The position numbers and the translations under genes are program-made. The notes beneath the pieces are model-generated. The model saw only the letters and a program-made list of their open reading frames with translations. It searched no databases and was not told where the DNA came from. Shown here in pieces: positions 1 to 64,000 of a DNA stretch of 64,000 nt (position 1 is the first letter of the stretch; each line of letters begins with the position of its first letter). This DNA comes from Lewinellaceae bacterium SD302 (lineage in GTDB: Bacteria; Bacteroidota; Bacteroidia; Chitinophagales; Saprospiraceae): the NCBI GenBank assembly GCA_002591745.1, contig PDLQ01000002.1, positions 124,001 to 188,000 of the forward strand. Direction: 5' to 3'.

Positions 1-1728
1 ATATTGAAGAAAGGTATTAATCGGGGCTACGGAGGTACTCTAAATGTGAGTACTGGCGTCCCTAATGATCACCGATTGGGGCTCAACCTCAATTTGCGGA
101 GGGAAAAATTCTCTGCCTTTGCCAATGGCCGTCTTCGCTTATCCAATTACAACGGCAGTGGAGATTTGACGCGTACCAGCGAACTGGCCGGCAACTTCAG
201 TCGTCTGGAAAGAAATATCGAGATGGACCGCGAGGATCGCAACGCCAATGGTTTCGCCGGCTTCGATTACTACCTGAATGAAAAAACGACGCTGACTTTC
301 AGCTACGCCATCTACCACGTGATCAACGACGATCAATCAGATATGACCTTTGATCTGTTCGGAGACGACGACAATCTCACTGAATCCTGGAACCAATTTA
401 CAGACTATCAGGAACCGGGCACCTACCAGCAATTCGACCTGAGCCTCAACAAAAAGCTCAAGGGAGAACAGGAAGAAATAACGATCTACCTCCAAAGCGA
501 CCTTACCAGCGAAGAAGAGCTGGAAAACATTATGCTGAACACCAGCTTCCCCGATCAGGCAGAGTTGCTCAACTACCGAACGACAACCATCGAAGGCAAC
601 CGCGACTATCTGGTACAGGCTGATTATGAAAACCGGCTCGGCGAGTACGGTAAATTTGAACTCGGTCTTCGTGGCGAAACCAGGGTCATCAGTGCCGACT
701 ATCTAGCCGAAATTCCGAATGGCGACGAATGGGAATTACTGCCCGGCTTCGAGAATGAATTCGATTACTTTGAGAGCGTTGGTTCAGTCTATGGGCAGTA
801 CAACTATAACAAGAACAAATTCGGCTTTCAGTTGGGGCTGAGGAACGAATACACCGAGATCAGGGTAGAGAACTCGGACGAAGCCAATCGCGATTTCAAG
901 AAGGGTTACAACCGGTTATTTCCTTCGGCGAGCATGCAATATGAGATGAGTGAAAGCCAGAGTTTTCAACTGTCGTACAGTAGTCGGATTCGTCGGCCGA
1001 GTTTTTGGCAACTTAATCCTTTTGCGGGTATCGAAAATCCCACCAGACTGTTTCGAGGCAACTCCGATATCAATCCCAGTTTTACCGACCGCCTGGAAAT
1101 GACCTACCTATTACGCACCGAAAAAGTTACGTTAAATCCATCCGTTTACTTCAGTACGACCGAGAGCTATTTCTCTTCCTTCTACGATGAAGAGGCCGAA
1201 AACATCTTCAACCTCAATTCAAGTACAATTACCGAATTCCCGATCAACCTACCCCGTGAACATAATTATGGACTGGAAGTAAACACCACTTTCCGCCCTT
1301 CCGAGGCCCTGGATATTTTCACTACCCTGAACGTCTACGGCTTTGAGCAGACCGGTCAGTTTGCGGACCAGGATTTTCAGGTGAGCAATACGACCTGGTC
1401 CGGTCGCCTGCGTGCCAGCCTCGACGTTGGTGAGAGCACCCGCCTGACGGTGTCGGGCAATTACCGTGCACCCGTCCAGATGGCTCAACAGCGTAACCTG
1501 CCACTGTTTATCTATGACTTTGGCGGCAGCAAACGCTGGGGAGACCGGATCACCATCTCGGCCAATCTACGTTCGCCCCGTTATTTCAAAAGTACCATCG
1601 ATACCCAGGGCTTCACCCGCAGCGAGTATTTTCAGTGGACTGGCTGGCGCGGGAGTTTGAGCTTTCAGTACCGCTTCGAGAAAGGCGCAGATAGTGGAGA
1701 ACGGCGGCAGAGGGGGAGTATTCGGTAG
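1..1728 (+). CDS. TonB-dependent receptor-like outer membrane beta-barrel protein, 5' truncated
   Basis: The reading frame is open from the first base of the window, so this is the C-terminal part (about 575 residues) of a longer gene. The sequence is a run of amphipathic beta strands with alternating aromatic residues, frequent YNGSG-type turns and a C-terminal aromatic-rich strand (SLSFQYRFEKG), as in the OMP_b-brl_3 family of SusC/TonB-receptor-like barrels in Bacteroidota. The N-terminal carboxypeptidase-regulatory and plug domains expected in this family lie outside the window. The likely location is the outer membrane. The substrate cannot be inferred: no SusD partner follows, and the next genes are small unknown proteins on the same strand after a 228-base gap. 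Confidence 0.75.
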   Translation: MLKKGINRGYGGTLNVSTGVPNDHRLGLNLNLRREKFSAFANGRLRLSNYNGSGDLTRTSELAGNFSRLERNIEMDREDRNANGFAGFDYYLNEKTTLTFSYAIYHVINDDQSDMTFDLFGDDDNLTESWNQFTDYQEPGTYQQFDLSLNKKLKGEQEEITIYLQSDLTSEEELENIMLNTSFPDQAELLNYRTTTIEGNRDYLVQADYENRLGEYGKFELGLRGETRVISADYLAEIPNGDEWELLPGFENEFDYFESVGSVYGQYNYNKNKFGFQLGLRNEYTEIRVENSDEANRDFKKGYNRLFPSASMQYEMSESQSFQLSYSSRIRRPSFWQLNPFAGIENPTRLFRGNSDINPSFTDRLEMTYLLRTEKVTLNPSVYFSTTESYFSSFYDEEAENIFNLNSSTITEFPINLPREHNYGLEVNTTFRPSEALDIFTTLNVYGFEQTGQFADQDFQVSNTTWSGRLRASLDVGESTRLTVSGNYRAPVQMAQQRNLPLFIYDFGGSKRWGDRITISANLRSPRYFKSTIDTQGFTRSEYFQWTGWRGSLSFQYRFEKGADSGERRQRGSIR

Positions 1729-1739
1729 TGTAGTAGTTA

Positions 1740-1853
1740 GTCAGGAAGTCGGGAGTCAGGAGTCAGGAGTCAGGTAGTTATTTGGCATTATTTGATAATA
1801 TTTGATATAGCTGCTACTATTTAAAGCTGCTACTATCAGACCACCTGACTCCT
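1740..1853. repeat. Intergenic short tandem repeats inside an inverted repeat
   Basis: GTCAGGA-like heptamers recur at 1740, 1748, 1755, 1762 and 1769. The 11-mer at 1765-1775 (AGGAGTCAGGT) is repeated in inverted form at 1843-1853. Between the arms lies a direct repeat of AGCTGCTACTAT at 1809-1820 and 1825-1836, plus two copies of TTTGATA. The whole could fold into one stem with a 67-base loop. No coding potential is visible. Confidence 0.6.
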
Positions 1854-1862
1854 AACTAACAA

Positions 1863-1880
1863 CCTTGCTACTTTGCCAGG
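1863..1880 (+). repeat. Dispersed GCTACTTTG element (intergenic copy)
   Basis: This copy reads CCTTGCTACTTTGCCAGG. It is one of 18 exact GCTACTTTG 9-mers in the window and lies 77 bases upstream of the next start codon, on the same strand. Confidence 0.7.
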
Positions 1881-1956
1881 AAAAAACAGTTAAATCGCAA
1901 CAAGCTGAAAGTCTCACGGTTAGGCAGTTATTCTTCACCAAATAAATTTTTCAAAA

Positions 1957-2181
1957 ATGAGTAAGGAAACAACTACCTGGCCCGATTTAGCCATTGGCCT
2001 ATACGAAAAGCTAACCGGTCGGGGTGCCGAAATCAGCTATGAGTTCGACAACTTTGAACTTCACGTACCCCGTAGCACCGATAGTGACATGAACACGGAC
2101 AACATGGCCCCCTGGAAAATGAACGGTACACTCCGCATCACGACGCGTGACAAGCAAAAAGGTGATAAGGCCAATGGTTAG
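1957..2181 (+). CDS. Small protein of unknown function (74 aa)
   Basis: I do not recognise this family. The protein begins with a tryptophan-containing amphipathic helix (WPDLAIGLYEKLTGR), followed by two or three predicted beta strands (AEISYEFDNFELHVP, MNGTLRITTRD) and a charged tail. There is no signal peptide, so a cytoplasmic location is likely. Its stop codon overlaps the ATG of the next gene (ATGGTTAG), so the two are probably translationally coupled. Codon usage resembles the neighbours, which supports a real gene. It lies upstream of two secreted proteases but may be unrelated to them. Confidence 0.6.
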   Translation: MSKETTTWPDLAIGLYEKLTGRGAEISYEFDNFELHVPRSTDSDMNTDNMAPWKMNGTLRITTRDKQKGDKANG

Positions 2182-2494
2182 CCTAACTAAAACAGCCATT
2201 GAGGGAGACCTGATCATTACGGCTCCCGATGGCACCGGTGCTGTTTCTATTAGTGGAGGCAGTACCGGTCCTTTACGGGTGAATGCTTCGGATTATCCGA
2301 CCTTGCGCCAACTTGCCGCTGACGCCCGACAGGCTTCTCCCGCCCTGGGACCCCGTACGATCGCCGGACAGCGTAATCCATTCGGTCAGGAAATTGCGGT
2401 ACTGGTAGATGATAAACCCGTAGTCAGTTGGCCGGCAGGGGGGCGGATAAGGGTAAACAACCTGGTCCGGGCACTACGTTTTTTGGCAGGATAA
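2174..2494 (+). CDS. Small protein of unknown function (106 aa)
   Basis: The start is placed at ATG 2174, which overlaps the previous gene's last codons; an in-frame start at 2147 is possible but less economical. The protein is rich in Gly, Ala and Pro with alternating short strands (DLIITAPDGTGAVSISGG) and ends in a basic segment (GGRIRVNNLVRALRFLAG). It has no signal peptide or membrane helix. I do not recognise the family. Tight overlap with the upstream gene suggests the two products act together. Confidence 0.55.
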   Translation: MVSLTKTAIEGDLIITAPDGTGAVSISGGSTGPLRVNASDYPTLRQLAADARQASPALGPRTIAGQRNPFGQEIAVLVDDKPVVSWPAGGRIRVNNLVRALRFLAG

Positions 2495-2558
2495 GATTGA
2501 CCCGAGCTGGTAAAACGAAAATCTTTAATTTAGCAGGGACAAAAGTCTACTCCCGAAC

Positions 2559-4100
2559 ATGCGTTTTACCCTACTATTGGCGGCTATCAGCTTGCTCTGC
2601 AGTCTTTCAGCTCAATCGCCACGACCTACTGGTGAGATATTCGATGCCGATCTTTATAATTCTCTTCCCCTTAAGGCCAAAGTAAGTACCCGGGCCGTTC
2701 TGCCACCGAGCGTTAGTCTGGAAAAATACTGCCCGACGCCGGGCGACCAAGGCGAATTCATGACCTGTTCCGCCTGGAGCTCCGCTTACCACTTCCGCAC
2801 GATCATCGAAGCCAAGCAACGGGGATTAACTGATCGTGCGAGTATCGACAAACTGGTCTACAGCCCTACCTGGGTTTACGAGTTGTTGAAACAGGAGGGC
2901 GACGATGAGTGCTTCAATGGCCTGGCTACCGCGCGTTCGCTCCTGGTCTTCAAAGAACTGGGCGTACCCAGCTATGCCGATCTGCCTTTCGCCTGCCTGA
3001 GCGGTAGCCAGGAAGAAAGATTCGTCACTCTGGACCCGCTGGTTGAAAAAGCCGCCGCAGCCAAGATTCGGGACCTGCAAATTCTGTTTAAATATGGCGA
3101 CGCAGTGGAGCCGGAAGTTAAAGTCCGTGCCATTAAAAAAGTGCTTGCCGAAGGCTACCCCGTGCTGGTTTCCCACACCTTGTACAACAGCTTTGGTAAA
3201 AGTAAGGAAGTATGGAAACCCGAAACAGGCGAAGAACTGGCCGATGAACACGGCTCCCACGCCATGGTGATCGTGGGCTACGACGACGAAAAACACGGCG
3301 GCGCTTTCCGCTACCTCAACTCCTGGGGGCCAAATTGGGGCGACGGTGGTTTCCTCTGGGTCCCTTACTCCGTCACGGGAAATTTATGTTACGGTGCTTA
3401 CCAGGCTTTCCCGTTTCCTAAAACGCCGAAACCGGCCCCTGCACCCACTCCGGTGGTCAACGTCAGTCCCAGCCCGGCAGTGCCTAACGTATCTCCCAGC
3501 CCACCGCCTCCGGCTCCCGTTACGGCCAGTTTACCCTCCGGTGGAATGGACTTTGTAACCCGCCTGGGTAGTCCGATGGAAGTCAGCCGAATCTCCACCA
3601 GGGGCCTGATCGTAGAAAATGATACGCCAACGGGCAGCCGGGAAATGTCTGCCTACCGGATGCGTGAATCCTACCCCTCCGGCACCCGGTTTCGATTTTA
3701 TCTGAATACGGACGTCGAAGGCTACGTTTATGCGTTTGCTTCCGACCTGACGGGCGCGGTCAACCAGATTTTTCCCTACGACGAAGGAGTTTCTCCCCTC
3801 ATTGGTGGTAATTCCGTCATTGCTTTTCCGGCCGACGACAAGGTAATCCGCATGGACAACCAGCCGGGCACCGATTACCTCCTCGTTTTGTTCAGTCAAC
3901 AAGCCCTGAACACCAAACACCTACTCGCCAAAATGAAAGCTACCGGCGGGGGACTGACGGCCAAGGTCGAAGCAGCTCTCGGCAAAGCATTGATCGGCCA
4001 GGACGATATCGAATACGCTCCCGGTCGAGTCGGTTTCTCCGTGCGGGAAGGAGCAGTGGGAACGGTGGTTCCGGTGATGGTGGAAATCAGTCACCGTTAA
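2559..4100 (+). CDS. Secreted papain-like (C1A) cysteine protease with C-terminal DUF4384-like domain
   Basis: A signal peptide (residues 1-19, ending CSLSAQ) is followed by a C1-type peptidase core at about 55-290. The nucleophile is Cys70 in GDQGEFMTCSAWSSAY, the His is His234 in HGSHAMVIVGY and the Asn is Asn254 in RYLNSWGPNWGDGG, so the catalytic triad is complete. A Pro-rich linker (about 288-325) leads to a C-terminal domain of about 150 residues that resembles DUF4384 (FYLNTDVEGYVYAFASD, then a Pro/Asp-rich stretch), a module often attached to bacterial caspases and serine/threonine kinases. The linker carries STRGLIVEND (Arg348), which recurs in the next gene. That gene encodes a secreted caspase and starts 72 bases downstream on the same strand, so a shared role in extracytoplasmic proteolysis is plausible. 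Confidence 0.85.
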   Translation: MRFTLLLAAISLLCSLSAQSPRPTGEIFDADLYNSLPLKAKVSTRAVLPPSVSLEKYCPTPGDQGEFMTCSAWSSAYHFRTIIEAKQRGLTDRASIDKLVYSPTWVYELLKQEGDDECFNGLATARSLLVFKELGVPSYADLPFACLSGSQEERFVTLDPLVEKAAAAKIRDLQILFKYGDAVEPEVKVRAIKKVLAEGYPVLVSHTLYNSFGKSKEVWKPETGEELADEHGSHAMVIVGYDDEKHGGAFRYLNSWGPNWGDGGFLWVPYSVTGNLCYGAYQAFPFPKTPKPAPAPTPVVNVSPSPAVPNVSPSPPPPAPVTASLPSGGMDFVTRLGSPMEVSRISTRGLIVENDTPTGSREMSAYRMRESYPSGTRFRFYLNTDVEGYVYAFASDLTGAVNQIFPYDEGVSPLIGGNSVIAFPADDKVIRMDNQPGTDYLLVLFSQQALNTKHLLAKMKATGGGLTAKVEAALGKALIGQDDIEYAPGRVGFSVREGAVGTVVPVMVEISHR

Positions 4101-4131
4101 ACCAATGCATCAAGCCTGTCGTCTGATTTAT

Positions 4132-4150
4132 CTGGCTAACAAAGTAGCAA
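4132..4150 (-). repeat. Dispersed GCTACTTTG element (intergenic copy, minus orientation)
   Basis: The plus strand reads CTGGCTAACAAAGTAGCAA. The element sits between the two protease genes, 22 bases before the second start codon, and points against the direction of transcription, so it is not a promoter for that gene. Confidence 0.7.
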
Positions 4151-4171
4151 TGAAGCTGTATAATCCCTAAG

Positions 4172-7100
4172 ATGAAAATTCTCCTCCTGACCTTTTTACT
4201 GGTAACTTGCCAGGGTCTCAGCGCCCAGACTGTAGAACTAATTGTCCCCACCGGCCATACCCGTCCGATCCTGAAGCTGGCCGTTAGTCCCGGCGGCGGG
4301 CTACTGGCCAGTTCAAGTATCGACGAAACGGTAAAAGTCTACGTAACGGATAGCGGGCGGGAGCTACATACTTTTCGCCCGGGAGCGATGGCCCGCGATC
4401 TGGCCTTTAGTCCGGACGGGCGCTATTTGGCCGTAGCCGCATTCAAGACCGTCTATATATTGGACCTGAAGGATTTCAAGACCATCCGTAAGATCGAGGG
4501 CTGGAACACCAGTTCCGTATGTTTCCACCCTGAGTTGAACGAACTATACTACCTCACTCAGCGCAGGAACAGCACCGGAGAAGACCCGCAGCAGGTGCGT
4601 AAAATAGCGATCCCCGGTGGTAGCGAACAAACCATTACTACGGTGAATATGGGCGAAAAAACAGGTGTCGCGGCGCTGGATATTTCTCCCGCCGGTGATG
4701 CCTTACTGGTCGTGTTGCCGGGCAATCTGGCTTACCGGGTACCTCTGGCCGGAGGAGAGATAAAGGCCGTCCCCGGCGCGCGTCGCTTTACACCCAATGA
4801 TCAGCTCTTCTATCTCCGCAAAACCCCAGGCACAGTTACCATGAGCGTGGAGGATCTGGAAGGTAGCCAAAGCTGGCAGTTGGCCACCGGTGATGCCTCC
4901 GTAACGGCTTTTAATCTGACCAAAACCATGGACTTCTATGACGGCAAACTCTATTGGAGCAACGTCACCGACCGCATCGCCAGTGGCAGTTACGTCACTG
5001 GTCAACTCTCCATGTTCGAGATGCCGCCCGGCTTACTGGACCGCGCAATCGCTACCGGCCCCGATGCCCGACTCTACGTGGCAACCAAATCTAACCAGGT
5101 TTACGTCTATCGCTTGCCTTCCCTGACTAGTCCCGACGTGATTGGCGAATCCGTATTGCCCCCGTTTTTTTTCGCCGGATCGGAGGAAGGAAACCGACTC
5201 AGTTGGGGCGGGCCTGCCGTAAGTTCTTTGCTCATCGACGGCCGTCACGTCCTTCAGCTTCGTCACCCCGGTCAGTTTTCCACCGCCGGTTCGTCCATCT
5301 CCGGAAACGGCAGTTTATTGATTGGCCACAGTACCCGTAGTGACCTTTTTTCATACTTCACCCCGGGCGTCCACGTACAAGTAAAGAACTACAAATCTGG
5401 CAAAGGGAATGTGCGGGCCGTGGCTACCAATAACAGTGGTTCACAACTGGCGGTAATATCCTCCTCCGGCTATATGATCATGAATACAGCCACGGATCGC
5501 AGTGTGTCCAAAGGAGATATTCTGGCGGGAGACGCTTACTACAAGGAAGATGCCGCTCTGAGTAACGACGGAGCACAACTGTTGCTCAACGTAGCGAAAT
5601 ACACGAATAACGACAGTAAACAGACCCGGACATATACTCGGTTGGTTAATCCGGCGACGGCCAGCGTTATCTGGGAAAAACAAATCAGCCTGGAAAGCCC
5701 TCGCTTCAGCCAGGATGGGCAGAGAATAGTAGGAGAGACTTACCAGCGATTCATTGCACTCGACGCAAGCAATGGTAATGAGCTGGAGAGTTACCCCATG
5801 CCCGCCGGTCGATTTCCTTATCAGAGTAAAGTGAATACCTCGCTCGACCGGGTGGCTTACACCCACGATGATCGTGCCTACGTCTACGAGTTAAGTGAGA
5901 AAAAAGAATACCGACTGACTGTTCCCAACGAAGCCAACCTTAACTTTAATCAAGTAGCTTTCTTCGGCGATGATTTCCTGGCCGTGACCGGACGGGAAGG
6001 CGTCGTCCGCATTTTTGATCTTCGAACGCGCAGCTACATAGCGGCTCTGGTACAATACGCTGAGGGCAACGACTGGGCCATCATTGGGGCCGACGGCCGT
6101 TTCGATGCCACCCCCGGTTCCATGCAAAAACTCTACTACCGGGTCGGGCAAGAACTGGTAGCTCTTGAGCAGCTCTTCGAAGGATTTTACACGCCGGGTC
6201 TAGCCGGAGAAATTTTCGGCAGAATGTCCGGAGGGGGAGTGCCGCCACCCATCAGTATCGGCAATCTGGTTCCGCCACCGACCGTGGAGATCGGTTACAG
6301 TGAGGGCAACCAGCGCGGATTGATCGTGGATGAGGACGTGCCGGAAAAATCCGTCGTTTCAACCCGCAGCGGCACGGCAAACATCACGCTGACCGGTAAT
6401 GCACCCGGTAGCCAGATCGCGGAATTGCGGCTCTATCAAAACGGAAAGTTACTGGGGGATGCCACGCGTGGGCTGATCGTGGAGGATGATCCTGGCCCGA
6501 TTGGTAATACCCGTTCTTTTCAGGTGCGTCTATTGCCCGGTACCAATGAATTCAAAGCCGTTGCGCTAAACCGGCAGCGGACGGAAAGCCATCCGGCGAG
6601 ATTGCTGGTGGACTACCAAAAACCTGCCCAACCCGGCACCGTTGGACGGAATAACAACGATCCGCCTTCCAATACGAATGATCCGGCTAACGGGGAAATC
6701 GTCAACACGGGCGACGCCAACGTAAATCTTCACCTCATCACCATCGGCATCAATGATTATGCCAATGCGAGTTATAACCTGAACTACGCCCGGGCCGATG
6801 CCAACGGAGTCGCCGCTGAATTACAATCCGCCACCCGGCAACTCGTTGGCGGCCGAACGCTAAAGACTATCCGCGACGCCGATGCCAAGCGGGAAAACAT
6901 CCTCGCCGGTCTAAGTGAGATCGTTGCAGCCGCCGGGCCAGAAGACATCTTCGTGTTTTATTACGCCGGCCACGGGGTAGTTGTCGGTGAGCAGGACCGT
7001 CAGTTTTATCTGGTCCCCCACGACGTGGTGGACATCTACGGGAATGCCGGCAACTTGAGTCAGCGTGGTATCTCTGCCAGGGAAATTCAACGGGCTTCGG

Positions 7101-7489
7101 CCATTATTCCCGCCCAGCGGCAATTATTTGTGTTGGATGCTTGCCAGAGTGGCGGGGCCCTGGAGAACCTGACATTACGCGGAGCAGCCGAAGACAAGGC
7201 CATCGCCCAACTGGCCCGCGCTACCGGTACCCATTGGCTTACGGCCTCGGCTTCGGATCAGTTCGCCAGCGAATTTGACGAGTTGGGCCACGGTGCTTTC
7301 ACCTACGTACTTATGCGGGCCTTGAGGGGGCAGTCTGACGAGAACAACGACGGCACCGTCACGGTGGTAGAACTTAAACGCTACCTGGAACGGGAGGTGC
7401 CCAAAATGACCCTGAAACATACCGGCCAGGCCCAATACCCCGCCAGTTTTGGCTACGGCAATGATTTTGGGATTGCCCGCCAGCGTTAA
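4172..7489 (+). CDS. Secreted beta-propeller protein with C-terminal caspase (peptidase C14) domain
   Basis: The 1105-residue protein has a signal peptide (1-18, ending GLSAQ), then WD40-like propeller repeats over roughly residues 20-640 (for example LAFSPDGRYLAVAA). A linker and Ig-like region follow at about 690-815, then a Pro/Asn/Asp-rich spacer. The caspase-hemoglobinase fold starts at about 855 (LHLITIGINDYANASYNLNYA). The catalytic dyad is His934 in FYYAGHG and Cys991 in LDACQSGG. The C-terminal acidic segment DENNDGTVTVVELKRYLE looks like an EF-hand-type loop and could bind calcium. Two copies of RGLIV(D/E)(E/D)D occur in the linker (Arg715, Arg766), matching one in the upstream protease. 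Bacterial orthocaspases are known to prefer Arg or Lys before the cut, so these may be processing sites; that is inference. It is most likely periplasmic or surface-exposed. Confidence 0.88.
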   Translation: MKILLLTFLLVTCQGLSAQTVELIVPTGHTRPILKLAVSPGGGLLASSSIDETVKVYVTDSGRELHTFRPGAMARDLAFSPDGRYLAVAAFKTVYILDLKDFKTIRKIEGWNTSSVCFHPELNELYYLTQRRNSTGEDPQQVRKIAIPGGSEQTITTVNMGEKTGVAALDISPAGDALLVVLPGNLAYRVPLAGGEIKAVPGARRFTPNDQLFYLRKTPGTVTMSVEDLEGSQSWQLATGDASVTAFNLTKTMDFYDGKLYWSNVTDRIASGSYVTGQLSMFEMPPGLLDRAIATGPDARLYVATKSNQVYVYRLPSLTSPDVIGESVLPPFFFAGSEEGNRLSWGGPAVSSLLIDGRHVLQLRHPGQFSTAGSSISGNGSLLIGHSTRSDLFSYFTPGVHVQVKNYKSGKGNVRAVATNNSGSQLAVISSSGYMIMNTATDRSVSKGDILAGDAYYKEDAALSNDGAQLLLNVAKYTNNDSKQTRTYTRLVNPATASVIWEKQISLESPRFSQDGQRIVGETYQRFIALDASNGNELESYPMPAGRFPYQSKVNTSLDRVAYTHDDRAYVYELSEKKEYRLTVPNEANLNFNQVAFFGDDFLAVTGREGVVRIFDLRTRSYIAALVQYAEGNDWAIIGADGRFDATPGSMQKLYYRVGQELVALEQLFEGFYTPGLAGEIFGRMSGGGVPPPISIGNLVPPPTVEIGYSEGNQRGLIVDEDVPEKSVVSTRSGTANITLTGNAPGSQIAELRLYQNGKLLGDATRGLIVEDDPGPIGNTRSFQVRLLPGTNEFKAVALNRQRTESHPARLLVDYQKPAQPGTVGRNNNDPPSNTNDPANGEIVNTGDANVNLHLITIGINDYANASYNLNYARADANGVAAELQSATRQLVGGRTLKTIRDADAKRENILAGLSEIVAAAGPEDIFVFYYAGHGVVVGEQDRQFYLVPHDVVDIYGNAGNLSQRGISAREIQRASAIIPAQRQLFVLDACQSGGALENLTLRGAAEDKAIAQLARATGTHWLTASASDQFASEFDELGHGAFTYVLMRALRGQSDENNDGTVTVVELKRYLEREVPKMTLKHTGQAQYPASFGYGNDFGIARQR

Positions 7490-7572
7490 TCATTTCAAAC
7501 ACCTGTACCCACTACCTTCCTGGGTGGGCTGCTTCTTCCGAAGAGGTGGAAATGTACGTTTCTCAGGAAAGC

Positions 7573-7590
7573 TTGCTACTTTGTTAGCCC
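7573..7590 (+). repeat. Dispersed GCTACTTTG element (intergenic copy)
   Basis: This copy reads TTGCTACTTTGTTAGCCC, 59 bases upstream of the phoH-like start codon, on the same strand. Here a promoter role cannot be excluded. Confidence 0.65.
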
Positions 7591-7648
7591 AAATTGCAAC
7601 TTTCATTCTTTTTTGGAGGTTTCCTAATTACATAAGAAACACAATCAT

Positions 7649-8737
7649 TTGAGCGAAATTATTCTCACCATCGATGGCGTTGACCCCGTCGAACTCTTAG
7701 GCAACAACAATAAAAACCTTCAGCTGATCCGTGAAGCTTATCCGGACGCGAAGATTACCCAACGCGGCAGCAACGTCAAGATTCGTGGGGAAAAGAAAGA
7801 TACCCAGCGCATCAAGAACCATTTGGAAATGATGGTGCGTCTGCTCAAGGAGTATCAGGAGCTGAGCAGCCAGACCGTAGAAGACCTGCTGGCCGGCGAA
7901 AATCCATTTAAGACGAAACTGAGTAGCGGACAGGGCAACAAAACCATCGTCCATGGCGTAAATGGCCGCCCCATTAAAGCCAAGACCAAAAACCAGAAAG
8001 CCCTGGTGGAGAGCGCAGATAAAAACGACATCGTCTTCGCTATCGGTCCCGCCGGTACGGGTAAGACCTACACTGCCGTAGCCCTGGCCGTGCGCGCCCT
8101 GAAGAACAAGTGGGTAAAACGCATCATCCTGACCAGGCCGGCCGTTGAGGCTGGTGAAAGCCTCGGTTTCCTGCCAGGTGATCTTCAGGACAAGATTGAT
8201 CCTTACCTGCGCCCCCTCTACGACGCTTTGGATGATATGATCAAGGCCGAGCACCTGGAAAAACTGCGTGATAACCGGACCATCGAGATCGCCCCTCTGG
8301 CCTATATGCGTGGTCGTACCCTGGACAATTGCTTCGTGATTATGGACGAGGCCCAGAACACCACCACCAGTCAGTTGAAAATGTTTCTGACTCGTCTCGG
8401 CCCAACCGCCAAGGCCATCATTACCGGCGACCTCAGCCAGGTGGATCTGCCCCGTAATCAGCAATCTGGTCTGCGCCGTGGTATCGATATCCTGAAAAAC
8501 GTGAAGGGGATCGGCGTCGTCCGTCTCAGCGCGGAGGATGTAGTGCGTCACCGTCTGGTCAAGGAAATCATCAAAGCCTACGATGGTGCCGATGAAGCAG
8601 AAGGTCGCGGCCGTTTCCGCCAGGATAATGGAACGGTGGATCGTCTGGGGTACCCCGGCCGCAGCCGCCGCGCCGACAATCCGGCCGAAGACGGACGGGA
8701 TGATCGAAATCAGGAGGAATTTGAAGCGGGGCAGTAA
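7649..8737 (+). CDS. PhoH-family ATPase
   Basis: This is a cytoplasmic P-loop ATPase of the PhoH/PhoL type. The N-terminal ~75 residues resemble the KH-like RNA-binding part of the family (ITQRGSNVKIRGEKKD). The Walker A is IGPAGTGKT at 132-140 and the Walker B is VIMDEAQN with Asp233 and Glu234. A sensor-like GDLSQVDLP follows. The C-terminal ~40 residues are a low-complexity Arg/Asp/Gly-rich tail. The start is TTG at 7649; no ATG is available before the conserved N-terminus. The next gene begins 6 bases after the stop, so they probably form an operon. PhoH proteins are linked to RNA metabolism, but the exact role is unsettled. Confidence 0.9.
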   Translation: MSEIILTIDGVDPVELLGNNNKNLQLIREAYPDAKITQRGSNVKIRGEKKDTQRIKNHLEMMVRLLKEYQELSSQTVEDLLAGENPFKTKLSSGQGNKTIVHGVNGRPIKAKTKNQKALVESADKNDIVFAIGPAGTGKTYTAVALAVRALKNKWVKRIILTRPAVEAGESLGFLPGDLQDKIDPYLRPLYDALDDMIKAEHLEKLRDNRTIEIAPLAYMRGRTLDNCFVIMDEAQNTTTSQLKMFLTRLGPTAKAIITGDLSQVDLPRNQQSGLRRGIDILKNVKGIGVVRLSAEDVVRHRLVKEIIKAYDGADEAEGRGRFRQDNGTVDRLGYPGRSRRADNPAEDGRDDRNQEEFEAGQ

Positions 8738-8743
8738 ACGCTA

Positions 8744-9667
8744 ATGGACCGCCTAGCCTATCGTCAGTTTGTCGCCGCCTACCCGGGCCTTCCGGTCTTC
8801 TATCGGGATTGGTGGCTGGACGCGGCCTGTGGTGAGGACAATTGGTCTTACGCCCTGGCCAAGGATAAGGATGGTGCCCCGGCTTCGATCTGGCCCTACT
8901 ACCACCGTAAGAAGTTCGGCGGGTTGATTCGTATGATCGATAAACCCCCGTTCAGCCCTCATTGCGGCCCATTTATTACCTCCGCCCCGGAAAGCATGAA
9001 CCCCGCAAAGGTACTTGATCGCCAGAAGCGGCTGGTGGATCAATTGACGGAGCAACTGCCGGCTTTTACTTACGGCCGGGCGGGAACGAACTATGATTTC
9101 GGGGCTACTCATCCCCTCCGACTGGCCGGTTGGCGGGCGCAGCAGCTCATCAGTTACCGGCTGCGAACGGATCTCTATTCCTTGCCCGATCTATACGAGC
9201 GATTGAGTGGTAAAGTCAGGACTAATTTACGTGATCACGACCAGTTAAGTTCGCAGATCGAGCCATTGACCGACTTTGGGGTTTTGGCGGATTTGCAACA
9301 AAGGATTTTAGGCTATCAAAGTAGCAATGACCTGAAAGTGCTGAGGCGGCTTTACTCCGTGACGAACGAAAAAGATGGTGGTATCGGCTGGCTATTCCGG
9401 GCTGTGGATGGGGAGCCGACGGCAGTGATCTGGTTGGCCTACGACCAGAATTCTGCCTACTTACTCGTAGCCGCCGCTGACCCGAAAAGACGCCAGGAGG
9501 ATCAGGCGATTACCCAGCTGATCTGGCGAGCGATAAACTGGTGCAACGAGCAAAAAATAATCTTTGATTTTGAAGGTAGTGCTCTGCCAGGGGTAGAGCA
9601 ATTTTACCGAGGTTGGGGCCCGGAAGAGGGACAATATCTACTGTTAAGCAAAGGACCTGGTTGGTAA
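8744..9667 (+). CDS. GNAT/FemAB-like acyltransferase
   Basis: The 307-residue protein resembles the Acetyltransf_6/FemAB-like group: a first half with SIWPYYHRKKFGGLIRMIDKPPFSPHCGPF and a second half with a GNAT-like core (GWLFRAVDGEPTAVIWLAYDQNSAYLLVAAADP), ending in FDFEGSALPGVEQFYRGWG, the phrase usual near the end of such proteins. It has no signal peptide or membrane segment, so it is cytoplasmic. The acceptor substrate is unknown. It starts 6 bases after phoH. An internal copy of the dispersed element (CAAAGTAGC at 9317-9325) encodes part of GYQSSNDL. Confidence 0.7.
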   Translation: MDRLAYRQFVAAYPGLPVFYRDWWLDAACGEDNWSYALAKDKDGAPASIWPYYHRKKFGGLIRMIDKPPFSPHCGPFITSAPESMNPAKVLDRQKRLVDQLTEQLPAFTYGRAGTNYDFGATHPLRLAGWRAQQLISYRLRTDLYSLPDLYERLSGKVRTNLRDHDQLSSQIEPLTDFGVLADLQQRILGYQSSNDLKVLRRLYSVTNEKDGGIGWLFRAVDGEPTAVIWLAYDQNSAYLLVAAADPKRRQEDQAITQLIWRAINWCNEQKIIFDFEGSALPGVEQFYRGWGPEEGQYLLLSKGPGW

Positions 9668-9704
9668 TCTCTAAGTCGCTCTAAGCTGCAAATGTTAGAG
9701 ATTA
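9665..9704. terminator. Hairpin at the 3' end of the acyltransferase gene
   Basis: A perfect 10-bp inverted repeat (TAATCTCTAA at 9665-9674, TTAGAGATTA at 9695-9704) includes the stop codon. There is no U-run, so termination is only a guess. The rest of the gap up to 9949 contains no open frame of note and no other structure that I could find. Confidence 0.4.
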
Positions 9705-9949
9705 CTGCTAGTTGTAAAGTTGTCATCAGACCAAGTCTGTCCCCCTTAAACGGCGAATCAGATACCAGCAACTTTGAGGAAGTACAGCGTTCAGCGCAAC
9801 TAATCTGTGTTCATCTGCGAAAATCCGCACCCTAAGACCAAGCACGGCGCAGCCGTTATCTGCAATCCGTCTGATCCCCGGCCTATCCCTGCTGAATCAA
9901 AGAAAACAATAAGAGGCTACGTCCCGAGATCAAAGTGGCCAGGAGGCCG

Positions 9950-11161
9950 CTAGCCGTTGTACTTCCCGATAACATTCCTGCCCAACTGAAACATATGTAC
10001 CTCGTCCGGTCCATCCGCTAAACGAATGCTGCGAGCGTAGGCCCAAAAATCGGCCAACGGCAGATCAACGGAGGATACCCCCATGCCGCCGTGCGCCTGG
10101 ATCGAACGGTCGATTACGTTTTGGGCCATTTGCGGGGCGACGATCTTGATCATAGCCACCAGGTCCTTGGCCGCTTTAATGCCGTGGCGGTCGATACGGT
10201 CTGCGGCGGAAAGGGTCAATAACCTGGCTTGTTCAATCTCGCAGGCCGAGCGGGCGATCTCCTGGCGGATACTGCTGAATTTACTGATGGGGCGGCCGAA
10301 AGCTTCCCGCTCACTAACCCGTTTAGCCATCAGTTCCAGACTCCGTTGGGCGACGCCGATCAGACGCATGCAGTGATGTATACGGCCAGGCCCCAGGCGC
10401 CCCTGGGCGATCTCAAAGCCGCGGCCGGGACCGAGGATAATGTTTTCCCTGGGTACCCGTACATCGGAAAGTTGAATCTCGGCGTGGCCGAAAGGACTGT
10501 CGTAAGTGCCGAAAGCATCTAAGGGGCGCACAATCTCCACGCCGGGATTGTCCGCCGGTACCAGGATCATGGATTGCTGCTGGTGGCGATGGGCCGAAGG
10601 ATCGGTCTTGCCCATAACGATGAATACTTTACAATCGGGGTGCATCGCACCAGTACTCCACCATTTTCGGCCGTTAATCAGATAGTCACCACCGTCGGCT
10701 TGGATGCGAGTTTCAATGTTGGTGGCGTCGGAACTGGCTACGGCTGGTTCGGTCATTAGGAAAGCGCTGCGGATATCTCCGCTCAACAGTGGTTTTAACC
10801 ATTGCTCCCGCTGGCTATCGGTGCCGTATTTAGCCAGTACTTCCATGTTGCCGGTGTCCGGAGCATTACAGTTGAATATCTCGCTGGCCCAAAGTACGCG
10901 GCCCATCCTTTCGGCCAGGGGAGCATATTCGAGATTCGTGAGGCCGGGACTGCAATCACCGTACTCTTCGGGCAAAAACAAGTTCCACAGCCCGGCGGCC
11001 CTGGCTTTTGCTTTCAAACCTTCGGTAGCCGGGTGTTTTTTCCAGAGTTGGGTCGTTGTGAATTGGTGATACTCCTTTTCCAGAGGGTAAATATTTTCTT
11101 CCAGGAAAGCATCGAGGCGGGTGAGAAGGTCCTTGGTTTTTTGGTTGTAATCGAAGTTCAT
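9950..11161 (-). CDS. Acyl-CoA dehydrogenase family protein
   Basis: A 403-residue FAD-dependent acyl-CoA dehydrogenase. The helical N-terminal domain is at about 1-125. The beta domain has [20 protein letters not shown] and [22 protein letters not shown]. The C-terminal helical domain carries [16 protein letters not shown] and the conserved [20 protein letters not shown], then [19 protein letters not shown]. The pattern is closest to the ACAD10/11-like subgroup, which acts on long or modified acyl chains; the substrate is not evident here. It is a single transcription unit, convergent with the upstream plus-strand genes and divergent from the glycosyltransferase at 11367. Confidence 0.9.
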
Positions 11162-11339
11162 GATCGTCCTTTCTGTTGCTGGTATGGCATAAAGTTACGC
11201 TGATCGCTCTGGATGGCCGGGGTGAAATTTAGCGATAAATCAATGGATTAAGTACTGGCGATCGGGGAGGGAATCCCTGTCAAAACTGTCCAATAGCGCC
11301 AAAATCCCAACAAACTAACCACCTAAGCACCGAAGCCAC

Positions 11340-11347
11340 TACCTTTG
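11340..11347 (+). promoter_or_regulatory. Bacteroidota -7 box (TAnnTTTG)
   Basis: TACCTTTG lies 19 bases upstream of the TTG start at 11367 and matches the Bacteroidota -7 consensus. A -33 TTTG at the usual spacing is not clear, so confidence is moderate. Confidence 0.45.
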
Positions 11348-11366
11348 CCACCACAATTCTGAACTT

Positions 11367-12071
11367 TTGTCTTCTACCCGGCCAGTTATTGATGTGATTA
11401 TTCCTGCTTTCAACGAAGAGGAGAGTATCGGTCTGGTCGTTACCGAGATTCCACGCGAATTGACCAGGGAGATCATCGTTTGTAACAACAACAGTCAGGA
11501 TCGTACCGCCGAAGTTGCCCGTGCCGCGGGAGCCACGGTAGTGGACGAGCAGAGGGCCGGTTATGGCAGTGCCTGCTTGGCAGGGATGGCTCATATTCTG
11601 GCCAAACCCACCAATAAGCAGCCGGATATCGTCGTTTTTCTGGACGGCGACCACAGCGATTATCCCGAGCAAATGGCCGAGTTGATCGCACCGATCATCA
11701 ATCAAGACGCCGATCTGGTCATCGGTAGCCGGGCCACCGGAGATCTGGAAAAGGGGGCCATGCAGCCCCAGCAAATCTTTGGTAACTGGCTGGCGACCAC
11801 GCTAATCCGCATCCTCTACAAATACGAATTTACCGATCTGGGACCCTTCCGGGCCGTCAAGTGGCCGGTACTTCGTGACCTGGGCATGAACGACCCCGAT
11901 TTCGGCTGGACAGTCGAAATGCAGGTACGCGCCGCCAAAGCCGGTTTGCACTGTGTCGAAGTTCCCATGCGTTACCGCCGCCGTATTGGTACGTCCAAAA
12001 TTTCGGGTACCGTAAAAGGTACCTTTCTGGCGGGCCATAAGATCCTCTGGACGATATTTAAACTACTATAG
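11367..12071 (+). CDS. Family 2 glycosyltransferase, dolichyl/polyprenyl-phosphate mannose synthase-like
   Basis: A 234-residue GT-A fold enzyme with N-terminal VIIPAFNEEESIG, the nucleotide-sugar motif EIIVCNNNSQDRTAEVA and the metal-binding FLDGDHSDYPEQM, ending in RYRRRIGTSKISGTVKG. There is no C-terminal membrane domain, only a short hydrophobic end (ILWTIFKLL). Small GT2 enzymes of this type usually transfer a hexose to a polyprenyl phosphate or a lipid at the inner membrane. The start is TTG at 11367. The next gene, a processive-type GT2, begins 11 bases after the stop, so the pair probably contributes to one glycolipid or polysaccharide pathway. Confidence 0.85.
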   Translation: MSSTRPVIDVIIPAFNEEESIGLVVTEIPRELTREIIVCNNNSQDRTAEVARAAGATVVDEQRAGYGSACLAGMAHILAKPTNKQPDIVVFLDGDHSDYPEQMAELIAPIINQDADLVIGSRATGDLEKGAMQPQQIFGNWLATTLIRILYKYEFTDLGPFRAVKWPVLRDLGMNDPDFGWTVEMQVRAAKAGLHCVEVPMRYRRRIGTSKISGTVKGTFLAGHKILWTIFKLL

Positions 12072-12082
12072 AATCAGACTTT

Positions 12083-13666
12083 ATGGGTGTTTTAGCCATC
12101 TTTGCCGTCACCGTTTATACGATATCCTTACTGTACATCACGGTCTACTGCGTGCTGCAGTTTAACCTTTTGTACAACTACAAAAAGGATAACCCCATGC
12201 CGGGAGACTCCGAAGCCGAAGCCATTCTGGAGGAGGCCGCTGTGGGTTCCCGCAGGCTGAATAGCCGTAAACTGGTAGCGGCCGGTGATGTGGAAAACGG
12301 AAGCGTGGAAGAATCCTTCGAGGCCTGGCCCATGGTGACCGTTCAGTTGCCCATTTTCAATGAATATTACGTCATCGAACGCCTCATCGACGCCGTAGCA
12401 GCTTTCGATTATCCCCGCGATCGTTTCGAAATTCACATCCTCGATGATAGCAACGACGAGACGGTAGAGGTGGTGGCTAACAAAGTAGCAGAGCTGAAGG
12501 CGCAAGGATATAATATCGAGCAAATCCAACGCGAAAAACGGCAGGGCTTCAAAGCCGGAGCCCTAAAAGACGGCACTAAAGTAGCCAATGGAGAATTCCT
12601 GGCCATTTTCGATGCTGACTTTGTGCCCGAGCCAGACTTCTTGCGTCGCACCATTCCTCATTTCAACGATCCATCCGTCGGGGTGGTCCAGACTCGCTGG
12701 GAGCACATTAATCGTGACTACAGTTTGATCACCAAGCTCCAGGCCCTGCAACTCAACGTCCATTTCACCGTCGAGCAAGTCGGTCGGATGAAGGGTGGGC
12801 ACCTTCTCCAGTTTAACGGCACGGCCGGTATCTGGCGCAAGAAAGCCGTCGAAGCCGGTGGCGGATGGGAAGCTGATACCCTTACCGAAGACCTCGATCT
12901 CAGTATCCGCACCCAGCTGGCCGGTTACCGCATTAAATTCCTGGAACAGGTCGGTTCCCCCGCCGAACTGCCGGTGGAAATGAACAGTTTCAAGAGCCAG
13001 CAGCACCGCTGGATGAAGGGCGGCGCCGAAACCTGCCGCAAAATGCTGCCCTCCGTCTGGAACAGTGATCTCGCCTTCGGCCACAAAGTACACGCCACCA
13101 GCCACCTGATGGGCAGTACGATCTTCCTGTTCGTCTTTGTCTGTGGAGTGTTCAGCGTCCCTGTTTTACTACTCTTCGGCGAATTGGTGGACATGGGCTT
13201 TAGCAAGAATTTCTTTGCCATCTTCCTGATTGGCCTGCTCAGCATCATTGCTATTTACTACACGGCCAACGTGCAGTCGCCGGCCAATCAGGACAAGAAC
13301 TTTCTGCGTTCGTTCTTTCGGTTTCTGTACTTGTTTCCATTATTTCTGGCGCTTTCCATGGGCTTGGCCCTACACAATACGGTAGCCGTCATTGAAGGCT
13401 ACCGGGGGAAGAAAAGCCCCTTCGTTCGCACCCCTAAATTCAACATTAATTCTATCCGCGATAAGATCAAGACCAGCAAATACCTCACCGGTAAACTCAA
13501 CTGGATCACCATTGGCGAAGGTTTATTGGCCATTTATTTCCTGGCAGCGGTGGGCGCGGCTTTCTATCTGCAGAACACCACCTTCATCATCTTCCATGGT
13601 TTGCTGGCCTTGGGGTATGGCACTATTTTTTATTACAGTGTGCGGCATTTGGGGATTGGGAAGTGA
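12083..13666 (+). CDS. Membrane-bound family 2 glycosyltransferase (cellulose/mannan synthase-like)
   Basis: The 527-residue protein has an N-terminal membrane helix (about 3-28), then a cytosolic GT2 domain at about 85-330 and four or five C-terminal helices (about 345-435 and 485-525). All processive-GT motifs are present: VQLPIFNEYYVIERLI, HILDDSNDET, FDADFVPEPDFL, the TED in LTEDLDLS and the Q(Q/R)xRW in QQHRWMKGG. The resemblance is to CslA/CslC-type glucan or mannan synthases. The polymer is not determined by the sequence, and no PilZ domain is present. An internal copy of the dispersed element (12481-12489) encodes VANKVAEL. Confidence 0.88.
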   Translation: MGVLAIFAVTVYTISLLYITVYCVLQFNLLYNYKKDNPMPGDSEAEAILEEAAVGSRRLNSRKLVAAGDVENGSVEESFEAWPMVTVQLPIFNEYYVIERLIDAVAAFDYPRDRFEIHILDDSNDETVEVVANKVAELKAQGYNIEQIQREKRQGFKAGALKDGTKVANGEFLAIFDADFVPEPDFLRRTIPHFNDPSVGVVQTRWEHINRDYSLITKLQALQLNVHFTVEQVGRMKGGHLLQFNGTAGIWRKKAVEAGGGWEADTLTEDLDLSIRTQLAGYRIKFLEQVGSPAELPVEMNSFKSQQHRWMKGGAETCRKMLPSVWNSDLAFGHKVHATSHLMGSTIFLFVFVCGVFSVPVLLLFGELVDMGFSKNFFAIFLIGLLSIIAIYYTANVQSPANQDKNFLRSFFRFLYLFPLFLALSMGLALHNTVAVIEGYRGKKSPFVRTPKFNINSIRDKIKTSKYLTGKLNWITIGEGLLAIYFLAAVGAAFYLQNTTFIIFHGLLALGYGTIFYYSVRHLGIGK

Positions 13667-13688
13667 TGTCCCTTTTTAGCTGCTGAAT

Positions 13689-13740
13689 TTGCTACTTTGC
13701 TAGTCAAAAAAGGAATGAATCGGGTGGCTTCAAAGTAGCA
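13689..13740. repeat. Inverted pair of dispersed GCTACTTTG elements
   Basis: TTGCTACTTTGCTAGTC at 13689-13705 faces GGCTTCAAAGTAGCA at 13726-13740. The 10-base cores TGCTACTTTG and CAAAGTAGCA are perfect inverted repeats and could form a stem with a loop of about 30 bases. The pair lies between the convergent genes ending at 13666 and 13831. Confidence 0.65.
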
Positions 13741-13772
13741 GTGGTAGCGGGACGGAGGATATCTAAATAAAA

Positions 13773-13804
13773 CGAGCGTATCCGGCACTAACCGAATACG
13801 CTCG
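13773..13804 (-). terminator. Intrinsic terminator of the LTxxQ gene at 13831
   Basis: CGAGCGTATCCGG (13773-13785) pairs with CCGAATACGCTCG (13792-13804) with one mismatch and a 6-base loop. Read on the minus strand it is followed by TTTTATTT, the expected U-rich tail. Confidence 0.7.
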
Positions 13805-13830
13805 CTGCAAAACTGATTGCGTTCTAAACT

Positions 13831-14247
13831 TTAAGAGCCGCTGCTTTCTCCGCAACGGGCTTTGCGGCCACCACGTTCGCCACGCTTCTCCTTACGGTTA
13901 GCTTTGATTTCGGCGTACTTGGTTTGTTGCTCAGGGGTGAGTACACCGTTCAGCTGCTGATCGAAGAGCTGGCCGTACTTTTTGACGACGGCACGTTTTT
14001 CTTCGCGCCCTTCTGCGGCCTCCATCTCAGCCTTGCGGTTGATTTTGTTGGTGGCCTGGAAGGCCTGGATGTCCGCTACCTGGCCGTCGGTGAGGTTGAG
14101 GGCCTCGGAGAGTCGCTCCAGCATCTTGGCTTCTCGTTCGGCGGGGTCACCACCGCGGCGGTTTTGACGGGTGTCAAGTTCGGCCTGGGCGGTAATGGCA
14201 GAGATGCCGGCTAAGAAAGCGAAGCAAATAATGAGAATACGTTTCAT
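13831..14247 (-). CDS. Spy/CpxP-like LTxxQ periplasmic protein
   Basis: A 138-residue protein with a signal peptide (1-20, ISAITAQA), then mostly charged helix. Two LTxxQ signatures, LTDGQVADI and LTPEQQTKY, mark it as a member of the Spy/CpxP-like family, which in other bacteria are periplasmic chaperones or stress sensors. The C-terminus is a basic RKEKRGERGGRKAR stretch ending in Gly/Ser. A second LTxxQ protein lies 0.9 kb away at 15112, separated by a membrane protein gene. A role in envelope stress is inference from the family. Confidence 0.75.
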   Translation of the reverse strand: MKRILIICFAFLAGISAITAQAELDTRQNRRGGDPAEREAKMLERLSEALNLTDGQVADIQAFQATNKINRKAEMEAAEGREEKRAVVKKYGQLFDQQLNGVLTPEQQTKYAEIKANRKEKRGERGGRKARCGESSGS

Positions 14248-14400
14248 GGTTTATTGAATTGATTTGCCTCTTTGACCGAGCAGGTAGCGCTGGGTTTAGG
14301 CAGCTTAATATATTTAAGAGCGTCTTAACACTTGAGCTGTATTTAGTGAACATTTAATGCGGATTCGCGTAGTAGCACTAGCATTAACTAGTAAATTATT

Positions 14401-14934
14401 ATGACCAACCGCGAAAGAGCGCAAGCCAAATCCAACGAATCAACCGTAGCCTGGGACCCTAAATCCGTTCCTTCTGATAATCTTGATACGATCAGGATCA
14501 GCCCTAGACCAGTTATTATTGGTGTTATGTGTGGAGTCCTGATGGCGCTATATCTGGCCGTAATCAACGGCGTGGCTGATTTTCCAGGTGCGGGGGCCAA
14601 AATTTTTAAGTACGTACTGATGGGGGGCTTCCTTACCTGGGCGCTAGTAAAGATGGAGCGAAAATACCTCGCCAAGGATTTCGTTCAATTGGCCCTTATG
14701 GGATCGGCCATCATCAGTGGAGTTTCAGCGGCTATCGTTGCGGTAGGCAATCTGATTTTTTACGGCATCAACCCGGATTGGGGGTTTGCCAAGTTCGCCG
14801 AAGCGGATGGAACCGGTCTTACGGCGATCTCCTACAGTGCTATTCAGCTTTTTGAGGTCTTCGCCATCGGAATGATTATCTCTTTCATCCTGATTCAGTT
14901 TTTAAAAGGACGTTCAGGAAAGGAGAAGATTTAA
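14401..14934 (+). CDS. Four-helix membrane protein, DUF4199-like
   Basis: The 177-residue protein has a charged N-terminal segment of about 35 residues and four predicted transmembrane helices (about 39-58, 68-84, 97-121 and 148-170). Length, helix spacing and an amphipathic YxxNPDW segment between helices three and four resemble DUF4199 proteins, which are widespread and uncharacterised in Bacteroidota. It lies between the two LTxxQ genes, which are on the opposite strand. Confidence 0.6.
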   Translation: MTNRERAQAKSNESTVAWDPKSVPSDNLDTIRISPRPVIIGVMCGVLMALYLAVINGVADFPGAGAKIFKYVLMGGFLTWALVKMERKYLAKDFVQLALMGSAIISGVSAAIVAVGNLIFYGINPDWGFAKFAEADGTGLTAISYSAIQLFEVFAIGMIISFILIQFLKGRSGKEKI

Positions 14935-14966
14935 CTGGTCGTTATTCTGTCTTGAAGTTCAACCAA

Positions 14967-14985
14967 CATTGCTACTTTGCCAGAC
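14967..14985 (+). repeat. Dispersed GCTACTTTG element (intergenic copy)
   Basis: This copy reads CATTGCTACTTTGCCAGAC and lies between convergent genes, where no promoter is expected. Confidence 0.65.
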
Positions 14986-15048
14986 CTGCGAACAAAACAT
15001 TCAGGTATTTTTCGATACCGGGCGAACTGACCGGAATACCAGGAAAAT

Positions 15049-15087
15049 GAAAAGGGATACTTCACGTAATGCGAAGTATCCCTTTTC
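15049..15087. terminator. Bidirectional intrinsic terminator
   Basis: A perfect 15-bp stem (GAAAAGGGATACTTC at 15049-15063, its complement at 15073-15087) with a 9-base loop. Runs of A at the left and T at the right of the stem allow it to end both the plus-strand gene stopping at 14934 and the minus-strand gene stopping at 15112. Confidence 0.85.
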
Positions 15088-15111
15088 AATTCTGGTGGAG
15101 CGTAATAATGC

Positions 15112-15495
15112 TTACTCCCCGCCGGCAGTTTCGAGGGTAGATAATTCGGTTGGTTCCTCGGGGGGCGTGAGGGCCTCGTAGATAGCGAGTTGCTCTGGAG
15201 TGAGAAGAGCGCGAATCTTTTGGTCGCGAATGATGAGGTAGTTGTTTTCGATAACGAAACGCTGGGCCTCATCGGTAACCGTTTTCAGCTCGGTGTACAT
15301 GGCGGTGTAGTTATCGCCATAAAAGGTCTTGAGTACTTTGAGCTGGTTCATGGTGAGGTCGAGTTCGTCATCCAGAAAGCGCAGCGTATAGCTGTGAATG
15401 TCATCACCGGGTTCTTGCGGAGTGCTTTCAGCCTGGGCATTAAGGCCGGCAAAACCGAAACATAAAAAGAGGCCGAGTACGAGATATTTTTTCAT
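15112..15495 (-). CDS. Second LTxxQ-type periplasmic protein
   Basis: A 127-residue protein with a signal peptide (1-20, FAGLNAQA) and two degenerate LTxxQ signatures, LTMNQLKVL and LTPEQLAIYEAL. The spacing and helical character match the Spy/CpxP-like family, although it is more acidic than the paralogue at 13831. The C-terminus is Pro/Glu/Thr-rich. It is divergent from the M23 peptidase gene, with 60 bases between start codons. Confidence 0.65.
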   Translation of the reverse strand: MKKYLVLGLFLCFGFAGLNAQAESTPQEPGDDIHSYTLRFLDDELDLTMNQLKVLKTFYGDNYTAMYTELKTVTDEAQRFVIENNYLIIRDQKIRALLTPEQLAIYEALTPPEEPTELSTLETAGGE

Positions 15496-15555
15496 TCCAA
15501 AGGGATTAAATTAGACTTGTTCACTGGTAAAAATACGATTATCCGTCAATATAAT

Positions 15556-16704
15556 ATGCGCTACCTCCGCTTTTTACTTTTTCTCTTGCTTTTCGGACTG
15601 CTCGCTTGGTGGACTTGGAGACCATTACACGACCTGCTCTTTCCCAAGAGCCCCCGGGAGCTCTACCTACGTGAACAGCGCGACCTGGTGGGGGAGGAGG
15701 ACCCGGACTTGCTGCGCTGGGTTGCAGTAAATGAACGGGTTTTGCGTAATCCACTGACTATTGGTAATGCTTTCGTTCAGCGGCTAAACTTTAACTTTTA
15801 TACCGCTGCTCCAACCAGCGCCCAGGCATATTATTTTAGTATTCCCCGCGGCCGGCGCCTAAACGTTGAAGCCATTCCACTGGGTCCCGGGCAGCTCTTT
15901 GGCGAATTATACCGCGTTGGCCGTGATGAAGAGGGTAACTACTACGACCGCATCGGCTATTGGGAAGATGGATTGCGTTACGAACTGAGTCATCTGGCGG
16001 GGCAAGCCGGAGAGTTCGTCTTTCTCTTGCAAAGCGAACTGGATTTTAAAAGTAAGGTAATCCTGAAAGTGCAGGATAGTCCTTCGCTTGATTTCCCCGT
16101 AGCCGGGGTAGGGGACCGGGCCGCTCAGAGTTTCTGGGGGGCAGACCGGGACGGTGGCCGGCGTAAACACGAAGGAGTAGATATCTTCGCCGAGCGGGGC
16201 ACCGATTTACTGGCCAGCGCAGGTGGCACCATCACCCGCGTCAAAGAAGGTGGTCTGGGTGGAAAGGTCGTCTGGATGCGGACGGAGGAAAATAGTTTAA
16301 GTCTTTACTACGCTCACCTCAGCGAACAGCTGGTAAACGTTGGTGACCGTGTTCGTGCCGGAGACGTGATCGGAAAAGTCGGTAATACCGGTAACGCCCG
16401 TACGACACCGCCTCACCTCCATTTCGGTATTTACCCCGCTGGCCGTGGAGCGGTGGACCCCTGGCCCTTCATCGACCGCAACGAAGATAAACCACTCGGT
16501 ACGCCACCGGACCCGGCCTGGTTGGGCAAGCTGGCAACGATCCCTGAACGCGGAATCTATTACCTGAGGTCACGACCCGAAAAAGAGGAGTCGGTTATCG
16601 TACGTAAACTGAATCCCGGGGAAGAGGTGGTCTTCGCGGGAGCCCAGGGGAAGTTTCGAATGCTGATCAGTGAAATAGGGGAGCGGGGCTTTGTTTTTTG
16701 GTAG
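15556..16704 (+). CDS. Membrane-anchored M23 (LytM) family peptidase
   Basis: The ATG at 15556 starts a protein with an immediate membrane anchor (LRFLLFLLLFGLLAWWTW) and is preferred to the upstream TTG at 15517. The C-terminal half holds the M23 zinc-metallopeptidase domain with HEGVDIFAERGT (His and Asp ligands) and PPHLHFGIYP (active-site and ligand histidines). The typical glycine-rich turns LLASAGGTITRV and GNTGNARTTP are present. A ~70-residue tail after the peptidase resembles an SH3b-like fold. The protein should act on peptidoglycan in the periplasm. All metal-site residues are present, so it is probably active rather than an EnvC-type activator. Confidence 0.88.
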   Translation: MRYLRFLLFLLLFGLLAWWTWRPLHDLLFPKSPRELYLREQRDLVGEEDPDLLRWVAVNERVLRNPLTIGNAFVQRLNFNFYTAAPTSAQAYYFSIPRGRRLNVEAIPLGPGQLFGELYRVGRDEEGNYYDRIGYWEDGLRYELSHLAGQAGEFVFLLQSELDFKSKVILKVQDSPSLDFPVAGVGDRAAQSFWGADRDGGRRKHEGVDIFAERGTDLLASAGGTITRVKEGGLGGKVVWMRTEENSLSLYYAHLSEQLVNVGDRVRAGDVIGKVGNTGNARTTPPHLHFGIYPAGRGAVDPWPFIDRNEDKPLGTPPDPAWLGKLATIPERGIYYLRSRPEKEESVIVRKLNPGEEVVFAGAQGKFRMLISEIGERGFVFW

Positions 16705-16716
16705 GGGAGCGTATTA

Positions 16717-16736
16717 GGACGGCGCGAGCGCCTTTT
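16717..16736 (+). repeat. Solo GGACG-hairpin-TTTT unit
   Basis: GGACG, then an overlapping palindromic GGCGCGAGCGCC, then TTTT, 12 bases after the M23 stop codon. It matches the unit seen in the arrays at 20.5 and 58 kb. It could also serve as a weak terminator. Confidence 0.5.
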
Positions 16737-16766
16737 AAAGCAAGGAATGAGCATCCTGTTTTAGTA

Positions 16767-16797
16767 TTTGTCGGGACGGGGGAAATGGTTATCTTTG
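16767..16797 (+). promoter_or_regulatory. Bacteroidota promoter (TTTG-N19-TAnnTTTG)
   Basis: TTTG at 16767-16770 and TATCTTTG at 16790-16797 are separated by 19 bases, a close match to the Bacteroidota sigma-A consensus. Transcription should start near 16803, directly before the structured element that follows. Confidence 0.7.
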
Positions 16798-16803
16798 CGT
16801 CCC

Positions 16804-16860
16804 CGTTCCAAAGCCCGGCCGGGGTCGAACCTTATCGACCCGGCCATTTTTTGTGGAACG
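16804..16860 (+). ncRNA. Short structured RNA or leader with nested hairpins upstream of ppiD-like gene
   Basis: The strong promoter just upstream would make an RNA whose first 57 bases hold a GC-rich hairpin (arms 16817-16828 and 16835-16845, one bulged G) followed by a T-run at 16847-16852, as in an intrinsic terminator. An outer pair CGTTCCA (16804-16810) and TGGAACG (16854-16860) encloses both. Either this makes a ~50-base small RNA, or it is a leader that attenuates the foldase gene at 16943. I do not recognise it as a known RNA family. Confidence 0.45.
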
Positions 16861-16942
16861 TACCGCCCGAATAAACTACTCTGATGATTTTTAGTTGGCG
16901 ATAAACTGCGAAAGTCTCAGGGTGATAAAAAGATGATTTAGT

Positions 16943-19090
16943 ATGGCATTTATTGGAAAAATCAGAGAGAATACGCTCTTCGTATTGATCTTCATCGGAC
17001 TGGGTATCGCCCTGTTTATCCTGATGGATATCATGAGTAGCAACAACCAGGGAGGTGGCACCGGCGCCCTCAAAATGGGTGAAGTCGGTGAGACTTCAAT
17101 TAACCGCCAGGAGTTCGAAACCACTCTTTCGGCCGTTTACAATGGTGGTGATGCTTACGCCAACCGCGATGCCCTGTGGAACTTCTACGTTAACGAAGCC
17201 ATGGTGCGCCAGGAAGCCAAGGCCATCGGTCTTGGTGTTTCCGATACGGAAATGGAAGACTTGCAATTCGGCCCCAACCCCAGCCCGGTGGTTCGCCGTA
17301 ATTTCGCCAACCCTCAGACCGGACAGGTCAACCGTGAGTTGCTGACCAATATCCAGAACTACATCAACAACGATGATATCCAGGGAGGTATCGATGCTGG
17401 CCAATTGAGCCCCAATTTTGTCCCTATCTGGAGCTACCAGAGCCGGGAGGTCGTCGCTCAGCGTGTGCAGGAAAAAATGGCCGGGCTGATCAGCAAGGCC
17501 ATGTATGCGCCTACCTGGATGGCCCAGGACCGTGCTGACGCCCAGTTCCAGACGGTAAATGCCGCCTTGGTGAAAGTGCCCTTTGACGAAATTCTAAGTA
17601 GCGATATCAACGTAGCTGATGCCGACGTACAAGCCTACCTCGAAGATAATCGCTCGCTCTTTACCAATAAGGAGGAAACCCGCGTATTGTCTTTTGTCTC
17701 CTTTGACGTTGAGGCGACCTCGGCCGACTCCGCCAAGATCCGCGAGTCCGTTATGGACATCAAGAACGAGTGGATGGAAACCACCCAGGACCGCGACAGC
17801 CTTTTCATCACCGGCTTTAACGGTACCTTCAATAACGTATTCTATGGTCGTAATGCACTGCCGGCTGATCTGGCCGACCGCCTGCTGACTGAAATGGAAG
17901 TTGGTGAGGTTTACGGACCTTACCTGGAAGGCAATGCTTACAAGCTAGCCAAACTGGTTGATCGTGAAGTGGTTGCCGATAGCGTTAATACCCGTCATAT
18001 CCTGATCTCCGCCTCTACGCCTGAGCAATTCGAGGCCGCCGAAGCTAAAGTAGACAGCCTGATGGGCGTACTGGAGCGCAGCCCGGGCAAATGGAGCACC
18101 CTGGCTGCTGAATTCAGCGAAGACCCGGGTAGTAAGGACGAAGGAGGTCTTTATGAAGGTGTTACTCCCGGCCAGTTCGTCAAGCCTTTTGACGACGTGA
18201 TCTTCCGTACCGGTGAGCGCGGTAAACTGTACAGCGTACGCAGTCAGTTTGGTATTCACCTGGTAGAGTTGCTGAAGCGTAGCAATACTGCTTCCCCCCG
18301 CGTAAAGGCCGGCTACATCGTAGAGCCGATCCTGCCCAGCAGCGATACCGAAGACAGCCGCCTGGAAGACGCTCAGCGCTTCCTGACCGATAACAATAAC
18401 TTGGATAAACTGAAAAGTGCTACTAGTAACAGCGCTGATCTGAAGGTGGAGCAAACCGGTCCCCTGACCATCAATAGCTTCCAAATTCCGGCCATGGGTA
18501 ATAATGGTAGCGAGATTCGTGACATTCTGTGTTGGGCGTTCAGTGCCGACGTAGGCGACGTAAGTGACCGCGTTTACACCTTTACTGATCAGCAACTTTT
18601 CTACGAGAACAAGCATATCCTGGTTTCCGTCAGTGAAGTGATCCCCGAAGGATTGGCAACTGTAGCCAGCGTTCGCGAGGAACTCAATCCCGTAGTCGCT
18701 AACCGCATTAAAGGTCAGCAACTCTCCGAGCGGATGGCTGGCAAGGACCTGGCCGCCATCGCCGCCGAGTTCTCCACCAATGTAGATACGGTCAATAACA
18801 TCAACCTGACCCTGAGCAGCCTGCCGGGCGGCCTGGGCCGTGAGCCTAAGGTGGTAGCCGGTATTTTTGGCACCAGCGCCCAGAGCATGAGCGCACCGAT
18901 CGTTGGTGAAACCGGTGTTTACGTAGTCAAACCTCTCGGAGCTCCGGCCAGTGGCACCAGTGGCAGCCTGCCTACTGCCCGCCAGCAACTTCACCAGACG
19001 CAACGCAGTCAGGTGACCAGCCAGTTGCTGACTGCTATGCGTGAGAACCTCGACCTGGATGACGAGCGCGCGGACCTGGATTGTCGCTAG
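16943..19090 (+). CDS. PpiD/SurA-like periplasmic peptidylprolyl isomerase
   Basis: The 715-residue protein has an N-terminal membrane anchor (residues 9-30, TLFVLIFIGLGIALFILMD) and a SurA_N-like chaperone domain beginning VGETSINRQEFE. It has a parvulin-type PPIase domain at about 350-455 (VNTRHILISASTPEQ, LAAEFSEDPGSKDEGG, SQFGIHLVELLKR). A second, degenerate rotamase-like segment and a helical C-terminus follow. Length and layout match the Bacteroidota PpiD group, which assists folding of outer-membrane and secreted proteins at the periplasmic face of the inner membrane. The high proportion of secreted proteins in the window fits this role. Confidence 0.85.
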   Translation: MAFIGKIRENTLFVLIFIGLGIALFILMDIMSSNNQGGGTGALKMGEVGETSINRQEFETTLSAVYNGGDAYANRDALWNFYVNEAMVRQEAKAIGLGVSDTEMEDLQFGPNPSPVVRRNFANPQTGQVNRELLTNIQNYINNDDIQGGIDAGQLSPNFVPIWSYQSREVVAQRVQEKMAGLISKAMYAPTWMAQDRADAQFQTVNAALVKVPFDEILSSDINVADADVQAYLEDNRSLFTNKEETRVLSFVSFDVEATSADSAKIRESVMDIKNEWMETTQDRDSLFITGFNGTFNNVFYGRNALPADLADRLLTEMEVGEVYGPYLEGNAYKLAKLVDREVVADSVNTRHILISASTPEQFEAAEAKVDSLMGVLERSPGKWSTLAAEFSEDPGSKDEGGLYEGVTPGQFVKPFDDVIFRTGERGKLYSVRSQFGIHLVELLKRSNTASPRVKAGYIVEPILPSSDTEDSRLEDAQRFLTDNNNLDKLKSATSNSADLKVEQTGPLTINSFQIPAMGNNGSEIRDILCWAFSADVGDVSDRVYTFTDQQLFYENKHILVSVSEVIPEGLATVASVREELNPVVANRIKGQQLSERMAGKDLAAIAAEFSTNVDTVNNINLTLSSLPGGLGREPKVVAGIFGTSAQSMSAPIVGETGVYVVKPLGAPASGTSGSLPTARQQLHQTQRSQVTSQLLTAMRENLDLDDERADLDCR

Positions 19091-19110
19091 ATAATCCTAC
19101 TTCCCAGCCT

Positions 19111-19147
19111 AAAAAAGCCCACCGGAACTTTCCGGTGGGCTTTTTTT
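19111..19147 (+). terminator. Intrinsic terminator after the ppiD-like gene
   Basis: AAAAAAGCCCACCGGA pairs with TCCGGTGGGCTTTTTTT around a short loop. The perfect GC-rich stem and the T-run make this a strong terminator, 20 bases after the stop codon. Confidence 0.9.
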
Positions 19148-19178
19148 GTGTCTTTCCCAGAATCCTTATCATTGTTGT

Positions 19179-19823
19179 ATGGATATCGCACTCGTTGTTT
19201 TAATAGTTACAATGGGCATTGCCGTGAGCGCCTTGCTGGCCATATTTATCTATTCAGCAAAGCAGAAGAAAATGCAAAAAGACACCCAAAGGCTGGTGTC
19301 TGACCGAGAGCTGCTACGCATCATCGAAGGAAAAATCGATGGCTTTACGACCGCTGAAGAAATTGCGACGGAAACCAAACTTACCAAAGGCGAAGCCAAG
19401 GCGCGCTTGTTGGCCCTGGGATACACCGGCATCTTACGGACGAGCCTGCAGAACATGACCCGCTATCATTTCGAACTGACGCGCCCGATCAAGGATGTCG
19501 ACCCTCCCGAACTCAGCCCGGAACCCTTCCTGACCGCCGATGACGTACTGAAACTTTTCAAACTCTACGACTACCGGCTGGACTATCAGGATCTTATCAT
19601 GGCCACCGGACTACCACTGGGCATCTTGCAAAGGGAAATGAAGTACTTCGTCAAGGAAAAGATGGTGAAAGCGATGTACAAGTCCATGGGCTACGGTAGC
19701 CGTTCCTATCGCTTTTTTCTGCTGGCAGAACCTTACCGCTCCAATCCGGATAGCTTTATTCGGGAGCAGGAAACGGTAGACCTGAGGCTAAAGGAGTTAC
19801 TGAAGAATGATCAATTGATTTAA
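19179..19823 (+). CDS. Membrane-anchored protein with winged-helix-like domains, unknown function
   Basis: The ATG at 19179 gives 214 residues. The GTG frame start at 19146 falls inside the upstream terminator and is rejected. One N-terminal transmembrane helix (about 3-25) is followed by a charged linker and two helix-turn-helix-like segments: LRIIEGKIDGFTTAEEIATETKLTKGEAKARLLALGY and a second at LMATGLPLGILQREMKYFVKEKMV-like residues. I do not recognise a named family. A membrane-tethered DNA- or protein-binding role is only a guess. Confidence 0.6.
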   Translation: MDIALVVLIVTMGIAVSALLAIFIYSAKQKKMQKDTQRLVSDRELLRIIEGKIDGFTTAEEIATETKLTKGEAKARLLALGYTGILRTSLQNMTRYHFELTRPIKDVDPPELSPEPFLTADDVLKLFKLYDYRLDYQDLIMATGLPLGILQREMKYFVKEKMVKAMYKSMGYGSRSYRFFLLAEPYRSNPDSFIREQETVDLRLKELLKNDQLI

Positions 19824-19949
19824 TTGCCTATCAATAGCGTAAACATAGCCGAGCGGGTTTGATAGCCAAAAACGACTAATAACTGAGTTGATCCTGGGAG
19901 TTGAAGCCACAATAACTACCTTCGCGACCAAGCTAAATAACATTATCCG

Positions 19950-20522
19950 GTGGAACACCTGCCCCAACATATTGAAGCCCTCGTCTTTGCCGCTCCTCAG
20001 CCCGTGGGCCTGGAGGAAATCGCGGAGGTGCTGGAAGAGCATTTCGGTCTCCGTTTTCCGGATGAGCAACTGATTGCTGCCATCGCCGAACTCAAGCAGC
20101 GCTACCAACACGATCAGCACAGCTTCGAAGTGGTGGAAGTGGCCGGCGGCTACCAATTCATGAGCAAAGGTGCTTATCACCAGACCATCGGTACTCACCT
20201 GCGGCAAACCACCCAAAAGCGGCTGTCCCGCTCTGCCCTGGAAACCCTGAGTATCGTAGCTTACAAGCAACCGGTGACCAAATCCGAACTGGAAAAAATC
20301 AGGGGTGTCAGTTGCGACTACGCTATCCAAAAACTATTGGAAAAGGAGCTTGTTACTATCAGTGGAAGGGCCGATACCGTCGGCAAACCCCTCCTCTACG
20401 GTGTCACCAGCCGCTTCATGGATTATTTCGGGATTAAAGGCCTGGAAGATCTGCCTACGCCGAAAGATTTTCAGCAGCCGGAGAACGAGATTGGTGAGCC
20501 GGAGGCAATGGAGGAGGAATAG
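19950..20522 (+). CDS. scpB: Segregation and condensation protein B
   Basis: A 190-residue protein matching ScpB, the kleisin-binding winged-helix subunit of the SMC-ScpA-ScpB condensin. Two winged helices are visible: HIEALVFAAPQPVGLEEIAEVLE at the N-terminus and the hallmark SRSALETLSIVAYKQPVTKSELEKIRGVSCDYAIQKLL-type second domain, ending GKPLLYGVTSRFMDYFG. The start is GTG at 19950, with a TACCTTCG -7-like box just upstream. ScpA is not adjacent. The stop codon (20520-20522) is the first triplet of the hairpin array that follows. Confidence 0.92.
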   Translation: MEHLPQHIEALVFAAPQPVGLEEIAEVLEEHFGLRFPDEQLIAAIAELKQRYQHDQHSFEVVEVAGGYQFMSKGAYHQTIGTHLRQTTQKRLSRSALETLSIVAYKQPVTKSELEKIRGVSCDYAIQKLLEKELVTISGRADTVGKPLLYGVTSRFMDYFGIKGLEDLPTPKDFQQPENEIGEPEAMEEE

Positions 20523-20699
20523 ACGGACGTAACTCTTTTTTGGACGACTTCGGCTCGTGGACGCTCGTGCCTCGCTTTCTGGGGAACTGAAATTTCAATT
20601 TTCCAATTCCTGATATTTTCCCCAAAAGTCGCGCAGCGACGTCCAAAAGCGTAGCGTCTAAAAGGCCAGCGGCCGTCCACAAGCGCGCAGCGCGTCTAA
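20520..20699. repeat. Two-armed hairpin array without a gene
   Basis: The left arm (20520-20584) has TTTTGGACG-type units: TAGACGGACG, TTTTGGACGACTTCGG and TGGACGCTCG, ending CTGGGG. The right arm (20620-20699) has the inverse units CCCCAAAAGTCGCGCAGCG, GTCCAAAAGCGTAGC, GTCTAAAAGGCCAGC and GTCCACAAGCGCGC. Each unit couples a TCCAAAA-like spacer to a GC-rich mini-palindrome. The arms face each other across an A/T-rich core of 35-45 bases edged by TGGGGAA and TTCCCCA. The architecture matches the gene-carrying copy at 58 kb. Confidence 0.6.
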
Positions 20700-20709
20700 A
20701 CAATTAGCT

Positions 20710-21234
20710 ATGACTACCAACCAGGAAACTCCCTTAATCAATCGCGTCGCCAATTCAGGCCTCGTTACCATCGAACTGGAAAATTTTTATCCTACCGGTG
20801 AGCTTGCCCGCTTTGACCTAAAGGACTACCTCTATATGGAGCTGATCCTGAGGGAAAAGGACTTTCGGGCCGCCCTGGCGGAGCACGATTGGGAGCAATA
20901 CCGCGGTAAGCATTTGCTGGTTTTTTGTTCCGCCGATGCCATCATCCCGGTTTGGGCCTATATGTTGGTGGCTAGCAAAGTAGCAGGGCTGGTTGCGAGC
21001 ATTTACCAAGGAGAGGAAGCCGAGTTTATTCAGGCCTACTTACTAGCGGCCGTAGCGGACCTGAAGCCGGAAGATTATCAGGATAAACGACTGGTCATTA
21101 AGGGCTGTAGTGATAAACCCGTGCCCGCAGCCGCATACCTGGCCGTTACGGCTAAGTTGCAGCCCGTAGCGAAGTCGATCATGTACGGGGAGCCATGCAG
21201 TACGGTTCCGGTGTACAAGAAGCCAAGGAGCTAA
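20710..21234 (+). CDS. DUF2480 family protein
   Basis: A 174-residue cytoplasmic protein matching the uncharacterised Bacteroidota family DUF2480. The hallmark phrases are all present: INRVANSGLVTIELENFYP, FDLKDYLYMELILREKDFR, HDWEQYRGK and CSADAIIPVWAYMLVASK. The conserved Cys-containing VIKGCSDKPVPAAAYLA lies near the end. Function is unknown. A copy of the dispersed element at 20976-20984 encodes VASKVAGL. The gene begins 11 bases after a hairpin array and is followed by the period-8 ladder. Confidence 0.85.
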   Translation: MTTNQETPLINRVANSGLVTIELENFYPTGELARFDLKDYLYMELILREKDFRAALAEHDWEQYRGKHLLVFCSADAIIPVWAYMLVASKVAGLVASIYQGEEAEFIQAYLLAAVADLKPEDYQDKRLVIKGCSDKPVPAAAYLAVTAKLQPVAKSIMYGEPCSTVPVYKKPRS

Positions 21235-21249
21235 TGATTTATGGAAGTA

Positions 21250-21327
21250 ATGATCGGATGAGTCGATGATTTGATGACTGGATGGGGACTCCCATTTTAT
21301 CATTTCATCATAATTTCATTTTATCAT
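21250..21327. repeat. Period-8 ATGA/TCAT dyad (ladder 1)
   Basis: On the left arm ATGA occurs at 21250, 21258, 21266 and 21274 with ATGG at 21282. On the right arm CCAT occurs at 21292 and TCAT at 21300, 21308, 21316 and 21324. All ten tetramers are spaced by exactly 8 and pair in register around 21288.5; ATGG opposite CCAT is a matched change. The tetramers between them do not pair. No coding potential. Confidence 0.75.
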
Positions 21328-21412
21328 TAACATGACAAACCCGCAGGCCATTACAAACGGTAGCGTAATTCTCTTTATATTTCGCTTTTATCAGTAATAA
21401 CCTCGCCCGCGC

Positions 21413-22525
21413 ATGCAATTTCGCCGCTTGATCCTGGCCGCTCTCTTTCTCGGTACTACTTTCGGGCTCTCCGCCCAGGATATACACTATACGCTTCATG
21501 ACATGTCGCCCCTATGGCTGAACCCGGCGCATACGGGGGCTTTCAGCGGCTCCATTCGTGTATCCGGTCATTACCGGGCAGACTATCTGGGGCACAGTGG
21601 TATCAATACGCCTAATTTATCGATCGATGCTCCGATCATCCGGGGCTTGCGTAAGCAGGATTGGATCGGTGGCGGTGCCAATCTGATTTACGACCAGGCG
21701 AATAGCACCGGTGGTGATGTGATCCGCAATATTTTCGGATTTTCCGCTGCTTATCATCTGGGGTTGAATAAGAATCAAACCAGCGTACTTACGCTGGGCG
21801 CTCAGTATTCTTCGGGATCTATCTCTTTACAGGCGAAGTGTGGGGTTGAGCAGTACAACATTGCAGAAAATTTGCCCGGTGGTTTCGGACAGAATGGCTG
21901 TGAGAACCTGGAAATGGGTAGTAGTATGGATGATCCTAGCGACAGCTATACTGATATCAGTGCAGGACTAATGTACCGTACCGTGCTGGACGTAAAGAAG
22001 AATAATACACTGGAAATGGGCGTCGCTTTCCAACATCTCACCGGGGACGATTACCGGACGTTTATTGGTGACACCAGTCTTCCATCCGGTGTGGATAGCA
22101 TGACGACTGAAAGAGGAGGAGATAACAGCACGGATGCCCGCAGCATCGGCAGCAATATTCACGCCCACGCGCGTGCAGACTTCGAAATCAGTGAAAATAT
22201 TCGTTTGATGCCGACGGTCTTTTTCCAGTCTTCTGCAGGAATTTCTACGGTTTCCGCTCAAGCCTGGGCCGGCCTGGAATTGAAGAACGACATGCTCTTT
22301 AAATTTGGTCTCGGTTACCGGACCTCCGATGCGGGTAAAATCCTTTTGGGCTTCCAGAAAGACCGTTTGCAGATTGCAGCCAGCTACGACGTAGTTCTCT
22401 CTCAGCAAGCTTCTTTGCTGGACCAATCTCGGCAGGGTAACGCCGTGGAGATCGCCGCTAACTACATCTTCAATATCTACAAGAAGCCCGAGCCCAAGCC
22501 GAGTATTCTTTGTCCGCAGATCTAG
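21413..22525 (+). CDS. PorP/SprF family type IX secretion-associated outer membrane protein
   Basis: The 370-residue protein has a signal peptide (1-21, FGLSAQ) and the family opening DIHYTLHDMSPLWLNPAHTGAF with its LNPA box, followed by amphipathic barrel strands (SIRVSGHYRADY, LTLGAQYSSGSISLQ, MLFKFGLGYRTSDAGKILLGF) and a C-terminal NYIFNIYKKPEPKPS. PorP/SprF proteins are outer-membrane components linked to T9SS and adhesin export. The neighbouring OmpA-family gene 86 bases downstream is the usual partner, often PorE-like. The pair probably works with the T9SS substrates encoded elsewhere in the window. Confidence 0.92.
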   Translation: MQFRRLILAALFLGTTFGLSAQDIHYTLHDMSPLWLNPAHTGAFSGSIRVSGHYRADYLGHSGINTPNLSIDAPIIRGLRKQDWIGGGANLIYDQANSTGGDVIRNIFGFSAAYHLGLNKNQTSVLTLGAQYSSGSISLQAKCGVEQYNIAENLPGGFGQNGCENLEMGSSMDDPSDSYTDISAGLMYRTVLDVKKNNTLEMGVAFQHLTGDDYRTFIGDTSLPSGVDSMTTERGGDNSTDARSIGSNIHAHARADFEISENIRLMPTVFFQSSAGISTVSAQAWAGLELKNDMLFKFGLGYRTSDAGKILLGFQKDRLQIAASYDVVLSQQASLLDQSRQGNAVEIAANYIFNIYKKPEPKPSILCPQI

Positions 22526-22611
22526 TCGGCCTGGCTTAAAAAATCCTTAAGCCACATCATTCAACCCGTTCTCAACCCGTTATCATTCCTACGCTTCCGG
22601 ATTACTCGATT

Positions 22612-25194
22612 ATGAAAAATATCTTTTTAACGCTGCTTCTGCTCGCCACCAGCTTTGCTACTTTGTTAGCCCAACCCCTCGCCGGTTCCTCTAAAACGGA
22701 ACAGTTGCTCGCCACGGCCGATCGGGAAATGGAACTACACAGCTACGACCAGGCCCTGGAAAAATACATGGAGGTCTACGAGCGGGACGAGGACGATAAG
22801 ACCCTGATCCCCACCATCGCCGAACTGAATTACAGGCTGCGCGATTATGGTGCCGCCACCCGCTGGTATAAGCAGGTTTTCCGCCGGATGGACAGCGCCG
22901 ACACGACTTACAACCACCACCGTTTTTACTACGGCCGGGCCCTGAAAATCATGGAAAAGCACGATGAGGCCATCATGGCCCTTCAGGACTTTTTGCGCCA
23001 CGCCGAGGATGGCCCGATGAAGACCCTGGCCGAGCGGGAGATTACCGGTGCCGAAATGGCCCAGAATACCCCCGAGTCGACCAGCGAAGTGGTCTTGGAA
23101 GATGCCGGCCGAAAGGTCAATAGTTTATTTAGTGAGTACTCGCCGACCCTGTCCAAGGATAACGTGCTGTACTATGCTTCGGCGGACGCCAATGAGGTCA
23201 TCATCCCTGAGGACGTGAACGACCCGGCAAACTTCATTCGCATTTTCATGAGTACCCAGAAGGAAGGCCGTAAGGGCAAAAAAGAATGGGACCGCCCCGA
23301 GGCCCTGAGCGTAGACGTGAACCGCCCCGGCGTACATACCGCCAACCCCGCCCTGAGCGATGATGGCCGCAAATTGTACTACAACCGCATTGAACTGGAG
23401 AGCCAAAAAATGGTCTCTGCCAAGATCTACGTCAGCGACGTGGACGATAATGGCTGGAAATCCGGTAACGAGGTCGCGGGCGGTGTCAACGGCGATTTCC
23501 TGGCGTTACAACCGGTGATGGGAGAATTATTCGGTAAAGAGGTGATGTTCTTCGCTTCCGACATGCCCGGCGGCTATGGCGGTATGGATATTTACTACGC
23601 TACTCTCGACGGCGAAGATAATTTCGGTGAACCCGTAAACCTGGGTGAGCGGATCAATACGGTAGGCGACGATAAGATGCCTTTCTACTTCGACGGAACC
23701 CTCTACTTCAGTACCACCGGCCAACCTACCCTGGGGGGCTACGATGTCTATTACTCCGTCTGGAATGGTAGCGAATGGAGCAACGCCGAGAACATGGGCC
23801 CTGGTTTCAATACCAGCCAGGATGACCTGAGCTTCAAACTCTACGGCGACGGTTACCGCGGCTTTCTGACGAGTAACCGTAAAGGCGGTCGTTCCATCAA
23901 GAGCAAAACCTGCTGCGACGATATTTACGAATTCGAGATAGCCCAGCTTTACGCCGATCTGGTAGTGGGCGTCTTCACCGAAGAAAGGAAGGGGCTGTTG
24001 GGTGCTACGGTCAACCTGATTCCCGTCCAGCCTAACTCCCAATCGCCACTGGGAGGTGCGGACACCCAAACCAAAGAAAAAGGCAACCGCTTCGACTACG
24101 GTCTGGAGCTGGAGAACGCTTACCTGGTCACCGCCAGCCACCCCGACTATTACCCGGATACCTTCGCCTTTGATATTCTTGGACTGGAGGAAAGCAAGAC
24201 CGTGGAGCACCGCTTCTTTCTGAAGGCCAAGCCGGTACCACCGCCGGAGCCGATCTACGATACAATTACGCCCAACCAGGCTATTCGCTTGGAAAATATC
24301 CTGTACGACTTCAATAAGTCATCCATCCGTCCATCTTCGGAGGTTGACCTCAACCAACTGTACAATATCTTGGATAGTATGCAAGATATTACTTTGATTG
24401 AGCTAAGCGCACATACTGATGTTCGTGGTACGGATAGCTATAACATGACGCTTTCTAAGCGCCGGGCACAAAGTGCACGCCGCTGGCTGATCAACAAAGG
24501 AATTGATGCTAAGCGGTTAAAAGCGGAAGGTTATGGGGAGACTATCCCTCAAACCATCACTGAGAGCTTGGCAAGACGGTACGACTTCCTGAATGTAGGG
24601 GACGTACTCACGGAGGAATTCATCAACTCACTGCCAAATGAAGAACAACAGGAGGCTGCCCATGAGTTAAACCGACGTACAGAATTCAAAATTCTGGAAG
24701 GACCGACCACCTTTATCATGAAGCGGATCATCAAGCAGGAAGTCAAGGAACAACCCGAGCGCAATAGTCTGCCCATCGAAGTACAGACCACCCCCGCTAA
24801 GGTTTCCAACGACAGCCTGAAAATCAGTCACCTCTCCAGCCTGGTTGGCCAAACGGATCTGAGCGGACTGCCTGTGTTGGATTTTGACTTTCGGGAGTAT
24901 AACCTCGGTCCGGTAAAAAAGGGTGAAAAGCGCGAATTCGATTACGCCTTTACCAACCGCGGCGACGTAGCAGCCAAAGTGATGATGATCTCCGCTTGTG
25001 AGTGTACGACCGTCGATCACGATAATAGCAAGACCTACCAGCCCGGTGAGAGCGGGGTGATCAAAGTGGTCTTCGACAGCGAAAGCAAAGACGAAGACGA
25101 AACGATCACTATTGACATCTTCCTGGAGCAAAGTGACAAGAATGACATGCCCATCGTAGAAGCGCTGGAGTACAGTTTTAAGCTGGTGAAGTAA
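22612..25194 (+). CDS. TPR-PD40-OmpA protein with C-terminal DUF1573-like domain (PorE-like)
   Basis: The 860-residue protein has a signal peptide (1-20), tetratricopeptide-like helices (about 28-150) and PD40/WD40-like propeller repeats (about 165-440: SEYSPTLSKDNVLYYAS, ALSDDGRKLYYNR, MFFASDMPGGYGGMDIYYA). A carboxypeptidase-regulatory-like segment lies at about 450-540. The OmpA peptidoglycan-binding domain follows at 560-700 (LYDFNKSSIRPSSEVDLNQL, SAHTDVRGTDSYN, LSKRRAQSARRWL). The last ~110 residues resemble DUF1573 (FREYNLGPVKKGEKREFDYAFTNRGD, ACECTTVDHD), an unusual addition. The protein probably anchors the PorP/SprF partner to peptidoglycan. A dispersed-element copy (22657-22665) lies within the signal peptide codons. 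Confidence 0.88.
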   Translation: MKNIFLTLLLLATSFATLLAQPLAGSSKTEQLLATADREMELHSYDQALEKYMEVYERDEDDKTLIPTIAELNYRLRDYGAATRWYKQVFRRMDSADTTYNHHRFYYGRALKIMEKHDEAIMALQDFLRHAEDGPMKTLAEREITGAEMAQNTPESTSEVVLEDAGRKVNSLFSEYSPTLSKDNVLYYASADANEVIIPEDVNDPANFIRIFMSTQKEGRKGKKEWDRPEALSVDVNRPGVHTANPALSDDGRKLYYNRIELESQKMVSAKIYVSDVDDNGWKSGNEVAGGVNGDFLALQPVMGELFGKEVMFFASDMPGGYGGMDIYYATLDGEDNFGEPVNLGERINTVGDDKMPFYFDGTLYFSTTGQPTLGGYDVYYSVWNGSEWSNAENMGPGFNTSQDDLSFKLYGDGYRGFLTSNRKGGRSIKSKTCCDDIYEFEIAQLYADLVVGVFTEERKGLLGATVNLIPVQPNSQSPLGGADTQTKEKGNRFDYGLELENAYLVTASHPDYYPDTFAFDILGLEESKTVEHRFFLKAKPVPPPEPIYDTITPNQAIRLENILYDFNKSSIRPSSEVDLNQLYNILDSMQDITLIELSAHTDVRGTDSYNMTLSKRRAQSARRWLINKGIDAKRLKAEGYGETIPQTITESLARRYDFLNVGDVLTEEFINSLPNEEQQEAAHELNRRTEFKILEGPTTFIMKRIIKQEVKEQPERNSLPIEVQTTPAKVSNDSLKISHLSSLVGQTDLSGLPVLDFDFREYNLGPVKKGEKREFDYAFTNRGDVAAKVMMISACECTTVDHDNSKTYQPGESGVIKVVFDSESKDEDETITIDIFLEQSDKNDMPIVEALEYSFKLVK

Positions 25195-25222
25195 AAATTG
25201 CGGGGCCTTGTTCAAAAAGTTG

Positions 25223-25819
25223 ATGGCTGAACGCAGGCCAATTTTGCTGGCCTCAGCACTCAGTGCGCTGATAGTCCTTTACGGGTTGATTTTTTTGGAG
25301 TGGAGCGTTGGTGTGGTCATTGCGCTTTACTGGTATGAAATGCTGTTGATCGCCGGATTTGCGCTAGGGCGGATTCTTTTTGCACTAGAAGGCAAAGGCT
25401 TTTTCAAAGGATTGTTCCTGCGACTTTTCTTGACGTTTATGGCAACGCTGGGTATGGGGTTGATCATGTTTTTCACCATCATGCTCAGTACGGGCAGTGT
25501 GGCGCGGGTGTCGGGCACATTTTCCATTTCATCACCTGGCTTCAGTCTGCAAAAAGATTTGCTTTTGATTGGCTATTGGGCGGCTTTTTTAGTTGGCTTC
25601 CTGTTTAACGGCGCCTTTCTGCGAGCCGACCCTGCCGTAGAATTTCTGCGGGGAATGGGGCGTTTAGGTAGCGTATTAGCCGTGATCTTGCTCAGTAGCA
25701 GATTGGATAGCGGTTTTTTTGCAAATTCTACGCCATTGGCTACGGGGGCGGCGATCATCATCGCCAAGTTTCTTGGAGAGCATTGGACGTCTAAAATTCA
25801 GGTAGCCGAAAAGGATTGA
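25223..25819 (+). CDS. Multi-pass membrane protein, possibly DUF6498
   Basis: From ATG 25223 the protein has 198 residues and about five hydrophobic helices. The segment VVIALYWYEMLLIAGFALGRILF, with aromatic residues followed by a Glu in a helix, resembles the LYWxEN signature of DUF6498, but I am not certain. No catalytic motif is visible. An in-frame TTG at 25208 is an alternative start. It begins 28 bases after the OmpA gene and could be co-transcribed with it. Confidence 0.55.
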   Translation: MAERRPILLASALSALIVLYGLIFLEWSVGVVIALYWYEMLLIAGFALGRILFALEGKGFFKGLFLRLFLTFMATLGMGLIMFFTIMLSTGSVARVSGTFSISSPGFSLQKDLLLIGYWAAFLVGFLFNGAFLRADPAVEFLRGMGRLGSVLAVILLSSRLDSGFFANSTPLATGAAIIIAKFLGEHWTSKIQVAEKD

Positions 25820-25842
25820 GGTGCTATCAATAAAAATTTAAT

Positions 25843-27117
25843 ATGAATTATATTAATCGTTTGTGTTTGTCCGCCGTTTTTATTTTTATCGTGGGCATTG
25901 CTACTCCGTCCACCTTTATCTCAGGCCGGGCAGGTTTGTCAGCCCAAAGGAACTCTTTCCTGACTAACGGACCAATTAAAGAACGTATTCCCACGATAAG
26001 CGGTGAGGTCTTCAGTTTCTACCTTGTGCCAATACAACAGGATCATTTTCCGGAGGGGGTACGACTGCGTTGGGTAGACGAGATGGGCGACTTCAGTGGA
26101 TGGCACGAATTCAGGCAGGACGAACACGCAGACCCGGGAAAATACTTGTCGAACCTAAACTTCGCGGAGCAAGCAAACTGGACCGATTTCGAGCTGGAAA
26201 TGCCGGCCAACGGTCCCGTAACCCTTTATTTCTTTGATCCCGGCAAGACCGATGCCGAACAACCCGCCGAGCCACGTTTACTGGAAGGGGCCACTTGCTT
26301 CCAGCCAGCTGTGTTGGATCGTAGCGACTGGTGCCCGGCCGGCAACTGCCCGGAAGGGGCATCGCCCACCTTTACGGAAGTGACTCACCTGATCGTACAC
26401 CACGCCGCCGGCACTAATGTCTCTAATGACTGGGCGGCCGTTGTGCGCGGAATTTGGGACTTTCACGTAAATGCCAACGGATGGGATGACATTGGATACA
26501 ACTATCTCGTTGACCCCAACGGGGTGATCTACGTTGGGCGTGGAAACGATATTCGGGGCGCTCACTTTTGTGGCAAGAATACGAATACCATGGGAACCTG
26601 TCTGCTTGGCAATTTTACCGATCAGCTACCCACCGCCGCGGCGCTGGCCAGCCTTACCGAATTGATGGCCTGGAAGTGTGGCGATAAGGATATCAATCCG
26701 CTGGAGGTGAGTTTTCATGCCGGTGGAAACAGCAATCTGATCAATCTGGCGGCCCACCGCGATGGCTGCTCCACAGCTTGCCCGGGCGATGCTTTTTATC
26801 CTGAGTTCGACGACTTCCGGCAAGGGGTGGCGGCGGATTTAATCAATTGTGTTACCTCCTCAACTACCGAGCGACCGGTCTGGGCCGAGTCCATTCTGGT
26901 TTCCCCCAACCCAGGCAGCGGAGCCGTCCGGATCAGTGGCCTGCCAGTTGAAGCCCAGTTGACGCTATTTGCAATCGATGGCCGTCAATTAAGCAGTCAG
27001 GATAATAACGGGGTGGCTAACATAGAAGCAATGTTGACGAACGCTGCGCCCGGGGTCTACTTCTTAAGGACCGAAATGGCTGGCGAGCAGCATACTTTGA
27101 AGGTGATCCGTCAATAA
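25843..27117 (+). CDS. Secreted N-acetylmuramoyl-L-alanine amidase (amidase_2/PGRP) with T9SS sorting domain
   Basis: The 424-residue protein has an N-terminal signal segment, a ~130-residue beta-rich N-domain and an Amidase_2/PGRP domain at about 175-330. The zinc ligands are visible in THLIVHHAAGT and in NLAAHRDGCSTACPG, with the conserved WDDIGYNYLVDPNGVIYVGR between. The C-terminal ~75 residues (VSPNPGSGAVRISGLPVEAQ then PGVYFLRTEMAGEQHTLKVIRQ) form a type A T9SS sorting domain, so the enzyme is exported across the outer membrane. The target is probably foreign or shed peptidoglycan. Confidence 0.9.
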   Translation: MNYINRLCLSAVFIFIVGIATPSTFISGRAGLSAQRNSFLTNGPIKERIPTISGEVFSFYLVPIQQDHFPEGVRLRWVDEMGDFSGWHEFRQDEHADPGKYLSNLNFAEQANWTDFELEMPANGPVTLYFFDPGKTDAEQPAEPRLLEGATCFQPAVLDRSDWCPAGNCPEGASPTFTEVTHLIVHHAAGTNVSNDWAAVVRGIWDFHVNANGWDDIGYNYLVDPNGVIYVGRGNDIRGAHFCGKNTNTMGTCLLGNFTDQLPTAAALASLTELMAWKCGDKDINPLEVSFHAGGNSNLINLAAHRDGCSTACPGDAFYPEFDDFRQGVAADLINCVTSSTTERPVWAESILVSPNPGSGAVRISGLPVEAQLTLFAIDGRQLSSQDNNGVANIEAMLTNAAPGVYFLRTEMAGEQHTLKVIRQ

Positions 27118-27137
27118 GCTCTTAGGCTTACCGGACC

Positions 27138-28085
27138 CTAAAACATTCGTTTACGGCGGAAGTAGGCAATGGTGGCCAGACTTATGATGATCGACAAGCC
27201 GATGATGGCAACCATCGAGTAGGGGTTCTGGGCACCGGGTACCGGCACGTTCATCCCGAAAAAGCTGGCGATCACCATCGGTACCGTCAAGATGATGGTA
27301 ATCAGCGTCAACCGCTGGATGGTGATGTTCAGGTTGTTGGAAATGATGCTACCGTAGGCATCCATGGTGCCGTTGAGGATGTTGGTATAAATATTGGCCA
27401 TTTCCAGGGCCTGACCATTGTCGATAATGATGTCTTCGAAGAGGTCGGTCTTCTCCTCATCGTGGCGGATGCCCAGAAAATCGGTACGCTTCATCTTTAT
27501 TTTCAACAGTTCGTTACCGTTGAGGGCGTTAATAAAATAGACCAGGGATTTTTCGATCCGTAAAAGCTGCATCAATTCGCGGTTACGGCTGCTGTCATAG
27601 AGCTCCTGCTCGATCAGATTACGTTTTGTATTGAGCTGTTTAAGGCAGTTGAGGTAGCGATAAACTGTGTGCTCAAGAATTTTGAGGACAAATTGCTGCT
27701 CGTCCGCAGGGTTGAAGTTCCTGATTTTATTGTCGAGGAACAGTTGCAGCACCGGGTTCTCGAAAGGAGTGATGGTGAGCATGTTTTCCGGGGTCAGCAC
27801 TATCCCGATCGGCACGGTAATGTAAATACCGTCATTATCCTCCTCATTCAGCGACAGGGTAGGGGTATTGACGATGATGAGGCGCACGTCTTCTTCCCTT
27901 TCGTAACGCGAGCGTTCGTCGATATCAAGCGGGTCAGTAAGAAAATCGAGGGGAATGTCGAAGCGCTGAGCGACTTCATTAAGTTCTTCCTGGCTGAAAG
28001 GCGGCTCGATGTTCACCCAGGCACCGGTTTGGAGCTCGTCCAGCTCTACCAGACGACCTTCTTGTTTGGCGTAGTAGCGGATCAT
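27138..28085 (-). CDS. corA: CorA family magnesium/cobalt transporter
   Basis: The 315-residue protein has a cytosolic alpha/beta N-domain, a long helix rich in charged residues and two C-terminal transmembrane helices. The first is followed by the signature GMN in FFGMNVPVPGAQNPY. The last residues are basic (YFRRKRMF), as in CorA. It should form a pentameric inner-membrane channel for Mg2+. It lies 64 bases downstream of the SNF2 helicase gene on the same strand. Confidence 0.9.
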   Translation of the reverse strand: MIRYYAKQEGRLVELDELQTGAWVNIEPPFSQEELNEVAQRFDIPLDFLTDPLDIDERSRYEREEDVRLIIVNTPTLSLNEEDNDGIYITVPIGIVLTPENMLTITPFENPVLQLFLDNKIRNFNPADEQQFVLKILEHTVYRYLNCLKQLNTKRNLIEQELYDSSRNRELMQLLRIEKSLVYFINALNGNELLKIKMKRTDFLGIRHDEEKTDLFEDIIIDNGQALEMANIYTNILNGTMDAYGSIISNNLNITIQRLTLITIILTVPMVIASFFGMNVPVPGAQNPYSMVAIIGLSIIISLATIAYFRRKRMF

Positions 28086-28149
28086 GGGGATGAACGGCTT
28101 TTGCGGGTGAGGAATGGGCCAAAGGTAGGAAAATGTTTCTGCGGAAAAA

Positions 28150-31128
28150 TTACTCCAACAAAAACTCTAACTCTCGCTTATCAAAATCCAGCTTTCCATT
28201 CTTTCCGATAATATCTTCGGCTAACTGCGCTTTCTTTTCCTGCAATTTTACGATCTTCTCTTCGATCGTATCCTTGCTGATGTATTTGCGGGCGAAAACT
28301 GTTCCCTCCCGTCCGATCCGGTGCGCCCGGGCAATGGCCTGTTGCTCTATGGTCGGATTCCACCAGGGATCTAGGACGAAGACGTAGTCGGCGGCAGTCA
28401 GATTAAGGCCGGTGCCGCCACTCTTGATGGAGATAAAGAAAGCTTGTAAATCGTCGTTTTCCTGAAAGCGCTTTACCTCTGCGGCTCTTTTTGCGGCTGT
28501 TACACTACCACTGATCCAGGCATAACTATAGCCTTTCTCGTCGAAAGCTTTTTTGAATAGTTCAAGGTGGGTCACAAAAGAGCTGAAAAACAGGGCTTTG
28601 TGGCCGCTTTTGCGGATGACCTCCCACTGCTCCATCACTTCGTCGAATTTACCGCTTCCTTTGCCGTAATCGGCCGAAAGCAGCGCGGGGTGGTTGGCGA
28701 GTTGCCGTAATCGCGTCAGGGTCTGTACAACCAGCATCCGGTACTGGCCGTCTCCGGGCGCGAAGTTCTTAAGTAGGTGGTTACGGGCGGCTGATTTTTC
28801 TTTTTCGTAGCGCCGACGTTGCTCCGCAGCCATTTCGCAAAAGAAGTGCTGGATATGTAGTTCCGGAAGGTCTTTGGCCACTTCCCCCTTGGTGCGCCGT
28901 AAGAGGTAGGGAGCGACCAGCTGACGGAGTTGTTGCTTCTTCTCTTCACTATCCGCCTTCTCGATGGGCTGGATAAATTCTTTCTTGAAAAAATTGTAGG
29001 ACTTCAGTAGACCGGGATTCAGGAACTGCATCTGCGACCATAGGTCGGATAAGGAATTTTCTATCGGGGTGCCCGAAAGGCTGATCTTATGAGCAGCATT
29101 AAGTTCATTAACGGCTTTGAATACCTTACTCTGACGGTTCTTAATCTGCTGACTCTCGTCCAGAATAATGTAATTAAAGTCGAGATTCTCCAGTAGTTCC
29201 TTATCCCGCAGTGCAGTCTGATAAGTAGTGAGGATAACGTCGTAGCGGCGTAGTACCCTTACGTCCTTCAGTCGTTTTTGGCCGGTATGCCGCAGGGTGG
29301 TCAGTGACGGAGCAAATTTTTTGATCTCACTTTCCCAGTTATAGACCAGCGAGGCGGGTAAGACTATCAAGGCGCGCAGTGGAGCAAGAAACTCTTCGTC
29401 CTCGGCGGCTGCATGCGCACCGAATAGGTCAAGTTGAGGGGCGGGAGTGCCAGCAGTCGCCGTATCCTCGGATGCCTCCAGGGTCAATTGCTCTTTAGCG
29501 TAGAGAAGTACGGCAATAGTCTGTAATGTTTTACCCAGTCCCATGTCATCGGCCAGGCAGGCCCCCAGTCCCTGGTGATGATGTTGCACCAGCCACTGGG
29601 CTCCGGCGAGCTGGTAAGGGCGTAATGTTGCTTTAAGGGCGTCACTGGGGGTAAAGTTCTCGGCTTCTTTGCGGGCCTCTTCCGGAGAGGCGAGTTCCGG
29701 CGCGATCTGGTCGAGCAGGGTGTAATGACTTTTGGTAAGTTTAACCTGGTCACGTTCGACCTGGGCGAAACGCAAAATCTCTTCGTAACGGGCTGACCAC
29801 TCTAATGGGATTAGGAAAAAACGCCCGTTCGGCAAAGGATAGAGACGCTCGCCTTTGCGAATGTACTTGGCTATACGCGCGAAGGGAATCCGGAAATCAC
29901 CCACTTTTACCTCTCCCCGCAGATCGAACCAGTCTCGATCATCAACCACATTAACGGTCAACTGGCCGGACTGTAAAGACATTGGTTTATCACCGTCGAC
30001 CACCGGGTGGGGAACGTGAAAACCGGCTTGGTTAAGGGCAAAGCGGTTGTCGATCAGCCACTGAAGAACGCCGAGCGGCTGCTCCGCAACGTTTTTGCGT
30101 TCGGGTAAGAAAAACTGGGTAGAGGGTACCGTTTGCAGATTCATTCGCTCCAGTTTGCGGATGAAGGCAGTTTCCTGCGCTGGATTACGTTGAATTCGGG
30201 TGATACTAACTTCTTCTCCCTCCAGGTCCAGTAAAGTCTGTTGTTCTCGCTTCTCGTTCCAGCCGAAGCTGGCCTGGCCATAATCCATACGGGGGAAGAG
30301 ATAGTAGCGATCCTCCAGTGGGTGCAGGGTAGCTTCTAATCGACAGGCCAGCAATTGCTGTTTCTGAGTGACGGCAAAGCCTTCCGCTTCAATAGCTACT
30401 TTGCTAACAACTTTGGCAATGAAGGTCTTGAAGTATTTGGTTACCTGGGCGGCGGGAATGACCACTTCATCCTTGGTCAGGAAGGGTTTAACCACGTAAC
30501 CGTTCAGGTGGGCTACCCGATGCAATTGACGATCGATCAGCAACCATCCCGGCGCAGGGTGATTGGTCAGGGGGATAATATTATGGTGCCGTAAGTTAAG
30601 TCGATCACCTTCCGTCGTTTGTAGCTCAAAGCGGTAGTGAACCCCTTTCTCCTGCTTGTCGAATGACAGCAGTGGCTGTAAAGCGGTGCCGTCAACCTTT
30701 ACTGTGAAGTCTTTGGCGAGTACTCGCCGCTCCAGGTTCAGGGTGAGTTGAAAGGCCTGCTCCACTATAATATTAATCAATTCATCCAGGCGGCGGTGTA
30801 CGTAGCGTTGTACAGCGGGTCTCTGCTCTTTATTGGTGAGGGCCAGCAGGTCCGTAAGTTTGGGGACTTTACGGGCCTTTCCTTTAAATGCCAATGTGAT
30901 GGCCGGCACTTGTAATTCTTCAATCAGGGTGAAACAGCGTTGGTGTTCGGGTGTAAGCTCCAGGTGAAAAGCTCCGATGGTCTCCGCCGTTGCTTTTTGT
31001 TGAACGTGAGCCAGCAAACCGGCTACGTCGGAACTGATTACGTAGGCTTCGGGAGCGTAAATGCCGGGGTGAATCTCGAAAAGATTATAAACAATGGATA
31101 CTTGTTGGTCGGTGGCGGTTTCCGGCAT
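28150..31128 (-). CDS. SNF2-family DEAD/DEAH-like ATPase (bacterial Swi2/Snf2 helicase)
   Basis: The ATG at 31128 gives 992 residues; a TTG 33 bases upstream is possible. The N-terminal half is a bacterial SNF2-associated region. The helicase core begins at about 510 (LRPYQLAGAQWLVQHH), with Walker A ADDMGLGKTLQTI (Lys533) and motif II DESQ (Asp657). SLSGTPIENSLSDLWSQM and the C-terminal GGTGLNLTAADYVFVLDPWWNPTIEQQAIARAHRIG motifs are also present. These proteins are DNA translocases that remodel protein-DNA complexes; the partner is unknown. A dispersed-element copy is at 30395-30403. Confidence 0.92.
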   Translation of the reverse strand: MPETATDQQVSIVYNLFEIHPGIYAPEAYVISSDVAGLLAHVQQKATAETIGAFHLELTPEHQRCFTLIEELQVPAITLAFKGKARKVPKLTDLLALTNKEQRPAVQRYVHRRLDELINIIVEQAFQLTLNLERRVLAKDFTVKVDGTALQPLLSFDKQEKGVHYRFELQTTEGDRLNLRHHNIIPLTNHPAPGWLLIDRQLHRVAHLNGYVVKPFLTKDEVVIPAAQVTKYFKTFIAKVVSKVAIEAEGFAVTQKQQLLACRLEATLHPLEDRYYLFPRMDYGQASFGWNEKREQQTLLDLEGEEVSITRIQRNPAQETAFIRKLERMNLQTVPSTQFFLPERKNVAEQPLGVLQWLIDNRFALNQAGFHVPHPVVDGDKPMSLQSGQLTVNVVDDRDWFDLRGEVKVGDFRIPFARIAKYIRKGERLYPLPNGRFFLIPLEWSARYEEILRFAQVERDQVKLTKSHYTLLDQIAPELASPEEARKEAENFTPSDALKATLRPYQLAGAQWLVQHHHQGLGACLADDMGLGKTLQTIAVLLYAKEQLTLEASEDTATAGTPAPQLDLFGAHAAAEDEEFLAPLRALIVLPASLVYNWESEIKKFAPSLTTLRHTGQKRLKDVRVLRRYDVILTTYQTALRDKELLENLDFNYIILDESQQIKNRQSKVFKAVNELNAAHKISLSGTPIENSLSDLWSQMQFLNPGLLKSYNFFKKEFIQPIEKADSEEKKQQLRQLVAPYLLRRTKGEVAKDLPELHIQHFFCEMAAEQRRRYEKEKSAARNHLLKNFAPGDGQYRMLVVQTLTRLRQLANHPALLSADYGKGSGKFDEVMEQWEVIRKSGHKALFFSSFVTHLELFKKAFDEKGYSYAWISGSVTAAKRAAEVKRFQENDDLQAFFISIKSGGTGLNLTAADYVFVLDPWWNPTIEQQAIARAHRIGREGTVFARKYISKDTIEEKIVKLQEKKAQLAEDIIGKNGKLDFDKRELEFLLE

Positions 31129-31193
31129 GCGTACTCGAGGCGTTAGGTAGTTAGCCCGCAAAGTTACAATACGGCCTTATCTTCGGCCCACTT

Positions 31194-31919
31194 ATGGAGT
31201 GGATAGATCACCTCTTGATTGTCATTTTCGGCTTTGCCCTTCCCTTGCGTTCCCTTTTGACCACGAGCAAAGGAGAACTACTTAAGATGAAGTTCACGGC
31301 CCAAAATAAATTCATCCTTTATTATAGTAATAGTCTGGTGTTGTGGTTCATGGCCACGGCAGTAACATTCGTCTGGTTCTCTTTCGGCCGTGAACTGGGG
31401 GAGCTTGGGTTGCAATGGGGAGATATTCCCTTCTCTCCGGCAGCTTGGTTAACCCTGCTGGCTTTTATCTTGCTTTATGGGCTGGACTCCATGCTCGAAA
31501 TAATCTCTCCTGAGCGGCAAGCAGCCACCCGTCAAAAATTTCAGCAGCAGATCGGTTTCCTTCCGGCCAGTGCGTTTGAGTTTACTCACTTTGTATTTCT
31601 GGCCGTTACTGCGGGCATCTGCGAGGAAATCGTTTTTCGGGGCTACTTTATCCGCTACGGAGAATGGTGGTTCAGTGAGTTGGAGGCACCCCTGGCCACT
31701 ATTCTAGTGCTGGTGCTGCCGGCGGTGTCTTTTGGACTGGCTCATCTCTATCAGGGCTGGTGGGCCGTGGCCAAGATTGTTGCCATGGCTATTTTGTTCG
31801 GCTTCTTTTTTTTGGAGACGGGAACTCTTTGGCCATTAATCCTCGTTCACATAGTCGTCGATCTGATTGGTGGATTGGTAAGCTGGTACCTTTTGTCCGG
31901 CGCAGGACCGAATCGGTGA
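31194..31919 (+). CDS. CPBP family intramembrane glutamic endopeptidase
   Basis: The 241-residue membrane protein has about seven helices. The CPBP (CAAX protease/Abi) motifs are intact: EEIVFRGYFIRYG (catalytic Glu pair and Arg), FGLAHLYQGW (His) and LVHIVVDLIGG (His). Eukaryotic relatives (Rce1) cleave prenylated proteins, while bacterial ones act in envelope or bacteriocin-related processing. The substrate cannot be named. It is divergent from the SNF2 gene with a short intergenic gap. Confidence 0.88.
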   Translation: MEWIDHLLIVIFGFALPLRSLLTTSKGELLKMKFTAQNKFILYYSNSLVLWFMATAVTFVWFSFGRELGELGLQWGDIPFSPAAWLTLLAFILLYGLDSMLEIISPERQAATRQKFQQQIGFLPASAFEFTHFVFLAVTAGICEEIVFRGYFIRYGEWWFSELEAPLATILVLVLPAVSFGLAHLYQGWWAVAKIVAMAILFGFFFLETGTLWPLILVHIVVDLIGGLVSWYLLSGAGPNR

Positions 31920-31950
31920 AAACAATAAATGAATATTTTTTATCGCTTGG

Positions 31951-31983
31951 TTTGGAGATAAGTTGAAAAAAGTAGTACATTTG
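31951..31983 (+). promoter_or_regulatory. Promoter of tRNA-Arg (TTTG-N21-TAnnTTTG)
   Basis: TTTG at 31951-31954 and TACATTTG at 31976-31983 match the Bacteroidota promoter, ending about 20 bases before the tRNA 5' end. Confidence 0.65.
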
Positions 31984-32003
31984 CATCCGCTTAACCGCAG
32001 CAA

Positions 32004-32077
32004 GGCCCCGTAGCTCAACTGGATAGAGTACCTGACTACGGATCAGGAGGTTCCAGGTTCGAACCCTGGCGGGGTCA
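32004..32077 (+). tRNA. tRNA-Arg (anticodon ACG)
   Basis: A full cloverleaf can be drawn. The acceptor GGCCCCG pairs with CGGGGTC (one G-U), the D arm is GCTC/GAGT and the anticodon arm is CCTGA-CTACGGA-TCAGG with anticodon ACG. The T arm is CCAGG-TTCGAAC-CCTGG and the discriminator is A. CCA is not encoded. The wobble A would need TadA deamination to read CGU, CGC and CGA. Confidence 0.96.
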
Positions 32078-32147
32078 CTTTTTAAGTTAAGACGGGCAGA
32101 CACTTTGTGTCTGCTTTTTTATTGACAGATCTTAATGTTACGACAGC

Positions 32148-32396
32148 ATGTCTAAAGTTTGTAACCTCACGGGTAAGAAGCCAATCAGTGGCAACAATGT
32201 TTCCCACTCCAACCGGAAGACTAAACGTCGTTTCGTACCCAATATCCAGAAGAAGCGCTTCTTCGTTCCCGAACTTGGAAAGTTCGTGACGCTGAAAGTG
32301 TCTACCAGTGCGATTCGTACCATCAACAAGTTGGGACTGATCAACTACCTGAAAAAACTGGAAGCCAAGGGCGTCGATCACGGCGTTAAGCTGTAG
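32148..32396 (+). CDS. rpmB: 50S ribosomal protein L28 (bL28)
   Basis: The 82-residue protein begins MSKVCNLTGKKPISGNNVSHS and carries KTKRRFVPNIQKKRF, the L28 core. It heads the rpmB-rpmG-DUF4295-ftsY cluster, conserved in Bacteroidota, and lies 70 bases after tRNA-Arg. Confidence 0.96.
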   Translation: MSKVCNLTGKKPISGNNVSHSNRKTKRRFVPNIQKKRFFVPELGKFVTLKVSTSAIRTINKLGLINYLKKLEAKGVDHGVKL

Positions 32397-32466
32397 TCAC
32401 TTCAGCCCCGGGAAATCATTCTAAGTCAACGGAGGGCATTTATCGCTCGCCACTAACTATAAAGCA

Positions 32467-32655
32467 ATGGCCAAGAAGAGCAAAGGCAATCGCAACCAAA
32501 TCATCCTGGAGTGTACCGAGCACAAAGCTTCCGGCCTGCCAGGAACTTCTCGCTACGTTACCCAGAAAAACCGGAAGAACAGCCCGGATCGTCTGGAACT
32601 GAAGAAGTACAACCCGATCATGCGTAAGATGACCGTTCACCGCGAGATCAAGTAA
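32467..32655 (+). CDS. rpmG: 50S ribosomal protein L33 (bL33)
   Basis: The 62-residue protein has the L33 signatures [16 protein letters not shown] and [19 protein letters not shown]. The zinc-binding Cys pairs of the C+ form are absent (only one Cys), so it is a zinc-independent C- type. It is the second gene of the ribosomal cluster. Confidence 0.95.
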
Positions 32656-32733
32656 GTTCAGGCCAGGTGTCTGATCGAATGAATCTCGGTCTAATCCCCT
32701 ATCTTCGCATTCCAACAATAAAATCAACCAAGC

Positions 32734-32907
32734 ATGGCTAAGGTATCTAAGAACTCCCGGGTAGGTAAACGTGCCGCCAACGCCGGCTCCGGCCGCGACT
32801 TTATCAAAGTGGTCAAGTCTGTAAAGGACCCAAAGACTGGCAAGTACTCCTACAAAGAAGTGATGATCCACAAGGATAAGATCGACGAGTTCATGAAAGA
32901 CAAATAA
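32734..32907 (+). CDS. DUF4295 family small basic protein (57 aa), ribosome-associated in Bacteroidota
   Basis: The protein begins MAKVSKNSRVGKRAANAGSG and ends HKDKIDEFMKDK. It is short and strongly basic at the N-terminus, and it always occurs between rpmG and ftsY in Bacteroidota. As I recall, a member was found as an extra large-subunit protein in a Bacteroidota ribosome structure (called bL38); I cannot verify this here. A TATCTTCG -7-like box lies 28 bases upstream. The stop codon falls inside a small hairpin (AATAATTTCG at 32903-32912 with CGAAATTATT at 32918-32927). Confidence 0.85.
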   Translation: MAKVSKNSRVGKRAANAGSGRDFIKVVKSVKDPKTGKYSYKEVMIHKDKIDEFMKDK

Positions 32908-32931
32908 TTTCGTTCCGCGAAATTATTCATC

Positions 32932-32971
32932 AAGCCCTTTTTCGCATTGCGAAAAAGGGCTTGCCGTTTTT
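32932..32971 (+). terminator. Intrinsic terminator after the ribosomal cluster
   Basis: AAGCCCTTTTTCGC (32932-32945) pairs perfectly with 32949-32962 around ATT, followed by GCCGTTTTT. It separates the ribosomal genes from ftsY. Confidence 0.85.
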
Positions 32972-33067
32972 CGGGCCACCAATTAACTATTATCCCCTTC
33001 CTAACGTTATTGCTACCGGCGAGCCATCGTTTGATTTATGGTGTAGCCACAAATCAAACGATCCACT

Positions 33068-34033
33068 GTGAGTTTTTTTAAGAAGTTTTTTACCAAAGAG
33101 AAGAAAGAAGACCTCGATCAGGGGTTGGAGAAAACCAAGACTACCTTCCTCGGCAAGATCGGCCGGGCCGTAGCCGGTAAGGATACCGTTGATGAAGAAG
33201 TACTCGACGAACTGGAGAATATTCTTATCTCCAGTGACGTCGGTCTGGACAGCACCGTTAAAATCATCGAAAGGATCGAGGCACGGGTCGCTCGTGATAA
33301 ATATCTCAACACCAGCGAACTCAACGCTATTCTCCGCGAGGAGATCGTTCACCTCCTGGCCGAGAACAACAGTGAGGACCTCGAAAGTTACACCCTGCCG
33401 TCCGATAACGAGCCCTGCGTGATTCTGGTCGTCGGCGTCAACGGTGTCGGTAAGACAACCACCATCGGTAAGCTGGCCCACCAATACCAATTGCAGGGCA
33501 AGAAAGTTGTTCTGGGCGCGGCTGATACTTTCAGGGCCGCCGCCGTGGATCAACTCGGCATTTGGGCCGAACGCGTTGGTTGTGACTTCTACAGTAAGGG
33601 GATGAACACCGACCCGGCCGCAGTTGCCTACGAAACGGTTGACTATGCCAAAAAGAATGGTTGTGACGTAGCCATTATCGATACGGCCGGCCGTCTCCAC
33701 ACTAAGTTCAATCTCATGAAGGAGCTCACCAAGATCAAACGCTCCGTCACCAAAGCAGAGGTAACCGCTCCCCACGAGGTCCTGCTCGTCCTGGACGCCA
33801 CGACCGGCCAAAATGCGATTGAACAGGCCAAAGCATTCACCGAAGCAACGGACGTAAGTGCCCTGGCCCTCACCAAACTGGACGGAACGGCCAAAGGTGG
33901 CGTGGCGATTGGCATTACCGACACCTTTCGCGTCCCCATCAAGTACATCGGGGTAGGAGAGGGTATCGAGCAACTTCAGATCTTTAACAAGGCCGCTTTT
34001 GTCGACAGTCTCTTCGGTGACCAAATGAGTTGA
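33068..34033 (+). CDS. ftsY: Signal recognition particle receptor FtsY
   Basis: The 321-residue SRP GTPase has a short charged N-terminal helix (no long acidic A domain), an N domain and a G domain with G1 GVNGVGKTT (123-131). It also has AADTFRAAAVDQL, DTAGRLHTKFNLMKEL, TKLDGTAKGG and the C-terminal GVGEGIEQLQIFNKAAFVDSLF. It docks SRP-ribosome complexes at the inner membrane for co-translational targeting. The start is GTG at 33068. Confidence 0.96.
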   Translation: MSFFKKFFTKEKKEDLDQGLEKTKTTFLGKIGRAVAGKDTVDEEVLDELENILISSDVGLDSTVKIIERIEARVARDKYLNTSELNAILREEIVHLLAENNSEDLESYTLPSDNEPCVILVVGVNGVGKTTTIGKLAHQYQLQGKKVVLGAADTFRAAAVDQLGIWAERVGCDFYSKGMNTDPAAVAYETVDYAKKNGCDVAIIDTAGRLHTKFNLMKELTKIKRSVTKAEVTAPHEVLLVLDATTGQNAIEQAKAFTEATDVSALALTKLDGTAKGGVAIGITDTFRVPIKYIGVGEGIEQLQIFNKAAFVDSLFGDQMS

Positions 34034-34555
34034 GCCTCCGTAAAATAAACATGCGGGCTCACCCACTGGCGGCCAAATGCGAACCTTGCTACTTTGCTAG
34101 TCAAAGAAGGCAAAATAGTGCCCCGCCTCACGGGCTGTAAATGGCTGCTTCGAGCACGCGCTTCCTGAAAAGACTGTATTTTGGCGTTAAATTCCTACGC
34201 CCGTTTGGGTAGATCCGGGTTATATGCTGACTTCAAAGTAGCCATGCCGAATATCGACCCAATTCTGATTCACTCGGGCCGACCGCTGTCCTTTCGTGGG
34301 CTACCGTTCCTCTTACACGAAGGGTTTTAACGTCTTGTACTTGAAGTTTTTTTACAAAAAGTATTGGTTAAACCTGCCATTTGGCGTAGATTCGCCTCGT
34401 GCTTTAAAGCATATCTAAACGACCTAGAGCTTCCGATTACGACCCGGAGGCCTGAATTATAAACTACACCTTGTCGACCACAAGGTGTCTTAAAGAAGCT
34501 AACTGATTGACCTTCAGTTGTTTTTACTGTAAATATTTTTAATAATCGTAATCTT
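34034..34555. other. 522-base intergenic region with inverted GCTACTTTG pair and a leader hairpin
   Basis: No gene is visible. TTGCTACTTTGCTAGTC at 34086-34102 faces GACTTCAAAGTAGCC ending at 34243, so the two elements form an inverted pair about 130 bases apart. Near the 3' end a perfect 9-bp hairpin (ACACCTTGT at 34466-34474, ACAAGGTGT at 34480-34488) lies in the probable 5' leader of the giant gene. TAGATTCG at 34387-34394 resembles a -7 box. Confidence 0.6.
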
Positions 34556-37500
34556 ATGAGGAAATTTAAACTCCTATTTACTTTGGTCAGCATGATGCTG
34601 ATCGGTACCGGGGGGCTATTCGCACAACCAGCGAATGATCTCTGTGACGATGCTCAGCCGGCGGTGTCGGGTGATGTTTTCGTCGTTAATACCACTACCG
34701 CCACCGGTACTGGTTTCCCCGGTTTTACCCCTGGTGGTGCCGGCGCGGGTGACCCCGGTGTCTGGTATTCCGTTTCTGGTACGGAAGGTTTAGTAACCGT
34801 TAACACCTGTGGTGCCGGTACTACCTTCGATACTCGCCTTACGGCTTTTACCGGAAGTTGTGCTGATCTCGGTGATCCGATTGCTGCGAACGATGATTTC
34901 TGTGGCCTGCAAAGCCAAATTTCATTCTTCCTGCCAGAAGATCAGACTGCTTACGTATACGTCTCCGGCTTCGGTGGCGGTACTGGTACGGCAGAAGTCG
35001 CTTTCGACGTTGTCAACGTAGACAACACTGGTTCCGACGACATTGCTTACTTCACGCGTAACAACGCATTCGAGCGTATCGACCTGGCTACTGGTGGTGT
35101 ATTTACCGTTGGTATAATGAGTCCGAACCCTGGCTTCGTCAGTGCCGGTGAAATCCTCAGCTCTACCGGTGTCTACTACGCCTACGATAACGATAGTGGC
35201 GACCTGATCACTATTGACACGGGCGATGCTACCATTGATGTAATTGCACCATTGACGCTCAACGGAGCCGATATCCCGGTCGCCATTCAGAGCGATCCTT
35301 CAACCGGCGAAGTTTACGTTGTAGGTGTTGACGGCAACACGCTTGCTACTTCAACCCTCTACACCCTTGATACTGCCACGGCAGCCGTTTCCGTTGTTGG
35401 TACGGCGAATGCTGGAGCGATCATCGGCTTCGGTATCAACAGTGCCGGCGACGCTTTCGGTATCGACATCGTTGGTGATGCTGTATACGAATTCAATCTG
35501 AACGATTTCAGTATCGTTAACGGTCCTACTCCCTTGACCGACATGGACGGAAACCCGATCGATATTAACTTCGGTCAGGACATTGACTTTGACTTTACTA
35601 CAGGTAATAACTTCCTTTACGGTATCCTTTACGATAACGTTCAGGGTGCTCGCCGTTTCGGTGTTCTTGATCCTGCAAGTGGTATGTTCACTGACCTGCC
35701 TTCAACCATTAATGGTCCTGCTGCTAACGTAGGTTCTTTCTCTGTTCTCTCTTCCGGTGGTTTCGACTGTGAAGGTGAGTGGACTGTAGACCTGTCCGCG
35801 ATCACTAACATCAACGTTACCCTTGACGACGATTGTACCGCCAAACTGGTTGCCCGTCAGGTACTGATTGGTGACTACGATACCGACGACGAAGACGGTG
35901 TAAACGATCCGGCTCCTAACGAAGCTTTCGAGATCGTCGTTCAGGATGACAATCCTTCTAACGGTAACATCATTGACGGTTGTGGTACTTTCATCTGGAC
36001 CGCCGTTCCTTTCTGTCCTGACAGCGTACTCATGGGCTTCACTAGCGCTTGGGGTTACGTAAACGCCGAAGACAAGATCAGCCCGGAGCTGGTAGACTCT
36101 TTGACTCCACGGATCGACCTGTTCTGCACTGACCTCGACATCATCAACGTAAGCACCCTGCCTAACACGGTAGACCGCTGTTGGATCCAGGATGGTAGCA
36201 ACGGACAATTGGTTAGCGACATCAACCCACTGCTGCTGCAAGCACTGCAAGCTGGTGGTGGACGTCCGATCTTCTTCGACGGTTGTTCCGACGTTGAAAT
36301 CTGTGTGAATGACCTCGTACAGAACAACGGCCAGTGTAACGACCTCGTAATCACCCGTGTATTCCGCGCCAACGACGGCTTGAGCTGCGAAAGCGTATCC
36401 GGTGAGGAGAACCCCGAAACTGTTTACAGCTACGACATCGTATTCACCACCCCAAGTGTTGATAGCGTAGTTGGTGTTGACAGCCTTGCTGAATTCAGCT
36501 GTTCTGATAACTTCCCAACTCTTCCTGCTAACGTATTCGGTGATGAGAACCCGGCTCCTGCAGCTGATGACTTCCCATTCCTTGATCGTGGCATGGGCAT
36601 TCAGGTATTCCTGAGCTCCGAAGGTTTCTGTAACCTCGGTGCCGCCTTCCAGGACGGTCCCCGGATCGTTACCTGTGATGACACTTACAAATTCGTACGG
36701 ACCTTCACCGTTATCGACTGGTGTGACGTAAACAACATCCGCACCTTTACCCAATTGGTGAAAGTTGGTGACTTCGAAGCGCCAACCATCTTGGCCCCAA
36801 CTCAGGACCTCAACTTCGACGGTATTCCTGACGTAGGCCCACTGTTCTTCTCCACCAACACGCCTGACTGTGAGAGTGTATTCGTAGTGCCAGCTGGTTC
36901 CGCCACTGACAACTGTGATGCTACTCCAACCGTTACTGCTGTTGTTTACCCAGGTGGTGACACCCTCGCTATCGGCTTCGGTCCTTTCCCAGTTGGCTTG
37001 CCTGTAAGCGTGCCAATCCCCGCTGGTGAGCACGTGATCCGTTACTTCGCCGTAGATAACTGTGGCAACATCTCTACTCTGGATCGTGACATCGTAATCG
37101 GTGACCAAACCGCTCCTGTCGCCATCTGTGAGGATGGACTGAATATCTCCATTGGCGGTCCTAACGACGCCAGCGGTGGTACTGCTGAAATCTGTGCTGA
37201 CGACGTAAACCGTGCTTCTTACGACGATTGTTCTGACATTGGTCTTGACATCCGCGTAACTATGGTGAACGGCGTACCCGTATCACCAGTAAGCCCACTA
37301 TTCCAGTACCAGGAATGTCACACCCTCCGTTGTTCCGAGCTTGGTACTATCGAAGTAGAACTGCGAGTAACCGACGACGCCAACGAAGACGGCGTATTCC
37401 AGTTCGGTGTTGATAACACCAACTTCTGCTGGTTAGACGTACTGGTTGAGGACAAAACTCCACCAATCTGTATCGCTCCTGGCCCGGTAACTATAGAGTG

Positions 37501-40087
37501 TGCCGACCTTGACGAAGGCTTCCCACAGGATCTGAACATCGAGTTCGCCCTTGATCCAGTAGGAACAGCTGCTCTGTTGGACGCTCAGTTCAACACTGCT
37601 ACTGGCTTGGACAACTGTCCTGACCCAGTAATTACCCAGACCGTAGCTGACAACCGTAACAGCTGTGGCGTAGGTACCATCATCCGTACCTTCACTGTAA
37701 CCGACGCTCAGAACTTCACCTCTCCTCCGGGATGTATGCAGATCATCAACGTGATCGGTATCCACGACTACACCGTAGTATTCCCTGGTGATGAGGAAAG
37801 CGACGACTGTGTCGAGCCTGACTACAACGGCGTATCCTTCACTGAAAATGGCTGTGACCTGATCACTGTTTCTGCTACTATCGACACCTTTACCGCCAGC
37901 GCCGACGAGTGCTACAAACTGCGCGTAAACTACGAGGTACTGAACTGGTGTGAGTACAACACTATCGACGCACCATACGCTATCCCACGGGATGCTGACG
38001 GCGACGGTATCCTGGCTATGGACACCACCGTACTGCACATTGTTCCTAATGGCTTTGGCCTGGACGACGACGTAGCTGTACTGGACCGCGACGTTAACCG
38101 TAACAACTTCAACACTATTGGTAACCTTGACACTGGCGACGGTGGCGTAGTAACCGGTACTGACCCCGAAGGCTACGGTGAGGACGGAAGCCGTGGTGCT
38201 TTCACCTACTTCCAGTTCATCAAAGTTTACGACGACAACCCACCAACACTGGTAGTTGTGGAGCCGGACAGTGCTTTCTGTTCTTTCACCAACGAGTGTG
38301 AGGCTGACGTTCAACTGATGTTCTCTATCATGGACGAGTGTTCCCCACTGAGCGTTAACGCTGAAGTGAGTCTGGACCAGTTCATCGGTGCCGGTGTTTA
38401 CACCCTGGCTGATTTCAACGAAGACGTTGAGATTTCTGACCTGGTAACCAATAACGGTGACGGTACTTTCGACATCGACATTCCTAATGTGCCAATCGGC
38501 CGCCACGCTGTACGCATCCGTGCTACTGATGGTTGTGGTAACACTTCCGTAGACCTGATCGTCTTCGAAGTAACCGACTGTAAAGCTCCGACCCCGATCT
38601 GTATCAACGGTCTGACTGCTACGCTGATGCCTGACGGTATGGGCGGTGGTATGGCTGCCATCTGGGCTTCTGACTTCATTGCCAGCCCAAGCTTCGACTG
38701 TAGCGGTGATGTATTCTTTGCCATCTACCGTGACGGTGAGCAACCAGCTGTTGGTAACATCAGCCCACAGGATACCGGTCTGGTACTGGACTGTGATGAC
38801 CTTGGTCCTCTGGCTGTTCGCATCTACGCTGTAGATCCATTCGGCCAAGCTGACTACTGTCTGACCATGCTGCTCGTCCAAGCCTTTAACCCAACCGTTT
38901 GTACTAACGGTGACGGTGAGCTTGCTGGTGTAGTATCTACTCCTGCTGATGACATGATGAACGGCGTAACCGTAAACATCACCAGTGACCTGATGGCTGA
39001 CGCTGCACTGACCACCAACGGTCTTTACCAGTTCACCAGCCTGGACGCCGGTAACGACTACACGGTAGAGCCAACTCATAACCCAGCCATTAACCTGGGT
39101 AACGTAACTACTGCTGACCTGATCATGATCAGCCGTCACATCCTGGGACTTGAGCCGCTGACCGGTGAGTACCAGTTGCTGGCTGCTAATGCTAACCAGG
39201 ACGCCAACGTTAACATCCTCGATATCATCGCTATCCGCCGTGTGATCCTAGGTCTTGATAACTCTTTCCAGGCTACCAATAGCTGGCGCTTCTACGTGTC
39301 CGGTGACGACAGCCACGCTGAGACTTTCACTCAGAATAACTTAGAAGGTTCCATCACTGGTGTCGACTTCGTTGCTGTTGAAATGGGTAACGTAACTGAC
39401 GCTAGCGCTGACTTCCAAGGTCCAGATAGCAACAACAGTGCTCGCAGCACCATGGGACTGAACGTACAGGACATCGACATGAAAGCCGGTAACACCTACG
39501 AGGTGAACTTTACTGCTGCCGACATGATCGGATTCCAGGGTACGCTCGAACTCGGTGCCGGTGTTCAATTGGTAGACGTTACCTCTGCTGCCCTCGAGGC
39601 CGGTAACTTCAACCTGACCAACGCTGCACAGGGACTGATCGCTGTAAGCTACAATGGTGAAGCTGGTGACCTGTTCACTCTTACCGTTCGTGCTACCAAC
39701 GATGCTCAACTGAGTGACGTACTGAACATGACTGATCGTATCACTGCCGCTGAGGCTTACGGTCAGAACGGCGAAGTAGCCAACCTGGACATCGACTTCA
39801 CGAATGGTGTTGCTGTTGCTAACGAGTTCGCTCTGGAGCAAAACACGCCTAACCCATTCGCTGACGTAACCAAGATCGGTTACAACCTGCCAACTGCCGC
39901 TACGGCTACCCTGACTGTTCAGGATATCCAAGGTCGCGTATTGTTGGTCCGTGAATTCGACGCTGCTGCTGGTTACAACACCATCGAGCTGGAAGTATCT
40001 GCCCTCCAAGGCGCCACCGGTGTAATGACTTACACTCTGGTTGCTGGCGAGCAAAGCGCTACCCGCAAACTGGTTGTACTGAAGTAA
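34556..40087 (+). CDS. Giant T9SS-secreted surface protein with dockerin-like repeats (1843 aa)
   Basis: A signal peptide (1-24) precedes a PPC/Ig-like domain (about 25-165: DPGVWYSVSGTEG, TRLTAFTGSCADL). A propeller-like region resembling DUF4394 follows (about 165-410, DDIAYFTRNNAFERIDLATGG). Then come many Cys-containing HYR/Ig-like repeats with phrases such as VDNCGNISTLDRDI, CEVSTVKW-like Cys pairs and ATDGCGNTSVDLIVFEV. A dockerin-type pair follows at about 1513-1565 (LGNVTTADLIMISRHILGL, ANVNILDIIAIRRVILGL). A type A T9SS sorting domain ends the protein (about 1758-1843, LEQNTPNPFADVTKIGYNLP). It carries no enzyme motif I can see. It should be exported and anchored at the cell surface, perhaps as a sheath or adhesin component. 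Strong codon bias and twin terminators suggest high expression. Confidence 0.85.
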   Translation: MRKFKLLFTLVSMMLIGTGGLFAQPANDLCDDAQPAVSGDVFVVNTTTATGTGFPGFTPGGAGAGDPGVWYSVSGTEGLVTVNTCGAGTTFDTRLTAFTGSCADLGDPIAANDDFCGLQSQISFFLPEDQTAYVYVSGFGGGTGTAEVAFDVVNVDNTGSDDIAYFTRNNAFERIDLATGGVFTVGIMSPNPGFVSAGEILSSTGVYYAYDNDSGDLITIDTGDATIDVIAPLTLNGADIPVAIQSDPSTGEVYVVGVDGNTLATSTLYTLDTATAAVSVVGTANAGAIIGFGINSAGDAFGIDIVGDAVYEFNLNDFSIVNGPTPLTDMDGNPIDINFGQDIDFDFTTGNNFLYGILYDNVQGARRFGVLDPASGMFTDLPSTINGPAANVGSFSVLSSGGFDCEGEWTVDLSAITNINVTLDDDCTAKLVARQVLIGDYDTDDEDGVNDPAPNEAFEIVVQDDNPSNGNIIDGCGTFIWTAVPFCPDSVLMGFTSAWGYVNAEDKISPELVDSLTPRIDLFCTDLDIINVSTLPNTVDRCWIQDGSNGQLVSDINPLLLQALQAGGGRPIFFDGCSDVEICVNDLVQNNGQCNDLVITRVFRANDGLSCESVSGEENPETVYSYDIVFTTPSVDSVVGVDSLAEFSCSDNFPTLPANVFGDENPAPAADDFPFLDRGMGIQVFLSSEGFCNLGAAFQDGPRIVTCDDTYKFVRTFTVIDWCDVNNIRTFTQLVKVGDFEAPTILAPTQDLNFDGIPDVGPLFFSTNTPDCESVFVVPAGSATDNCDATPTVTAVVYPGGDTLAIGFGPFPVGLPVSVPIPAGEHVIRYFAVDNCGNISTLDRDIVIGDQTAPVAICEDGLNISIGGPNDASGGTAEICADDVNRASYDDCSDIGLDIRVTMVNGVPVSPVSPLFQYQECHTLRCSELGTIEVELRVTDDANEDGVFQFGVDNTNFCWLDVLVEDKTPPICIAPGPVTIECADLDEGFPQDLNIEFALDPVGTAALLDAQFNTATGLDNCPDPVITQTVADNRNSCGVGTIIRTFTVTDAQNFTSPPGCMQIINVIGIHDYTVVFPGDEESDDCVEPDYNGVSFTENGCDLITVSATIDTFTASADECYKLRVNYEVLNWCEYNTIDAPYAIPRDADGDGILAMDTTVLHIVPNGFGLDDDVAVLDRDVNRNNFNTIGNLDTGDGGVVTGTDPEGYGEDGSRGAFTYFQFIKVYDDNPPTLVVVEPDSAFCSFTNECEADVQLMFSIMDECSPLSVNAEVSLDQFIGAGVYTLADFNEDVEISDLVTNNGDGTFDIDIPNVPIGRHAVRIRATDGCGNTSVDLIVFEVTDCKAPTPICINGLTATLMPDGMGGGMAAIWASDFIASPSFDCSGDVFFAIYRDGEQPAVGNISPQDTGLVLDCDDLGPLAVRIYAVDPFGQADYCLTMLLVQAFNPTVCTNGDGELAGVVSTPADDMMNGVTVNITSDLMADAALTTNGLYQFTSLDAGNDYTVEPTHNPAINLGNVTTADLIMISRHILGLEPLTGEYQLLAANANQDANVNILDIIAIRRVILGLDNSFQATNSWRFYVSGDDSHAETFTQNNLEGSITGVDFVAVEMGNVTDASADFQGPDSNNSARSTMGLNVQDIDMKAGNTYEVNFTAADMIGFQGTLELGAGVQLVDVTSAALEAGNFNLTNAAQGLIAVSYNGEAGDLFTLTVRATNDAQLSDVLNMTDRITAAEAYGQNGEVANLDIDFTNGVAVANEFALEQNTPNPFADVTKIGYNLPTAATATLTVQDIQGRVLLVREFDAAAGYNTIELEVSALQGATGVMTYTLVAGEQSATRKLVVLK

Positions 40088-40100
40088 TCAACGACCAAGA

Positions 40101-40134
40101 CTAAATGGATTCGCCTTTTGGCGAATCCATTTAG
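40101..40134 (+). terminator. First of two tandem perfect hairpins after the giant gene
   Basis: CTAAATGGATTCGCC pairs with GGCGAATCCATTTAG over 15 bp with a TTTT loop. It has no U-run of its own and may act as a 3' stabiliser together with the next hairpin. Confidence 0.75.
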
Positions 40135-40136
40135 CC

Positions 40137-40172
40137 AAAAGGCCCGAATGACGAAAGTCATTCGGGCCTTTT
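40137..40172 (+). terminator. Second perfect hairpin, strong intrinsic terminator
   Basis: AAAAGGCCCGAATGAC pairs with GTCATTCGGGCCTTTT over 16 bp with a GAAA tetraloop, followed by GTTTTG. It works in both orientations. Confidence 0.9.
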
Positions 40173-40429
40173 GTTTTGTATGCCCTAAAGTTTCAAAAGA
40201 GCGGCTTTGTCGGCTTGGTGAAATTTCTGGTTTTAACCTGATTTAATTAAGACGACCATCCTTCTTGCTCCGAATCTGAATGTTTGTCGGAATTGGAAAG
40301 GCAGTCCCGGTCAAATCAGGAGAGCCTATTATCGACAAACGTGCTTTAGGTTAATACTGCAAAAGCGGAATAATCCAATGAACTCAGAAATAAAAATCCT
40401 GTTATGCGCTGAATTGGCATAGCAAAAAG

Positions 40430-41341
40430 TTACTTGTTTCTTCCAATCACAACGACCCCTGTGATGATCAATATCGCCCCGGCCCATTGTTGTAAATTCA
40501 GCGTTTCTTCCAGTACTAGATACTCCAGTATAATGGTAGCCACTGGACCAATGGCACCAAGGATGGCAGCGTTACCCGCTCCGATGCGTTTAATGCCTTC
40601 AGTAAGGAGGTAAGAGGGAATTACGGTCGCGACAATAGCAATCGCAAAGCCGTAACCGTAAACTATTGGTGACAGCCCCAGAATGACGGCGCCTTGTATA
40701 GCGGCATGAGAGAGGACTGCTGTTGCAGCTGCGATCATTGCCAGACTGGTAAATCGGATACTGCCGATACGCGGAGCTAATTCACCGGACATTAGTACAT
40801 AAATGGCGAAAGTGAGTGCGCTACCGAAAATAAGCATAGTGCCTAGCAAAAAACCTGAATTTATACTTAAGTCAGCACTACTGAATGCAAGAGCCATTCC
40901 TAAGTAAGTGATCAGCGTGGCGAACCATTGAATTGATTTAATCTTTTTTTTGAGAAAGATCCACCCCAGAAGTAAAACGAGGGTAGGATACATGAAGAGA
41001 ATTAGTCTCTCCATGCCCGCACTTAAGTACTGTAACCCCAAAAAATCGAAATAGCTGGCCAGGTAGTAACCAGTAGCGCCGACGAGGCAAATAGTCAACA
41101 AGTCGCGCCCGCTCAAGGCCTCCTGCTCTTGGTTCTTACGACTTTGCCAATAACCGATAATTATAAAGAACGGTAGCGAAAAAGCCATCCTTAACGCTAA
41201 TAGACTGATACTACTGACCTCATGGCGGTAGGCGAGTTTGATGAAAATTGCTTTGGTAGCGAATAAAATGGCTCCAAGAAGCATAAGGCTGACGCCGACT
41301 AACCGATAAGTGGAGTCAACCTCATTAGACTTGGTTTTCAT
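40430..41341 (-). CDS. EamA/DMT superfamily transporter
   Basis: The 303-residue protein has ten predicted transmembrane helices in two EamA repeats. The first is LLGAILFATKAIFIKLAY and onward; the second begins GFLLGTMLIFGSALTFAIYV. The typical end of each half is present (LGPIVATIILEYLVLEETLNLQQWAGAILIITGVVV-like). Substrates of this family range from metabolites to drugs and are not predictable. Its start overlaps the stop of the nuclease-like gene by ATGA, so the two are translationally coupled. Confidence 0.88.
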   Translation of the reverse strand: MKTKSNEVDSTYRLVGVSLMLLGAILFATKAIFIKLAYRHEVSSISLLALRMAFSLPFFIIIGYWQSRKNQEQEALSGRDLLTICLVGATGYYLASYFDFLGLQYLSAGMERLILFMYPTLVLLLGWIFLKKKIKSIQWFATLITYLGMALAFSSADLSINSGFLLGTMLIFGSALTFAIYVLMSGELAPRIGSIRFTSLAMIAAATAVLSHAAIQGAVILGLSPIVYGYGFAIAIVATVIPSYLLTEGIKRIGAGNAAILGAIGPVATIILEYLVLEETLNLQQWAGAILIITGVVVIGRNK

Positions 41342-41934
41342 TTGGCTTTATTGATACGATGAGCACTAATACCGGGAAGTGGGCTGAATCCATTTCCCCC
41401 TAATAACAACTGCCCTTCTTCCGGCTCGAGCCGACTGGATAGATAAGCATATATTTTGCCGCGGTATTTTTTGGCGGCTTTTGGAGTTTCTAGCCAAAGG
41501 ATGATGACAACGGGTATCGGTCCGTCCGCCCTTCGGGAGGCTTCCTTCCAGAAATAGAGATCGCTGTTAGCCAGGCGTTCGAAAGGGTAGAGTAATTGAA
41601 AACGCCAGCGATAAAACCATTTGGTGCGGTAGTAACGTCCAACTACCCGAATAGCCCGGAGCGTATCGTGGTATTTTTGATCCAGGTTTTTGGCGAGATC
41701 CGCCGCTTTTTTTCTTTTGATCGGATGTACAGTTCCGTTTACTTTATCTGGCCGTGGATGATAGTTCTTCACTTCGATCAAACCCAGCCGGCCGTCGGGT
41801 AACAAAGCGATAAAATCGACTCCTTTGAGTCCAAATCCGCTGAGTCCTCGAAAGAAAGTGTGGTCGTCGTATTTTCTGACTACCCAACTGGGGGCCAGGG
41901 TGAAATTGATGTCGCTTTCCTGAAATCGTTGCAC
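41338..41934 (-). CDS. PD-(D/E)XK nuclease-like protein
   Basis: The 198-residue protein starts at GTG 41934. The phrase GVDFIALLPDGRLGLIEVKNYH fits the D-x(n)-ExK core of PD-(D/E)XK nucleases: Asp in a strand after GLKG, then Glu-Val-Lys. A Lys/Arg-rich helix follows (IKRKKAADLAKNLDQKYHDTL). The C-terminal half (WFYRWRFQLLYPFERLANSDLYFW, VVIILWLETPKAAKKYRG) looks like a conserved structural part of a NERD- or UPF0102-like protein. I cannot place it in a named family. It is translationally coupled to the EamA transporter. Confidence 0.6.
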   Translation of the reverse strand: MQRFQESDINFTLAPSWVVRKYDDHTFFRGLSGFGLKGVDFIALLPDGRLGLIEVKNYHPRPDKVNGTVHPIKRKKAADLAKNLDQKYHDTLRAIRVVGRYYRTKWFYRWRFQLLYPFERLANSDLYFWKEASRRADGPIPVVIILWLETPKAAKKYRGKIYAYLSSRLEPEEGQLLLGGNGFSPLPGISAHRINKAK

Positions 41935-42017
41935 TGGATAAAGGTAAGGCCAAGTTTACTAAACCCTTAGTGGTGTGAGCCGTTGAACTAAATGACCACC
42001 ATCAATTCGACGATCCC

Positions 42018-42557
42018 ATGGCCAAAGCGCGTAACAAAGAGGAAGATAAGGAACGGAAAATCACCGGCAAAGAAAGTATGCCCGTTGATGAACAAGGAAA
42101 TTACGTCAATCCCATTGATGGGGATAAAATCGCCGACAAAGCTCACCTGCTTACTTATGGTGTCGAACGTGGTGCAGTGTCCATAAAAGCCGTTGATGAA
42201 GGAAAAATTAAAGGACTGGCCCTGAACTCCATGTATGAACAAACGGATATGCAGTTGGATCAGATCAAGGCACAGATCGAATTACTGGCCCGTCAGGCGA
42301 ATGAGATTCAGAACCGGATGACTATTTCCGAGGAGATTTATAAAGCTGAGATGAATATCGATCCTATCGTAGGCCGTATTTACTATCTCTACCGCCGGCC
42401 GGCCAAAGATGGTGAGAAAGCTCCGCGAGGTACGACCAAACCTGTATTAAGCCTGGTGTCTCCGAAAGAGTGGGGTCCGAGCCCACCTTACCACTACATC
42501 GCTACGGTAAAATTACTGGGCGACCATACCTGGGAGGTGTTGGAACGTGTAGATTAA
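42018..42557 (+). CDS. DUF2452 family protein (C1orf50-like)
   Basis: The 179-residue cytoplasmic protein matches DUF2452, whose eukaryotic member is C1orf50. The conserved block is KIKGLALNSMYEQTDMQLDQI, then a helix QAKAIQ-like segment (LARQANEIQNRMTISEEIY), EMNIDPIVGRIYYLYRR and LSLVSPKEWG with a terminal LLGDHTWEVLE. Function is unknown. Its 3' end overlaps the convergent cupin gene by 4 bases. Confidence 0.82.
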   Translation: MAKARNKEEDKERKITGKESMPVDEQGNYVNPIDGDKIADKAHLLTYGVERGAVSIKAVDEGKIKGLALNSMYEQTDMQLDQIKAQIELLARQANEIQNRMTISEEIYKAEMNIDPIVGRIYYLYRRPAKDGEKAPRGTTKPVLSLVSPKEWGPSPPYHYIATVKLLGDHTWEVLERVD

Positions 42558-42928
42558 TCTAATCGTTTGTATTCCTTTACCGTCAATTCATGATCCACTT
42601 CGCCGGTATGCTTGGTGCCAATCGGTTCGAGTAAGAGCAGCCATACTTCTTCTTCGTCCTTTGTGTAGGGGCGATGCTCCACGCCTCTGGGCACTACGTA
42701 AAACTCTCCGGGAGAGATAGCTACGGTTTCCCCGTCACGAAAATCCAGGAAAAGGGTGCCGCGATAGATCAGGAAAAGTTCGTCTTCCTCAGCGTGGTCG
42801 TGCCAGACAAATTCTCCCTTCACTTTAGCAAGTTTTACTGCTTGGCCATTTAACTCACTGATTACGTGTGGTGTCCAGTGCTCATCAAATTGACTGAATT
42901 TTTCCAGAACATTGATCGGTTTGCTCAT
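42554..42928 (-). CDS. Cupin domain protein
   Basis: The 124-residue single-domain cupin has motif 1 WHDHAEEDELFLIYRG (two His and a Glu as metal ligands) and motif 2 PGEFYVVPRGVEHRPY (His). All four ligand positions are occupied, so it should bind a divalent metal. Small cupins of this kind are often isomerases or dioxygenase-like enzymes; the substrate is unknown. It lies 4 bases downstream of the YfiT-like gene, suggesting an operon. Confidence 0.85.
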   Translation of the reverse strand: MSKPINVLEKFSQFDEHWTPHVISELNGQAVKLAKVKGEFVWHDHAEEDELFLIYRGTLFLDFRDGETVAISPGEFYVVPRGVEHRPYTKDEEEVWLLLLEPIGTKHTGEVDHELTVKEYKRLD

Positions 42929-42932
42929 CGGA

Positions 42933-43460
42933 TTACTTATTGAGGATTATTTGCAGGTGCCCCAGATGGTGGCGGCCGTGCCATTCGTATTGCCCGAGTA
43001 AACTGGCAAGATTCACCACCTGTTCGTTGCTAGGGTGGTGGCAGGGGCGTTTCCAGGTTTCCAAGCTGAGGGCACTTAAAGTGAGGGTGAGTCTGCGGTG
43101 AATAGCGGAAAGCATATTTTGGCTGACAAAGTAGCCGTGCCGATTATCGGGAAGCTTAGCCCAGGCGTTTTCATCGTAGGGACGAAGTGTTGGGTTGTCT
43201 TCCGTCAGCGTAAGTTTAAAACGCTGATAGGCATTCAGGTGGCTATCGGCTAAGTGGTGAATGAGCTGGAGTGCTGTCCATCCTCCCGGGCGGTAGGTTT
43301 CGTTCAGTCTCCCGGCAGCTTCCAGGCGCAGGGCAGTACCCGCGATATGACCGGGTAGTTCCGCAAAACTATTCAGAAGGTCGAAGATCAACTGTGGAGC
43401 GTAATTGGAAGCAGCCTCGAAGCGACCGATAGGGTAGCGAAGGTGATTGGTGTTGTTCAT
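42933..43460 (-). CDS. DinB/YfiT-family putative thiol transferase
   Basis: The ATG at 43460 (MNNTNHLRYPIGRF) gives 175 residues; the longer open frame upstream runs across the start of the divergent channel gene and is rejected. YfiT/BstA hallmarks are LRYPIGRF, YRPGGWTALQLIHHLADSHLN and EYEWHGRHHLGHL-like YEWHGRHHLGHLQII. The three His ligands of the DinB fold are present. Relatives bind a divalent metal and transfer bacillithiol or act as hydrolases. Whether this organism makes bacillithiol cannot be told from the window. It contains an internal dispersed element (43127-43135). Confidence 0.82.
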   Translation of the reverse strand: MNNTNHLRYPIGRFEAASNYAPQLIFDLLNSFAELPGHIAGTALRLEAAGRLNETYRPGGWTALQLIHHLADSHLNAYQRFKLTLTEDNPTLRPYDENAWAKLPDNRHGYFVSQNMLSAIHRRLTLTLSALSLETWKRPCHHPSNEQVVNLASLLGQYEWHGRHHLGHLQIILNK

Positions 43461-43494
43461 CCCGTAAATTAAGGCAGATGTCGTAAATTGCCGT

Positions 43495-44337
43495 ATGTCC
43501 GAATCCGAATACCGGAAAAAACGTCCGATCCGCGATAAAGTACACGAGGTGATCTTCGAGGCGGATACGCCCACGGGTAAGTTCTTCGATATTGCCCTAT
43601 TGGTGCTGATCGTCCTTAGTGTTATTACGGTCATGCTGGAGAGTTCTGATGGTTGGCCGGCCGGTTTTGCAGAAATGTTCGTGATCCTGGAATGGGTGTT
43701 TACGATCCTCTTTACCATCGAGTATTTACTGCGTATCTACGTAACGATCCGCCCCTGGAAGTATATGCTGAGCTTTTATGGGGTCGTCGACCTACTGGCT
43801 ATCGTACCTACTTACCTGAGCCTGTTTATCTCGGGCAGTCAGTACCTGGTCGTGATCAGGATTCTGAGATTGTTGAGGGTATTCCGGATTTTTAAACTCG
43901 GTAAATACCTTAACGAAGGGGCGCAGTTACAACGAGCCTTGATTGCCAGCCGCAATAAGATTACCGTTTTTCTTTTTGTGGTTACTATCCTGGTTATCCT
44001 GATCGGCTCGTTCATGTACCTGATCGAAGGAGGGCAGAATGAAGGATTCAGTAGCATCCCACGGGCGGTTTACTGGGCCATCGTTACCCTTACTACGGTG
44101 GGTTATGGAGACATCACTCCTTCTACCAACACTGGCCAGTTTCTGAGCGCTGTGGTAATGATCCTGGGTTACGCCATCATTGCCGTGCCTACGGGCATCG
44201 TCACCAATGAGATCATGAGCGAGGCGAGGCGGGGAATACCCCGAACTAACACTCAGGCCTGCCGCTTTTGTACGCGGGAAGGCCACGCAGATGATGCCTT
44301 GTACTGTAGGTATTGCGGAGGACGGCTAAATGAGTAA
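43495..44337 (+). CDS. Voltage-gated potassium channel-like protein with C-terminal zinc ribbon
   Basis: The 280-residue protein has six transmembrane helices. The S4 segment RILRLLRVFRIFKLGK carries regularly spaced arginines, and the selectivity filter is TVGYGD (201-206). The pore helix is SSIPRAVYWAIVTLT, and S6 is LSAVVMILGYAIIAVPTGIVTNE. After a short cytosolic linker comes CRFC...YCRYCGG, a four-Cys zinc ribbon in the last 25 residues. It should be an inner-membrane K+ channel. The zinc-ribbon tail is uncommon in the better-known members (KvAP, KvLm) and may be a regulatory or assembly module. Confidence 0.9.
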   Translation: MSESEYRKKRPIRDKVHEVIFEADTPTGKFFDIALLVLIVLSVITVMLESSDGWPAGFAEMFVILEWVFTILFTIEYLLRIYVTIRPWKYMLSFYGVVDLLAIVPTYLSLFISGSQYLVVIRILRLLRVFRIFKLGKYLNEGAQLQRALIASRNKITVFLFVVTILVILIGSFMYLIEGGQNEGFSSIPRAVYWAIVTLTTVGYGDITPSTNTGQFLSAVVMILGYAIIAVPTGIVTNEIMSEARRGIPRTNTQACRFCTREGHADDALYCRYCGGRLNE

Positions 44338-44354
44338 TGATCACCCACCGTGCA

Positions 44355-45074
44355 TCAGCCCAGCTTCTTTAGCTGATTGATCGTCGCCCGCATATCTTTC
44401 GGCATTACGCTGGTGAACGTGAGTCTCTCGGCGGAAGCAGGGTGTACAAAAGCCAAGCGATGGGCGTGTAAGGGCACCCGATCCAGTAAAGGACGCTCTT
44501 CGGTACCTTTTTTCAAATTGAATTTGCGGCCCTTTAGTGCTGATAATTTAAATTCTGAGCGGTTGCCATAGAAAGGGTCTACCAGCAATGGATGGCCAAT
44601 GGACTGCAAGTGTACCCGAATCTGGTGAGTACGGCCAGTTAGTAACTCCACTTCCAGCAGACTGTAGCTGGCGAAAAAATCTTCCACCCGGTAACGAGAA
44701 TGCGCCTGCTTACCCCGGGCTGAAACCAGCATCCGTCCCGGCTTGGTGGGGTGAGGCCCGATCGGTGCTTCGATATCAGCCTCCGGTTCATTCGGGCGGC
44801 CCTCTACCAGGGCGAGGTAGATCTTTTCTACTTCCCGCTGCTCGAATTGACGGGAAAGCGCTCGCTGGGCTTCCGTGGTTTTAGCAAAGACCAGCAGGCC
44901 GCTGGTGGGCCGGTCCAGTCGGTGAACGGGTAAGAGATCCGTTTTGACCCGGCGACTCAGAAGATGCACCAAACTCGGTATTTCCGGATCGTGGCGATCA
45001 GGGATGGTGAGCAACCCGGCGGGCTTATCTACAACGACGAGATGTTCGTCCTGGTGAATGACGTTCAGTTTCAT
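44355..45074 (-). CDS. RluA family pseudouridine synthase
   Basis: The 239-residue protein has the catalytic motif HRLDRPTSGLLVFAKT (Asp nucleophile), an N-terminal VVVDKPAGLLTIPD, and the later GRTHQIRVHLQSIGHPLLVDPFYG. There is no N-terminal S4 domain. Its target is an rRNA or tRNA uridine; RluA/RluC-like substrate choice cannot be decided from sequence. It stops 17 bases from the convergent channel gene. Confidence 0.92.
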   Translation of the reverse strand: MKLNVIHQDEHLVVVDKPAGLLTIPDRHDPEIPSLVHLLSRRVKTDLLPVHRLDRPTSGLLVFAKTTEAQRALSRQFEQREVEKIYLALVEGRPNEPEADIEAPIGPHPTKPGRMLVSARGKQAHSRYRVEDFFASYSLLEVELLTGRTHQIRVHLQSIGHPLLVDPFYGNRSEFKLSALKGRKFNLKKGTEERPLLDRVPLHAHRLAFVHPASAERLTFTSVMPKDMRATINQLKKLG

Positions 45075-45572
45075 TTCGCGAAGGTAGGGTAGAGTAAGGG
45101 CAATAAAAAAAGCCGCTACCCAGTAGGTACGCGGCTTCCAATAATCCCATGAACAAAATCTTTATGTTGAATGAGAAGAGAAATGTGTGGCTCGTTCCTG
45201 GCGAAAAATCGCCGGAACGAGCGGCCACTAAATCGTAATCTCATGAACTATCTAGTTGAGTGAAGAAGCCTTTGCTCCCGATCACATTACAAATATGCGA
45301 CCAGAATCACTCAAAAGTAGATACATGATTTGTAAATTGTGAAACATTCTGATCCTTGAATATCTCTGAGGATAATGTTATGTGTCAGCTTTTATTGACC
45401 ATTGATACTTTGATAGCCAGAAAAATGAGATGAATTGTGAATTAAAATAATAGTTGTCGCTGACTAGTGAACGAGATTTTTTTCAAAAAAGGCAAAGGAA
45501 AAGACTTTTGTGGATTGAAATAACGATCTTTTATGGAGAATTTCCCTCTTAAGAAATCTAAGATATTCGTTT
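45075..45572. other. 498-base intergenic region with two hairpins and a 29-codon frame
   Basis: Reading on the minus strand, AAGCCGC and GCGGCTT around 45110-45137 make a hairpin followed by a long U-run, so something transcribed from the right may end here (about 45104-45137). A second hairpin spans 45190-45222 (GCTCGTTCC with GGAACGAGC plus GGCGA/TCGCC). On the plus strand ATG 45149 opens 29 codons across both; its reality is uncertain. TTGATACTTTGATAGCCAG near 45404 is a degenerate dispersed element. The rest shows nothing. Confidence 0.5.
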
Positions 45573-48320
45573 ATGCCTCGCCTTGCTCTCATCTGCCTCA
45601 TCCTTTTTCCACTACTCTTAGCTGGCCAGGTCCGTCAGGGGGAAAAGTTGTTGAAAGAGCGAGCGTACGAAGCGGCGATGGAAGCTTTTCAGGCGGCGGG
45701 AGAAGCGGATCCTGCGGCATTACTGGGCCAGGCCAAGGTATACGCCAATAGTCGTTACGCGGGCTACGACCCCCAAAAGGCTTACGGGATCGTCCAAGGT
45801 CTGCTAAAAAACCGCGCCGGCCTAACTGAGAACGAAGCGGAACGAGCGGAAAAGGATTTACCGATCAGTGATATTCGCCGGGTGGCGGCGGGCATCGAGA
45901 GCCAGCAAGTGCGTCAATTACGCAAGTCTGAAGATTTAGCGGATTTCGACCGCTTCTTCGCCGGTTATCCAGAGGCCTCGGACCGCAAGCAGAAAGAAGC
46001 GACCAAATTGCGCAACGAACTGGCGCTAGCCGCAATCGTTCAGGCTAACGATTACGCTACGGCACGAGATTTAACAACGGCGTACGAACTCTATACAGCC
46101 CTGTCGGAAACCGGGTTAAAAGATACCGTGCTGAATCGATTTTTGCGGGAATATGGTTGGGAAGCATACGATCGCTTTGCCGCCGAAAACCCGGACTCGC
46201 CTTACGTTATCGATGCGGAAAAACGGAAGGTCGATCAGCTGTTGGCCGGGGATCGGGTAGCACCGTTGATGACTTATATGCGTGCCAATAACGGCAGTCC
46301 ATTTGCCTACCTGGTCTACGAAAAATCACCGGATTTGGCGCTACGCGCTCCCGATGATCTGCTGGGCCTCCAGGATTGGCTGACCACCTTCAAGCAAACG
46401 GATACCACGCACTGGTCCGCCATTTACAGCAATTATCTGGCTACCTGGGCCGGCCACGATGACTTGCGAGGTGCCACCTATTTTCAGATGTTGCAACTGG
46501 CAAAGGGGAAGCTTTCGGAGGAAGAATCACTGGCAGCCCAGCAAGCGGCCCTGGGGATCCTGCGCACCAAATTACTGGCGGAGGGGGCGGATCGTGAGTT
46601 GCTGAAAGCGTTGATGCCCTACGTAGATCCACTTACCAATGACCAGGAATTACAATCTTTTTGGCTAACAAAGTACCAAGGCTTGTACGGCCGGGAGCAA
46701 GGGGCGATTCGCTATCGGGCGGACTACCCGGCTACTATTATGGGGGATCGGATTGAGCAAGAATTAGCGGATATTGAAGCAGAACGCCGGCTGAACGCCG
46801 AACAATTACTGGAAAAGCGTAAAGAACTGGCCCGCGCCGATTCGGAGCGCACGGGCTGGAACTATAAGAACCACGAGGCCTGGCGTAAGGCCCAGCGTAA
46901 ACGCATCGCTACCGGTCAGTCACCCCAGCCTTACTTACTGCCCTTTACGGTAAATAGCGAATACGGAGAGTACAAAGCCAACGAGACGACCGATGGCCGA
47001 AACCTCTACTTCACCCGTAACGACGGTGCCGAAGATATTTACCGCTCCCGTAAATCGCCGGAAGGGGAATGGGAAGAAGCGGAATTGGTGGAAGACGTTT
47101 CCACTGAAAAACGCAATGAAAGTATCCAGCTGGTGACCGTAGACGGATCCGAAATGCTCTTCTTCAATAACGGCCGTTTCTACACGACTAAAAAAACCGC
47201 TACCGGTTGGGGAGAACCCGTGATCGTTTCCCAAAACATCAACGAAAAAGGCTGGCAGGCAGACGCCTGGGTATCGGCGGATAACCGAACCTTTTTCTTC
47301 GTACGTGAAGTAGAGCGACGTGGCAAGGATATGTATGTTTCCCGCCGCGGGGAAGACGGCGACTGGGGCCCTGCGCGCAGACTTCCGGACAATCTCAACA
47401 CCAGATTGGAAGACCGTTCGCCCGTACTGGCCAGTGATTTACGTACGCTTTACTTTACTTCTAACGGTCACGGTGGCGAAGGCCTGTCGGACATCTTTGT
47501 CTCCGAGCGGCTGGACGACACCTACCTCAAGTGGTCTGACCCCCGTAATCTCGGAAGTTGGATCAATACCCCCGAAGACGAATGGTTGATTCGTCTGACT
47601 CCAGACGGGGAGCGCTTCTACTATTCTTCCACCTGGGATGAATCCAGCGATGTTTTCGAAATATTTCTACCCACTAAAGTGAAGCCTAAGGCGGTGATCG
47701 TTGTGGAAGGGAAAGTGGAAAATAAGGACGGGGAGGGCATTGCTACAACCATTGTCTGGCAAGACCTGAGTAGCGGTGAAATCTTACAGGAGACCCGTAG
47801 CGACCCTGAAGACGGCAGCTGGGTGGCGACCTTGCCGGGCTTTGGCCGTGATAAGGTTGGTTACCGTATCAGTCAGGAGGGGTATTTCTCAACCTCTGGC
47901 TACGTGCTCATCGACGGGCAGCAAAAACGGATCTTGCTGGACCGGCCGGTCAAAATCTATACGCCGGAGCAACTTCGGGAAGAGTCTATTGTCCTGCCGC
48001 TGGAAAATCTCTTCTTTGCCACCGGAGAATACCGCCTGGATTCTACCAGTTTTCCTGAGCTGAATGAACTGGCTGACCTGATCCTCACAGCATCACTTTG
48101 CGTAGAGATCAGTGGTCATACAGACAACGTGGGTAACCCCTTGGACAACCTGGAACTCTCCCGCAAAAGAGCGGAAGCCGTATTGAATTACCTGCTGGAA
48201 AAAGAAATACCCGCGGACTGCTTAAAATCCAAGGGCTACGGAGAGGCGGAGCCTATCGCGAATAATAACAGCCTAAATGGGCGGGCAAGGAACCGGCGGG
48301 TAGAGGTGAGGTTTGAATAA
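45573..48320 (+). CDS. TPR-PD40-OmpA outer membrane protein
   Basis: The 915-residue protein has a signal peptide (1-18, LLLAGQ). A TPR-like helical region covers about 20-420. PD40 propeller repeats follow at about 460-700 (SEYGEYKANETTDGRNLYFTR, WVSADNRTFFFVRE, LASDLRTLYFTSNGHGG), then a regulatory-like segment (VEGKVENKDGEGIATTIVW). The OmpA domain at about 800-915 contains NLFFATGEYRLDSTSFPEL, SGHTDNVGNPLDNLELSRKRAEAV and NGRARNRRVEVRFE. It is a paralogue in layout of the gene at 22612, without DUF1573 and without an adjacent PorP/SprF gene. It is expected in the periplasm, bound to peptidoglycan. Confidence 0.88.
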   Translation: MPRLALICLILFPLLLAGQVRQGEKLLKERAYEAAMEAFQAAGEADPAALLGQAKVYANSRYAGYDPQKAYGIVQGLLKNRAGLTENEAERAEKDLPISDIRRVAAGIESQQVRQLRKSEDLADFDRFFAGYPEASDRKQKEATKLRNELALAAIVQANDYATARDLTTAYELYTALSETGLKDTVLNRFLREYGWEAYDRFAAENPDSPYVIDAEKRKVDQLLAGDRVAPLMTYMRANNGSPFAYLVYEKSPDLALRAPDDLLGLQDWLTTFKQTDTTHWSAIYSNYLATWAGHDDLRGATYFQMLQLAKGKLSEEESLAAQQAALGILRTKLLAEGADRELLKALMPYVDPLTNDQELQSFWLTKYQGLYGREQGAIRYRADYPATIMGDRIEQELADIEAERRLNAEQLLEKRKELARADSERTGWNYKNHEAWRKAQRKRIATGQSPQPYLLPFTVNSEYGEYKANETTDGRNLYFTRNDGAEDIYRSRKSPEGEWEEAELVEDVSTEKRNESIQLVTVDGSEMLFFNNGRFYTTKKTATGWGEPVIVSQNINEKGWQADAWVSADNRTFFFVREVERRGKDMYVSRRGEDGDWGPARRLPDNLNTRLEDRSPVLASDLRTLYFTSNGHGGEGLSDIFVSERLDDTYLKWSDPRNLGSWINTPEDEWLIRLTPDGERFYYSSTWDESSDVFEIFLPTKVKPKAVIVVEGKVENKDGEGIATTIVWQDLSSGEILQETRSDPEDGSWVATLPGFGRDKVGYRISQEGYFSTSGYVLIDGQQKRILLDRPVKIYTPEQLREESIVLPLENLFFATGEYRLDSTSFPELNELADLILTASLCVEISGHTDNVGNPLDNLELSRKRAEAVLNYLLEKEIPADCLKSKGYGEAEPIANNNSLNGRARNRRVEVRFE

Positions 48321-48343
48321 TGAGGAATGGCAGTAATAATAAT

Positions 48344-48376
48344 GTGGTAGCAGCTGCATGAATGCGCTGCTACCAC
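48344..48376. terminator. Hairpin between convergent genes
   Basis: GTGGTAGCAGC (48344-48354) pairs perfectly with GCTGCTACCAC (48366-48376), and the inner GCAT/ATGC extends the stem. U-runs are weak on both sides, so termination is plausible but not certain. Confidence 0.6.
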
Positions 48377-48401
48377 ACTATCACTAATGCCAAACGATTA
48401 G

Positions 48402-50084
48402 CTACTCTTCTTCCGAGATTTCCCGGATTTCTTCTTTGATCTCCTCAACGGCGTCGCCGATTTTTTCACCAGCCACCTGGGCTACGGCTTTGGCGGTGTC
48501 CACGGCGTCTTCAATAACGTCCTCGATTTGTTCGCCGGCTTTTTCCAGAAAATCACTGGCTTTTTCAAGCAGGCTTTCTTCCGGTTTGGTGGGGACTTCG
48601 GTGACAACGGGGGCGGCTTCCACCGGTGTTTCGGCGTTGGCTGCACTGGTATCAGCGGCGGGATCCTGTTCGGCAACCGGCGTTTCTACGGCAGCTGGTG
48701 TCTCCGGAGTTGGGTCTTCCGGAGCCGGCTGAACGGGCGTTTCGGCAGCGGCAGCGGCTACTTTAGCGGGAACCTCGGTCGGTACTGTAGTTGCTTCTCC
48801 ACCCACGATTTCGCTAATGGCTACGGCGTTGGCAATGAGCGGCGTGGTCGTTCCATTTGCGGACTGCTTGTTGTTGCCTTTCTTTGCTTTGCCTGCTTTG
48901 ATGGAGGCCGCAGCGGCTTCCAGTTTGGCTTTTTCTTCGGGACTGACCTCTTTATTAGTTGCTTCGGCGGCGATCTTGGCCTTTACGGCTTCGGCGGCGG
49001 CGCGTTCTGCTTTACGCTTTTCTTCTTTCTCGATTTTTTTCTGCTCCCGCTTCATGCGGTCTTCCAGTTGCGTCTTGGTTTTGGCCATGTCTTCCAGCTT
49101 CTCGCCTTTACTGTCGATCCGGCTCTGGATCATCTTGATCTTGGCCTGGCGGATCTGGGCTTCCAACTGACCGTCAGTGCGCTCGATGCGGCGGTGCTCG
49201 AATTCGAGGTCTTTTTTGTCACGACCGATGCTGCGCTCCATCTTTTCGATGGCTTTCAGTAGTCCTTCGTAGCGGGATTGGGTACGGCCCAGGGCACTGG
49301 CGGCACGTTGGCCACCGGCGTCACCACCGTTCCGTTTGGCTTTTACATTTTTAAAGGCCTTGTCGATACGGTCGTAGACCAGCTTACGGTCGTCGCGGCT
49401 GAAGGTGGTGTTGTGGAATTTGCTTTGGAGTTTACGCAAGTCGTCGAATACCTTACGGAGGTGAGTACCCTGTTCGGTCCGCTTTTCCAGGTCTTCCAGG
49501 GCGGTGGCGAACTGGGTGACGGCTTCGGCGGATTTCTCCTTCACCTCTTCGTTCACCTTCTCGCGCATCTCCTTCATTTTGGTGAAGAGTTTATCGACGT
49601 CCTTGCGCAGGCGGTTGCCGTGGTCGCGCATGAGGGTCTTGTCGCGCAGCTGGCCCTGGATCTTTTCCCAGAAGCTTTTCAGCTGGCCCCAGAGGTTGGA
49701 GTCATACTTGTCGGCCCGCTCGATCCGGTCGTTGATCTCGGCCAGTTCTGCGTCGTAGGCGGACTTCAGTTTTTCGCTCAGGACCAGGTAATGCCACTCG
49801 GTCTGGGCGCGGTTGATCATGTCGCTTTGCTCCACTTTGAGTTCCTCGGGCAGGATGCCGTCGGTAACGCTCAGTTCACGTGCGTAGGCTTTGTGAGGAT
49901 CGGGTAACTCCACTTCCTCGGACTTGCGCCACTTGTCCATGAATTTTTTGTAAACCTCGTCGGAGACATCCTTTTCGGTAAAGGTCTCGATTTTAACGAT
50001 GTTCTGGCTGGCCAGCAGTTCGAGGCCGATCAATACTCTTTCTTCCTGGGCGTTGCGTCCCCAGACGACGATTCGATTGCGCAT
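48402..50084 (-). CDS. Coiled-coil protein with acidic Ala/Pro-rich C-terminus, unknown function
   Basis: The ATG at 50084 starts MRNRIVVWGRNAQEERVL and gives 560 residues. The N-terminal ~95 residues look globular. From about 100 to 390 the protein is a chain of charged helices with heptad character (AELAEINDRIERADKYDSN, VNEEVKEKSAEAVTQFATALEDLEKRTE) reminiscent of DUF349. From about 400 to 500 it is Ala/Pro/Thr/Glu-rich low complexity, and the end is an amphipathic acidic helix region. I do not recognise a named family. Similar proteins seem typical of Saprospiria, but I cannot check. Confidence 0.65.
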   Translation of the reverse strand: MRNRIVVWGRNAQEERVLIGLELLASQNIVKIETFTEKDVSDEVYKKFMDKWRKSEEVELPDPHKAYARELSVTDGILPEELKVEQSDMINRAQTEWHYLVLSEKLKSAYDAELAEINDRIERADKYDSNLWGQLKSFWEKIQGQLRDKTLMRDHGNRLRKDVDKLFTKMKEMREKVNEEVKEKSAEAVTQFATALEDLEKRTEQGTHLRKVFDDLRKLQSKFHNTTFSRDDRKLVYDRIDKAFKNVKAKRNGGDAGGQRAASALGRTQSRYEGLLKAIEKMERSIGRDKKDLEFEHRRIERTDGQLEAQIRQAKIKMIQSRIDSKGEKLEDMAKTKTQLEDRMKREQKKIEKEEKRKAERAAAEAVKAKIAAEATNKEVSPEEKAKLEAAAASIKAGKAKKGNNKQSANGTTTPLIANAVAISEIVGGEATTVPTEVPAKVAAAAAETPVQPAPEDPTPETPAAVETPVAEQDPAADTSAANAETPVEAAPVVTEVPTKPEESLLEKASDFLEKAGEQIEDVIEDAVDTAKAVAQVAGEKIGDAVEEIKEEIREISEEE

Positions 50085-50119
50085 GCTTGCGTTAGTTGTG
50101 GTACCTAGGTAATAATTTG

Positions 50120-50203
50120 ATGAGTCAATGATCAAATGATTCAATGCAGTCGTGAAGGGTGATGCATTCCTTAGATCATCCAGTCATTCGATCATCATTT
50201 CAT
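50120..50203. repeat. Period-8 ATGA/TCAT dyad (ladder 2)
   Basis: ATGA occurs at 50120, 50128 and 50136 with ATGC at 50144. TCAT occurs at 50176, 50184, 50192 and 50200. Spacing is exactly 8, and three of the four tetramer pairs match perfectly around 50161.5; the ATGC/TCAT rung has one mismatch. Confidence 0.7.
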
Positions 50204-50259
50204 TACTAAGGTCCTGGTTGTGACCGGTTCGAAGACCGGCCGTTACGGTGTTGTCGGCA

Positions 50260-50376
50260 ATGAGCCAATGACCTAAAGTTTTAATGATAAAATGATTTAA
50301 TGCTCACCACATTTCATCACTAAATCATTGCTGCATTAGATCATTAAATCATGGTGCCATTAGTTCATTGTGCCAT
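50260..50376. repeat. Period-8 ATGA/TCAT dyad (ladder 3), overlapping the asd 3' end
   Basis: ATGA occurs at 50260, 50268, 50284 and 50292, with ATGC at 50300. The right arm has TCAT at 50325, GCAT at 50333, TCAT at 50341 and 50349, CCAT at 50357, TCAT at 50365 and CCAT at 50373, a run of seven with period 8. Rungs pair in register around 50318, and ATGC opposite GCAT is a compensated change. The position expected at 50276 does not match. The asd stop codon is part of the TCAT at 50365. Confidence 0.7.
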
Positions 50377-51381
50377 TGCTTCCGCCTTCCAGCGGGTTTT
50401 CAACAGATACTCCGCGATCTGTACGGCGTTGGTAGCGGCTCCCTTACGGAGATTATCGCTTACGATCCAAAGGTTCAGGCCGTTGTCGATGCTTTCATCG
50501 CGGCGGATGCGGCCCACGAATACCTCGTCCTTGTTCTTGGCAAAACGTGGCATGGGGTATTTGTTGTTTTGCGGATCGTCTTCTATGATCAAACCGGGCG
50601 CGGCGGCCAGGAGTTCCTTTAGCTCGGATAAATCATAGGGGCGTTCAAATTCCACGTTCACGCTTTCGCTATGGCCGCCGTGGACGGGCACGCGTACGGC
50701 GGTGGCGGTGATGGCGATGGTCGGGTCACCCAGGATCTTGCGGGTTTCGTGGACCAGTTTCATCTCTTCCTTGGTATAATCGTTGTCCAGAAAAACATCG
50801 CAGTGCGGGATGCAGTTTTCGTAGATCGGGTGGTGATAAGCCATCTCGTCCGCAGACAAAGATTTGCCATCGCGTTCGGCTTCGTACTGGCGCACGGCGG
50901 ATACCCCGGTGCCGGTAAAGGACTGGTAGGTAGAAATCACTAATCGGCGGATATCGTATTTCTCGTGTAAGGGGGCCAGTGCGGCTACCATCTGTATGGT
51001 AGAGCAATTGGGGTTAGCGATGATGAGGTCATCATCCTGTAAGGCGTCGGCGTTCACTTCCGGTACTACCAGTTTTTTATCGGGGTCCATCCGCCAGGCA
51101 CTACTATTGTCGATAACGGTGGTGCCCACGGCCGCGAACTTCGGCGCCCATTCCAGGGAGGTGCTGCCCCCGGCGCTGAAAATGGCGATGTCCGGCCGGG
51201 CTTCCACGGCGGCTTCCATGCTCACCACAGTATGTTGCTCGCCCCGAAATTCAATCTGTTTGCCTACCGAACGGGCGGAGGCCACGGGCAGCAATTCGGT
51301 GATCGGAAAATTACGCTCGGTCAGTACTTCGAACATGACGCCACCCACTAATCCGGTAGCGCCCACAACGGCAACTTTCAT
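50365..51381 (-). CDS. asd: Aspartate-semialdehyde dehydrogenase
   Basis: The ATG at 51381 (MKVAVVGATGLVGGVMFEVL) gives 338 residues; the longer frame upstream lacks support. The NADP-binding loop is GATGLVGG. The catalytic Cys is in IIANPNCSTIQMVAAL, and the His-containing GGHSESVNVEFERPYDLSELK is conserved. It reduces aspartyl phosphate to the semialdehyde for lysine/DAP, threonine and methionine synthesis. The last codons and the stop lie within a period-8 repeat, which may have altered the C-terminus. Confidence 0.94.
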   Translation of the reverse strand: MKVAVVGATGLVGGVMFEVLTERNFPITELLPVASARSVGKQIEFRGEQHTVVSMEAAVEARPDIAIFSAGGSTSLEWAPKFAAVGTTVIDNSSAWRMDPDKKLVVPEVNADALQDDDLIIANPNCSTIQMVAALAPLHEKYDIRRLVISTYQSFTGTGVSAVRQYEAERDGKSLSADEMAYHHPIYENCIPHCDVFLDNDYTKEEMKLVHETRKILGDPTIAITATAVRVPVHGGHSESVNVEFERPYDLSELKELLAAAPGLIIEDDPQNNKYPMPRFAKNKDEVFVGRIRRDESIDNGLNLWIVSDNLRKGAATNAVQIAEYLLKTRWKAEAMAQ

Positions 51382-51880
51382 TGTTTTGTCTTTTGGGTAA
51401 GCAAAGATAGGGGTTTGAATTTTGACTGACAAAGTAGCAATGCTCTTGTCTGCACCATCGAGCTTACGAGCGGGCCCGGCGAGTATTATTATTAACTCAA
51501 CTGAAGTCGTCAGGCCGCAAATCTTCCGACATCGATTTATCGTACAGGCGACGGGCCATCATACACCTTGCTACTTTGCAGCCATAAAAACCTCACACTT
51601 AATAAGGACCGCACCGGTGTAGAACCCAGGGACGAAGGCCTGTGATGAAATTATTTAAAGGATTTGATTCCCCGGTGGAGGACCTCCACAAGAGGCTTTT
51701 TGCAAAACTGAGCATACATACATCCGACAAACGGAATTTAGAGCTTGTTTGTAAAAAACTCCATTGTATACTTAGGACAGTTTCACCCTCGCATTTATAG
51801 CAACCCATTTCTAGGAATGCCCGTTATTGTAGGCCAGCTATTTTTTAGCTAAACGGGCGAATGCCCAAAAAATAATAATC
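51382..51880. other. 499-base intergenic region with inverted GCTACTTTG pair and a palindrome
   Basis: GACTGACAAAGTAGCAATG (51425-51443) and CTTGCTACTTTGCAGCC (51567-51583) form an inverted pair 120 bases apart, pointing outward. GTGGAGGACCTCCAC at 51675-51689 is a 7-bp palindrome. AGAGCTTGTTTG near 51741 recurs near 55719. No believable gene was found; the open frame at 51599-51808 on the minus strand has no coding-like composition. Confidence 0.6.
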
Positions 51881-52243
51881 ATGTTTTGGAAGCGTAAGCC
51901 CAAGTTTAAGGCATTTCAGGTGACCGATGCCAATTTCAAAGAAATCGTACTGGATGCGGATCAACCTATTTTACTGGATTTCTACGCCGACTGGTGCGGA
52001 CCTTGTAAGGTGATTGGCCCCATCATCAACGAACTCGCCGAAGAATACGAAGGACGGGCATTAGTCGCAAAGGTAGATACCGAGAAGAATCCACGCCTCA
52101 GCGCTTACTTCAAAATTAAATCGCTGCCGACGCTGGCTTTCGTGATTGATAATAAAGTGATGAATCGTTTCCACGGGCTGGTGCCCAAACCTAATCTGGA
52201 AGAGATACTGGATGGGTATATCGCGGAGAAAGAGAAGGGGTAA
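51881..52243 (+). CDS. trxA: Thioredoxin
   Basis: The 120-residue protein has a full thioredoxin fold: LLDFYADWCGPCKVIGPIINELA with the WCGPC redox centre, KVDTEKNPRLSAYFKIKSLPTLAF with the cis-Pro, and a C-terminal helix. It has no signal peptide, so it is a cytoplasmic protein disulfide reductant. The N-terminal MFWKRKPKFKAFQ extension is slightly basic. Confidence 0.93.
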   Translation: MFWKRKPKFKAFQVTDANFKEIVLDADQPILLDFYADWCGPCKVIGPIINELAEEYEGRALVAKVDTEKNPRLSAYFKIKSLPTLAFVIDNKVMNRFHGLVPKPNLEEILDGYIAEKEKG

Positions 52244-52569
52244 CTGACGCTGAATACACCAGGAAGTCTGCTTACCATAAACCAGGACAAAGATACCTAC
52301 CTTTGATGACCGCCCCTTCGATACCCGGATTTGTTAAATGGATTCTTGTATTGGCGTCACACTGAGATTGCTGTTTTCAAACCCGAAACAACTGATCTTT
52401 AAGACTGCTTTGGGAAATGGAGCCACTTGAAATTAAGCGGTGTTAACATTCTGCTATCAGAATTAAAGTGCAATGTGAGTCACTATTGTACTATCTCCTT
52501 ACCCCCTGGCACGATTGTTGTACTTTTATTTTCTCATTGCGCTCTCTTATCCACAGAAGATCAACTCCC
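52244..52569 (+). promoter_or_regulatory. 326-base leader region upstream of lon with TAnnTTTG box
   Basis: TACCTTTG at 52298-52305 is a good -7 box, and the Lon TTG start is 265 bases further on, leaving a long 5' leader. No hairpin of note and no gene was seen. A nearer promoter around 52500 (GTTGTACTTTT) is possible but weaker. Confidence 0.4.
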
Positions 52570-54984
52570 TTGAATAAACCAAAAATCAAAATCTCCGCAC
52601 ATCCCTCCTTTGACGAAGGCGACGGCGAAATGCTGCCCTTCATCGCCCTGGACGGTAACGAAGAAAGCCTGAATGCCAGTCAACTGGCTGAATCGCTGCC
52701 TATTCTGGCATTGAAAAATACCGTACTGTTCCCGAGTAACGTACTACCGATCACGATTGGCCGTGACCGCTCCATCCGGGCCATCGAGAAGAGCCACGGG
52801 GGGGATAAACTCATTGCTGTTTTCTCTCAAAAGGATACCAAGGTCGAAGACCCCGGTGACGAAGACTTGTTTCGTTTTGGCACGGTGGCCAAACTGATTC
52901 GGATGCTCAAGATGCCGGACGGTAGTACGACTGCCATTTTGCGGGGCGTCCAGCGCGTGGAGCGCGTCAGTATGACCGGGACCGAGCCGATTCTGGAAGG
53001 AGAGGTGCGGCCGCTGGACCACGATGAGATCAGCGATCAAATGACCTTTGAGGCTACCGTAGCCAGTGTGCTGGACCACGCCAAAAAGGCCATTGAGTTG
53101 TCGCCAAACTTACCTTCGGAGGCTGCCATGGTATTGGACAATATCGAGGACCGCAGCTTCCTGCTCAACTTCATTGCCGGTAATCTGAACATGAACGTTG
53201 AGCAAAAGCAGGGGGTACTGGAAGAAAATAGCCTGGAAGCAAAGGCCACTTCATTGTTGGGGCAGATCCAAAAAGAGCTTCAGTTTCTGGAATTGCGCGA
53301 CCAGATCGAAAACAAAACGCGGGGTGATATTGAAAAACAGCAGCGGAACTACTACCTCAATCAGCAGATGAAAGCTATCCAGGAAGAACTGGGGCAGAAT
53401 CCGCAGAAAGACGACGTAGACCGATTGAATAAGCGGGCCAAGGAAAAAGACTGGCCGGAGACGGTCGCCAAGGTCTTTGAACGTGAGTTGGACCGCCTGA
53501 AGCGGATGAACCCCCAGGTCGCCGAATTCAGCGTACAGCTCAGTTACCTGGAAACCCTGCTGGACCTTCCCTGGAACGAAACGACCGCCGATGACTTCGA
53601 CCTGCAAAAGGTAGAGAAGGTCCTGGACGATGACCACTATGGACTGGAAAAGATCAAGGATCGTATCCTGAGTCACCTGGCCGTCCTGAAACTGAAGGGA
53701 GATATGAAAGCCCCGATCTTGTTGTTGCTCGGCCCTCCGGGAGTGGGTAAGACGAGTTTGGGTAAATCAGTAGCCCGGGCATTGGGGCGGAAATACATCC
53801 GCATCAGCCTGGGTGGCTTGCACGACGAAAGTGAAATTCGTGGGCACCGTAAAACCTACATCGGGGCGATGCCGGGGCGGATCGTGCAGTCGTTGAAGAA
53901 AGCTGGTACGTCTAATCCGGTTTTCATTCTGGATGAGATCGACAAGGTGGGTAATTCTCACCGGGGTGACCCCAGTAGTGCACTGCTGGAAGTGCTGGAC
54001 CCGGAACAAAACGATAGCTTCCACGACAACTACCTGGACGTGGACGTAGACCTGAGTAAGGTACTGTTCATTGCTACGGCCAATAACATCAACAGTATAC
54101 AGCCGGCTTTGCGGGACCGGATGGAGATCATCTCGGTCAGTGGCTACAGCGAAGAGGAAAAACTGGAAATTGCCAAGCGTCACTTATTGAGCAAGCAACG
54201 TAAGGAACACGGGTTGAAGGCGTCTCAGGTCAAAATACCCATTGCTACTTTGCGAGCCATCATCAGCAACTACACGCGGGAAAGCGGGGTGCGTAACCTG
54301 GATCGGCGACTGGCCGGTATCATGCGCTACGTCGCCAAGCAGATCGCGATGGAAAAGGCGACCAGCGTGAACGTGACGGCCGATCTGTTGCACGAAGCTT
54401 TGGGGCCGCGACCCTTTGAGAGTGAAAAGTACGAAGATGCCAAAGTACCGGGCGTAGCCATCGGCCTTGCCTGGACCAGTGTGGGTGGCTCTATTCTGTT
54501 TATCGAGGCCCGTACCCATCCGGGGAACGGCAAAATGCAGCAGACGGGTAGCTTGGGAGACGTGATGAAGGAGAGCGCCCTGACGGCCCTTACTTACCTC
54601 AAATCCAAAGCCGGCGATCTGGATATCGAGCTGGAGCGTTTTGCCAAGACCGACATTCACCTTCACGTACCGGAAGGCGCTACGCCCAAGGACGGCCCCA
54701 GTGCCGGCATTACGATGCTGACTGCTTTGGCCAGTGCCTTTACCGGCCGATCCGTTAAACCCAATGTGGCTATGACCGGGGAGATTACGTTGCGGGGTAA
54801 GGTACTTCCCGTGGGCGGCATCAAGGAGAAATTACTGGCGGCCCGGCGGGCGGGAATGAAGGAAATTATCCTCTCTTCGGCCAACCGCAAGCACGTTAGT
54901 GAGATCGAAGAGCGTTATCTTAAGCAACTGAAGATTCATTACGTAGACCGGATGGACGAGGTGTTGGAACTGGCATTAGTATAG
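52570..54984 (+). CDS. lon: ATP-dependent protease La (Lon)
   Basis: The likely start is TTG at 52570 (NKPKIKISAHPSFDEGD), giving 805 residues; the upstream frame to 52468 has Cys- and His-rich sequence unlike Lon. The N-terminal LON domain is at about 40-235 (LPILALKNTVLFPSNVLPITIGR). The AAA+ Walker A is GPPGVGKTS (388-396). The protease domain has the Ser-Lys dyad: Ser711 in KDGPSAGITM and Lys752 in PVGGIKEKLLAARRAG. It degrades misfolded and regulatory cytosolic proteins. An internal dispersed element lies at 54244-54252. Confidence 0.95.
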   Translation: MNKPKIKISAHPSFDEGDGEMLPFIALDGNEESLNASQLAESLPILALKNTVLFPSNVLPITIGRDRSIRAIEKSHGGDKLIAVFSQKDTKVEDPGDEDLFRFGTVAKLIRMLKMPDGSTTAILRGVQRVERVSMTGTEPILEGEVRPLDHDEISDQMTFEATVASVLDHAKKAIELSPNLPSEAAMVLDNIEDRSFLLNFIAGNLNMNVEQKQGVLEENSLEAKATSLLGQIQKELQFLELRDQIENKTRGDIEKQQRNYYLNQQMKAIQEELGQNPQKDDVDRLNKRAKEKDWPETVAKVFERELDRLKRMNPQVAEFSVQLSYLETLLDLPWNETTADDFDLQKVEKVLDDDHYGLEKIKDRILSHLAVLKLKGDMKAPILLLLGPPGVGKTSLGKSVARALGRKYIRISLGGLHDESEIRGHRKTYIGAMPGRIVQSLKKAGTSNPVFILDEIDKVGNSHRGDPSSALLEVLDPEQNDSFHDNYLDVDVDLSKVLFIATANNINSIQPALRDRMEIISVSGYSEEEKLEIAKRHLLSKQRKEHGLKASQVKIPIATLRAIISNYTRESGVRNLDRRLAGIMRYVAKQIAMEKATSVNVTADLLHEALGPRPFESEKYEDAKVPGVAIGLAWTSVGGSILFIEARTHPGNGKMQQTGSLGDVMKESALTALTYLKSKAGDLDIELERFAKTDIHLHVPEGATPKDGPSAGITMLTALASAFTGRSVKPNVAMTGEITLRGKVLPVGGIKEKLLAARRAGMKEIILSSANRKHVSEIEERYLKQLKIHYVDRMDEVLELALV

Positions 54985-55053
54985 AACTGCGTCTGCCCGA
55001 CACAACCTCACGGCCCGAAAATTTGTCTTTACTACAGATAATCCCCGTCATTG

Positions 55054-55716
55054 ATGATGAAGTACGTTTTCCCGTTCCTGTTTCTTATGCTTTTTGCCGG
55101 CACTGGTCTGCTAGCCCAGAATAACGATCGCCCGACCGATGATCAGCTTGTGCAGTTCTCCGGTATGGTGCTGGACGGTAGTACCGAGCAGTTGTATCCG
55201 ATCCCCTACGCCGCTATCGGCATCAAGAACGAAAGCCGGGGAACCTACGCCAACCTGGAAGGTTTCTTTACGATCGTGGCCACGAAGGGAGATACCATTC
55301 TGTTTTCTGCCTTGGGTTATAAGGACGTTGAATACGTAATTCCCGCAGATCTGGAGGATAATAAATACAGTCTGGTGCAATTGATGTCGCAAGACGCAAT
55401 TAATCTTCCGGAAACCGTGGTTTTCCCCTGGCCTAGTCGTGATCACTTCAAACTGGAATTTCTGGCCATGGACGTGACGCCGGAGTTGCAAACCCGTGCC
55501 GCCGATAACCTGAGCGCGGATAAATTGGAAGAATTACGCAGTACCGTGGCGACCGACGGCCCGGAAAATGCCAATTACTACCTTCGTCAGCAGAGTCGCC
55601 AGACCTACTACATTGGTCAGCGCCCACCGATGAATATTTTCAGCCCGGTGGCCTGGAAGCAATTCTTTGACGGTTGGAAGCGGGGTGACTTCAAGAAGGA
55701 TCGAGATCGGGATTAA
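55054..55716 (+). CDS. Secreted protein with carboxypeptidase-regulatory-like domain
   Basis: The 220-residue protein has a signal peptide (ends GTGLLAQ) and a CarboxypepD_reg-like beta-sandwich at about 33-110 (FSGMVLDGSTEQLYPIPYAAIGIKN, GTYANLEGFFTIVATKGDTILFSALGY). The rest is a charged region with an alpha-helical end (AWKQFFDGWKRGDFKKDRDRD). This is the domain found at the N-terminus of TonB receptors, here in a stand-alone periplasmic or outer-membrane-associated protein. Function is unknown. Two consecutive ATGs make the exact start uncertain by one codon. Confidence 0.75.
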   Translation: MMKYVFPFLFLMLFAGTGLLAQNNDRPTDDQLVQFSGMVLDGSTEQLYPIPYAAIGIKNESRGTYANLEGFFTIVATKGDTILFSALGYKDVEYVIPADLEDNKYSLVQLMSQDAINLPETVVFPWPSRDHFKLEFLAMDVTPELQTRAADNLSADKLEELRSTVATDGPENANYYLRQQSRQTYYIGQRPPMNIFSPVAWKQFFDGWKRGDFKKDRDRD

Positions 55717-55890
55717 GAGCTTGTTTGGATTTTTACTTTCTGAAAAACAAGCATTTATGAACCTGGCGTCACCAAATAGAGATCGCTTGACCCGCCAAGC
55801 TCACAATTTTATGGTATAGTCAGAACCATAAATCATTGTTTTTCAGTTCATGGCAATTCCCAAAAAAGCTCTAAGTTTTGATTCTATCTA

Positions 55891-55950
55891 GAATGCACCG
55901 AAGAGCCTTGGGTCAATCCTCGACCCAAGGCTACGTAGTTTTATGCATTC
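55891..55950 (-). terminator. Nested hairpin 3' of the esterase gene
   Basis: AGCCTTGGGTC (55904-55914) pairs with GACCCAAGGCT (55922-55932). An outer GAATGCA/TGCATTC pair (55891-55897, 55944-55950) encloses it. It lies just after the stop of the minus-strand gene ending at 55959 and probably ends that transcript. Confidence 0.65.
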
Positions 55951-55958
55951 GACCTGTC

Positions 55959-57419
55959 TTACTGTTTGACCAATTTTCTTACGGCCGCTACTCCATTTTC
56001 CATTTCCAAGCGTAAGAAATAGATGCCCGGGGCGATATCATCGGCTTCCAATCGGAACGGCTGCCGGGTATCGGTAAATTGAGTGAACTGCTTTACAAGA
56101 CGTCCTTGCAGATCATACAAGCTTATTGACCGCAATTGATGATCTCCCGGGCTTCTTACGGTGAAGCTTTCCGTAAAAGGATTCGGGTAAATTATCAGAT
56201 CGGGTGCTTTTAGTGATGATTGCAGGCTGCTGACCGGGCACAGCATTTTCGCGGTATCGATCAGGTCGGCGAAAAAAAGCGCCATATTGTTCAGCCGAAG
56301 GACCCGACTGTCATAGGAGTGGCAATTGTTTTCGAACTGGTCCAGACATCCACCGGGTATGAAAGGGAGGCAGGTTTTCGGGTCTTCCGGTCCGGCGAAT
56401 TCCGCCTGAATAAGGTAACCGTAATCATTCGTAGAATTCAGGCTTTGTAATCCTCTGCTTCCGTATACGGTCGGTTCTGTGTTGTAGATTGGGGTGCAAT
56501 TCAGGCAAGAGGAGTAGCACCAGGAGAGGCCTTCAAATATCTTTCCACTATCTACGGGAACCAGTAGATCGCAGCGTTTGTGAAAGGTGTAGATGGCAGG
56601 CCGTACTTTACTCGTATCCCTACCGGCCAGGAGATTGCCATAGGTGGCACCGAACATGTTGCCGATGCCGCGAACGTTGTAGTCGAGGGTGCCGGCAGCC
56701 GACTGTTCGTGAACGGGGCCGAGGTCCGGCCGTTCGATGGAATCACCGAATACTTTTCCATTATTGTGCGGGCAATCAGCGGTACTCGGGGCGTGGGGAG
56801 CGGGAACGGTCGACTGGGCGAAAGAGTAGGGCAGACGCTCACTGTCCAGATCGGTCAGCCCGGCACCCAGGGCGATAAAACCACCGGCGCTCTCCCCGGC
56901 GATGAAAACATTGTTGCGGTTTATGCCGTAGTCTTCGTGGCAGTCGGTGAGGAAGCGGATGGCTCGGTTAACGTCCTGAACGGCCCGGTGGTAGGCACGA
57001 GGAATTTCGGCATTGTCCGCTCCGAAGTTGCAGGCAAAACCCTCCACCAGATTGCAGTTGTGGAGCTGATCATCATTGATGAAACCCAGGCGATAGCCAA
57101 TGCTGGCGGTAATGTATCCTCGCCGGGCGTAGCTCTCGCAGATGGGAGTAAATTGAGGGTCGGCCTTGTCGCCCAACCTGAAGGCCCCTCCGTGAACCAG
57201 GATCATGAGTGGTAAACGACCCGAGTGGGGTGATGTGGAGCTAATTTGCGGCAAGTACAAATCAAGAAACAAGGAGTCCGCTTCCCCGTTAAAGTCGGTA
57301 GCCACGCCGTAGGGAATATCGGGAGTCAGGAGAAAGTCGTACTGCTCCTCTACCCATTGCTGGGCAAAGAGCGAACAATAAGAAACGGCCAGTATTAGCG
57401 TTGGGAAAAGTCGTGTCAT
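55959..57419 (-). CDS. Secreted alpha/beta-hydrolase (carboxylesterase-like) with T9SS sorting domain
   Basis: The 486-residue protein has a signal peptide (1-19, CSLFAQ). The hydrolase domain shows the oxyanion-hole HGGAFRLGDK, the nucleophile elbow GESAGG, an acid in RPAIYTFHKRCDLLVPVDSG and a later active-site His region. This matches the BD-FAE/carboxylesterase type. Several Cys pairs (CFTC-like SSCLNCTP) suggest disulfides. The last ~75 residues (IIYPNPFTESFTVRSPGDHQ, PGIYFLRLEMENGVAAVRKLVKQ) are a type A T9SS sorting domain. It is expected to be extracellular, cleaving esters or acyl groups from polymers; the substrate is unknown. Confidence 0.86.
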   Translation of the reverse strand: MTRLFPTLILAVSYCSLFAQQWVEEQYDFLLTPDIPYGVATDFNGEADSLFLDLYLPQISSTSPHSGRLPLMILVHGGAFRLGDKADPQFTPICESYARRGYITASIGYRLGFINDDQLHNCNLVEGFACNFGADNAEIPRAYHRAVQDVNRAIRFLTDCHEDYGINRNNVFIAGESAGGFIALGAGLTDLDSERLPYSFAQSTVPAPHAPSTADCPHNNGKVFGDSIERPDLGPVHEQSAAGTLDYNVRGIGNMFGATYGNLLAGRDTSKVRPAIYTFHKRCDLLVPVDSGKIFEGLSWCYSSCLNCTPIYNTEPTVYGSRGLQSLNSTNDYGYLIQAEFAGPEDPKTCLPFIPGGCLDQFENNCHSYDSRVLRLNNMALFFADLIDTAKMLCPVSSLQSSLKAPDLIIYPNPFTESFTVRSPGDHQLRSISLYDLQGRLVKQFTQFTDTRQPFRLEADDIAPGIYFLRLEMENGVAAVRKLVKQ

Positions 57420-57575
57420 ACTGTTAGCGTTTATTTGGGTAAGGTTTTTAAAGTTAAGGGAATTATATTGTTTGCTTTATTCGCCGCCCGCGGGCCCTGC
57501 AACTTTAACTGCGCTGATCGTCGTTCCTCCTCGGAGTCGTCAGTCAAAATTGCATCTACTCTAAAACACATACCG

Positions 57576-58019
57576 ATGAGACTCCTCTTTTTTCTTCTGT
57601 TTTTACCATTCGCCCTCTCTGCTCAGGTTACATTAGCCGGTGCCTGGGAAGGTTCGATCACCGTGGGTGGTATCCATTCCAGCCGCGAGTTGCCGATGGA
57701 ACTTTACCTGATCGTGAAAGGCAATTTCATCGAGGGCCGCTCTTACGTGCGGACCCCCGACGGGGAACTGGTGCAGTTCGATCTGAAAGGCACTTTTCAT
57801 TACGACCACTCGATGTCGTTGCAGGAGATCAAGTTCGTGGGGGACGAAAACAATGACTATTTACCCAAATTCAGCCGGCAATATCAGCTGGTCTGGAAAG
57901 CCGATATTTGGGACGCCGAGATCAAGGGCTTCTGGCAAGAGATCACGGGAGAGACGTTCAAACGTTACCGACGGCGGGGGAGGATCAAACTTAAAAAAGT
58001 GGAGGATCCGGGGGCTTAG
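57576..58019 (+). CDS. Secreted beta-rich protein of unknown function
   Basis: The ATG at 57576 (MRLLFFLLFLPFALSAQ) gives 147 residues with a clear signal peptide; the longer frame from 57435 is rejected because it overlaps the divergent esterase's leader. The mature part begins VTLAGAWEGSITVGGIHSSRELPMELYL and is a likely small beta barrel or lipocalin-like fold ending in basic RRRGRIKLKK. I do not recognise it. The stop codon TAG directly abuts the first hairpin array unit. Confidence 0.65.
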   Translation: MRLLFFLLFLPFALSAQVTLAGAWEGSITVGGIHSSRELPMELYLIVKGNFIEGRSYVRTPDGELVQFDLKGTFHYDHSMSLQEIKFVGDENNDYLPKFSRQYQLVWKADIWDAEIKGFWQEITGETFKRYRRRGRIKLKKVEDPGA

Positions 58020-58132
58020 TGGACGCTTGGCTTCGCCTCGCTTTTGGACGCCTGCGGCTTTTGGACGGGCAGAGCCCTTATGGACGCTTCGCTTTTGGAC
58101 GACGCAAGCTTCTTTTGGAGCAGGTGGGAAGC

Positions 58133-58174
58133 CGTTTTTAAACGTATATACTCGATTATATGCGTTTAAAAACG
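58133..58174. repeat. 18-bp hairpin upstream of the four-helix-bundle gene
   Basis: CGTTTTTAAACG at 58133-58144 and CGTTTAAAAACG at 58163-58174 are perfect inverse repeats. Pairing continues inward (TATATA with TATATG, one G-T) to a 6-base loop. Stem length and A/T richness differ from the GC-rich array units. It could be a recombination or processing site. Confidence 0.65.
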
Positions 58175-58226
58175 AGTGATTTAGAATTTCCCCAGTTGGT
58201 TTGCGCCATAACTAAAGAAACAATTC

Positions 58227-58622
58227 ATGCCTTATTCAGATTTCAAGGGGTGGCAAGCCTATCAGTTGAGCTATAGTTTAGCGGAAGAGGTTTTTAATCT
58301 ATCATTGCATTTCCCGCGAGAAGAAAAATATAGTCTGACAGATCAAATTCGACGGGCTTCACGAGCAGTACCGGCTAACCTGGCAGAAGGAGCAGCAAAA
58401 AGACGCTATCCAAAGCACTTTATTGCCAAACTCACCGATGCGGCAGGGGAAAATTACGAAACACAAGTATGGCTATCATTCGCCAGGACGCACAAATACA
58501 TTTCTGAGGAACGGTTTCAGAAATGCCACGATCAATCTGAATCAATCGCGAGACTGATCAATTATATGATTAGAAATCCAAGCAAATTTGGTTGCAAAGC
58601 TCACCCCCAAAAGGAGCTTTAG
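58227..58622 (+). CDS. Four helix bundle protein (23S rRNA intervening-sequence family)
   Basis: The 131-residue protein matches the S23/IVP four-helix-bundle family: WQAYQLSYSLAEEVFNLSLHFPREEKYSLTDQIRRASRAVPANLAEG-like opening with the hallmark LTDQIRRASRAVPANLAEGAAKR, then a helix with FIAKLTDAAGENYETQVWL and a C-terminal helix. Family members occur in 23S rRNA intervening sequences, in diversity-generating retroelements (as Avd) and as isolated genes in Bacteroidota. No reverse transcriptase or rRNA is nearby. The stop codon is within the first unit of the right-hand hairpin array, so the last few residues (HPQKEL) are array-encoded. Confidence 0.9.
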   Translation: MPYSDFKGWQAYQLSYSLAEEVFNLSLHFPREEKYSLTDQIRRASRAVPANLAEGAAKRRYPKHFIAKLTDAAGENYETQVWLSFARTHKYISEERFQKCHDQSESIARLINYMIRNPSKFGCKAHPQKEL

Positions 58623-58732
58623 CTCCCTCCAAAAGCGAAGCGTCCAAGAGGGCTTTAGCCCGTCCACAAGCGAGGCGAAGCCGAGTGTCCAAAAAAGAGG
58701 CGAAGCCGAGTGTCCAATAGGGCTTCGCCCGT

Positions 58733-59158
58733 CTACTTCTCCATTTCAGAATATAATTTTCCCTGTCGGTAACACTTAATCACCTGCTTCACCGTACCCG
58801 TCAGCTTATCGGGAAGATCGTTGACGTTGTGCCAGTCGGCGCTTTTGAACTTCTTCTGTTCTTTACTTTCCAGATGGCCTTTCCAGTTATGCGCTTTGAA
58901 ATATAGAACGATCCGGTGCGCTTTTTTACTGCGTTTATGCAGCACATGAATCAACTGGAGGTCTTCTTTCTTGAGGACGACGCCGGCTTCTTCGAAACTT
59001 TCGCGGATGAGGGTAGTTTTTGCAAACTCTTTGGCTTCGATGGTACCACCAACCATGGTAAAATTACCGCCATTTGGCTTGGTTTGCTCCAGAAGAAGGA
59101 TTTTCCCACGATCGATCAAAAGGAGGCGCGCTTTGAGGGATACTGGAAATTTAGCCAT
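58733..59158 (-). CDS. Nudix hydrolase
   Basis: The 141-residue protein carries the Nudix box GGTIEAKEFAKTTLIRESFEEAGV, with the metal-binding REsFEEaG core intact. It begins MAKFPVSLKARLLLIDRGKILLLEQ. Nudix enzymes hydrolyse nucleoside diphosphates linked to another moiety; the specific substrate is not evident. The stop codon (CTA at 58733-58735 on the plus strand) is the outermost triplet of the right-hand hairpin array. Confidence 0.88.
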   Translation of the reverse strand: MAKFPVSLKARLLLIDRGKILLLEQTKPNGGNFTMVGGTIEAKEFAKTTLIRESFEEAGVVLKKEDLQLIHVLHKRSKKAHRIVLYFKAHNWKGHLESKEQKKFKSADWHNVNDLPDKLTGTVKQVIKCYRQGKLYSEMEK

Positions 59159-59427
59159 GAAGTTATTTTTGACGGTCTAGCGACTAGACGTAACTTTGCC
59201 GTGATTTTGGCGAAAGTACCACAACTGCTGTGGCTTTTGTCATCGATTTACGTCTGAACGTTGTTCATTGTTTGGAAAGCCAAAATAGAACCTTTTACGG
59301 CAACATTTACTTACCTTATGGGCGGCTTGTGGGCTAAATCGATTTTTTTACGATTTTACTCCCTGCAACCAGTAGGATGGCGAGCCGTTTGGCGCGTCAG
59401 CCGTCGGATGATTGAGGATTAACACAT

Positions 59428-60525
59428 ATGCATATGCACTACGACAGCGTAGTTGAAACTATTGGGAATACGCCGCTGATCCGTATGGATCGTTTGTGCG
59501 GAGACCGGATTCCCGCCACCGTTTACGCCAAAGTGGAGGCCTATAACCCCGGCCATTCCGCCAAGGACCGCGCCGCCCGCTACATGATCGAGGCCGCTGA
59601 ACGGAAAGGAAAGATCAAGCCCGGTGCTACCATCATCGAGGCTACCAGTGGCAATACCGGCTACAGCATTGCTATGATCGCAGCTACCAAGGGCTACCGT
59701 TGTATCCTTACGCTCACCGATAAGGCCGGCCCCGAGAAGATCGCCCTGCTCAAAGCATTAGGTGCCGAGATCATCCTCTGCCCCAAGGATGCCGAGCCCG
59801 AGGATCCCAGATCCTACTACTCCCAGGCTGAAACCCTGGAAAAGACAATCCCCAACAGTTTCTACCTCCGCCAAAACTGGAACCTGGATAACAGCGAAAG
59901 CCACTACCGCAGTACCGGCCCCGAAATCTGGAAGGATACTGAGGGTAAGGTCACTCACTATGTTTGCTGCGCCGGTACGGGCGGTACGCTCTCCGGAACG
60001 GCCCGCTACCTCAAAGAGATGAACCCCGAGATAACCATCGTAGGCGTTGATGCCTATGGCTCGGTACTAAAAAAGTACTGGCAAACCGGCATTTTCGACA
60101 AAAATGAAATCTATAGCTGGAAAGTAGAGGGGCTGGGCAAGACTATTATTCCCGACAATGTCTCCTTCGACCTGATCGACGAGTTCATCAAAGTCGGTGA
60201 TCGCGCCGCCGCTTTGCGCGTCCGCGAACTCGCCTCAAAAGAAGGCTTGCTCACGGGTTATAGCAGTGGTGCCGCGCTGGAGGCTGTCTTTGCCATGCGC
60301 AAGCAGCTGACCAAAGACGATGTCGTTGTGGTTTTGCTTCCCGATCACGGAAGTCGCTATCTCGGCAAGATTTATAACGACGACTGGATGAAGGAGCAGG
60401 GCTTCCTGACGCCCAGTGGAGAACCGGCCGCATACAGCGTTAATCACCTCAAACGTATGTACAAAGTGTACCGAAGAATGTACGGGCGCAAGATCAAACA
60501 GCGGTTTGGCATGGCAAAAGTTTGA
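59428..60525 (+). CDS. PLP-dependent cysteine synthase / cystathionine beta-synthase-like enzyme
   Basis: The 365-residue fold-type II PLP enzyme has the active Lys in NPGHSAKDRAARYMI, the substrate loop TSGNTGYSIAMIA, and the phosphate-binding glycine loop GTGGTLSGTARYL. The C-terminal GYSSGAALEAVF and DHGSRYLGKIYNDDWMKEQGF are typical of the CBS-like branch. There is no CBS regulatory domain. It may make cysteine from O-acetylserine or cystathionine from serine and homocysteine; the sequence does not decide. The start is ATG 59428 (MHMHYDSVVETIGNTPLIRM). Confidence 0.9.
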   Translation: MHMHYDSVVETIGNTPLIRMDRLCGDRIPATVYAKVEAYNPGHSAKDRAARYMIEAAERKGKIKPGATIIEATSGNTGYSIAMIAATKGYRCILTLTDKAGPEKIALLKALGAEIILCPKDAEPEDPRSYYSQAETLEKTIPNSFYLRQNWNLDNSESHYRSTGPEIWKDTEGKVTHYVCCAGTGGTLSGTARYLKEMNPEITIVGVDAYGSVLKKYWQTGIFDKNEIYSWKVEGLGKTIIPDNVSFDLIDEFIKVGDRAAALRVRELASKEGLLTGYSSGAALEAVFAMRKQLTKDDVVVVLLPDHGSRYLGKIYNDDWMKEQGFLTPSGEPAAYSVNHLKRMYKVYRRMYGRKIKQRFGMAKV

Positions 60526-60719
60526 ACGATGACCGAATGGATTGGTGGTCTGCTGCGACCATATCGATCATCGGGGCATTGATTTTGAGCCATTTTGCCA
60601 TTCACTATCCTGCCTAGTGTAAAAAGCCAGTTAATTTGTTGAGACGGATGACCGAAATCAATGGCCATGTCCGTCACATGGGCTATTTTTGCCCTTTAAC
60701 CACCAATGACCAAAATATT

Positions 60720-61382
60720 ATGGAGAGCCGTAATGCCAAGTTCAAATCGAACAAGGATGGTGAAGCCCGGATGTTCGAAAACAATTTTCTGGATAGCCTG
60801 ACCAAGACCCACATCGCTATTCCAGTGACTATTTTCTTTGTTTACGCCATCGGTTTACTGTACCGTACTTACTTGAATACCGACCTGGGCTTCCTGACCG
60901 TAGCCGGGGTCTTTCTGGCCGGCACTTTCCTGTTTACCTTCGCCGAGTACGCCATTCATCGCTGGGTTTATCACCCACCCCACGACGCCAGCGAGGGCTA
61001 CAAGGAGTTTACTTACAAGGTCCACGGCTTACACCACGATTACCCCAAAGACAAGCAGCGCCTGGCCATGCCACCGGTACTGGCAGTAATTATAGCCACC
61101 TTGCTGCTCTTTCTCTTTGAATTGGTGCTCAACCAGTACGGTGATGCCTTTGCTGCCGGTTTCGTGACGGGCTACGCGATGTACCTGCTCATTCATTACA
61201 GTATTCACATCTTCGCGCCGCCGAAGAACGTATTTCGTATGCTTTGGGTGTACCACAGCATTCACCACTACAGCGAAGATGAAATCCTTTTTGGAGTTTC
61301 CAATCCACTCTGGGATTTTATATTCGGCACCATGCCACGCAACAAGAAAGACCGTAAAATGGTACGGGAAATTCACCGCTAG
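60720..61382 (+). CDS. Fatty acid hydroxylase / sterol desaturase family protein
   Basis: The ATG at 60720 is preferred over upstream frame starts; it gives 220 residues. Four transmembrane segments and the di-iron His clusters EYAIHRWVYH, HGLHHDYP, LLIHYSIHIF and YHSIHHYS fit the FA2H-like 2-hydroxylases. These hydroxylate fatty acyl chains of sphingolipids or lipid A-type lipids in the membrane. A TATTTTTG -7 box lies at 60684-60691. The stop codon overlaps the GTG of the next gene by one base, indicating an operon. Confidence 0.85.
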   Translation: MESRNAKFKSNKDGEARMFENNFLDSLTKTHIAIPVTIFFVYAIGLLYRTYLNTDLGFLTVAGVFLAGTFLFTFAEYAIHRWVYHPPHDASEGYKEFTYKVHGLHHDYPKDKQRLAMPPVLAVIIATLLLFLFELVLNQYGDAFAAGFVTGYAMYLLIHYSIHIFAPPKNVFRMLWVYHSIHHYSEDEILFGVSNPLWDFIFGTMPRNKKDRKMVREIHR

Positions 61383-61717
61383 TGGCCGGTCCCCGCAACT
61401 CACATTACGTAGAAGACGTTTACGCCGTTACCCAGTCGATTCCCCCGGGGCGGATAACCACTTATGGTGCAATAGCTGATTTTCTTACGCTAGGTTCCGC
61501 CCGTATGGTCGGCTGGGCCCTCAACAAAGTGACGCCGGGCGATCAGGTGCCCGCCCATCGTGTGGTCAATCGTAAAGGAGAACTCAGCGGCCGGACGCAT
61601 TTTAAGCCGCCTTCCGCAATGCAAGAGCGGCTGGAGGCCGAAGGAATAGTAGTAGTTGATGACAAGGTCCGCGATTTCAAAGAACTTTTCTGGTCACCCA
61701 CCGAATTGCTCCCGTGA
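61382..61717 (+). CDS. Alkyltransferase-like protein (MGMT fold with Ala in place of the active Cys)
   Basis: The 111-residue protein matches the DNA-binding domain of O6-alkylguanine-DNA alkyltransferase: VYAVTQSIPPGRITTYGAIADFL, ARMVGWALNKV and PAHRVVNRKGELSG. In active MGMT the motif is PCHRV; here it is PAHRV, so alkyl transfer is not possible. Such alkyltransferase-like proteins bind alkylated guanine and hand it to nucleotide excision repair. The start is GTG, overlapping the previous stop. Its own TGA overlaps the next GTG start. Confidence 0.88.
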   Translation: MAGPRNSHYVEDVYAVTQSIPPGRITTYGAIADFLTLGSARMVGWALNKVTPGDQVPAHRVVNRKGELSGRTHFKPPSAMQERLEAEGIVVVDDKVRDFKELFWSPTELLP

Positions 61718-62415
61718 AGAGTATCATCATTGAATCTGCCACTGAGAAATGCAGCGTAGCGGTCGCCGACGGCGATCAGCTACTTTCTTTCGTCCTGGCT
61801 GAAGCCCCCCACCAGCACGCCAGTCACCTGACCGTTTACGCCCAACGGGCATTGCGGGAAGCCGGTTTAAGGCTGATCGATATTGAGGTAGTCGCCCTCG
61901 GGCATGGCCCGGGCAGTTTTACCGGCCTGCGGGTAGGTGCCGCCGTAGCCAAAGGCTTCTGTCTGGCTTTACCAAAACTTAAGTTCCTCACGATTGATAG
62001 CCCGTTGGCCCTGACCAAACACTTAAAGAGTAGGGTAGGGAAATCAGAAAATAAAGAAATCTACTTACCTACGGTAAACAGCAGGCGGGGTGAAGTATAC
62101 GCACAAGCCTACCTGACCAACGGCGAAACTATCGGCGAATTACGCTCGGAAGTCCTGAACGAAGCAGCCTTTCCGGAAATTCAGGCAGATGTTACTGTTC
62201 ACGTTGGGGGTAGTGGAACTAACAAAGTAGCAGAACTGATGGCCGGCGATCCCCGGGATTTTCGGTTTCATCCGGAGATCATGGCTACAGCAGACATTTT
62301 GCTGCCACTGGTCTCTGCAAAGATCGCCACCGGGGCTTTCGAAGACTATGCCAGCTACGAGCCATTGTATTTAAAACCACCGTTTGTGACGAAGAGTACA
62401 AAAAAACTGCTCTAG
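61714..62415 (+). CDS. tsaB: tRNA threonylcarbamoyladenosine biosynthesis protein TsaB
   Basis: The 233-residue protein has the ASKHA-fold signatures of TsaB: IIIESATEKCSVAVADGD and LGHGPGSFTGLRVGAAVAKGFCLAL. It works with TsaD and TsaE to make the t6A modification at position 37 of ANN-decoding tRNAs. The start is GTG 61714, overlapping the upstream stop by 4 bases. An internal dispersed element (62223-62231) encodes TNKVAEL. Confidence 0.92.
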   Translation: MKSIIIESATEKCSVAVADGDQLLSFVLAEAPHQHASHLTVYAQRALREAGLRLIDIEVVALGHGPGSFTGLRVGAAVAKGFCLALPKLKFLTIDSPLALTKHLKSRVGKSENKEIYLPTVNSRRGEVYAQAYLTNGETIGELRSEVLNEAAFPEIQADVTVHVGGSGTNKVAELMAGDPRDFRFHPEIMATADILLPLVSAKIATGAFEDYASYEPLYLKPPFVTKSTKKLL

Positions 62416-62488
62416 CCAGAGCCTTATAGTAAAGTTGTAGATTTACCATCCCTAAGGGATAGTTCCCCGCTGTTTACTGAGATTCTTT

Positions 62489-63259
62489 ATGCGTTACTTT
62501 CTTCAGCTCGCTTACAATGGTGCCCGCTTTCACGGCTGGCAGCGACAGCCCAATGCCCGAAGTATCCAGGGAGAGCTCGAAGAGCGCCTGAGCTTGATCC
62601 TGCGCAGCCCGATCCAGCTTACGGGCTGCGGACGGACAGACACCGGCGTTCATGCCGACGACTACTATGCTCACTTCGACTTTGACGGAATATTTCCCCC
62701 CGCTTTCCTGGCCCGGCTGAATAAATTTATCGATCGTGACATCTTCGTACGGCAACTTTACCAAGTGCCTTCGTCTACTCACGCACGCTTCGATGCGGGC
62801 CAGCGTTCCTATCGCTACGAGATCGGTTTCCAACGCGACGTTTTCCGCCACGACACTTTGACAATCTACCCCTTCGCCGACCGGATCGACCCGGCTGATC
62901 TGCAAAGAGTAGCGGACTTAATTGCGAGTTACGAAGCCTTTACGCCCTTTTGTAAGACCAATTCCGACGCCAAGACCATGAATTGTCGCATTGACCGTGC
63001 TGAGTGGATCAACGAGCCCTACCGCTGGATTTTTCACGTGAGCGCCGATCGGTTCTTACGCGGAATGATTCGCCTGATTGTCGGGTGCTGCCTACGCGTA
63101 GCCGAAGGTAAAATTGATCTGGAAGACGTTCGCCGGGCGCTGGATCGGCAAGAACCTTTGTCCGGAATTTGGAGCGCGCCCGCCGAAGGCCTATTTTTGA
63201 CCAATATTGTGTACCCTGGTAAAAAGGATTGGAAAACCGTAAAACCTGAAATGCCGTAA
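62489..63259 (+). CDS. truA: tRNA pseudouridine(38-40) synthase TruA
   Basis: The 256-residue protein has YNGARFHGWQRQPNARSIQGELE, the catalytic GCGRTDTGVHADDYYAHFD (Asp) and the C-terminal RFLRGMIRLIVGCCL and PLSGIWSAPAEGLFL. It isomerises uridines 38-40 in the anticodon stem-loop of several tRNAs. It is 73 bases downstream of tsaB on the same strand. Confidence 0.94.
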   Translation: MRYFLQLAYNGARFHGWQRQPNARSIQGELEERLSLILRSPIQLTGCGRTDTGVHADDYYAHFDFDGIFPPAFLARLNKFIDRDIFVRQLYQVPSSTHARFDAGQRSYRYEIGFQRDVFRHDTLTIYPFADRIDPADLQRVADLIASYEAFTPFCKTNSDAKTMNCRIDRAEWINEPYRWIFHVSADRFLRGMIRLIVGCCLRVAEGKIDLEDVRRALDRQEPLSGIWSAPAEGLFLTNIVYPGKKDWKTVKPEMP

Positions 63260-63390
63260 CTAAAGCTACCAAAGCGGCATTAATGAGTTAAGAGACTGAA
63301 CATTATTTTTTACTCCTACTTTATAGAAGCGTGACATTCCCCTGACGTTCCTACGGCAACTTACCACACATATTTTCAAATCCTTCGCAA

Positions 63391-64000
63391 TTGTCTATTG
63401 TTGCTAACTTATTGCTAAGTTTTCTGCTGTCGTTCGCTCTGGTATATACTATTATGCCGGTTGTAATCAGGATTGCCCTCAGAAAAAAGCTCGTCGCTGA
63501 GATCGACGATCGTAGTAGTCACACCGAACTGGTACCGACCCTGGGAGGCATTCCTATCTTCCTGGCCGTTCTGTTGTCTTCATTCGTATTGGTGCCTTCA
63601 CCCGCCTTTGGCAACGTACAGTATATCCTGGCCGGCTTATTGATCATTTTCTTAACCGGAGCCAAAGACGATATTGAAGCACTGTCTGCCCGTAAAAAAA
63701 CGCTCGGCTTATTATTGGGGATCGGTATCCTGATCTTTGCCGGTGATATTCGCCTCCAAAGTATGTACGGTCTGTTTGGTTACTACGGGAACCTGCCTTA
63801 CCTCATGTCGGTGGCGCTTACTTATTTTACCATCTTTGTGATCACCAATGCTTTCAACCTGATTGATGGTATCAATGGATTGGCCGGCAGTCTCGGAGCG
63901 GTAGTGGCCATTTCTTTCGGGGTGTGGTTTGGAATGAGCGGACTTACGGCTTATGGTGTCCTGGCACTGGCTATGGTTGGGGGGCTTATGGCTTTTCTGC
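63391..64000 (+). CDS. WecA/MraY-type polyprenyl-phosphate sugar-phosphate transferase, 3' truncated by the window
   Basis: The frame runs off the window end after 203 codons. A TTG at 63391 is the best start because it adds the first membrane helix (VANLLLSFLLSFALVYTIMP); the ATG at 63454 would begin inside it. Family hallmarks are DDRSSHTELVPTLGGIPIF, the metal-binding TGAKDDIEALSARKK and NAFNLIDGINGLAGSLG. The pattern is closest to undecaprenyl-phosphate GlcNAc-1-phosphate transferases (WecA/TagO-like) that start O-antigen or other surface glycan synthesis. At least five transmembrane segments are visible. Confidence 0.87.
   Translation, partial: MSIVANLLLSFLLSFALVYTIMPVVIRIALRKKLVAEIDDRSSHTELVPTLGGIPIFLAVLLSSFVLVPSPAFGNVQYILAGLLIIFLTGAKDDIEALSARKKTLGLLLGIGILIFAGDIRLQSMYGLFGYYGNLPYLMSVALTYFTIFVITNAFNLIDGINGLAGSLGAVVAISFGVWFGMSGLTAYGVLALAMVGGLMAFL

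Follow-up and report, generated by a model that had tools for sequence, protein, structure and literature searches.

The 64-kb stretch of a Neolewinella genome analysed here (the window) raises the question of why an exact 9-mer, GCTACTTTG, should recur in it 18 times. A sequence-only reading had listed these copies, and an exact recount across the window returned every one of them at the position and on the strand given (Table 1). By comparison, 100 dinucleotide shuffles of the window contained a mean of 0.37 and a maximum of 4 copies, and an order-3 Markov model predicts about one. Neither is the motif confined to the window, nor does its count approach expectation elsewhere: the 5.48-Mb genome harbors 1,533 copies (770 forward, 763 reverse; about one per 3.6 kb, strands combined), versus 80 (43 + 37) for a control motif read backwards. 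On shuffles, Markov model, and backwards control, we reject chance or codon usage as the source of the copies, and the earlier reading had rightly dismissed a codon-usage by-product. A search of the published literature for the motif found no report of it.

Gene context in the window was derived from our own crude gene caller, and flanks were scored against the consensus rule on the 5' and the 3' side. By this caller, 8 of the 18 copies fall inside predicted genes and 10 between them, so the claimed dispersal over both strands and across unrelated genes and the gaps between them was borne out.

Table 1. Copies of the 9-mer, and one site of the congener motif, in the 64-kb window.
Feature	Position	Strand	Flanks and basis
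Motif copy, intergenic (gene end 1728, next start 1957)	1867..1875	+	5' flank fits, 3' partly
Motif copy, intergenic (4100/4172)	4140..4148	-	both flanks fit
Motif copy, intergenic (7489/7649)	7575..7583	+	3' flank fits
Motif copy in gene 8744-9667 (+)	9317..9325	-	both flanks fit
Motif copy in glycosyltransferase gene 12083-13666 (+), codes N-K-V-A	12481..12489	-	both flanks fit; Pfam
Motif copy, intergenic, inverted pair with 13731	13691..13699	+	3' flank fits
Motif copy, intergenic, inverted pair with 13691, AAG spacing variant	13731..13739	-	both flanks fit
Motif copy, intergenic (14934/15112)	14971..14979	+	5' flank fits
Motif copy in gene 20710-21234 (+)	20976..20984	-	both flanks fit
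Motif copy near 5' end of gene 22612-25194 (OmpA/PD40 families)	22657..22665	+	both flanks fit; Pfam
9-mer in SNF2-family gene (-; 28150-31128 by own caller, ORF to 31161)	30395..30403	+	flanks do not fit; Pfam
Motif copy, intergenic, inverted pair with 34234	34088..34096	+	both flanks fit
Motif copy, intergenic, inverted pair with 34088	34234..34242	-	3' flank fits
Motif copy in predicted gene 42933-43460 (-)	43127..43135	-	3' flank fits
Motif copy, intergenic, inverted pair with 51570	51430..51438	-	both flanks fit
Motif copy, intergenic, inverted pair with 51430	51570..51578	+	both flanks fit
Motif copy in putative Lon-type protease gene (52570-54984), codes A-T-L	54244..54252	+	exact 9-mer; product named from own sequence reading
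Motif copy in ORF 61714-62415 (+)	62223..62231	-	flanks narrowly miss rule, both sides
Site B, place of congener motif, here one base off (CGCGGGAGC for CGCGGGTGC)	11525..11533	-	

In a larger sample, 62 of 130 copies lay outside genes, where their density was 6.5-fold that in genes, and the highest density was found between divergent genes (23 copies in 16.5 kb). The latter peak would suit a transcription signal, be it a promoter, a terminator, or an RNA-level element, as would the string TACTTTG, which resembles the Bacteroidota -7 box. However, orientation relative to genes was without preference (29 sense and 39 antisense copies in genes; of those between co-directional genes, 18 pointed the same way as the genes and 15 the other way), close motif pairs lie 23-314 bp apart, and the spelling used by congeners (GCACCYGCG, see below) is unlike a -7 box. 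We therefore share the earlier view that the motif is not a promoter, and consider a transcription signal of any of these kinds very improbable.

With respect to its architecture, the 130 copies, from 464 kb of this genome, yield a fuller consensus, C-N-Y-T-GCTACTTTG-(YY or A)-AGYC followed by an A-rich segment. The flanks recognized in the sequence-only reading (TT-core-YYAGYC) are hence real, yet cover only part of the site. A second block follows the core after a spacer that varies by one or two bases, and the letters of GCTACTTTG are non-palindromic, on which the suggested comparison with HIP1, a palindromic octamer, fails. Two of the 18 window copies match the flank rule on neither side; the miss is narrow at 62223 and clear at 30395, where the 9-mer may be a chance match. 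The core itself is strict. Besides the 130 perfect cores, there were 140 single-mismatch cores versus about 144 expected (order-3 Markov model), hence no excess of mismatched cores, and among cores with fitting flanks, 87 perfect ones compare with 14 bearing a single mismatch. Decay products of the core are nearly absent, then, and 12 of these 14 are mismatched at base 6, a position that is tolerant in this genome's motif as it is in that of the congeners.

How individual copies arose can be read from alignments of coding regions. The stretch around the Lon copy (54244) aligned gap-free to 20 congeners and that around the glycosyltransferase copy (12481) to 19, implying that both copies arose by substitution, without indels; insertion of a small element is rejected by these two alignments. 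The SNF2 stretch was likewise gap-free with 18 congeners, but makes for a weak insertion test given that its copy (30395) lacks fitting flanks, and the protein encoded at 8744-9667, whose relatives within the genus are all distant, was left out. Spread of a tiny mobile or REP-type repeat through the action of a transposase (RAYT) would account for the many copies and the close inverted pairs, and three copies (base-6 variants allowed) do lie within 3.2 kb of the genome's one Y1-transposase match. Yet such a repeat is at odds with the gap-free alignments of these two canonical coding copies and with G018, a 95% complete genome that has 636 copies and no Y1 match; 30 Y1 loci (95 kb) held 23 copies, which is the ordinary density, and a REP-type origin would not predict the same-strand avoidance described below. 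We deem it highly unlikely.

Across the genus, the signal appears to be spelled differently. While TGCTACTTTG was not in excess in any of 20 congeners, TGCACCYGCG is dispersed in 19 of them, at 140-1,369 copies, compared with 15 in this genome and at most 65 in 59 other relatives searched. In G001, this congener motif is nearly lost (35 copies versus 23 of the control), and no dialect-like sequence stood among the top k-mers listed for 80 kb of that genome. The spellings in excess were GCTACNTTG in the present genome (G000), GCTCCNGCG in G004 and G017, and GCACCYGCG in most others. A 19-mer in the window's spelling matched none of the genome contigs searched exactly, a set that may lack records of the window's own genome. 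Both motifs share a skeleton consisting of a C four bases upstream (-4), a core GC..C...G with a tolerant sixth base, and a second block set off by a short spacer of variable length, a likeness that was aligned by eye and could partly be coincidence. Judged from these letters, the two motifs would be dialects of one signal common to the genus Neolewinella (Bacteroidota); no such motif was recognized in 81-100 kb from each of four other genera of the family (G034, G021, G023, and G037). At one locus, orthologous sites are preserved both in a linker that is itself variable and at synonymous positions. At site B, the congener motif is retained in 13 of 19 congeners; we rejected the idea that it had been rewritten into the new spelling here, the match being an old-dialect site one base off.

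A further property became apparent from the strands: over distances of up to about 3 kb, copies on the same strand keep apart, whereas opposite-strand copies do not. In 464 kb (8.5%) of this genome, there were 14 same-strand pairs within 3 kb versus 41.3 by strand shuffling, and in 15 congeners, sampled at 80 kb each, 8 versus 30.7; in both cases, 0 of 2000 shuffles, which are not independent trials, were as low. Congener cores entered these samples only if accompanied by the second block, and for G000, base-6 variants whose 3' flank fitted were admitted to the pair count as well (144 sites). Around 82 anchors, obtained from 80 of 88 stretches upon removal of duplicates by flanking sequence, 2 same-strand versus 39 opposite-strand neighbours were counted. 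The rule is strong, though not absolute, given that exceptions numbered 14, 8, and 2 in these samples, respectively. Per-strand spacing in this genome is even (coefficient of variation 0.53), and assignment to replication strands by GC skew, a weak proxy here, gave 119 leading and 116 lagging copies outside 40-kb stretches with a skew of 0.01 or less, i.e. no preference.

These data bear on the proposed similarity to Chi, which in E. coli is GCTGGTGG and which is likewise dispersed, directional, and species-specific. By analogy, the motif might be a one-directional site at which a RecBCD/AddAB-type nuclease stops degrading and starts recombining, and a self-mark copied by phages; this would fit a polarity with a reach of a few kilobases, spellings that differ between species, and the presence of the motif in temperate phages. 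In the same test on 300 kb, however, E. coli Chi gave 53 same and 42 opposite pairs within 3 kb and a spacing coefficient of variation of 1.40, and 51 of 80 sites were on the leading strand. Chi sites, in other words, are clustered, favor the leading strand, and do not keep apart on the same strand, whereas the site studied here has a variably spaced second block, occurs at higher density outside genes, and favors neither replication strand. The likeness to Chi hence breaks down on spacing as well as, by the weak GC-skew proxy, on strand bias, and we regard a Chi-like function as quite unlikely.

The motif is also found on phage DNA. Three tailed-phage contigs, two of them with an integrase and all chosen for holding several copies (G080, G081, and G082, with 7, 9, and 9 core copies), have the host motif about as densely as the chromosome does. 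Within 3 kb, their 22 strict copies make up one pair on the same strand and 8 on opposite strands, and 89 of 2000 shuffles reached a same-strand count this low. Eight viral stretches with the window's spelling were rejected, as each contains a single 9-mer in the DNA available and looks like chance. Together with the strict core and the even per-strand spacing, phage contigs whose motif density is near that of the host and whose spacing roughly follows the rule would be expected of a polar site for an intracellular chromosome-maintenance protein (in segregation, compaction, or repair loading), present every few kilobases per strand on all resident replicons including temperate phages. Yet segregation and fork-linked sites usually show a replication-strand preference, which is absent here, a change of spelling in one species would have required some 1,500 sites to be replaced, and G001 lives almost without the motif. 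On these grounds, a maintenance site appears rather unlikely.

On balance, we consider it somewhat more likely than not that GCTACTTTG is the core of a DNA-uptake-type Neolewinella self-tag, read directionally and with its own dialect in this species. A roughly 25-bp, two-block, non-palindromic recognition site would be kept on Neolewinella chromosomes as a self-tag, and a surface or periplasmic DNA-binding protein, the putative receptor, would prefer DNA that bears it. Such DNA would be imported through ComEC and recombined, and sites would accumulate as site-bearing DNA is preferentially recombined back, through drive and/or selection. With polar reading, one site might cover a single strand or direction for some 3 kb, making a second same-strand site redundant, yet not an opposite-strand site. 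The strict core, the intergenic density, the occurrence on both strands without replication bias, the dialects, ComEC, and the spacing rule make uptake the most likely reading, and the resemblance to the spread of DNA uptake sequences that had been proposed from the window stands. Against it count the phage contigs, the polar look of the site, and the search for pilus machinery. ComEC family members occur in 21 of 21 Neolewinella genomes, but also in 10 of 14 control genomes, hence are not diagnostic, and G001 retains ComEC although the motif is almost lost. Known DUS and USS systems use type IV pili, and a full pilus motor ATPase was not found in the 21 Neolewinella genomes with PF00437, the one pilus family searched: 20 had short matches only, at about 20-25 bits, some just over the Pfam cut-off of 24.9, and G010 had none. 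Full-length matches were restricted to G053 and G058 among 50 genomes searched. The short matches are mostly located in long frames resembling other ATPases.

Among characterized systems, the DUS of Neisseriaceae is described as having eight dialects (PMC3630211) and as being read by the minor pilin ComP (PMC3868556), and is reported to be located in permissive regions yet conserved and to be absent from recently acquired genes (PMC2397512). The Neolewinella motif is alike in its roughly 10-bp core, very many copies on both strands, apparent within-clade dialects, and placement in permissive core-genome parts while itself conserved. It differs in phylum, in the second block with its variable spacer, in that no full pilus motor ATPase was found, in its presence on temperate phages, and in same-strand avoidance (measured on the Neolewinella side only). 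Phylum, motor ATPase, phage presence, and same-strand avoidance (with the same one-sided measurement) also separate it from the USS of Pasteurellaceae, which comes in AAGTGCGGT and ACAAGCGGT types with the common part ANNNGCGGT. Besides, its spacer varies by one or two bases, while the USS flanking segments are reported to be spaced about one helical turn (PMC1626085), and it looks polar, whereas USS uptake is reported to be independent of orientation (PMC1939737). In showing no replication-strand preference, the motif agrees with what is stated there for DUS and USS. Given the phage contigs, the motif does not share the scarcity in foreign DNA that is a DUS/USS trait. Closer in phylogeny, Riemerella columbina, also of the Bacteroidota, reportedly favors its own DNA when transformed; the same paper goes no further than listing frequent k-mers as DUS or USS candidates and leaves their role undecided (PMC7965970).

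In summary, the sequence-only reading was supported in part, the congener spelling and the strand-specific spacing being invisible from one window. More tentatively, we entertain the possibility of a pilus-independent directional self-DNA code with at most one tag per strand per about 3 kb, whose spelling changes wholesale between species and whose host tag temperate phages carry to pass as self. In 2013, Neisseria and Pasteurellaceae were described as the only groups to require uptake sequences (PMC3630211); if true, our interpretation would place an uptake-type code, with a strand rule, outside Neisseriaceae and Pasteurellaceae. An independent case in Bacteroidota without a pilus motor would make it possible to try to separate features of uptake-driven accumulation from those of the pilus machinery. 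The differently spelled species constitutes a natural experiment: its density is like that of the densest congeners and its spacing rule the same, so both look derived from process, not ancestry. The strand rule leads to a direct, measurable prediction on the polarity of DNA import, and its presence on phages suggests a possible importance of the host tag for intracellular DNA as well.

The dispersed motif GCTACTTTG is spread over the entire genome of strain SD302. The sequence-only reading had listed 18 exact copies in the window, all of whose positions we recovered and for which dinucleotide shuffles predict a mean of 0.37; whether the motif extends beyond this stretch had been left to a genome-wide count, which, over the assembly (G000; 5,478,864 bases in 147 contigs, with the window at C60:124001-188000), yielded 770 forward and 763 reverse copies vs 43 and 37 of the motif read backwards. 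When preceded by T, the numbers were 675 and 669 vs 9 and 7. Across 130 copies from 464 kb, the site consists of C at position -4 (88%), Y at -2, T at -1, the core, YYAGYC or AAGYC, and an A-rich tail. Single-mismatch cores with fitting flanks numbered 14, of which 12 were altered at base 6; base 6 aside, 2 near-misses face 87 perfect copies.

Judged by gene content, SD302 is of the Lewinella type. Of the 20 other Neolewinella genomes (congeners), 19 use a different spelling. TGCTACTTTG stayed below its backwards control in 20/20 of them (1-12 copies per genome), and a different motif, CGCRGGTGC (that is, GCACCYGCG), was prominent in most of ten congeners sampled over 80 kb. Counted over whole genomes, TGCACCYGCG was in excess in 19/20 congeners (140 to 1,369 copies vs 6 to 48 backwards), but neither in SD302 (15 vs 14) nor in the congener G001 (35 vs 23). 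In the large genomes with the highest density (G014, G002, G005) one copy falls on every 4.5-5.2 kb, in those with the lowest (G007, G016, G004) on every 24-34 kb; these values are undercounts, as the count required a leading T at a position where some species often have G. Forward and reverse counts were nearer to each other than expected for coin tosses (chi-square 6.9, 20 degrees of freedom, lower tail 0.003), a comparison chosen post hoc, after the numbers were seen. Across 59 genomes from outside the genus, other families included, the maximum was 65 copies, with a few somewhat above their backwards control (G034, 65/13; G061, 39/9; G023, 30/4). A 24-mer of the congener motif matched 88 stretches in the GTDB collection; among the 80 listed, 77 were titled Lewinella or Neolewinella and the remaining 3 came from one Bacteroidia metagenome bin.

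The congener site comprises C at -4, GCACCYGCG, a spacer of mostly three (at times four or five) bases and a GCGCC or similar block. Aligned by eye, TGCACCTGCGTT and TGCTACTTTGTT have TGC..CT..GTT in common, and base 6, tolerant in SD302, is mostly T or C in congeners. Besides, GCTCCNGCG, intermediate in form between both spellings, was in excess in samples of G004 (26 vs 9.2 expected) and G017 (17 vs 6.8). Other repeats surfaced as well: k-mer counts in contigs G005:C35 and G007:C2 were dominated by local short-unit repeats (AGGTTGC-type, TAGTCTTTTAG-type), what appears to be a CRISPR array in G006:C82 showed up as several chained 12-mers with 61-62 occurrences in 80 kb, and 100 kb of G037, from another genus of the family, contained TCGTAAGTCG 8 times (0.09 expected) and TGACGTTGACC 7 times (0.03 expected).

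Both spellings share a spacing rule. In the SD302 samples, all 31 neighbour pairs at a distance below 1,500 bp were on opposite strands, as were 96/128 of all neighbour pairs. Within 3 kb, SD302 had 14 same-strand and 69 opposite pairs (strand-shuffle mean 41.3 same, 0/2000 as low) and 15 congeners had 8 and 57 (mean 30.7 same, 0/2000 as low); around 82 anchors from other GTDB loci the numbers were 2 vs 39. Per strand, spacing was even (CV 0.53 in SD302, 0.68 in congeners). Unlike this same-strand avoidance, E. coli Chi over 300 kb gave 53 same-strand and 42 opposite pairs with a CV of 1.40. The asymmetry between convergent and divergent pairs was not consistent across samples: ten congeners had 0 convergent pairs below 1 kb (~6.7 expected) and 7 divergent ones below 250 bp (1.7 expected), the anchors' surroundings held 5 convergent and 12 divergent sites within 1 kb, and SD302 had 4 convergent and 8 divergent pairs below 250 bp. 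A separate repeat, possibly of REP type, with the shared core GACCTCCGGTCCGA.GTACTCG, sits between some inverted pairs of SD302, in one case near the sole Y1-transposase match of the genome.

With gene boundaries from a crude gene caller, 62/130 copies in the SD302 samples were extragenic where only 12.2% of bases are (6.5-fold density, binomial p ~4e-23). Genic copies had no sense-orientation bias (29 sense, 39 antisense) and encode mainly K-V-A (31/68) and A-T-L (23/68). The stretches around the Lon and glycosyltransferase copies align gap-free with 20 and 19 congeners, respectively; these two copies therefore arose by substitution. Conservation at orthologous positions, which the sequence-only reading had proposed to examine, was found for the congener motif at two places of the glycosyltransferase locus. 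In the hypervariable linker, 14/19 congeners have a GC(A/T)CCNGCG core within the stretch shown and 12/19 the strict GCACCYGCG; ~550 bp upstream, in the preceding gene, 13/19 maintain the motif via synonymous codon choice. SD302 lacks the congener motif at both places, being one base away from it at the upstream one, and has its own sites elsewhere. At this single locus, with nothing implied genome-wide, the spelling did not switch by rewriting of old sites. Elsewhere in the window, a papain-family peptidase with DUF4384 adjoins a gene for a WD40-repeat and caspase-domain protein.

Coordinates of individual sites and repeats
Feature	Sequence	Position	Strand
Lon copy of the core	window	54244-54252	+
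Glycosyltransferase copy of the core	window	12481-12489	-
Upstream place (site B)	window	11525-11533	-
Peptidase with DUF4384 and adjacent WD40/caspase gene	window	2559-7489	
Inverted pairs enclosing the separate repeat	G000:C1	near 168787 and 196510	
Stretch with the separate repeat (L294)		~1100-1350	

As to uptake machinery, the ComEC family (PF03772) occurs in 21/21 Neolewinella genomes, but also in 10/14 control genomes. G001 is nearly devoid of both motifs, yet has the ComEC family gene; it may be a case of natural loss or of transition. Matches to PF00437, which comprises ATPases of type IV pilus and type II secretion systems, were all short in the genus (~20-25 bits, several just above the cut-off of 24.9), the best spanning ~80 positions of ~950-residue frames that look like UvrA; full matches were found in two more distant relatives.

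Foreign DNA carries the motif, too. TGCACCTGCGNCCGCGCC matched 59 stretches in the viral collection, many of them single, in contigs of varied G+C, which may reflect chance; the full site is present in a subset. Among 13 viral records counted whole, which were selected for their matches, three long IMG/VR contigs contained the core 7 times in 38.7 kb (G080), 9 times in 44.6 kb (G081) and 9 times in 30.9 kb (G082), vs 1, 2 and 2 backwards, a roughly chromosomal density. All three have a terminase gene, accompanied in two by genes for integrase and head protease and in the third by those for portal and major head protein; they are tailed phages, and the integrase marks two of them as temperate. 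We infer their host from the motif alone, which makes it partly circular to draw on these phages for conclusions on the host.

The strict core, the dialects, the permissive but conserved places, the even spacing and the absence of replication bias speak for a candidate self-signal of the DNA-uptake type, with features of DNA uptake sequences (DUS/USS) taken for comparison from the literature (PMC1626085, PMC2397512, PMC1939737, PMC3630211). This reading fits most observations, and we consider its chances about even. Since PF00437, the one pilus family searched, gave no full match in the genus, and foreign DNA carries the motif, we do not class it with DUS/USS, and its role in uptake is putative. 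Among open-licence PMC papers, the titles listed (at most 20 per search) included none on such a motif in Lewinella, Neolewinella or any other member of the Bacteroidota, apart from a Riemerella paper that names k-mers of high frequency as putative DUS or USS (PMC7965970); an earlier description elsewhere in print may exist. The polarity of the motif, together with its copies in phages, leaves room for an intracellular, directional reader.
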